From Rhodobacterales bacterium 32-66-9 (GTDB lineage Bacteria; Pseudomonadota; Alphaproteobacteria; Rhodobacterales; Rhodobacteraceae): a DNA stretch of 32,055 nt. A model generated the notes under the pieces. It saw only the letters and a list, made by a program, of their open reading frames with translations. It had not been told where the DNA came from and ran no database searches. The position numbers and the translations under genes are program-made. The stretch is from contig NCDY01000089.1 in assembly GCA_002280405.1 (NCBI GenBank), forward strand, positions 1 to 32,055. The letters run 5' to 3'. Positions 1 through 32,055 of the stretch are shown one piece after another. The stretch's first letter is position 1, and each line of letters begins with the position of its first letter.

Positions 1-686
1 GCCCACCAGGACCCCAGCGCGATGCCGATGGTCAGGAAGATCCAAGCCGCCAGCGTCCAGGGCCGGACCCAGCGCGCCCAGGCCGCATCGACCCGGCCCT
101 CGATCAGCGCCGCGACCGCGAAGGAAAACGCGATGCTCAATCCGACATAGCCCAGATACAGGAACGGCGGATGGATCGCCAGCCCGACATCCTGCAAAAG
201 CGGGTTCAGATCGCGCCCGTCCAGCGGCGGCACGGCCAGCCGAAGGAACGGGTTCGACGTCAAAAGCATGAACAGCATGAACGCCACGCCGACCAGCCCC
301 TGCACCGCCAGCACCCGCGCGCGCAGCCGGTCCGGCAGGTTTCCCCCGAAAAAAGCCACCGCCGCGCCATAGACCGCCAGGATCAGCGTCCACAGCAGAA
401 GCGAGCCCTCATGGTTTCCCCAGGTCCCGGTGATCTTGTAAAGCAGGGGCTTCAGACTGTTCGAATTGGAAAACACCAGCGCCAACGAGAAGTCGGACGT
501 GATGAAGGCCCGCATCAGCGCCGCGAAGGCGAATGCCAGCAGCACCATCTGCAACCCCGCCGCAGGCTTCGCCACCGCCATCAGCCGCGCGTCGCCGGTG
601 TAAGCTCCCCACATTGGCAGGCTGGACTGCACCAGCGCCACCATCAGCGCCAGGATCAGTGCGAAATGCCCAAGCTCGACGATCAT
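1..686 (-). CDS. ccmF: Cytochrome c heme lyase subunit CcmF (N-terminal part, cut by window edge)
   Basis: CcmF is the inner-membrane component that, with CcmH/CcmI, ligates heme from holo-CcmE to apocytochrome c in the periplasm. The visible 228 residues start MIVELGHFALIL at the ATG at 684-686. They are a run of hydrophobic segments with the family-typical WGNHEGSLLLW (about residues 90-100), TSNPFLRL, and LNPLLQD...HPPFLYLGYVG stretches. The window stops at ALGSWW, immediately before the periplasmic WWD heme-handling domain, so the functional core lies outside the window. It is divergent from the arginase gene across a 176-bp gap in which I see no convincing promoter. The family assignment is secure; that the gene is complete beyond the edge is assumed. 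Confidence 0.93.
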   Translation of the reverse strand, partial: MIVELGHFALILALMVALVQSSLPMWGAYTGDARLMAVAKPAAGLQMVLLAFAFAALMRAFITSDFSLALVFSNSNSLKPLLYKITGTWGNHEGSLLLWTLILAVYGAAVAFFGGNLPDRLRARVLAVQGLVGVAFMLFMLLTSNPFLRLAVPPLDGRDLNPLLQDVGLAIHPPFLYLGYVGLSIAFSFAVAALIEGRVDAAWARWVRPWTLAAWIFLTIGIALGSWW

Positions 687-862
687 CGACTTCTCCCGTT
701 GGTTTTGCGGCATGATACGCCTGCCCGGGTCCGGGGGGAACCCCTGCGCCCTTCCGCCGCGCCCAGCCGGCACAATGCCCGAAACCAGCCGCCTCTCGCG
801 CCGTTTTGCCGGTTGCCAGCGCCCGATCCGCCCCGTTACACCCGTCACAAACGGAGGTTGCC

Positions 863-1786
863 ATGCCCAGAACCATCCTGATCGGCGCGCCCATCGACAC
901 CGGCCAGAAACGTCCGGGCTGCCTGATGGGCCCTGCCGCGTACCGTGTCGCCGGAATCGCGCGCGAGGTCGCCGCCGAAGGCCACGGGGTCGAGGACTGG
1001 GGCGACCTCACCCTTCCCGACCTGCGGCAGGTAACCTGCGCGAACCCGGCCGTTCACGCCCTGGCCGAGACGGTGGGCTGGGCCGAAATCCTGATGGACC
1101 GGGTCGATGACGCCCTCAGCCAGGGTGGCTTTCCGATCATCATGGGCGGTGACCACTCGCTTGCGCTCGGCTCGGCCGCCGGTGCCGCCGCCTTCGCGGC
1201 CCGCACGGACCGGCCGCTGTTCCTGCTGTGGCTCGACGCCCATTCCGACTTCCACACGCCGCTGACCACGACCTCCGGCAACCTGCACGGCACGCCCCTG
1301 GCCTATATCGCCGGCCGCGACGGATTCGACGCCTTCCCGCCCTTCCCGGCCCCGGTGCCAGCGCACCGGATCTGCATGTTCGGCATCCGCTCGGTCGATC
1401 CGGCCGAACAGGCCGCGATGCAAGAGCGCGACATCGCCATCAACGACATGCGCGTCATCGACGAACGCGGCCTCGTGGCCCCCCTGCGCGAGTTTCTCGA
1501 CCGGGTCCGCGCCGAGGGCGGCATGCTGCACGTCAGCCTCGACGTCGATTTTCTCGACCCCTCCATCGCGCCCGCCGTCGGCACCACCGTCCCCGGCGGC
1601 GCCACATTCCGCGAGGCGCATCTGGTGATGGAGCTTCTGCACGAAAGCGGGCTCGTCACCTCGCTCGACCTGGTGGAACTGAACCCCTTCCTCGACGATC
1701 GCGGCATGACCGCGCGGCTGATGGTCGATCTTGTCGGCAGTCTGATCGGCAAGAAGGTCTTCGACCGGCCGACGCGATCAAAATAG
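863..1786 (+). CDS. rocF: Arginase
   Basis: This 307-aa protein hydrolyses L-arginine to ornithine and urea with a binuclear Mn centre in the cytoplasm. The ureohydrolase metal ligands are visible: GGDH (95-98), DAHSD (125-129) and SLDVDFLD (225-232), with the late Glu in LVELNP (272). The length matches bacterial arginases (about 300 aa), and the GTT-VPGG loop and the C-terminal NPFLD element fit arginase rather than agmatinase. The start is the ATG at 863, preceded by CGGAGG at 852-857; an upstream in-frame ATG at 806 would add unconserved residues and lacks such a site. It is followed by a GC hairpin and a convergent gene. No ornithine catabolic gene adjoins, so the pathway context is inferred from family knowledge only. 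Confidence 0.93.
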   Translation: MPRTILIGAPIDTGQKRPGCLMGPAAYRVAGIAREVAAEGHGVEDWGDLTLPDLRQVTCANPAVHALAETVGWAEILMDRVDDALSQGGFPIIMGGDHSLALGSAAGAAAFAARTDRPLFLLWLDAHSDFHTPLTTTSGNLHGTPLAYIAGRDGFDAFPPFPAPVPAHRICMFGIRSVDPAEQAAMQERDIAINDMRVIDERGLVAPLREFLDRVRAEGGMLHVSLDVDFLDPSIAPAVGTTVPGGATFREAHLVMELLHESGLVTSLDLVELNPFLDDRGMTARLMVDLVGSLIGKKVFDRPTRSK

Positions 1787-1816
1787 CCTGTCATCGTTGC
1801 ACAGGATATTCCGGGG

Positions 1817-1835
1817 TCCGGGGCAGCGCCCCGGA
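1817..1835. terminator. GC-rich hairpin between convergent genes
   Basis: A perfect 8-bp stem (TCCGGGGC / GCCCCGGA) with a 3-nt loop lies between the stop codons of the convergent arginase and aminomutase genes. There is no T-run on either side, so it may end transcription in both directions only weakly, or act as a 3-prime stabilising structure. The position supports a terminator role; the missing T-tract lowers confidence. Confidence 0.5.
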
Positions 1836-1843
1836 GGCTGGTC

Positions 1844-2875
1844 TCAGAGATCCCGATAGACGTGCGCGCGCCCCTGCGGATCGGTCACCACCCAATGGTC
1901 CCCCTCCGACCGCAGATAGCCCGGTCCCACCGGCACCTTGCCGTGCCCGCCGGGAATATCCAGCACATAGGTCGGCTGGGCGATTCCGGTCAGCCGGCCG
2001 CGCAGGGCCGCCATCAGCGCCTGTCCCTCGGCCAGCGTCACCCGGAAATGCCCGGTTCCCTTCGCCAGGTCGGGGTGATGCAGGTAGTAAGGCTTCACCC
2101 GGTGCCGGATCAGCCTGCGGAACAGCGCTTCCAGGATCCCGGTTTCAGCATTCACCCCGCGCAGCAGCACTGTCTGCGACAAAAGCGGCACACCCGCACG
2201 GCTCAGCCCCCGCAACGCAGCCCCCGCAGCTTCGGTGATCTCGTCCGGATGGTTCACATGCACCACCATCCAGACCGGCAGCGCCCGGTCCAGCACCGCC
2301 ACCAACCGTTCCGTCACCATTTCCGGTGCCACCACGGGAATGCGCGTGTGGAACCGCACCACCTCCAGCGTCCCCAGCGCCTCCAGCCGGTCCAACATCG
2401 TCCCCAGCCGCCGCGCCGACAGCACCAGCGGGTCTCCACCGGTGAAGATCACCTCACGCACCGCAGGAGTGGCCCGCAGATACGCCACCACCCGGTCGAA
2501 CTCCGCCGCGCCCAGAGGACCGCCGTCCCCCACCGTCTCGCGGCGGAAGCAAAAGCGGCAATAGACTTCGCAGGTCTTCGTCGCGTGCAGGATCGCCCGG
2601 TCGGGATAGCGGTGCGTCAGGCCGGGCACCGGGGCATGGGTGCCATCCCCGATCGGATCGACCATCTCCTCCGGCCGCACCTGAAGCTCACGCACATCCG
2701 GCACGAACTGGCCCCGGACGCCCGCCGACGCCACTTCGGCCATTGCCGGGGACACCCGCACCCGGAACTCAGCGGCAACCGCTTCCAGAGCCACTCGATC
2801 CGCAGCATCGGTCAACCCCGCGCGCTCCAGCGCATCAAGGCTCGTCAGGGCATGCGGGTTGGGTCCGGTCCTCAT
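1844..2875 (-). CDS. Lysine 2,3-aminomutase-family radical SAM protein (KamA/EpmB-like)
   Basis: This 343-aa radical-SAM, PLP-dependent aminomutase-family protein has the [4Fe-4S]-binding CEVYCRFC motif with Cys102, Cys106 and Cys109. It also has a GGDP loop (147-150) and the PLP-lysine motif PGGHGK with Lys313. Asp269 and Asp306 sit where the family places its substrate-amine carboxylates. The length is close to the short EpmB-type proteins that beta-lysylate elongation factor P rather than to clostridial lysine aminomutases with extended C-termini. Neither epmA nor efp is next to it, so the substrate cannot be fixed here. The start is the ATG at 2873-2875 with AGGGCGG six bases upstream; a longer reading to 2959 adds unconserved residues. 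It may be co-transcribed with the upstream usg gene. Confidence 0.85.
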   Translation of the reverse strand: MRTGPNPHALTSLDALERAGLTDAADRVALEAVAAEFRVRVSPAMAEVASAGVRGQFVPDVRELQVRPEEMVDPIGDGTHAPVPGLTHRYPDRAILHATKTCEVYCRFCFRRETVGDGGPLGAAEFDRVVAYLRATPAVREVIFTGGDPLVLSARRLGTMLDRLEALGTLEVVRFHTRIPVVAPEMVTERLVAVLDRALPVWMVVHVNHPDEITEAAGAALRGLSRAGVPLLSQTVLLRGVNAETGILEALFRRLIRHRVKPYYLHHPDLAKGTGHFRVTLAEGQALMAALRGRLTGIAQPTYVLDIPGGHGKVPVGPGYLRSEGDHWVVTDPQGRAHVYRDL

Positions 2876-2966
2876 GGCGCGCCGCCCTACATGCCGCCTG
2901 CCCCAAGCGCAAGTCCGCGCAGGTTGGGCGATCGGCCCACCGCCCCGTCGATGCCCCAAAAGTCGG

Positions 2967-3236
2967 TCAGTGCACCCGGAACTCGCCGACCACGTTCCGC
3001 CATTCCCGAGGGCCGATCATTTTCCGGTGGGTGAAGCGGACCGAATGAAGCGGTCCGTCGATCTTGTCCTGCCAGAACTCGATGAACCTGAAAAGGGCGG
3101 GATAATCAGGCGCAAGATCGTAGTCCTGCCAGATGAAACTGTTCAGCACGCTTCGGTGGTCCGGCATCCGGTAATACAGCTCGGCGGTGGTCAGCCCATA
3201 GCCCTTCAGCATCAACTGCGTCTCGCGCCCGATCAT
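2967..3236 (-). CDS. usg: Usg protein (small conserved alphaproteobacterial family)
   Basis: This 89-aa protein starts MIGRETQLMLKGYGLTTAE and ends EWRNVVGEFRVH, with the conserved core YRMPDH, WQDYDLAPDYP and GPLHSVRFTHRKMI. The name comes from a Caulobacter gene lying upstream of trpF; no trp gene is present here and the biochemical role of the family is unknown. The start is the ATG at 3234-3236 with AAGGAGAACAAG directly upstream, which rules out the longer in-frame start at 3272. It lies 91 bp upstream of the aminomutase gene on the same strand and is divergent from gyrA. The family assignment rests on recalled similarity. Confidence 0.85.
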   Translation of the reverse strand: MIGRETQLMLKGYGLTTAELYYRMPDHRSVLNSFIWQDYDLAPDYPALFRFIEFWQDKIDGPLHSVRFTHRKMIGPREWRNVVGEFRVH

Positions 3237-3353
3237 CTTGTTCTCCTTTCGGATCGCTCTTGGCGGAATCATGCCAAACGGCCATTGAAAATCAATGAAA
3301 ACATAATGTTGTCACTCTTCCTTCGGTGCTGCCAGCGCGGCGGCAGCCGACCA

Positions 3354-3383
3354 TTGCACCCCATAGCTGGGATGGTGTATCGT
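3354..3383 (+). promoter_or_regulatory. Candidate gyrA promoter
   Basis: TTGCAC (3354-3359), an 18-bp spacer and TATCGT (3378-3383) lie about 45 bp upstream of the gyrA start, in the usg-gyrA divergent gap. The match to the sigma-70 consensus is moderate (4 of 6 at -10). It is the best candidate I see, not a proven start site. Confidence 0.35.
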
Positions 3384-3427
3384 GATTTCTGCTAGATATT
3401 GTTCCCGCAAGGAAGGCGCCTGCCGAC

Positions 3428-6131
<2,704 letters not shown>

Positions 6132-6142
<11 letters not shown>

Positions 6143-6440
6143 GCGGCGACTTGCAGCCCTGGCGGCTGCGGGCGAAACCATCACCTATGGCGAGCTTGCG
6201 CGCGAGCTTGGCCTTCGCATGGCCGAACTGACCGCCGGACTGGAAGCCCTGATGGAGCAGGACCTCCGCGCCGGGGCACCCCTGCGGGCCGTGCTGGTGC
6301 GGCAGCGTCTCTCACCGCACCAATCGCCGGCTCCGGGGTTCTTCCTCAAGGCCGCCGAACTCGGCCGCCCTGATGTCGACGTCGAGGCCGAACGCCGGGC
6401 CTTGTTCGCAAGCCCCCCACCCTTTACATCCGCGCCATGA
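6132..6440 (+). CDS. Conserved hypothetical protein, possible winged-helix fold
   Basis: This 102-aa protein of unknown function starts [20 protein letters not shown]. The ATG at 6132 lies inside the gyrA end (11-bp overlap) and its stop overlaps the trmFO start as ATGA, so it is translationally coupled on both sides. The N-terminal half (LERRLAAL...[28 protein letters not shown]) reads like a small helix-turn-helix/winged-helix module. ITYGELA resembles the DNA-binding helix region of alkyltransferase-like proteins, but there is no Cys active site. The C-terminal half has [26 protein letters not shown]. Codon use resembles its neighbours. It is a real gene by position and reading frame; the fold is an inference. 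Confidence 0.75.
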
Positions 6441-7638
6441 CCGAACCACTCCACATCATCGGCGGCGGCATGGCGGGGTCCGAGGCGGCCTGGGCCGCCG
6501 CCAACCTCGGTGTTCCGGTGGTCCTGCACGAGATGCGGCCCGGGGTCGGAACCTTCGCCCATCGAACGGGCGATTTCGCCGAAATGGTCTGTTCCAACTC
6601 CTTCCGTTCGGATGACCACGAACAGAACGCGGTCGGCCTGCTGCATTGGGAAATGCGCGCGGCGGGGGGACTGGTGATGCAGATGGCCGAGCAGCACCGC
6701 CTTCCGGCGGGTGGCGCGCTGGCCGTCGACCGCGAACCTTTCGCCCGCGCCGTCACCGGCAAGCTGAAGTCGCATCCGCTGATTTCAACGTCGCTTGAAG
6801 AAGTTACCCAGCTCCCCTCATCCGGCCATTGGATCATTGCGACCGGCCCGCTGACCAGTCCCGCGCTGGCAGAGAGCATTCGCCAGGCGACGGGTGCCGA
6901 GGCTCTGGCCTTCTTCGACGCCATCGCACCCATTGTATATACAGAGACCATCGACATGTCCGTCGCCTGGCTGCAAAGCCGCTACGCTATTTCGACGGCT
7001 GCCTGCCCATCGAAGTCATGGCCGAACGCGGTCGCGAAACCCTTCGCCACGGCCCGATGAAGCCCGTGGGCCTGACCAATGCGCACAAGCCGGATGAAAA
7101 GGCCTATGCCGTGGTGCAACTGCGCCGCGACAACAAGCTGGGCACCCTGCACAACATTGTCGGCTTCCAGACCAAGATGAAATACGGCGCGCAAACCGCT
7201 GTATTCAAGATGATTCCGGGGTTGGAGAACGCCAGTTTCGCTCGCCTTGGCGGCATCCACCGCAACACCTTCATCAACTCGCCCACGCTGCTTGACCAGC
7301 AGATGCGGCTGAAATCGCGCCCGCATATCCGCTTTGCCGGGCAGATCACCGGGGTCGAAGGCTATGTCGAATCCGCTGCGATGGGCCTCCTTGCGGGCCG
7401 CATGGCTGCGTCCCAGCTCCTCGGGCGCGACCTGTCCCCGCCGCCACCCGAAACCGCGATGGGCGCGCTGGTGACCCACATCACCGGCGGGGCCGAAGCG
7501 AAGACCTTCCAGCCGATGAACGTCAACTTCGGCCTCTTTCCCCCCATCGACGCCAAGGGCGGCCGCCGGGGTCGGCATGACCGCTACAAGGCCTATACCG
7601 ACCGGGCCAAGACGGCCTTCACCGAATGGCTTTCGTAA
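6437..7638 (+). pseudogene. trmFO: trmFO with internal deletion and frameshift: methylenetetrahydrofolate-tRNA-(uracil-54-C5)-methyltransferase
   Basis: TrmFO makes ribothymidine-54 in tRNA using folate and FAD. The N-terminal frame (6437 to about 6986, 183 residues) has the FAD Rossmann motif [13 protein letters not shown] and reads correctly to AWLQSRY. The C-terminal frame resumes at about 6988 with [19 protein letters not shown], continues through GPMKPVGL and [14 protein letters not shown], and ends EWLS. In intact family members SRY is followed by roughly 40-45 residues (DKGD...NCPM...) before YFDGC; these are absent here and the frame changes (loss of 3n+1 bases). As it stands translation would end at 7060. 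The gene overlaps its upstream neighbour by 4 bp and gluQ by 13 bp. Family identity is certain; whether the lesion is biological or a sequence error is open. Confidence 0.9.
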
Positions 7639-8352
7639 CCCGCTTCGCCCCCAGCCCCACCGGTCCCCTGCACCTCGGCCATGCCTATTCCGCGATCCTC
7701 GCGCATGACATGGCGCGCGCTGCGGGCGGCCGGTTCCTGTTGCGGATGGAGGACACCGACCTCGAACGCTCGAAACCCGAATACGCCGCAGGGATCCAGG
7801 ACGACCTGAACTGGCTTGGTCTGGGCTGGGATGGCCCGATCCGGCGCCAGTCTGACCACATCGCCGCCTACAATTCCCGCCTCGAAGCGCTGGTTCCGCA
7901 GGACCTTGTCTATCCCTGCTCCTGCAGCCGATCCGACATCCGCTCGGCGCTTGCCGCCCCGCAAGAGGGCGTGGTCTTCCACGTCTATCCCGGCACCTGC
8001 CGCCATCGCAGCCGGGACAGCCGCCGTCCGGGCGACGCCCTGCGCCTGAATCTCGCCGCGGCACTTGCGAGGCTCCCAGCTTCCGACCTTGCCTTTCCTG
8101 AAACCGGCCCGGGGCATGCGGGGTTCCGGCGCATCGATCCGGTGGCCGCCCTGGCGCAGATCGGCGACGTTGTCCTGTCGCGCAAGGGCGAGGATGTCGT
8201 GGCCTATTTCCTCGCCGCCGTCCTGGACGATCCGCGACGATCAGGGCAAGCGCCTGGCCAAGCGCGACGATGCCCGGGCGCTGTCGAAATTCCGGGCCGA
8301 GGGCGCAACCCCTGCCGACATCCGCCGCATGGTCGGGTTACCGAAACCTTAA
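7626..8352 (+). pseudogene. gluQRS: gluQ with internal deletion and frameshift: glutamyl-Q tRNA(Asp) synthetase
   Basis: GluQRS attaches glutamate to the queuosine base at position 34 of tRNA-Asp. The N-terminal frame (7626 to about 8231) shows the class I signature APSPTGPLHLGHA, RMEDTDLERS, and the zinc-site cysteines of YPCSCSR and YPGTCRH. It reads well to DVVLSRKGEDVVAYFLAAVLDD. The family then continues with about 35-40 residues (a QGVT..RG.DL...LLQ..L..P segment) before the KMSKS-like part. Here that block is missing, and a second frame takes up at IRDDQGKRLAKRDDARAL (from about 8230) and ends at the TAA at 8350-8352. Left uncorrected, the first frame would run on to 8453 into unrelated sequence. 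The start overlaps the trmFO end by 13 bp. Confidence 0.88.
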
Positions 8353-8380
8353 CGCCCGCAGCCAAGCCCTTGATTTCGTT

Positions 8381-8758
8381 TCACCCGCAAGAGTGTCCAC
8401 GCGTGGTCGGGTGCAGGATCTCAACCTCCTCATTCCCTCGGACCGCCGTGTAGAAGCAGGACCGCCGATTGGTGTGGCAGGCCGGTCCCTCCTGTTCGAC
8501 CAACGCCAGCAGGCAATCCCGGTCGCAATCCAACCGCAGCTCGACCAGCCGCTGCTGGTGCCCGGAGATCGCTCCCTTGACCCAGAACTCCTCCCGCGAC
8601 CGCGACCAGTAGGTCAGCTTCCCGCTGGCCAGCGTCGCCGCGACCGCGGCCGCGTTCATCCAGGCCAGCATCAGAACCTCACCCGACCCTGCCTCCTGCG
8701 CCACGCAGGGGATCAACCCGCTTGCATCATACTTCAGTGTGGCCGGGTCGAAGGGCAT
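8381..8758 (-). CDS. hisI: Phosphoribosyl-AMP cyclohydrolase
   Basis: This 125-aa protein performs the third step of histidine synthesis, opening the adenine ring of PR-AMP to give ProFAR. Zinc and substrate motifs are intact: LMLAWMN, TYWSRSR, DCDRDCLL, and GPACHTNRRSCFYTA. It is the stand-alone HisI form without a fused HisE domain. The start is the ATG at 8756-8758 (MPFDPATLKYD); a longer in-frame reading to 8821 adds residues not seen in the family. It stands alone, away from other his genes, convergent with gluQ (28-bp gap) and divergent from the NifU-like gene. Confidence 0.95.
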   Translation of the reverse strand: MPFDPATLKYDASGLIPCVAQEAGSGEVLMLAWMNAAAVAATLASGKLTYWSRSREEFWVKGAISGHQQRLVELRLDCDRDCLLALVEQEGPACHTNRRSCFYTAVRGNEEVEILHPTTRGHSCG

Positions 8759-8842
8759 GGCTCTCTCCTTGGCAGTCAGGCCTGCCCGGACTACATACGA
8801 GGTCAGCCGGGGAAATTCCATGCGCGAAGGCGGTCAGTGCAC

Positions 8843-9286
8843 GTGAGCGACAGCGATCTCATCAAGCTCTACTCGGCCCGCATCCTTGGGCTGGCGGCTG
8901 ACATACCGCATCACGGGCGGCTCGCAGCCCCGCAAGGCACCGCACGCCGCCGCTCGCCGCTCTGCGGGTCAACCGTGACGGCGGATGTGATGGTCAAGGA
9001 CGGGCGCATCGCCGCATTCGCCCAGGACGTGAAGGCCTGCGCGCTCGGACAAGCCTCGGCGGCGGTGCTGGGGGCGGTGGTGATCGGTCGGACCCTGCCC
9101 GAACTTCACGCCGCCCGCGACGGCCTGCGCGCCATGCTGAAAGCGGATGGCCCGGTTCCCGCAGCGCCGTTCGAGGGCTACGAAGTCCTCCTGCCCGCGC
9201 GCGACTACACGAACCGCCATGCCTCGATCCTGCTTCCGCTCGAGGCGGTTTGTGAGGCGATGGAGGCGGCACTGGCCGCCGCCTGA
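8843..9286 (+). CDS. NifU/IscU N-terminal-like iron-sulfur scaffold homologue lacking one Cys ligand
   Basis: This 147-aa protein of the NifU N-terminal family starts at the GTG at 8843 (VSDSDLIKLYS), with AAGGCGG at 8827-8833. IscU-type scaffolds hold a nascent [2Fe-2S] cluster with three Cys and one Asp. Aligning by eye, Cys41 (PLCGS) matches the first Cys, but the following Asp is Ser43. Cys66 (VKACALGQ) matches the second. The third, in the usual HCS.L motif, is Ala127 in NRHASILL. A Cys137 lies ten residues later. So this is a family member with a modified cluster site; a role in Fe-S assembly is uncertain. It does not lie in a suf or isc cluster. Confidence 0.82.
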   Translation: MSDSDLIKLYSARILGLAADIPHHGRLAAPQGTARRRSPLCGSTVTADVMVKDGRIAAFAQDVKACALGQASAAVLGAVVIGRTLPELHAARDGLRAMLKADGPVPAAPFEGYEVLLPARDYTNRHASILLPLEAVCEAMEAALAAA

Positions 9287-9287
9287 C

Positions 9288-9325
9288 AAAAAAACCGCCG
9301 CACATCCCGCTTGGGATGGCGGCGG
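9288..9325 (-). terminator. Rho-independent terminator for the - strand recG block
   Basis: Read on the - strand, a strong hairpin (outer arms CCGCCGC/GCGGCGG, inner arms CATCCC/GGGATG, 4-nt loop, one bulged base) spans 9295-9325. It is followed directly by seven T residues (A-run at 9288-9294 on the + strand). It lies 83 bp past the stop of the 48-aa membrane gene, downstream of recG, and sits just after the stop of the convergent + strand scaffold gene. Confidence 0.85.
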
Positions 9326-9408
9326 CAGTGGCGCGTCTGGAACGGTGGACGGTGGGCCAGGCAAGGCGGACCGCCACTTTCGGGGGACAGAGCGCGGGGC
9401 AGACAACG

Positions 9409-9555
9409 TCAGGCGAGGCCGGGCAACGACAGCACGACAAACAGGATCACGAAAAGCGCGGACAGGCCGACCATATCTTCGGCCGCGCCCTCGGGTATCC
9501 GGGTGAACAGGGTCTTCATGGCGTCTGGCATCGCGTTCTCCATGGTGGTTGCCAT
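9409..9555 (-). CDS. Small single-pass membrane protein, unknown function
   Basis: This 48-aa protein begins MATTMENAMPDAMKTLFTRIPEGAAEDMVG and finishes with one hydrophobic helix (LSALFVILFVVLSLPGLA) ending at the C-terminus, so a tail-anchored topology is plausible. The start is the ATG at 9553-9555 with GAGAAC just upstream. A longer in-frame reading to 9630 would run into an AT-rich segment that looks like a leader. It lies 85 bp downstream of recG and is followed by a strong terminator, which supports its being a real transcribed gene. I do not recognise the family. Confidence 0.6.
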   Translation of the reverse strand: MATTMENAMPDAMKTLFTRIPEGAAEDMVGLSALFVILFVVLSLPGLA

Positions 9556-9640
9556 ATTGTTCTCATTTTTCGCACGGACTGTAAAGAACTTTTTAAGAAC
9601 ATCGGTGGAACGAACCACACCCATCGCCAATGGGTCCGAT

Positions 9641-13804
<4,164 letters not shown>

Positions 13805-13859
13805 GCCCGCCCCCCGACCTGCGAAAGCAAGGTAGGCGGCGGAACCATGAAGGTAAAGG

Positions 13860-14567
13860 TCAGGCGCTTGCGGCAAGCCTTGCCTGCCCGCCTGCCGGAT
13901 CGCGCAGCACATAGCCCCGACCCCAGACGGTTTCGATGTAGTTGTCGCCGCCCGTGGCTTCGGCGAGCTTCTTGCGCAGCTTGCAGATGAACACGTCGAT
14001 GATCTTCAGTTCCGGTTCATCCATGCCGCCATAGAGATGGTTCAGGAACATCTCCTTCGTCAGCGTGGTGCCCTTGCGCAGCGACAGAAGCTCCAGCATC
14101 TGGTATTCCTTGCCGGTCAGATGCACGGCCTTGCCTTCGACATCCACCGTCTTGGCATCGAGGTTGACAGAGATCCTGCCCGTCTTGATCACCGATTGGC
14201 TGTGGCCCTTGGACCGCCGGATGATGGCATGGATGCGCGCCACCAGCTCCTCCCGGTGGAAAGGCTTGGTCAGGTAGTCGTCCGCGCCGAAACCGAAGCC
14301 CTTGAGCTTGTTTTCGGTGTCGTCGGCACCCGACAGGATCAGGATCGGGGTTTCGATCCGGGCCTGCCGGACCTGACGCAAGACTTCATGCCCGCTCATG
14401 TCGGGCAGGTTCAGGTCAAGAAGGATCAGGTCGTAATCATACAACTTTGCCAGATCGATCCCGTCTTCGCCCATGTCGGTGCAATATACGTTCAGATTGG
14501 CGTGGGTCAGCATCAGTTCGATGCTGCGCGAGGTCGTGGGATCGTCCTCGACAAGCAGAATGCGCAT
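13860..14567 (-). CDS. ctrA: Cell-cycle response regulator CtrA
   Basis: This 235-aa OmpR/PhoB-type regulator is the alphaproteobacterial master regulator. In Rhodobacterales it typically controls motility and gene-transfer-agent genes; in Caulobacter it also controls replication. The receiver domain (1-117) has the acidic pocket EDD (7-9), phospho-acceptor Asp51 in LLDLNLPD and the Lys of LTKPF. The winged-helix domain (about 128-224) has the near-invariant [20 protein letters not shown] and RGYVLRDP. The length and sequence match CtrA closely. Upstream lie CtrA-type half-sites and a GANTC site, and sciP, encoding a CtrA inhibitor, is the next gene upstream on the same strand. Confidence 0.97.
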
Positions 14568-14653
14568 TGGTTAAATCTCCGCTCCGGTGGTTCATCGTTA
14601 ACGACCTTGCCGGTGAATGGTTAACGTCAGGTTACTATGCCAGAGGACGAATC
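14568..14653 (-). promoter_or_regulatory. ctrA upstream region with CtrA half-sites and a GANTC methylation site
   Basis: On the - strand, TTAACCAT (14617-14624) is an exact CtrA half-site. TTAACCAA (14567-14574) lies against the ctrA start. A third TTAA, inside GTTAAC, is at 14597-14602, 23 bp from the GTTAAC at 14620-14625, about two helical turns. GATTC at 14649-14653 is a CcrM methylation motif (GANTC). In Caulobacter CtrA controls its own gene and a GANTC times the promoter. Equivalent control here is inferred from the sites. Confidence 0.6.
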
Positions 14654-14662
14654 CCAATCCAC

Positions 14663-14941
14663 TTAAAGTTGTCTGTATTTCCTGATCGACGTGACTTTCA
14701 GGCCATCCTCGCCGTGTTTTGTGGCCGCCGCTCGCCACAGAGCAAACTCTTCCTCGGACAAGGCATAGCGTTCCAGCGCCTCTTTCTCGGAGATCAGGCC
14801 GTAAACCACGGCTTTCACCACCACCGCCTTGCGGCTGGCCACCCATCGGCGGGTGTCGCCGGCCGGAAGATCCGCCCGGGAAAGAATGCTGCCATCGGGC
14901 AGCGTGACCTGCCTTGGACCGTCGACACGTTTGAGAAACAT
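14663..14941 (-). CDS. sciP: CtrA inhibitor SciP (DUF1153 family)
   Basis: This 92-aa protein has the DUF1153/SciP core: VTLPDGSILSRADLP, TRRWVASRKAVVVKAVVYGLIS, and EEFALWRAAATKHGEDGLKVTSIRKYRQ. SciP binds DNA and CtrA and blocks CtrA-driven transcription after S phase in Caulobacter. The start is the ATG at 14939-14941 with GAGGGAACG eight bases away; an adjacent GTG at 14944 could add one residue. It lies 95 bp upstream of ctrA on the same strand, so regulator and inhibitor are neighbours and could share a transcript. It is divergent from mnmA. Confidence 0.92.
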   Translation of the reverse strand: MFLKRVDGPRQVTLPDGSILSRADLPAGDTRRWVASRKAVVVKAVVYGLISEKEALERYALSEEEFALWRAAATKHGEDGLKVTSIRKYRQL

Positions 14942-15006
14942 CACCGTTCCCTCGCTGATTTCGGGCAGGATGCCGGAACAGGCTTAATCAAAGCTGAAAC
15001 AGGGGA

Positions 15007-15034
15007 TTGAGAGTGCACAGCATTTTCCTATATT
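15007..15034 (+). promoter_or_regulatory. Candidate sigma-70 promoter of mnmA
   Basis: TTGAGA (15007-15012), a 16-bp spacer and TATATT (15029-15034) sit 34 bp upstream of the mnmA ATG in the sciP-mnmA divergent gap. Both hexamers match the housekeeping consensus well for a GC-rich genome. Confidence 0.5.
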
Positions 15035-15067
15035 CGCCATCATTCCCGTAACCCGGACAATCGACCC

Positions 15068-16204
15068 ATGCCGCGCGACCTGGCTCTCAACTCTCTTGGC
15101 TTTGCCAAACCCCCGTCCCAGACGCGGGTCGTCGTCGCCATGTCGGGGGGCGTCGATTCCAGCGTGGTGGCCGCCATGCTGGCCGAGGAAGGGTACGACG
15201 TCGTCGGAGTCACGCTGCAGCTTTACGACCACGGGGCCGCGCTGGCCAAAAAGGGTGCCTGCTGCGCGGGCCGCGATATCCATGACGCCCGGCGCGTCGC
15301 GGAAACCATGGGCTTTCCGCATTATGTTCTGGATTACGAGAACACCTTCCGCGAGGCGGTGATCGAGGAATTTGCCGATGCCTATCTGGCCGGCGCAACG
15401 CCTGTTCCCTGCATCCGTTGCAACGAACGGGTGAAGTTCAAGGATCTTCTGGCCACCGCCAAGGATCTTGAGGCCGATTGCATGGCCACCGGCCATTATA
15501 TCCAGCGCAAGCTGGGCGAGCGGGGGCCGGAACTCCATCAAGCCGCGGACCCTGCGCGCGACCAGTCCTACTTTCTGTTCTCGACCACACCGGAACAACT
15601 GTCGTATCTGCGCTTCCCGCTGGGCCATCTAGCGTCCAAGGCCGAAACCCGGGCGCTTGCGGCGAGATACGGGCTGCCGGTCGCCGACAAGCCGGACAGC
15701 CAGGACATCTGCTTTGTCCCGAATGGCGACTATGCGGCGGTGATCGAGAAGCTGCGTCCCGGAGCGGCGGACCCCGGCGAGATCGTGGACCTCGACGGCA
15801 ATACTCTGGGCGCGCACCCGGGCGTGATCCACTACACCATCGGCCAGCGCAAGGGCCTGGGGATTGGCGGCCTGGGCGAACCGCTCTACGTCGTGAAGCT
15901 GGACCCCGCGACCCGCCGCGTGATCGTCGGGCCGAAGGCGGCGCTCTCCACCCGGATCATTCCGGTGCGGGAAATCAACTGGCTGGGCGACGCCCGCTTC
16001 GACAGCCGCCCCGAGTGGCAGCTTCAGGTCAAGGTCCGCTCCACCCGCCCCCCGCGCGAGGCCGTCATTCGCCCGACCGGCCCGACCACCGCCGAGGTCG
16101 AGCTTCTGGCCCCAGAAGACGGGGTCAGTGCCGGCCAGGCTTGTGTCTTCTACGCCCCCGAAAGCAGTCGCATCCATGGTGGCGGCTGGATCTGGAAAGG
16201 TTAA
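15068..16204 (+). CDS. mnmA: tRNA 2-thiouridylase MnmA
   Basis: This 378-aa enzyme adenylates U34 of tRNA-Lys/Glu/Gln and exchanges oxygen for sulfur. The PP-loop SGGVDSS is at 26-32. The catalytic cysteines correspond to Cys118 in PVPCIRCNE and Cys215 in [15 protein letters not shown] and the C-terminal beta-barrel (IGQRKGLGI...) are intact, and the length is normal. It has its own likely promoter, and the downstream DUF2059 gene follows with no gap and uses a ribosome-binding site inside the mnmA end. Confidence 0.97.
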
Positions 16205-16207
16205 CCC

Positions 16208-16702
16208 TTGAAACCCTTGCTGATCGTTACTTTGCTGGCCCTGCCGCTGCCCGCCCTTGCCGAAACCCGCGAGGAGCGCGTCGCCGTGGCGACCGAATAT
16301 GTCGATCTTGCGCTGCAGGGCTTTGACATGGGCGCAGTGATCGAGACGATGTACCAGCCTGTCCTGCAGCAGGTGGCGGCGGGCGGCCAGACGCTGTCCG
16401 ACGCCCAGGTCGCGCGGATCCGCCAGCTTTACCTCGACACCTTCACCAAGCCTCTGACCAGCCTGATGCGCGAGCAGTCGCAGATCATGGCCGATCTGAT
16501 GACGCTGGCCGAAATCACGGCGTTGCGCGACTTCTACGCCACGCCGGAAGGGCGCTCGGTCATGGCCAAGCTGCCGCAGCTGACGGCGGCGCAACAGCCG
16601 GGCATGATGCGGCTGATCAATGACAACATGAGCGGGCTGATGCCACAGGTGCTTGCGATCATCAACGGCGAAGCGCCCCCAGCACCGACCGCGCAGCCCT
16701 GA
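16208..16702 (+). CDS. DUF2059 secreted protein
   Basis: This 164-aa protein has a cleavable signal peptide (KPLLIVTLLALPLPALA, cut near residue 18) followed by an all-helical DUF2059-type domain (...DFYATPEGRSVMAKLP... is the diagnostic stretch). It is likely periplasmic; function unknown. The start is a TTG at 16208 with GGAAAGG at 16194-16200, only three bases after the mnmA stop; no ATG precedes the signal sequence. Its last 41 bp overlap the 3-prime end of lpxB on the other strand, so the two convergent genes share coding sequence. Confidence 0.82.
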   Translation: MKPLLIVTLLALPLPALAETREERVAVATEYVDLALQGFDMGAVIETMYQPVLQQVAAGGQTLSDAQVARIRQLYLDTFTKPLTSLMREQSQIMADLMTLAEITALRDFYATPEGRSVMAKLPQLTAAQQPGMMRLINDNMSGLMPQVLAIINGEAPPAPTAQP

Positions 16703-17792
16703 GGCCAGGCGGCTCGCCGCCGCGCCCCAACCGCTCCATCGTCAATGCCATTGCCGCCTGCTGCGCCGAAGGGTCCGTCAGAACCGCCGCCAATGCGGGA
16801 GCAATCCGCTCTGCCCGGCAGTGCCGCCCGATGAATTCGGGCACCACGCGGGTCTCGCTGACCAGGTTGACCAGCGTCACCGTGTCGACAAGCGCCGCCC
16901 GGCGCATCAGCCACAGGGTCGCCGGATGCATGTCATAGGCGATGACCATCGGACAGCCGTTCGCGGCCAGTTCCAGCGACACCGTGCCCGAGGCGGCAAG
17001 CGCCACATCCGCTGCGGCGAATGCGCCCCGTTTCGGGCCTGCGCCCTCGATGATCTCTGGCACAACCGCCCAATCCGCGGTCAGATCCCGGACCAGCCCC
17101 GCCACGCCCCGCACCGTGGGCAAGACCACCCGCAGGTCGGGATGCTGCGCCTTGAGCCGCGCCACCACCGCACCGAATACCGGTGCCAGTCGCGTGACCT
17201 CACCCTTCCGCGACCCCGGCAAGGCCAGAAGCAGCAGCCCCTGCCCCGCGAACGCAGCCCTCTCCTGCGTCGAGGCCAGGGGCTCGGTCACCACCGGATG
17301 GCCGACGAAATCACAGGTCATGCCGACTGCGGTCATGTAAGGCGGCTCGAAGGGCAGAAGCGCCAGAACGTGGTCGACGACGCGCGCCATTTTGGCTGCG
17401 CGCCACGGCCGCCAGGCCCAGACCGAGGGCGCGACATAGTGGATGGTGCGCATACCCGGCCGCGCGGCCTTGACCAGGGCCGCAACACGAAGACAGAAGT
17501 CGGGCGAGTCGACCGTGACCAGCGCCTCGGCTTCGCTGGCCAGAACCGCCTCCGCCGCCTGCCTGATCCGGCGTTTCAGGGGCAGATACTTCGGCAGCAC
17601 TTCGGCGATGCCCATCACCGACAGTTCTTCCATCGGGAACAGGCTGGCCAACCCCTCGCCTTCCATCAACGGCCCGCCGACGCCGGCGAATTCCACTGGC
17701 GTCAGCGCCTTCAGCCCCGCCATCAGCGCCGCTCCCAGCCGGTCGCCCGAAGGTTCGCCCGCGATCAGGAACAGCTTGAGCGGACCGCTCAC
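16662..17792 (-). CDS. lpxB: Lipid A disaccharide synthase
   Basis: This 376-aa GT-B glycosyltransferase (family 19) joins lipid X and UDP-2,3-diacylglucosamine into the lipid A disaccharide. Visible landmarks are LFLIAGEPSGDRLGA at the N-terminus, the IHYVAPSVWAWRPWRA loop, LALPGSRKGEV, SGTVSLELA, and VTLVNLV. The start is the GTG at 17790-17792, overlapping the lpxI stop as GTGA, so translation is coupled. It is the last gene of the envelope cluster. Confidence 0.95.
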   Translation of the reverse strand: MSGPLKLFLIAGEPSGDRLGAALMAGLKALTPVEFAGVGGPLMEGEGLASLFPMEELSVMGIAEVLPKYLPLKRRIRQAAEAVLASEAEALVTVDSPDFCLRVAALVKAARPGMRTIHYVAPSVWAWRPWRAAKMARVVDHVLALLPFEPPYMTAVGMTCDFVGHPVVTEPLASTQERAAFAGQGLLLLALPGSRKGEVTRLAPVFGAVVARLKAQHPDLRVVLPTVRGVAGLVRDLTADWAVVPEIIEGAGPKRGAFAAADVALAASGTVSLELAANGCPMVIAYDMHPATLWLMRRAALVDTVTLVNLVSETRVVPEFIGRHCRAERIAPALAAVLTDPSAQQAAMALTMERLGRGGEPPGLRAARSVLGALRR

Positions 17793-18604
17793 GCCCTTGC
17801 CCAGAGAAACAGGTCCAGCGACCGGGCCAGCCGCAGCATTTCCGGCAGTTCCAGGCAGATGACCGATCCCGCCTGAAACGCCACCCCGCCCAGACCCGCC
17901 GCCGCCACGCCGCGCAGCGTTTCCGGTCCGATGGTCGGCAGGTCGATCCGCCGGTCCTGTCCGGGTTTTGCCGCCTTGTAGAAGACACCGCGCCCCCGGG
18001 CTGGATCGGGCCGCAGCGCGCCGATCCCGGCGACCTGGGCCAGAAGCGCGTCGGTTCCGGGCAGCGCCTCGACGCCCAGACAGAGGCCCTGGGCAACCAC
18101 CGCTCCCTGGCCCACATCAACCGCACCAAGGGTTGCGACGATCTCTGCCGCCCGGGCCGTATCCGCCGCGTCGCGGGTGCTTGGTGTCCCGACCAGAACC
18201 CCCGCGCCCGGCAGCAGGCCCGGCGCAATCGTATCGACCCCCGCAACGGTGAAACCGAATTCCTCGAAAATCTCGATCACCACCCGCAGCGTCGCATCAT
18301 CCCCCGCCGCCATCGCTGCCATCAGCCGGGGCAACAGCGCCGCCGTGGCTTCGTCCAGAAGCGCGGGGTCCAGCCGCGGCCGCGTCACCGCACCGGCAAA
18401 GATCACCCGGTCGATGCCATCACGCGCCAGCGCGCGCAGAAACGGCACCAGCCGCTCGACCCGGAACCGCAGGTCCGCGGTCAGGCCTTCGGGCGCATGC
18501 CCGTCCATCGCGGCGACCAGGGGCGCATCGGCCATCGCTGCGGCCAGCGCCGCCGGCAAGGCGCCGCTGCCGGCGATGATCGCGGTCCTCGGGCCGGACG
18601 TCAC
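17789..18604 (-). CDS. lpxI: UDP-2,3-diacylglucosamine pyrophosphatase LpxI (DUF1009)
   Basis: This 271-aa hydrolase makes lipid X. LpxI is the alphaproteobacterial replacement for LpxH. It starts at the GTG at 18602-18604 (VTSGPRTAIIAGSGALP), whose last two bases begin the lpxA stop TGA, and ends by overlapping lpxB. Conserved blocks are FAGAVTRPRLDP, GDDATLR, VGQGAVVAQGLCLGVEALPGTDALL and KPGQDRRIDLPTIGP. It lies between lpxA and lpxB as in many alphaproteobacteria. A longer open frame upstream of 18604 is only a shadow of lpxA. Confidence 0.94.
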   Translation of the reverse strand: MTSGPRTAIIAGSGALPAALAAAMADAPLVAAMDGHAPEGLTADLRFRVERLVPFLRALARDGIDRVIFAGAVTRPRLDPALLDEATAALLPRLMAAMAAGDDATLRVVIEIFEEFGFTVAGVDTIAPGLLPGAGVLVGTPSTRDAADTARAAEIVATLGAVDVGQGAVVAQGLCLGVEALPGTDALLAQVAGIGALRPDPARGRGVFYKAAKPGQDRRIDLPTIGPETLRGVAAAGLGGVAFQAGSVICLELPEMLRLARSLDLFLWARA

Positions 18605-19407
18605 CGGCCGCCCTTCGGGGTCAGGAAACTGCGGTCGGATTTCGACAGGATGAAATCCGCGATCTCGCGCACCAGGGGCGAGTCGCTCTCCTCTGCCAGC
18701 TTGCGCGCCCGGTCGACAAAGCTGCCGTCTTCCTGCGCCAGCGTCTGGTAGGCCGCCCTGAGAGCGGTGATCCCCGTCCGGTCGACGCCCCTGCGCTTGA
18801 GGCCCACTAGGTTCAACCCGTCCAGTTCGCCGCGAGGAGCCTGCACCAGGCCGTACGGGATCACGTCGTTGGTCACCATCGTCACCGCGCCGATGATCGC
18901 GCCCTGCCCGATCCGAACCCATTGATGCACGCCTGACAGACCGCCCACGATCACGTCATCGCCCAACACGCAATGCCCGGCTATGGCCACATGATTCACC
19001 AGAATGACCCGGTCGCCGATCTGGGCATCGTGGCCAACATGCGCGCCGGTCATGATCAGGCAGTCATCTCCGACCCGCGTCACCCCACCGCCGCCATCCG
19101 TGCCGGTGTTCAGCGTCGCCGCCTCGCGTATGCGGCAGCGCCTGCCGACGATCAGCCGTGTGTGCTCGCCATGATATTTCAGATCCTGCGGCACCTCGCC
19201 GACGCTGGCGAAGGGGAAGATCACCGTCTCCTCACCGATTTCGGTCCAGCCGGTCACCACTGTATGCGACTTCAGCACCACGTTCGGCCCAAGCACGACC
19301 TCGGGCCCGACGCTGCAGAACGGGCCGATCACGCAGCCCTCGCCGATCACGGCACCCGGCTCGACCAGTGCCGAGCGGTGGATGCGGGCTGTGGGATGGA
19401 TGCTCAT
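18601..19407 (-). CDS. lpxA: UDP-N-acetylglucosamine acyltransferase LpxA
   Basis: This 268-aa left-handed beta-helix enzyme performs the first step of lipid A synthesis, adding a 3-hydroxyacyl chain to UDP-GlcNAc. Hexapeptide repeats run through most of the protein. The catalytic His is His126 in GAHVGHDAQIGD, and GLSGVHQWVRIG and GLNLVGLKRRG are typical. The start is the ATG at 19405-19407 (MSIHPTARIH); a GTG at 19416, abutting the fabZ stop, would add three residues and cannot be excluded. It follows fabZ directly. Confidence 0.95.
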   Translation of the reverse strand: MSIHPTARIHRSALVEPGAVIGEGCVIGPFCSVGPEVVLGPNVVLKSHTVVTGWTEIGEETVIFPFASVGEVPQDLKYHGEHTRLIVGRRCRIREAATLNTGTDGGGGVTRVGDDCLIMTGAHVGHDAQIGDRVILVNHVAIAGHCVLGDDVIVGGLSGVHQWVRIGQGAIIGAVTMVTNDVIPYGLVQAPRGELDGLNLVGLKRRGVDRTGITALRAAYQTLAQEDGSFVDRARKLAEESDSPLVREIADFILSKSDRSFLTPKGGR

Positions 19408-19416
19408 GCCCGTCAC

Positions 19417-19824
19417 TTACGGTCTGGCGACGTCGAACATCGCCATGAACGTCGCTTCGCAGGCCAGGTCACCCTCCACCATGGCGCGGCCCTCGAACTT
19501 CCAGACCCGGCCGCCGCCGCGCAGCGCCCTGTCGACCCCCATGAAGAAGACCTTGGCGTTCTTGTCGACCAGATCCATCGACAACCCGACAAGGACGCCC
19601 GAGGTTTGCGCCATTGCCTCGATGATCATCACGCCGGGAAAGATCGGCATGCCGGGGAAATGGCCCTGGAACTGCGGTTCGTTCAGCGTGATGCATTTGA
19701 TGCCGACGCAAGAGTCGTTCACGACAATGTCGCGCACCTTGTCGATCAGGAGAAATGGATAGCGGTGCGGGATGATCCGCTGAATCAGGTCCAGATCGGC
19801 ATGTGTCACGGCAGTCGCATCCAT
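19417..19824 (-). CDS. fabZ: 3-hydroxyacyl-ACP dehydratase FabZ with an in-frame internal gap
   Basis: This 135-aa hot-dog-fold dehydratase of fatty acid elongation has catalytic His55 ([12 protein letters not shown]) and Glu69 (MIIEAMAQ). After FFMGVDRA (to residue 100) the sequence passes straight to [12 protein letters not shown]. Family members have about 18 more residues here, including the almost invariant RRPVVPGD strand-turn. The loss is in frame (about 54 bp), so the ORF stays open, but a core strand of the hot-dog sheet would be missing. The family length is usually 140-155. The start is the ATG at 19824 with AAGGG seven bases upstream. Either a shortened protein or a sequence error. 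Confidence 0.9.
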
Positions 19825-19923
19825 TCCTTTACCCTTTCCCCGGCCGCACGGCCCCGCAGTTTACCGGTCTAGCTAGCAAGTCGCACGGGGGGGCACAAGT
19901 TTGTCACCGCCCGTGTCGACCGA

Positions 19924-20487
19924 TCAGGGCTGCGCCGCCGACGGTTCGGCCAGGGCGGCATTGACCCGGGCGATGGCATCGTCGGTGATGTCGATGGCTG
20001 ACAGGGATAGGATGACCAACCCCTTGTCCAGGATCGCCATCGCCCCCCGGTCGCCAAGGATTTCGCCCAGGACAGGCACCGCAACCTTGAGAAAATCCTT
20101 GCGGTCCTTGTCGCGGCCTTCGGTCAGGCTGCGGGCCTTGGCATCCTGCTCGTTCCGGATCCGCACGACCTTGGCATCGAAGGCAGCGGCACGAGCCGTG
20201 AACTCATCGGCGGCAAGCGTCGCGCGCGCCTTGGTCAGGGCCTGTTCCTCGGCCACCAGCTCGGCCTCGATCCGGCGGTTTTCCTGTTCCAGCGCCGCCG
20301 TCGCAACCCTTTCGCGTTCGACGGCGGCCCGGCCGAAGTCAGATTCCAGGAAAAGCCGGTCCTGATCCAGCGTCAACAGCGGCGCGGGTGTCTCTTGCGC
20401 CAGCCCCGGTGCGGCCAGCACCATAAAACCCGCCACGATCCAGGACCGCACCCCGGGGCGACTGTATCCGCGCCGCCCTGTCATCAT
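19924..20487 (-). CDS. ompH: OmpH/Skp-family periplasmic chaperone
   Basis: This 187-aa protein has an N-terminal signal sequence (SWIVAGFMVLAAPGLAQ) and then LLTLDQDRLFLESDFGRAAVERE, followed by a long charged helical region (about 50-140) that would form the Skp tentacles. Skp holds unfolded outer-membrane proteins for BamA. The start at 20487 shares one base with the bamA stop (a second ATG follows at once), so the two are coupled. It occupies the position between bamA and fabZ where many Gram-negatives have lpxD after skp; no lpxD remnant is visible in the 99-bp gap to fabZ. Confidence 0.88.
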   Translation of the reverse strand: MMTGRRGYSRPGVRSWIVAGFMVLAAPGLAQETPAPLLTLDQDRLFLESDFGRAAVERERVATAALEQENRRIEAELVAEEQALTKARATLAADEFTARAAAFDAKVVRIRNEQDAKARSLTEGRDKDRKDFLKVAVPVLGEILGDRGAMAILDKGLVILSLSAIDITDDAIARVNAALAEPSAAQP

Positions 20488-22832
20488 CAGAACTTCGTCG
20501 AGATCGTCAGGTCGAAGTTCTGCTCCTTGTCGAAGTCTTCCTTCTGGATCGCCCGACTGAAGTTGAACCGCAGCGGACCGATGGGCGTGGTCCAGAACAC
20601 CGACAGGCTCACCGAGGCGCGCGGGGTGAAGCTGTCATCGACGGTAGAGCCGCCGAAACCCGCCGTGTTGTCCAGACTCCAGACCGAGCCGACGTCCAGG
20701 AACGCCCCGCCCGTGATGCCGTATTCCTCGGGCAGGCCCAGCGGGAAATCGGCCTCGAACCGCGCCACCGCGAAGAGGTTGCCGCCAAGCGCGTCGACAT
20801 TGGTCGCGCCCAGATCGCGCGGACCGATCCCGTTCGGCTCGAAGCCGCGGATCTTGCCGTTGCCGAAGAAACGGTCGGTCACCCGGGTCACGTTGCCGCC
20901 AAGCGAGGTGATCGCGCCACCTTCGAAGATCGCCCGCAGGGTGACTTCCTCGTTGAAGACTTTCGTCTCGGCCAGGGCAAGTGCCGTGGTCTTGATGTAT
21001 TCGTTGTCGCCACCCAGCCCGGCAAAATCCTGGCCAAAGCGCAGCAGGACGCCGCCCTTCGGGTTCAGGCCGGTGATCCGGTTGTCGAATTCGTAGGTGT
21101 AGCCCAGCGAGAAGGTGGTCAGCGTCCCCCGGGCCGCCTCGGCGATGAGGATCGGCGAGTTCCCGGTGTAATTGTACAGCCTGTCTTCCGCCAAACTGAT
21201 CCGCAGATCGAGGTTCGACTGTTCCCCCACCGGAAAGCCGAGCCCGGTTGAAAAACCGATGTTGCGCGTATCATAGACCGAGAAATCCGATTGAGAGGTC
21301 CGGTAGAAGCCGCCGATCGTGAAGCTGAGGTCGCGGCCCAGAAGTGCGGGTTCGGTGAAGCTGAAGTTGGAATTCTGGTTGGCCGAAGCGGTCGAGATCG
21401 CCAGCGACAGCTTTTGCCCCCGACCCAGGAAGTTGGTCTCGGAAAAACCGATGTTGAAACCGGTGCCGTTCGAGACTGAATAGCTGAGACCGAAACTCAG
21501 GCTGCCGGTGGGCTGCTCCTCGACACCGACCTTGACCACAACCTGATCCGCGGCCGATCCCTGATCGGTGTTGACCTGCGCATCGGCAAAGAAGCCGAGC
21601 GCCCGGATGCGTTCCGCGGCCTGCCGGATCTCGCGCGGGTTGAAGGGGTCGCCTTCCACCGTGCGAAACTGACGGCGGATGACCTGGTCCAGCGTCGTTG
21701 TGTTGCCCTCGATGTCGATGCGTTCGACGAAAATCCGCTCGCCCCTGACAATCGCGAATTCGATATCGACCGCTTGGCCGCGGTCGTTGCGGGTGATGCG
21801 CGGCTCGACCCGGATGAAGTTCAGGCCCTTCTTCAGCGCCAGCGTTTCCATCCGGGTGATGTTGTTGTCGATCAGCAGGGGCGTGTAGGTCTGCCCGGTG
21901 CGGATCTTCTGCACCGCCGCGAAGTCTGCGGCGTCCAGGCCCGCGACCTCGGACACCGTGGTCACGTTGCCGATCGAATAGGGCAGGCCTTCGCGCACCG
22001 TGAAGGTCACGAAGGTCGCATCGCGCTCGCGGCTGACCTCGGCACTGGCATCCAGAACCTGAAAGTCGATGTAACCGCGCGACAGGTAGAAGTCGGTCAG
22101 GACCTTGCGGTCAAGCTGCAGCCGTTCCGCGACATAGGTATCGCGCTGGATCAGGTTGCGCAGCAGGCCCGCCTGCTTGGTCTCCAGCACCTGACGCAGT
22201 CTGCGGTCAGAGAAGGCCCTGTTGCCGACGAAGGACAGACGCTCGATCTCGACCACGCGGCCTTCGGTGATCTCGAACACCAGGTCCACCCGGTTGTCGC
22301 TGCGGCGGATGATCTTGGGCGTGACCTGGGCGGCAAGACGACCGGCGACACGATAGGCCTCTGCGATGGCTGCGGCGTCCGATTCGGCAAGGGCGGGCGA
22401 GTAGACCCGGCGCGGTTGCGACTTGATCAGCCCGGTCAGCTTCTCGTCCTTCAGCCGCTTGTTGCCTTCGATGCTGATGACGTTCACGATCGGGTATTCC
22501 TGCACCCGGATCAGCAGCGTCGATCCCTGCGGCACAAGCTCCACTTTCTCGAACAGGTTCGAGTTCAGGATGCGCTGGTAGGCGTCGTTCAGCGCGGCGG
22601 CAGACACCTCGTCGCCGCGCTTGATTCCGGCATAGCTCAGGATCGTCGCGGCATCGACCCGTTCGTTGCCTTCGATGGTCACGTTCGAAAAGGAAAAGAC
22701 CTGCGCGAAAGCCGGTTGCAGGAACGGCTGCGAAGCCGTTGCGGCGCCGATGAAAACCGCTGTTACCAGCAGACGAGCCCTGGACTTTGCCCGGGCAGAC
22801 CGCCCCTTGGCCACGCTGTGGGTCATCCGCAT
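20487..22832 (-). CDS. bamA: Outer membrane protein assembly factor BamA
   Basis: This 781-aa Omp85 protein inserts beta-barrel proteins into the outer membrane. A signal peptide ends near residue 43 (PAFAQ). POTRA repeats follow from FSFSNVTIEGNERV to about 430, with the recurring I.GN pattern (IEGNKRLKD, FVGNRAFSD, IEGNTTTLDQ). Then comes a C-terminal 16-strand barrel with the lid-loop motif IRGFEPNGIGPRD and a terminal Phe (TISTKF). The start is the ATG at 22832 with GAGG seven bases away. It has a likely promoter upstream and no gaps against the family. Confidence 0.96.
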   Translation of the reverse strand: MRMTHSVAKGRSARAKSRARLLVTAVFIGAATASQPFLQPAFAQVFSFSNVTIEGNERVDAATILSYAGIKRGDEVSAAALNDAYQRILNSNLFEKVELVPQGSTLLIRVQEYPIVNVISIEGNKRLKDEKLTGLIKSQPRRVYSPALAESDAAAIAEAYRVAGRLAAQVTPKIIRRSDNRVDLVFEITEGRVVEIERLSFVGNRAFSDRRLRQVLETKQAGLLRNLIQRDTYVAERLQLDRKVLTDFYLSRGYIDFQVLDASAEVSRERDATFVTFTVREGLPYSIGNVTTVSEVAGLDAADFAAVQKIRTGQTYTPLLIDNNITRMETLALKKGLNFIRVEPRITRNDRGQAVDIEFAIVRGERIFVERIDIEGNTTTLDQVIRRQFRTVEGDPFNPREIRQAAERIRALGFFADAQVNTDQGSAADQVVVKVGVEEQPTGSLSFGLSYSVSNGTGFNIGFSETNFLGRGQKLSLAISTASANQNSNFSFTEPALLGRDLSFTIGGFYRTSQSDFSVYDTRNIGFSTGLGFPVGEQSNLDLRISLAEDRLYNYTGNSPILIAEAARGTLTTFSLGYTYEFDNRITGLNPKGGVLLRFGQDFAGLGGDNEYIKTTALALAETKVFNEEVTLRAIFEGGAITSLGGNVTRVTDRFFGNGKIRGFEPNGIGPRDLGATNVDALGGNLFAVARFEADFPLGLPEEYGITGGAFLDVGSVWSLDNTAGFGGSTVDDSFTPRASVSLSVFWTTPIGPLRFNFSRAIQKEDFDKEQNFDLTISTKF

Positions 22833-22865
22833 ATTCCATCCTCGCCGAATTTCTTGTTTCCGGAT

Positions 22866-22917
22866 TGACTAGCGGGAAAGCAAAGCTTTGTCAAAAGCCT
22901 GCGGTCATTGTGGATAA
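22866..22917 (-). promoter_or_regulatory. bamA promoter candidate with adjacent perfect DnaA box and palindrome
   Basis: On the - strand a perfect TTGACA (22889-22894) is followed after 17 bp by TAGTCA (22866-22871), a weak -10. The spacer contains the perfect 10-bp palindrome CAAAGCTTTG (22881-22890), which overlaps the -35 by two bases. Fifteen bases upstream of the -35 lies TTATCCACA (22909-22917), an exact DnaA box. The promoter lies 34 bp upstream of the bamA start, in a 161-bp gap inside an otherwise tight cluster. Confidence 0.5.
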
Positions 22918-22993
22918 CTTTGCAAGATGTTGTGGTGCCAAGGCTGTAACCGCAGGTTGCAGCGAACCCGGTCCGGTCAAGCCGGACCTTGGT

Positions 22994-24322
22994 TCACTGG
23001 CAAAGCAGATCGCGGCTCAGTCCGAAGATCATGATCGACAGGACCACCGTCAGCCCGAATGTCATCAGGATGCGCAGCGCCCACTCCGCAGGCTGGCGGC
23101 GGGTGATCGCCTCATAGGCGTGGAACACCAGATGCCCGCCATCAAGCACCGGAATCGGGAGCAGATTCAGGATGCCGATCCCCAGCGACAGGATCGCGAT
23201 CATCCCGACAAAGCTTTGGGCACCATTGCGTGCCGCATCGCCCGCCGTTTCCGCCATGCCGATCGCACCCGACAGATTGCAGCTCGAGATCGCGCCCCGG
23301 ATCATGTGCCACAGGCCCGAGAATGTCGTCGTGGTCATCCGCCACATGGTCTGCGCCGCCCCTGTCGCCGCTTCCCAGGGACCGACGCTGCGAACCGCGG
23401 GCTCGAAGAACATCCCGGAGTAAAGGCCCAGCAGGTAGCGTTCGGTGAAGCCGCCGTTGCCGTCGTCCACCGTCCGGATGCGCGGCGTGATGGAAAGATC
23501 GAAGGTCTTTCCCTCGCGCCACACGCTCAGCGCAACCGGCTGGCCCTTGCCGGCGGCCACGATGTCCGGCAATTCGTCGAAAAAGCGGACATCCTTGCCG
23601 CCTGCCTGCAGGATGACGTCGCCCTCCTGCAACCCCGCGTCCATCGCCGCCGAGCGGATCTGCACCTCGCCCACCACCGGTGCCTGCGGGTGGGGGCCCG
23701 TCACCGTGATCTCGCTGCCCCGACGCAGCACGCGGTAGCTGAGCGTGGACTTGCCCTTCAGCGCATCCGTGACCAGTCCGAAGGTCTCCCAGTCGGGGGT
23801 CGCCTGATTTTCGACCGCCAGGATCACGTCGCCCTCGGCCAGAGTCGCGCCCGCCACCGGAAAGGGGCGCATCTTGCCGACCGCCGGTTCTTCACGGGGC
23901 ACGCCCGTCACCAGCGCAAGGCCCGACAGAAGCACGAAGGTCAGGATGAAATTGAACACCGGCCCCGCCGCGACCGTGGCCGAGCGTGCCCACAAGGGGG
24001 CACCCGCCATCGTGTGCCGCCGCTCTGCCACAGACAGTCCAGAAACATCGCCTTGCCGCACGGATGAGGCATCGGCATCGCCAAGGAACTTCACATATCC
24101 GCCAAACGGGATCGCCGCCACCTGCCAGCGGGTGCCGCGCCTGTCGGTGCGGCTGAACAGAACCGGCCCGAATCCGATGGAGAACACCTCGGAATGGATG
24201 CCGGACCAGCGCCCGACGATGTAATGGCCGTATTCGTGGACAAAGACGATCACCGACAGCGCGACGATGAAGAACGCCAAGGTCCATGCCGTGCCGCCAA
24301 GTGCCGCCGCAATCGCGTCCAT
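22994..24322 (-). CDS. rseP: Site-2 zinc metalloprotease RseP (MmpA)
   Basis: This 442-aa intramembrane protease has the HEYGH zinc motif at 29-33 in the first transmembrane helix and the partner NLLPIPVLDGGHL around residue 390. Two PDZ-like regions lie between (about 125-290), and FGGYVKFLGD follows the first helix. The family cleaves anti-sigma factors and signal-peptide remnants; the Caulobacter homologue MmpA cleaves the polarity factor PodJ. It abuts dxr with no intergenic space, and the stop is followed by the 161-bp gap before bamA. Confidence 0.95.
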   Translation of the reverse strand: MDAIAAALGGTAWTLAFFIVALSVIVFVHEYGHYIVGRWSGIHSEVFSIGFGPVLFSRTDRRGTRWQVAAIPFGGYVKFLGDADASSVRQGDVSGLSVAERRHTMAGAPLWARSATVAAGPVFNFILTFVLLSGLALVTGVPREEPAVGKMRPFPVAGATLAEGDVILAVENQATPDWETFGLVTDALKGKSTLSYRVLRRGSEITVTGPHPQAPVVGEVQIRSAAMDAGLQEGDVILQAGGKDVRFFDELPDIVAAGKGQPVALSVWREGKTFDLSITPRIRTVDDGNGGFTERYLLGLYSGMFFEPAVRSVGPWEAATGAAQTMWRMTTTTFSGLWHMIRGAISSCNLSGAIGMAETAGDAARNGAQSFVGMIAILSLGIGILNLLPIPVLDGGHLVFHAYEAITRRQPAEWALRILMTFGLTVVLSIMIFGLSRDLLCQ

Positions 24323-25507
24323 CTACCGCTCTCCCGCTCTGGCACGCGCGATCTCGCCTGCCCTCATCCGTGCCAGATGGTCCATTCCCTGGACATCCTC
24401 AAGGGTCATGATTGCGGAATTGGTGCCGAAATCGCGGTTCAGACCCTCAAGCACCGTTTCGACCACGGCCGACATGTCCATGAACCCGATCTCTCCGGCC
24501 AGAAAGTGGTCCAGCGCCACTTCCTTGGCCGCAGTGAAGGCGGCGCCCGCAAGTCCCCGCCGCGCCATCACCTCGCGCGCCAGCCGCAACGCCGGATAGC
24601 GTTGCAGATCGGGGGCCCGGAAGCTCAGCGTTGCGATCTGCGCCAGGTCCAGCCGCGCCACCGGCAACTCGGCCCGTTCGGGCCAGTTCAGCGCATAGCC
24701 GATGGAATGGCGCATGTCGGGAGCGCCCAGATGCGCCATGATCGCCCCGTCGCGGAAGCCGACCATGGAATGGATCAGGCTTTCGGGATGGACGATGACT
24801 TCGATCTGGTCCGGCGCGACGCCAAAGAATTCGCGCGTTTCGATGACTTCCAGGGCCTTGTTGAACATCGACGCGCTGTCGATGGTGATCCTTTGCCCCA
24901 TGGCCCAGTTCGGATGCGCCAGCGCCTCTGCCACCGTGGCCTTGGCCAATGCTTCCAGCGGCCAGTCACGCAAGGCCCCGCCGGATGCCGTCAGGATGAT
25001 CCGCTCGACCGCTGCGATGTCCTCGCCCACCAATGCCTGGAAGATCGCCGAATGTTCGCTGTCCACCGGCAGGATGCGCGCGCCGTGCCGAGCGGCTTCG
25101 GCCATCAGCAGCGGTCCGGCGGTGACCAGCGATTCCTTGTTGGCCAGCGCCAGTGTCGCCCCGTGCCGCAACGCCCGAAAGCCCGGCACCAGCCCTGCGG
25201 CGCCGACGATCGCGCTCATCACCCAGTCCGCCGGCCGGTCCGCCGCCTCGGCTATCGCGTCCGGGCCGGCCGCAGCCTCGATGCCCGATCCCGCCAGCCG
25301 CGCCCTCAGTTCGGCCAGGTCCGACGGCTCGGCACAGACCGCGATCTCAGCCCGCAACGCGCGCGCCATGTCGGCCAGCCGGGCCAGGTTTCGCCCCCCG
25401 GTGAGCGCCACCACCCCGAAGGCCTCGGCCCCCCCGGCGCGCAGCAGAAGCTCGACGGTCTGTTCGCCGATCGACCCGGTGGCACCAAAGAGGGACACGC
25501 TGCGCAC
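24323..25507 (-). CDS. dxr: 1-deoxy-D-xylulose 5-phosphate reductoisomerase
   Basis: This 394-aa enzyme makes MEP, the committed step of isoprenoid synthesis. The NADPH site is FGATGSIG (7-14). Substrate and metal residues appear in ALANKESLV, PVDSEHSAIFQ, TASGGALRDW, HPNWAMGQRITIDSASMFNKALEVIE and HPESLIHSMVGF. The start is chosen as the GTG at 25505-25507 (VRSVSLFGATG), two codons from the family-typical start. A GTG three codons downstream is better placed relative to the GAGG overlapping the cdsA stop, so the exact start is uncertain. Confidence 0.95.
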   Translation of the reverse strand: MRSVSLFGATGSIGEQTVELLLRAGGAEAFGVVALTGGRNLARLADMARALRAEIAVCAEPSDLAELRARLAGSGIEAAAGPDAIAEAADRPADWVMSAIVGAAGLVPGFRALRHGATLALANKESLVTAGPLLMAEAARHGARILPVDSEHSAIFQALVGEDIAAVERIILTASGGALRDWPLEALAKATVAEALAHPNWAMGQRITIDSASMFNKALEVIETREFFGVAPDQIEVIVHPESLIHSMVGFRDGAIMAHLGAPDMRHSIGYALNWPERAELPVARLDLAQIATLSFRAPDLQRYPALRLAREVMARRGLAGAAFTAAKEVALDHFLAGEIGFMDMSAVVETVLEGLNRDFGTNSAIMTLEDVQGMDHLARMRAGEIARARAGER

Positions 25508-25511
25508 CGCC

Positions 25512-26321
25512 TCAGCCCCCGAACAGCCCGGTGATCGGCACGAAGAGACCAAGGCTCAGCACGAAGACCAAGGCTCCAATCAGCGCATCGAACCGGTCAA
25601 GCACCCCCCCATGCCCCGGGATCAGGGACGAGGCATCCTTCACGCCGCAGCGCCGCTTGACCCAGCTTTCCGCAATGTCGCCGAACTGCCCCGCACAGGC
25701 CACCAGCGCCGAAAGCGGCACCAAAAGCCAGCCAGCGTCGGCCCATTGCACGAAGACAAGCCCGACCAGCGCCGCACCGATCCAGCCCGCGACCGTGCCC
25801 GACCAGGTCTTCTTCGGGCTGATCCTTGGCAGGAACTTCGGCCCGCCCAGCATGCGCCCGGCGAAATAGCCCAGCACGTCCGAGGTCACCACCACCGCGA
25901 CCAGCCACAGGATCGCCGTGCTTCCCCCCGCCAGCCGCAGGTGGACCAGGCCGTAGCCCGCCAACATGATCGCCAGCGCATAGGCACCTGCCAGTCGCCG
26001 ATCGCGGCGCGGCGTCAGGATCAGGACCAGGGTCGGAACCATCAGGAACAGGGCGGCGATCTCGCTGCGCAGGATCAGCGCCAGCAGCAAAGCGCCCCCC
26101 GCCAGACCGCCCACGGTCACCGGCGTGCGCCGCCGTGCCGGCGCCGTCATCGCCGCAAGCTCCCAGACCATGACGCCGGTCAGCGCCACAACGAGAGCTG
26201 CAAAAGCCGTGCCGCCCAGCCAGATTTCGGCCGCTCCGACCGAGACCATCACGGCGGCCGACAGGATGCGGGTGCGCAGGTCCGCCCATTTGCCGCCAGG
26301 CGCAAAGCCCGGCTCGGTCAT
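25512..26321 (-). CDS. cdsA: Phosphatidate cytidylyltransferase
   Basis: This 269-aa polytopic inner-membrane enzyme forms CDP-diacylglycerol from phosphatidate and CTP. Multiple hydrophobic segments are followed by DVLGYFAGRMLGGPKFLPRISPKKTWSG and the CDS signature KRRCGVKDASSLIPGHGGVLDRFD near the C-terminus. The start is the ATG at 26319-26321 (MTEPGFAPGG), overlapping the uppS stop as ATGA; a longer in-frame reading to 26405 would lie inside uppS. It is part of the pyrH-to-lpxB cluster. Confidence 0.95.
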   Translation of the reverse strand: MTEPGFAPGGKWADLRTRILSAAVMVSVGAAEIWLGGTAFAALVVALTGVMVWELAAMTAPARRRTPVTVGGLAGGALLLALILRSEIAALFLMVPTLVLILTPRRDRRLAGAYALAIMLAGYGLVHLRLAGGSTAILWLVAVVVTSDVLGYFAGRMLGGPKFLPRISPKKTWSGTVAGWIGAALVGLVFVQWADAGWLLVPLSALVACAGQFGDIAESWVKRRCGVKDASSLIPGHGGVLDRFDALIGALVFVLSLGLFVPITGLFGG

Positions 26322-27052
26322 CGAAGAACCCCGCCGAACCGCCGTTGCCGGTTGGAAAACCGTTGCACGATGGCCGCAAGCTCGTCGGGTCCGAAATCCG
26401 GCCACAGCGTTTCGGTGAATTCATATTCGGCATAAGCCGCCTGCCAGGGCAGGAAGTTTGAGGTCCGCGTCTCGCCGCTGGTGCGGATCACCAGGTCGGG
26501 GTCGGGCAGCCCGCCGGTGTCCAGCCGTTCCGAAAACGCCGCTTCGGTCAGGTGCCTGGGATCCAGTATCCCCGCCGCCGCCGCTTCGGCGACCCTCTTC
26601 ACCGCGCGCAGGATTTCGTCGCGCCCGCCATAATTCACTGCGACCGACAGGTTCAGCCGGTCAAGACCGGCAGTCCGTGCCTCGATCCCGGCCATCAGGC
26701 GTTGCAGTTTCGGGTCCAGCCGACTGCGGTCGCCGATGAAACGCATCCGCACGCCCGCCTTTGCCAGCCGGTCCGCCTCGCGCTCGATATAGCGCGCAAA
26801 GATCGCCATCAGACCAAGGACTTCCTCGGTCGACCGTTTCCAGTTTTCGGTCGAAAACGCATAGAGCGTCAGCCACTTGATCCCCAGATCCGGGGCCGCG
26901 CGCACGATTTCGCGCACCCGCTCCGCCCCCTTGCGATGGCCCACCAGCCGCGCCCAGCCCCGGTTCGTGGCCCAGCGGCCATTGCCATCCATGATGATCG
27001 CCAGGTGGTTTACCGGCCGGATCATGGCCTCCACCTGCAGGTCCTTCGACAA
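26318..27052 (-). CDS. uppS: Undecaprenyl diphosphate synthase
   Basis: This 244-aa cis-prenyltransferase makes the C55 lipid carrier for peptidoglycan and O-antigen. The catalytic Asp22 lies in IIMDGNGRWA, with AFSTENWKR and RTSGETRTSNFLPWQ (pyrophosphate binding) intact. The TTG at 27052 has GGAGGA eight bases upstream. The first ATG is ten codons in (27023-27025), with GGAGG only two bases away, so the TTG is preferred; the ATG form would be 235 aa. It overlaps cdsA by 4 bp and starts 21 bp after frr. Confidence 0.94.
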   Translation of the reverse strand: MSKDLQVEAMIRPVNHLAIIMDGNGRWATNRGWARLVGHRKGAERVREIVRAAPDLGIKWLTLYAFSTENWKRSTEEVLGLMAIFARYIEREADRLAKAGVRMRFIGDRSRLDPKLQRLMAGIEARTAGLDRLNLSVAVNYGGRDEILRAVKRVAEAAAAGILDPRHLTEAAFSERLDTGGLPDPDLVIRTSGETRTSNFLPWQAAYAEYEFTETLWPDFGPDELAAIVQRFSNRQRRFGGVLR

Positions 27053-27073
27053 CCGCCGTTCCTCCGCCGCAGG

Positions 27074-27640
27074 TCAGACCTGCATGATTTCCGCCTGCTT
27101 GGCCTCCAGCGCCCGGTCGACGGCGGCGATGGCCTTGTCGGTCAGGTCCTGCACCACGTCGGACCAGAATTTCTGGTCATCCTCGCCCATGCCGTGCGCC
27201 TTCGCCTTCTTGATCTGGTCCATGCCATCGCGTCGCACGTTGCGAATCGCAACCTTGGCGCTTTCGGCATACTGCGCGGCAACTTTGGTCAATTCGCGGC
27301 GGCGCTCCTCGTTCAGCTCGGGAATCGGCAGCCGGATCAGCGGGCCATCGGTCACCGGGTTGATCCCGATGCCGCTTTCCCGGATCGCCTTCTCGACCTT
27401 CGAGATCATGCCCTTGTCCCAGACATTGATGACGACCATCCGCGGCTCGGGCACGTTTACCGTTCCCAGCTGGTTGACGGGGGTCATCTGGCCATAGGCG
27501 TCCACCATGATCGGCGCGACGATCGAAGCACTTGCGCGGCCCGTCCGAAGCGAGGCGAACTCTGTCTTGAGCGCGGCCATCGCCCCGTCCATCCGGCGCT
27601 GGATTGCATCGGTGTCGATCTCGATCTCGTCATTTGCCAT
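27074..27640 (-). CDS. frr: Ribosome recycling factor
   Basis: This 188-aa factor splits post-termination ribosomes with EF-G. The family core is intact: [72 protein letters not shown] and [18 protein letters not shown]. Normal length. The ATG at 27638-27640 follows a 238-bp gap after pyrH that holds an inverted repeat, a tandem repeat and a possible extended -10, so frr may have its own promoter. Confidence 0.97.
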
Positions 27641-27689
27641 GCGCCTGGTCCTTCACGTCCATTGCGAGCATTCCCTCGCGATTTCGCGC

Positions 27690-27698
27690 TCTATAGCA
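27690..27698 (-). promoter_or_regulatory. Possible extended -10 element for frr
   Basis: On the - strand TGC-TATAGA reads as an extended -10 (TGn-TATAAT type), 50 bp upstream of the frr start. It sits inside a short inverted repeat (CGCTCT / AGAGCG, 5-nt loop). No good -35 is visible. Confidence 0.35.
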
Positions 27699-27735
27699 GA
27701 GCGTCAGCGGCCCGGTATAGGCCAAAGCGCCCGGC

Positions 27736-27775
27736 CCGGCGGTCACCCGCGCTGCACCTTTTGGTTGACCGCCGG
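27736..27775. repeat. 10-bp perfect inverted repeat in the pyrH-frr gap
   Basis: CCGGCGGTCA (27736-27745) and TGACCGCCGG (27766-27775) form perfect arms around a 20-nt loop. It could be an attenuating hairpin or partial terminator after pyrH (no T-run follows on the - strand), or an operator for frr. Confidence 0.55.
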
Positions 27776-27803
27776 AGACGACCCGCGCGCGTCACGTCGC
27801 CAT

Positions 27804-27836
27804 CCATACGCCGTCCATACGCCGTCCATACGCCAC
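27804..27836. repeat. Three tandem 11-bp repeats
   Basis: The unit CCATACGCCGT is repeated head to tail at 27804, 27815 and 27826; the third copy ends AC instead of GT. The 11-bp period is close to one helical turn, so the copies lie on the same DNA face. They are non-coding, 43 bp past the pyrH end. Confidence 0.75.
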
Positions 27837-27878
27837 TGAACACGGTCCCGCGCACAATGACACAACGCCCGCCGAGGC

Positions 27879-28591
27879 TTAGCCCTGAACCCTGGTATAG
27901 GTCCCCTGCCCTGCCAGAATCCCCCGGAACCCGCCGGGCTCATCCAGCGAGAAGACGATGATCGGCAGCGCGTTGTCGCGGGCCAGGGCAATCGCGGTCG
28001 CATCCATCACTTTTCCAGCACCTCGTCGTAGGTCACATGGTCGTAGCGCCTTGCATCGCCATGTTTCTTCGGGTCCTTGTCGTAGACGCCGTCGACCTTG
28101 GTGCCCTTGAAGATCGCCTGACAGGCCATTTCGCTGGCCCGGAGCGTTGCCGCGGTGTCGGTGGTGAAATAGGGGTTTCCCGTCCCTGCCGCGAAGATGC
28201 AGACCCGCTTCTTTTCCAGGTGCCGCACGGCACGACGACGGATGTAGGGCTCACAGACCTGATCCATCGGAATCGCACTGATCACCCGCGTGAACACCCC
28301 GATCGCCTCCAAGGCCGACTGCATCGCCAGCGCGTTCATCACCGTGGCCAGCATCCCCATGTAATCCGCCGTCGTCCGCTCCATCCCCTGCGCGCTGCCC
28401 TGCAGCCCGCGGAAGATGTTGCCGCCGCCGATCACCATGCAGATCTCGACCCCGAGGTCGCGCACCGACTTCACCTCCTCGGCGATCCGCGCGACCGTTG
28501 GCGGGTGCAGGCCATAGCCCTGATCGCCCATCAGCGCCTCGCCCGAGATCTTCAGCATCACCCGGCTGTATTTGGTGGCCGTTGCGGACAT
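27879..28591 (-). pseudogene. pyrH: pyrH with a 10-bp deletion: UMP kinase split by a premature stop
   Basis: UMP kinase (amino-acid kinase fold, hexameric) makes UDP. The first frame starts at the ATG at 28589-28591 ([20 protein letters not shown]), has [10 protein letters not shown] and TDTAATLRA, and stops after 194 residues at YDEVLEK (TGA at 28007-28009). The remaining 42 residues (MDATAIALARDN...GTYTRVQG, stop 27879-27881) follow in another frame. Homologues have EK-x-L-x-VMD here; loss of 10 bp accounts for the change. The break has the form TGATG, so termination-reinitiation at the ATG, or a -1 slip on the AAG codon, could in principle join or co-produce the parts. Family identity is certain. 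Confidence 0.9.
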
Positions 28592-28673
28592 GGCACCCCC
28601 TGCATATCGTTTTGTGTTTGGACTGGGCCGCAAAATGTCGCAAAAGCGCAAAAGGTTCAACCGGGGATCGCCC

Positions 28674-29540
28674 GTGCAGATCGACAGCATTTCGCGTGAG
28701 GCCCCCGTGCTGATCGCGGGCCCCACGGCCAGCGGAAAGTCGACGCTGGCGATGGAGCTTGCCGCGCGCGACGGGCGACTGATCGTCAACGCCGACGCGC
28801 TGCAGGTTTATGCCGACTGGCGCATTCTGACCGCCCGCCCCTCGCCAGCGGAAGAGGCCGCGCTGCCCCATGCGCTTTACGGCCACATCGGTCGCCTCCA
28901 GCCCTATTCCGTCGGCCACTGGCTGCGCGAAGCGGCGCAACTGGTGAACCGTCCGGTGGTGATCGTTGGTGGAACCGGTCTGAATTTCAATGCGTTGACG
29001 CGCGGGTTGGCCGAAGTGCCCGAAACGCCGCCCGGGCTCCGCGCCGAGGCCGATGCCCGGCTTGCGGCCGAAGGTCATGCCGCCCTGCTGGCCGAACTCG
29101 ACCACGCCACAGCCGCGCGGATCGATCGACACAATCCCGTCCGCATCCAGCGCGCCTGGGAAGTGCTGCGCGCCACGGGCCGTGGTCTGGCGGCCTGGCA
29201 GGACGACACGCCAGCGCCGATCCTGCCGCTCTGTGCGGCCGAGGCCCTGGTCCTCGTCCCAGAGGTCACCTGGCTGAACGCCCGCATCGACCGCCGCTTT
29301 GACGAGATGCTGCGGCAGGGCGCGCTCGGGGAAGCGCGGGCGAACCTTGCGGACTGGGATCCGGGACGTCCCGCGTCGAAAGCCATCGGCGGACCAGAGC
29401 TGATCGCACATCTGCGTGGCGAAATCACGCTGGACCAGGCGGTTGCGGCGGCGACGCTTTCCAGCCGCCAATACGCAAAACGTCAACGGTCCTGGTTCAG
29501 ATCGAACATGAGGGCCTGGAAACAGCTTTCCCTTCCCTGA
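28674..29540 (+). CDS. miaA: tRNA dimethylallyltransferase MiaA
   Basis: This 288-aa enzyme prenylates A37 of tRNAs reading U-starting codons. The P-loop is GPTASGKST (16-24), followed by [37 protein letters not shown] and the C-terminal [16 protein letters not shown]. The start is the GTG at 28674 ([16 protein letters not shown]) with GGGGA six to ten bases upstream; this aligns with family N-termini. An ATG at 28635 would add a basic tail and has no good binding site. It is divergent from pyrH with an 82-bp gap. Confidence 0.94.
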
Positions 29541-29586
29541 CGGACATTTGCAGGCGGAAGCTTCAGCAGAAATCCGCTTGCCGACC

Positions 29587-29625
29587 AAGTTATGCACAGA
29601 AAAATCAAACCTTCGTGGATAACTT
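29587..29625. promoter_or_regulatory. Inverted repeat carrying two DnaA-like boxes upstream of the AraC gene
   Basis: AAGTTATGCAC (29587-29597) and GTGGATAACTT (29615-29625) are inverted copies matching at 10 of 11 positions around a 17-nt spacer. They contain TTATGCACA (29590-29598, fits the TTATNCACA consensus) and, on the other strand, TTATCCACG (29614-29622, one mismatch). It lies in the 175-bp gap between miaA and the AraC-family gene. It could be an operator dyad or a DnaA-responsive site. Confidence 0.5.
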
Positions 29626-29715
29626 CGGCCCCCGACAGAGGATTTTGCTTGGGTTGGCTCTGCGGCGCTGCTTTACTTGGTGGGCAAGCGCCTCTGCCAC
29701 AGGATCTGCCGCCAC

Positions 29716-30516
29716 ATGCTGACATCCGCGCCCGTGTCCCAGTTGCGACTTGTCGCCATCCCCCGACTGGCCTCGGGCGGTCGCTGGCGGGTCGAAGCCA
29801 TGCGTTCGCTGTCCGAGCCCTGCCTCTTGTGGTTCACCAAAGGTCAGGGACGCATCACGATCTCGGGGGTGACGCGCGGTTACACCGCACATAATGCGGT
29901 TTTCATCCCTGCGGGCGTGATGCACGGCTTCGAGGCCGGGCCGCAGGTTTACGGCACGGCAGTCTTCTTCGGACGCGATCCGACGGTCCTCCTTCCCAAG
30001 ACGCCGCAGCATCTGCGCATCCGCGAGGTTCACGCCCAGCAAGAGGTCAACGTCCTGCTTGATTCGATCCTGCGCGAGATCGAAAGCGGCACGCCGGCCC
30101 ACGAACGCGCGACCGAAGCCTATGTCGGCCTTCTTGGGGTCTGGCTGGAGCGGCAGGTCCGCAAGGCCGATCCGCTGGAAACCCCGCGCCAGGATGCGAC
30201 GCGCAGGCTGGTGGCCCGCTATACCGCGCTGCTGGAGCGGAATTTCCGCACAGGCATGAACGTGGCCGATTTCGCCGCCGCCCTTGGCGTCACCCCGACG
30301 CATCTGACGCGCTGCTGCAAGGCGGCGTGCGGACGCCCGGCCTCGGCCCTCTTGCAGGACCGTCGCATCTTCGAGGCGCGAAAACTTCTGGCGGAGACCC
30401 GCATTCCGGTCGGCCGCATCGCCGAGCAGCTGGGCTTCAACTCGCCGGCCTATTTCACCCGTGCCTTCCAGCACCTCACCGGAAAATCGCCGACGGCGTT
30501 CCGGCGCGCCGGGTAA
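29716..30516 (+). CDS. AraC-family transcriptional regulator with N-terminal cupin domain
   Basis: This 266-aa regulator has an N-terminal cupin-like sensing domain (about 20-110: LLWFTKGQGRITISG...HNAVFIPAGVMHGFE) and a C-terminal AraC DNA-binding domain. The two helix-turn-helix units begin near 181 (MNVADFAAALGVTPTHLTRCCK) and 231 (PVGRIAEQLGFNSPAYFTRAFQHLTGKSPTAFRR). The start is the ATG at 29716 with AGGATC at 29701; a TTG at 29677 is a poor alternative. It ends 226 bp upstream of the ABC-transporter binding-protein gene on the same strand, and probably regulates that transporter. The ligand is unknown. Confidence 0.9.
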   Translation: MLTSAPVSQLRLVAIPRLASGGRWRVEAMRSLSEPCLLWFTKGQGRITISGVTRGYTAHNAVFIPAGVMHGFEAGPQVYGTAVFFGRDPTVLLPKTPQHLRIREVHAQQEVNVLLDSILREIESGTPAHERATEAYVGLLGVWLERQVRKADPLETPRQDATRRLVARYTALLERNFRTGMNVADFAAALGVTPTHLTRCCKAACGRPASALLQDRRIFEARKLLAETRIPVGRIAEQLGFNSPAYFTRAFQHLTGKSPTAFRRAG

Positions 30517-30742
30517 GCGCAGGTGCGACACGGAAAGCGCAAATTCGACGCTGCACATGTCGCTGACGTGACATCCAAGGTCGAAAGCAGCCGTTGACGC
30601 CGGGCGGAAAAAGATGCGCAATATGTGGGGGGGTGCGCAGGTGACGGTGGCGTTCGGGCTGGCCCGGTTTTGACCGGATCGACGCCTTGGCCAAAGCCGC
30701 TGCAGTTCCGCGAAAAATGAAAAAACTCACAGGGAGACGAAG

Positions 30743-32055
30743 ATGAAAGACCTGAACACCGATCTCGGCCTGCATCCTGCGGCCGGAATGTATGCGAGAG
30801 AGTTCGCTGAAGGCAAACTCGGCCGCCGTGAATTCCTGACCCGCACCACCGCGCTTGGCGTTTCGGCGGCGGCGGCCTATGGGCTGATCGGTCTGCCTGC
30901 CCCGGCAGCGGCACAGACGGCGAAGGTCGGCGGCATCATCCGCGTGGCGATGGAAGTGAAGGGCACCAAGGATCCGCGCCTGGCCGACTGGCCGCATATC
31001 GCGAACGTCTATCGCGGCTGGCTGGAATACCTGATCCAGAACAACGAGGACGGCTCGTTCGAGGGGCGGCTGCTGGAAAGCTGGCAAGCCAACGACGATG
31101 CGACGGAATGGACGCTCAAGCTGCGTCCCGGCGTGACCTGGAACAACGGTGATCCCTTCACTGCCGACGACGTCGTGCGCAATTTCGCGCGCTGGACGGA
31201 CGGCAATGTCGAAGGCAACGCGATGGCGTCGCGCTTCCCCGGTCTCGTCAACCCCGACACCAAGACCCTGCGCGACGGTTCGGTGGTCAAGGTCGACGAC
31301 ATGACCGTGAAGCTGATGCTGTCGGCGCCGGACATCGCCATCGTCCCGAACCTTGCCGACTACCCCGCGGCGGTGGTGCATTCCTCGTTCCAGGACGGGC
31401 AGGATCCCGCAACCAATCCGATCGGCACCGGGCCCTACGTTCCGCAGGAAGTGTCGGTCGGCCAGAAGGCGACCCTGGTCCGCGCACCAAACCATACCTG
31501 GTGGGGCGGCACCGCTCCGCTGGACGAGATCCGCTATGTCGACTTCGGCACCGATCCCGCCGCCATGGTGGCGCTCTTCGCCTCTGACGAAGTGGACGGC
31601 AACTACGAGACGGTGGGCGAGTTCATCGATATCCTCGACGGGATGGGCCTGGTGAAGGAAGAGGTTGTCACCGCGGCCACGATTGTCGTGCGGATGAACT
31701 CGGCGACCTCGGAACTCTACAAGGACAAGGCCGTCCGCCAGGCGATCCAGCTTGCGGTCGATCCGGCGGTGGTGCTGGAACTGGGATACAACAATCTCGG
31801 CAAGACCGGCGAAAACCACCACATGTTCCCGATCCACCCGGAATACCCGACGTTGCCGCCGCAGAAGATCAATGCCGCCGGTCTGATGCCCGCGCTCGAG
31901 GCTGCGGGCCTGAAGGACACCGAGTTCGAGGTGATCTCGCTGGACGACGGCTGGGAAGCGGCGACCACGGCCGCGGTGCAGGCCCAGCTGAAGGACGCGG
32001 GCATGAACATCAAGCACACGGTCATGCCCGGCTCGACGTTCTGGAACGACTGGCA
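30743..32055 (+). CDS. ABC transporter substrate-binding protein, family 5, Tat-exported (3-prime end outside window)
   Basis: The visible 437 codons encode a periplasmic solute-binding protein of the oligopeptide/nickel/opine type (SBP_bac_5). It has a twin-arginine signal [13 protein letters not shown] (RR at 28-29), a hydrophobic stretch and cleavage near PAPAAAQ (57-58). Core features are [46 protein letters not shown], and [10 protein letters not shown]. The start is the ATG at 30743 with AGGGAG six bases upstream. The permease and ATPase genes presumably follow beyond the edge. The substrate cannot be read from sequence; peptide-like compounds are the family norm. The AraC gene upstream is the likely regulator. 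TTGACG at 30594-30599 is a possible -35. Confidence 0.9.

Follow-up and report, generated by a model that had tools for sequence, protein, structure and literature searches.

Unmarked block losses in conserved genes of a draft Rhodobacterales genome very probably stem from its joining or assembly

The window, by which we mean the whole stretch of 32,055 nucleotides that was analysed, is one contig (C61) of a draft genome of Rhodobacterales bacterium 32-66-9 that amounts to 2.9 Mb in 177 contigs and is 81.5% complete. The nearest named match of its RecG is that of Tabrizicola thermarum (90%), among other Rhodobacterales, and the window is close to Tabrizicola. The best relative matches the window's ligA region at 79%. 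Over most of its length the window has a gene order in common with eight relatives of the same genus, and the multiple alignment of the window with these eight genomes was used to size the losses described here. Five conserved genes of the window each lack one internal block that every one of the relatives keeps (Table 1), at the places where a sequence-only reading had located clean internal losses. The reading frame is shifted by the losses in trmFO, gluQ, ligA and pyrH and is left unshifted in fabZ, and the number of frame changes, four, is the one that had been read from the sequence. Sizing against the close relatives, which had been proposed as a check, upheld the earlier estimates for trmFO, fabZ and pyrH (130, 54 and 10 bases) and corrected the other two, as the gluQ block measures 122 bases and not about 110, and the ligA block 35 and not 36. 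In the drawn-out junction alignments one relative is without the left flank of gluQ, and ligA is shown with seven relatives. There is no run of N anywhere in the window.

Table 1. Genes of the window with an internal loss; coordinates are those of the window, and the last column gives the relatives in which the missing block is present.
Gene	Coordinates	Strand	Bases missing	Position of loss	Relatives with block
trmFO	6437..7638	+	130	between 6985 and 6986	8/8
gluQ (GluQRS)	7626..8352	+	122	8230/8231	8/8
ligA	11722..13756 (upstream limit approximate)	-	35	13525/13526	8/8
fabZ	19417..19824	-	54, in frame	19526/19527	8/8
pyrH	27883..28570 (limits approximate)	-	10	28009/28010	8/8

The breaks are also visible in the matches of the products to NCBIfam profiles. 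The TrmFO profile is matched over positions 3-184 and then 222-435, in two frames, and the LigA profile over 2-79 and 89-664, split over two open reading frames. The match of gluQ in its first frame ends at position 199 of 274, that of fabZ ends at 89 of 137, and that of pyrH in its first frame reaches 188 of 233. The neighbouring genes gyrA, recG, bamA, rseP and dxr are whole, as had been claimed of them; they are open and align in a single frame over 903, 693, 781, 442 and 394 residues, respectively.

Smaller differences occur elsewhere in the window. The other gaps common to at least seven of the eight relatives are of one base after 2964, 9545 and 12104 and of four bases after 11964. The first two of these lie outside the listed genes; at 9545, close to where a small reading frame of the minus strand (9409-9630) begins, all eight relatives have one base more than the window. 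The gaps after 11964 and 12104 fall within ligA, whose 614-residue reading frame is open throughout. The stretch 11936-12145 of that gene holds several small alignment gaps with the 614-residue frame still open, and by the look of it these represent ordinary divergence. Small insertions are seen as well, for example at 19413, 24324, 30668 and 30685. Further small calls, mostly at gene ends or from queries in the wrong reading frame, were set aside (1815, 2971, 14588, 16195, 19406-19420, 19853-19877, 25508-25553, 27068-27086, 27674, 28632-28684 and 30690).

The same genes were surveyed in 95 sequences, made up of the window itself, 80 named loci in the recG neighbourhood and 14 stretches taken from relatives; a gene covered to less than 75% was classed as partial and left unjudged. 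Because some of the sequences are probably the same genome twice (some named loci probably duplicate the relatives, e.g. L060 and G015), the counts are upper bounds on independent cases. In this survey trmFO was whole in 64 sequences, cut by a contig end in one and broken in one, gluQ was whole in 65 and broken in one, and ligA was whole in 80, cut in six and broken in one, the broken copy being that of the window each time. Present in 48 sequences (one of them cut), fabZ showed an internal in-frame loss of at least 24 bases only in the window. For pyrH, which was reached in nine sequences, a break at residues 538-542 was likewise found only in the window. None of the five breaks is present in any other judged sequence of the 95, relatives included. 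Set aside from these counts were frame breaks with the recG query in four loci, breaks with the pyrH query in five loci other than the window, and, in 17 sequences including the window, breaks of the frame that lies near 18601; all fall in the over-long start regions of query reading frames derived from one relative (G001).

We then read 60 stretches from 60 other contigs of the same assembly (822 kb), of which 95.6 kb could be compared with the genes of relatives. The calling rule asked for a frame-changing loss of at least 8 bases with both sides at least 65% identical. It recovered the four frame-changing losses of the window, together with six places in the 95.6 kb of other contigs. At position 3475 of the stretch L143, from contig C99, dnaB, the gene of the replicative helicase, is 170 bases short with clean flanks in comparison with five of five relatives. 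On contig C90, 98 bases are missing against two of two relatives, as measured by the frame offset, and on C79 (stretch L280) a homoserine dehydrogenase gene lacks 148 bases against the one relative available. By total length the difference is 153 bases on C79 and, depending on the relative, 98 or 106 on C90, as compared to aligned gaps of 148 and 98. Near 13135 of L280 some twenty bases to the right of the loss match the single relative poorly, and these may be sequence of poor quality from the end of one of the joined pieces. The loss on C70 amounts to 23 bases against two of two relatives in the DNA alignment, the value that we adopted, the caller having given 29. All four of these losses change the frame. 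The two remaining places, of 19 and 20 bases, were each called from one relative. The DNA alignment shows no loss at the former (L148 at 8195), which was rejected, and the latter (L143 at 6101) was set aside along with L143 at 5936, as no relative was aligned there in the DNA alignment. Weaker calls (L142 at 4999; L143 at 2712, 10528 and 14710; L205 at 4130) were also set aside.

As a control, the same rule was applied to 499 kb of six relatives (G001, G004, G007, G008, G011 and G015). It returned only five calls, of 8, 10, 11, 19 and 20 bases, each backed by a single relative, and there was no loss of 21 bases or more in these 499 kb. Losses of more than 20 bases, or losses backed by at least two relatives, are thus peculiar to the source genome among the seven genomes tested. 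Their density is higher in the window than elsewhere in the assembly (five in 31.8 kb versus four in 95.6 kb, P 0.048). We do not read the window as a special region on this account, since its breaks were the reason for choosing it and the comparison there drew on more relatives.

The assembly also contains gaps that are marked. The 61 stretches (854 kb) contain five runs of N, irregular in length (38, 71, 11, 36 and 25 bases). Only two of the five could be sized, as the surroundings of those in L143 and L206 are variable and that in L274 is without a relative among the loci compared. The run of 71 (L196 16506-16576, contig C40) replaces 112 bases as an aligned gap in six of six genomes, or 109 by total length difference, and the run of 36 (L209 2915-2950, contig C157) replaces 58 bases in five of six genomes. 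The two are too short by about 41 and 22 bases, respectively. From the shortfall against the sequence of the relatives it follows that the assembly joined pieces over gaps and wrote at least two of these gaps too short. The unmarked losses resemble the gaps with N runs, except for the missing Ns.

The sequence-only reading had allowed that intact second copies might lie elsewhere in the genome, in which case the copies in the window would be free to decay. At 81.5% completeness the genome does leave room for unassembled copies. Against this stand searches at the DNA level that took in the whole assembly and the regions around all five genes: the queries were the trmFO-gluQ and ligA regions of the window and the trmFO-to-ligA and fabZ-to-pyrH regions of G001. 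A missing block of only 10 to 54 bases would by itself escape such a search. The searches gave only the window contig and short weak matches, and no second copy of any of the five genes was found. The breaks, moreover, occur in no other judged sequence, and the genes look constrained. We regard intact second copies as exceedingly improbable.

The other biological possibility that had been raised is a lineage that is truly losing genes, such that the deletions are real in the cells. In its favour, the junctions are as clean as those of a true deletion, and the source genome is the only one of those examined that shows the losses. Yet such a lineage would have to break ligA, pyrH, fabZ and dnaB together, and no second copy of ligA, pyrH or fabZ was found. 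These four genes are normally indispensable. Nor do the broken genes carry the marks of decay. On either side of the breaks most differences from the relatives concern the third base of the codon, as they do in the intact neighbours; in pyrH, which was scored over its N-terminal part, the differences from G001 are, for instance, 1.6%, 1.6% and 29.6% at codon positions 1, 2 and 3. Relaxed constraint was not found by codon positions in the broken genes, a result that is weak in itself, since constraint would not yet look relaxed after a recent loss. Eight of the nine losses change the frame, where two thirds would be expected by chance (P 0.14), and there is thus no sign of selection for tolerable losses and no in-frame bias. 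The normal constraint, the lack of in-frame bias and the need for ligA, pyrH, fabZ and dnaB together make a living, decaying lineage very unlikely. The particular form of it, in which a free-living alphaproteobacterium truly lost blocks of ligA, fabZ, pyrH and dnaB over a brief period and is sustained by external supply or by substitutes that were not assembled, we hold to be extremely unlikely.

Taken together, these sequence comparisons indicate that the breaks are very probably an artefact of joining or assembly, given that the losses are confined to the source genome, that losses of the same kind occur on other contigs and that the sized N runs are too short. The sequence-only reading had favoured a fault of assembly or consensus by which segments are dropped, and the like losses on four other contigs, the control with no loss of 21 bases or more and the short N runs support it. 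It had also suggested strain variants or local structure as what might set off the fault, and here the blocks themselves give no encouragement. Neither the G+C nor the conservation of the missing blocks falls outside the 8th to 92nd percentile of the region. In folding predictions with RNA parameters, made for four of the eight relatives, the fractions of random segments less stable than the block regions were 0.11, 0.23, 0.22, 0.05 and 0.76. Local structure or composition as the trigger was rejected, the blocks being neither extreme in G+C or conservation nor strongly folded by prediction.

The junction sequences point in the same direction. The microhomology at the five window junctions is 1, 3, 1, 2 and 1 bases (for each, the commonest value among the eight relatives); by chance a mean of 0.75 is expected in this region. 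Every one of the five shares at least one base, for which the chance is about 0.47 each, and this amounts to a weak excess, as computed for the window junctions. The shared bases are far below the length of a read overlap or a repeat, and microhomology this slight argues against two routes, deletion between repeats and a join made through overlapping reads. With only 1 to 3 bases shared at the five window junctions, deletion between direct repeats was rejected.

A zero-length scaffold join in particular is the form of artefact towards which we lean, with some reserve, on the strength of the sequence comparisons. Neighbouring pieces of the draft would have been joined over short stretches that had never been assembled, and the distance between the joined pieces would have been written too small or as zero. 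A join of zero length would then drop 10 to 130 bases at each join in the window, without leaving any N. We infer that one and the same joining step gave rise to the N runs and to the unmarked losses, in preference to an origin of the latter in gap closing, in the removal of Ns or in some other local assembly fault. The unmarked joins would need distance estimates that are short by up to 170 bases, whereas the two sized N runs are short by about 41 and 22, and one step may therefore not explain both. This larger underestimate speaks for an artefact of some step other than scaffolding, be it collapse of co-occurring strains, local misassembly, or amplification chimeras in the consensus. Local assembly errors in metagenome assemblies are indeed described in PMC7111523, in the portion of that article available to us. 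Conversely, the 1 to 3 bases shared at the junctions are ill suited to overlap-based collapse, and the ordinary conservation, G+C and predicted folding of the missing blocks do not favour such a step. We consider a non-scaffolding artefact rather unlikely, though a serious candidate, and continue to prefer the zero-length join.

Two published accounts, each drawn on here in part, offer parallels. According to the part of PMC7111523 available to us, uncurated local assembly errors and scaffold gaps lead to incomplete or incorrect gene sequences in public databases. The metagenome-assembled genomes treated there are like the present case in that joins and local errors of a draft spoil protein-coding sequences in databases. 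They differ in that the same part of the article deals with gaps filled by Ns, with consensus that no reads support, with repeats, and with Ns placed despite overlap, and joins that silently drop bases are not described in it. The consulted part of PMC11017572 attributes many putative bacterial pseudogenes to assembly errors, and the likeness lies in gene frames that are broken by assembly and not by decay. That work concerns, in the same part, frameshifts and internal stops in RefSeq assemblies and in reassemblies of E. coli, set against platform, assembler and coverage. The source genome, by comparison, lacks entire blocks, of 10 to 170 bases each.

No biologically unusual feature is indicated, and the cause appears to be an ordinary technical one. 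The importance of the finding is for data quality only. The draft may carry about a hundred silent losses; the figure would be 122 if the four in 95.6 kb held for the 2.9 Mb, a rough extrapolation from a small sample whose rate was taken outside the window. Such defects can be detected by comparing frame breaks and the lengths of N runs against relatives. Silent losses of this kind could be mistaken for pseudogenes or for the loss of essential genes.
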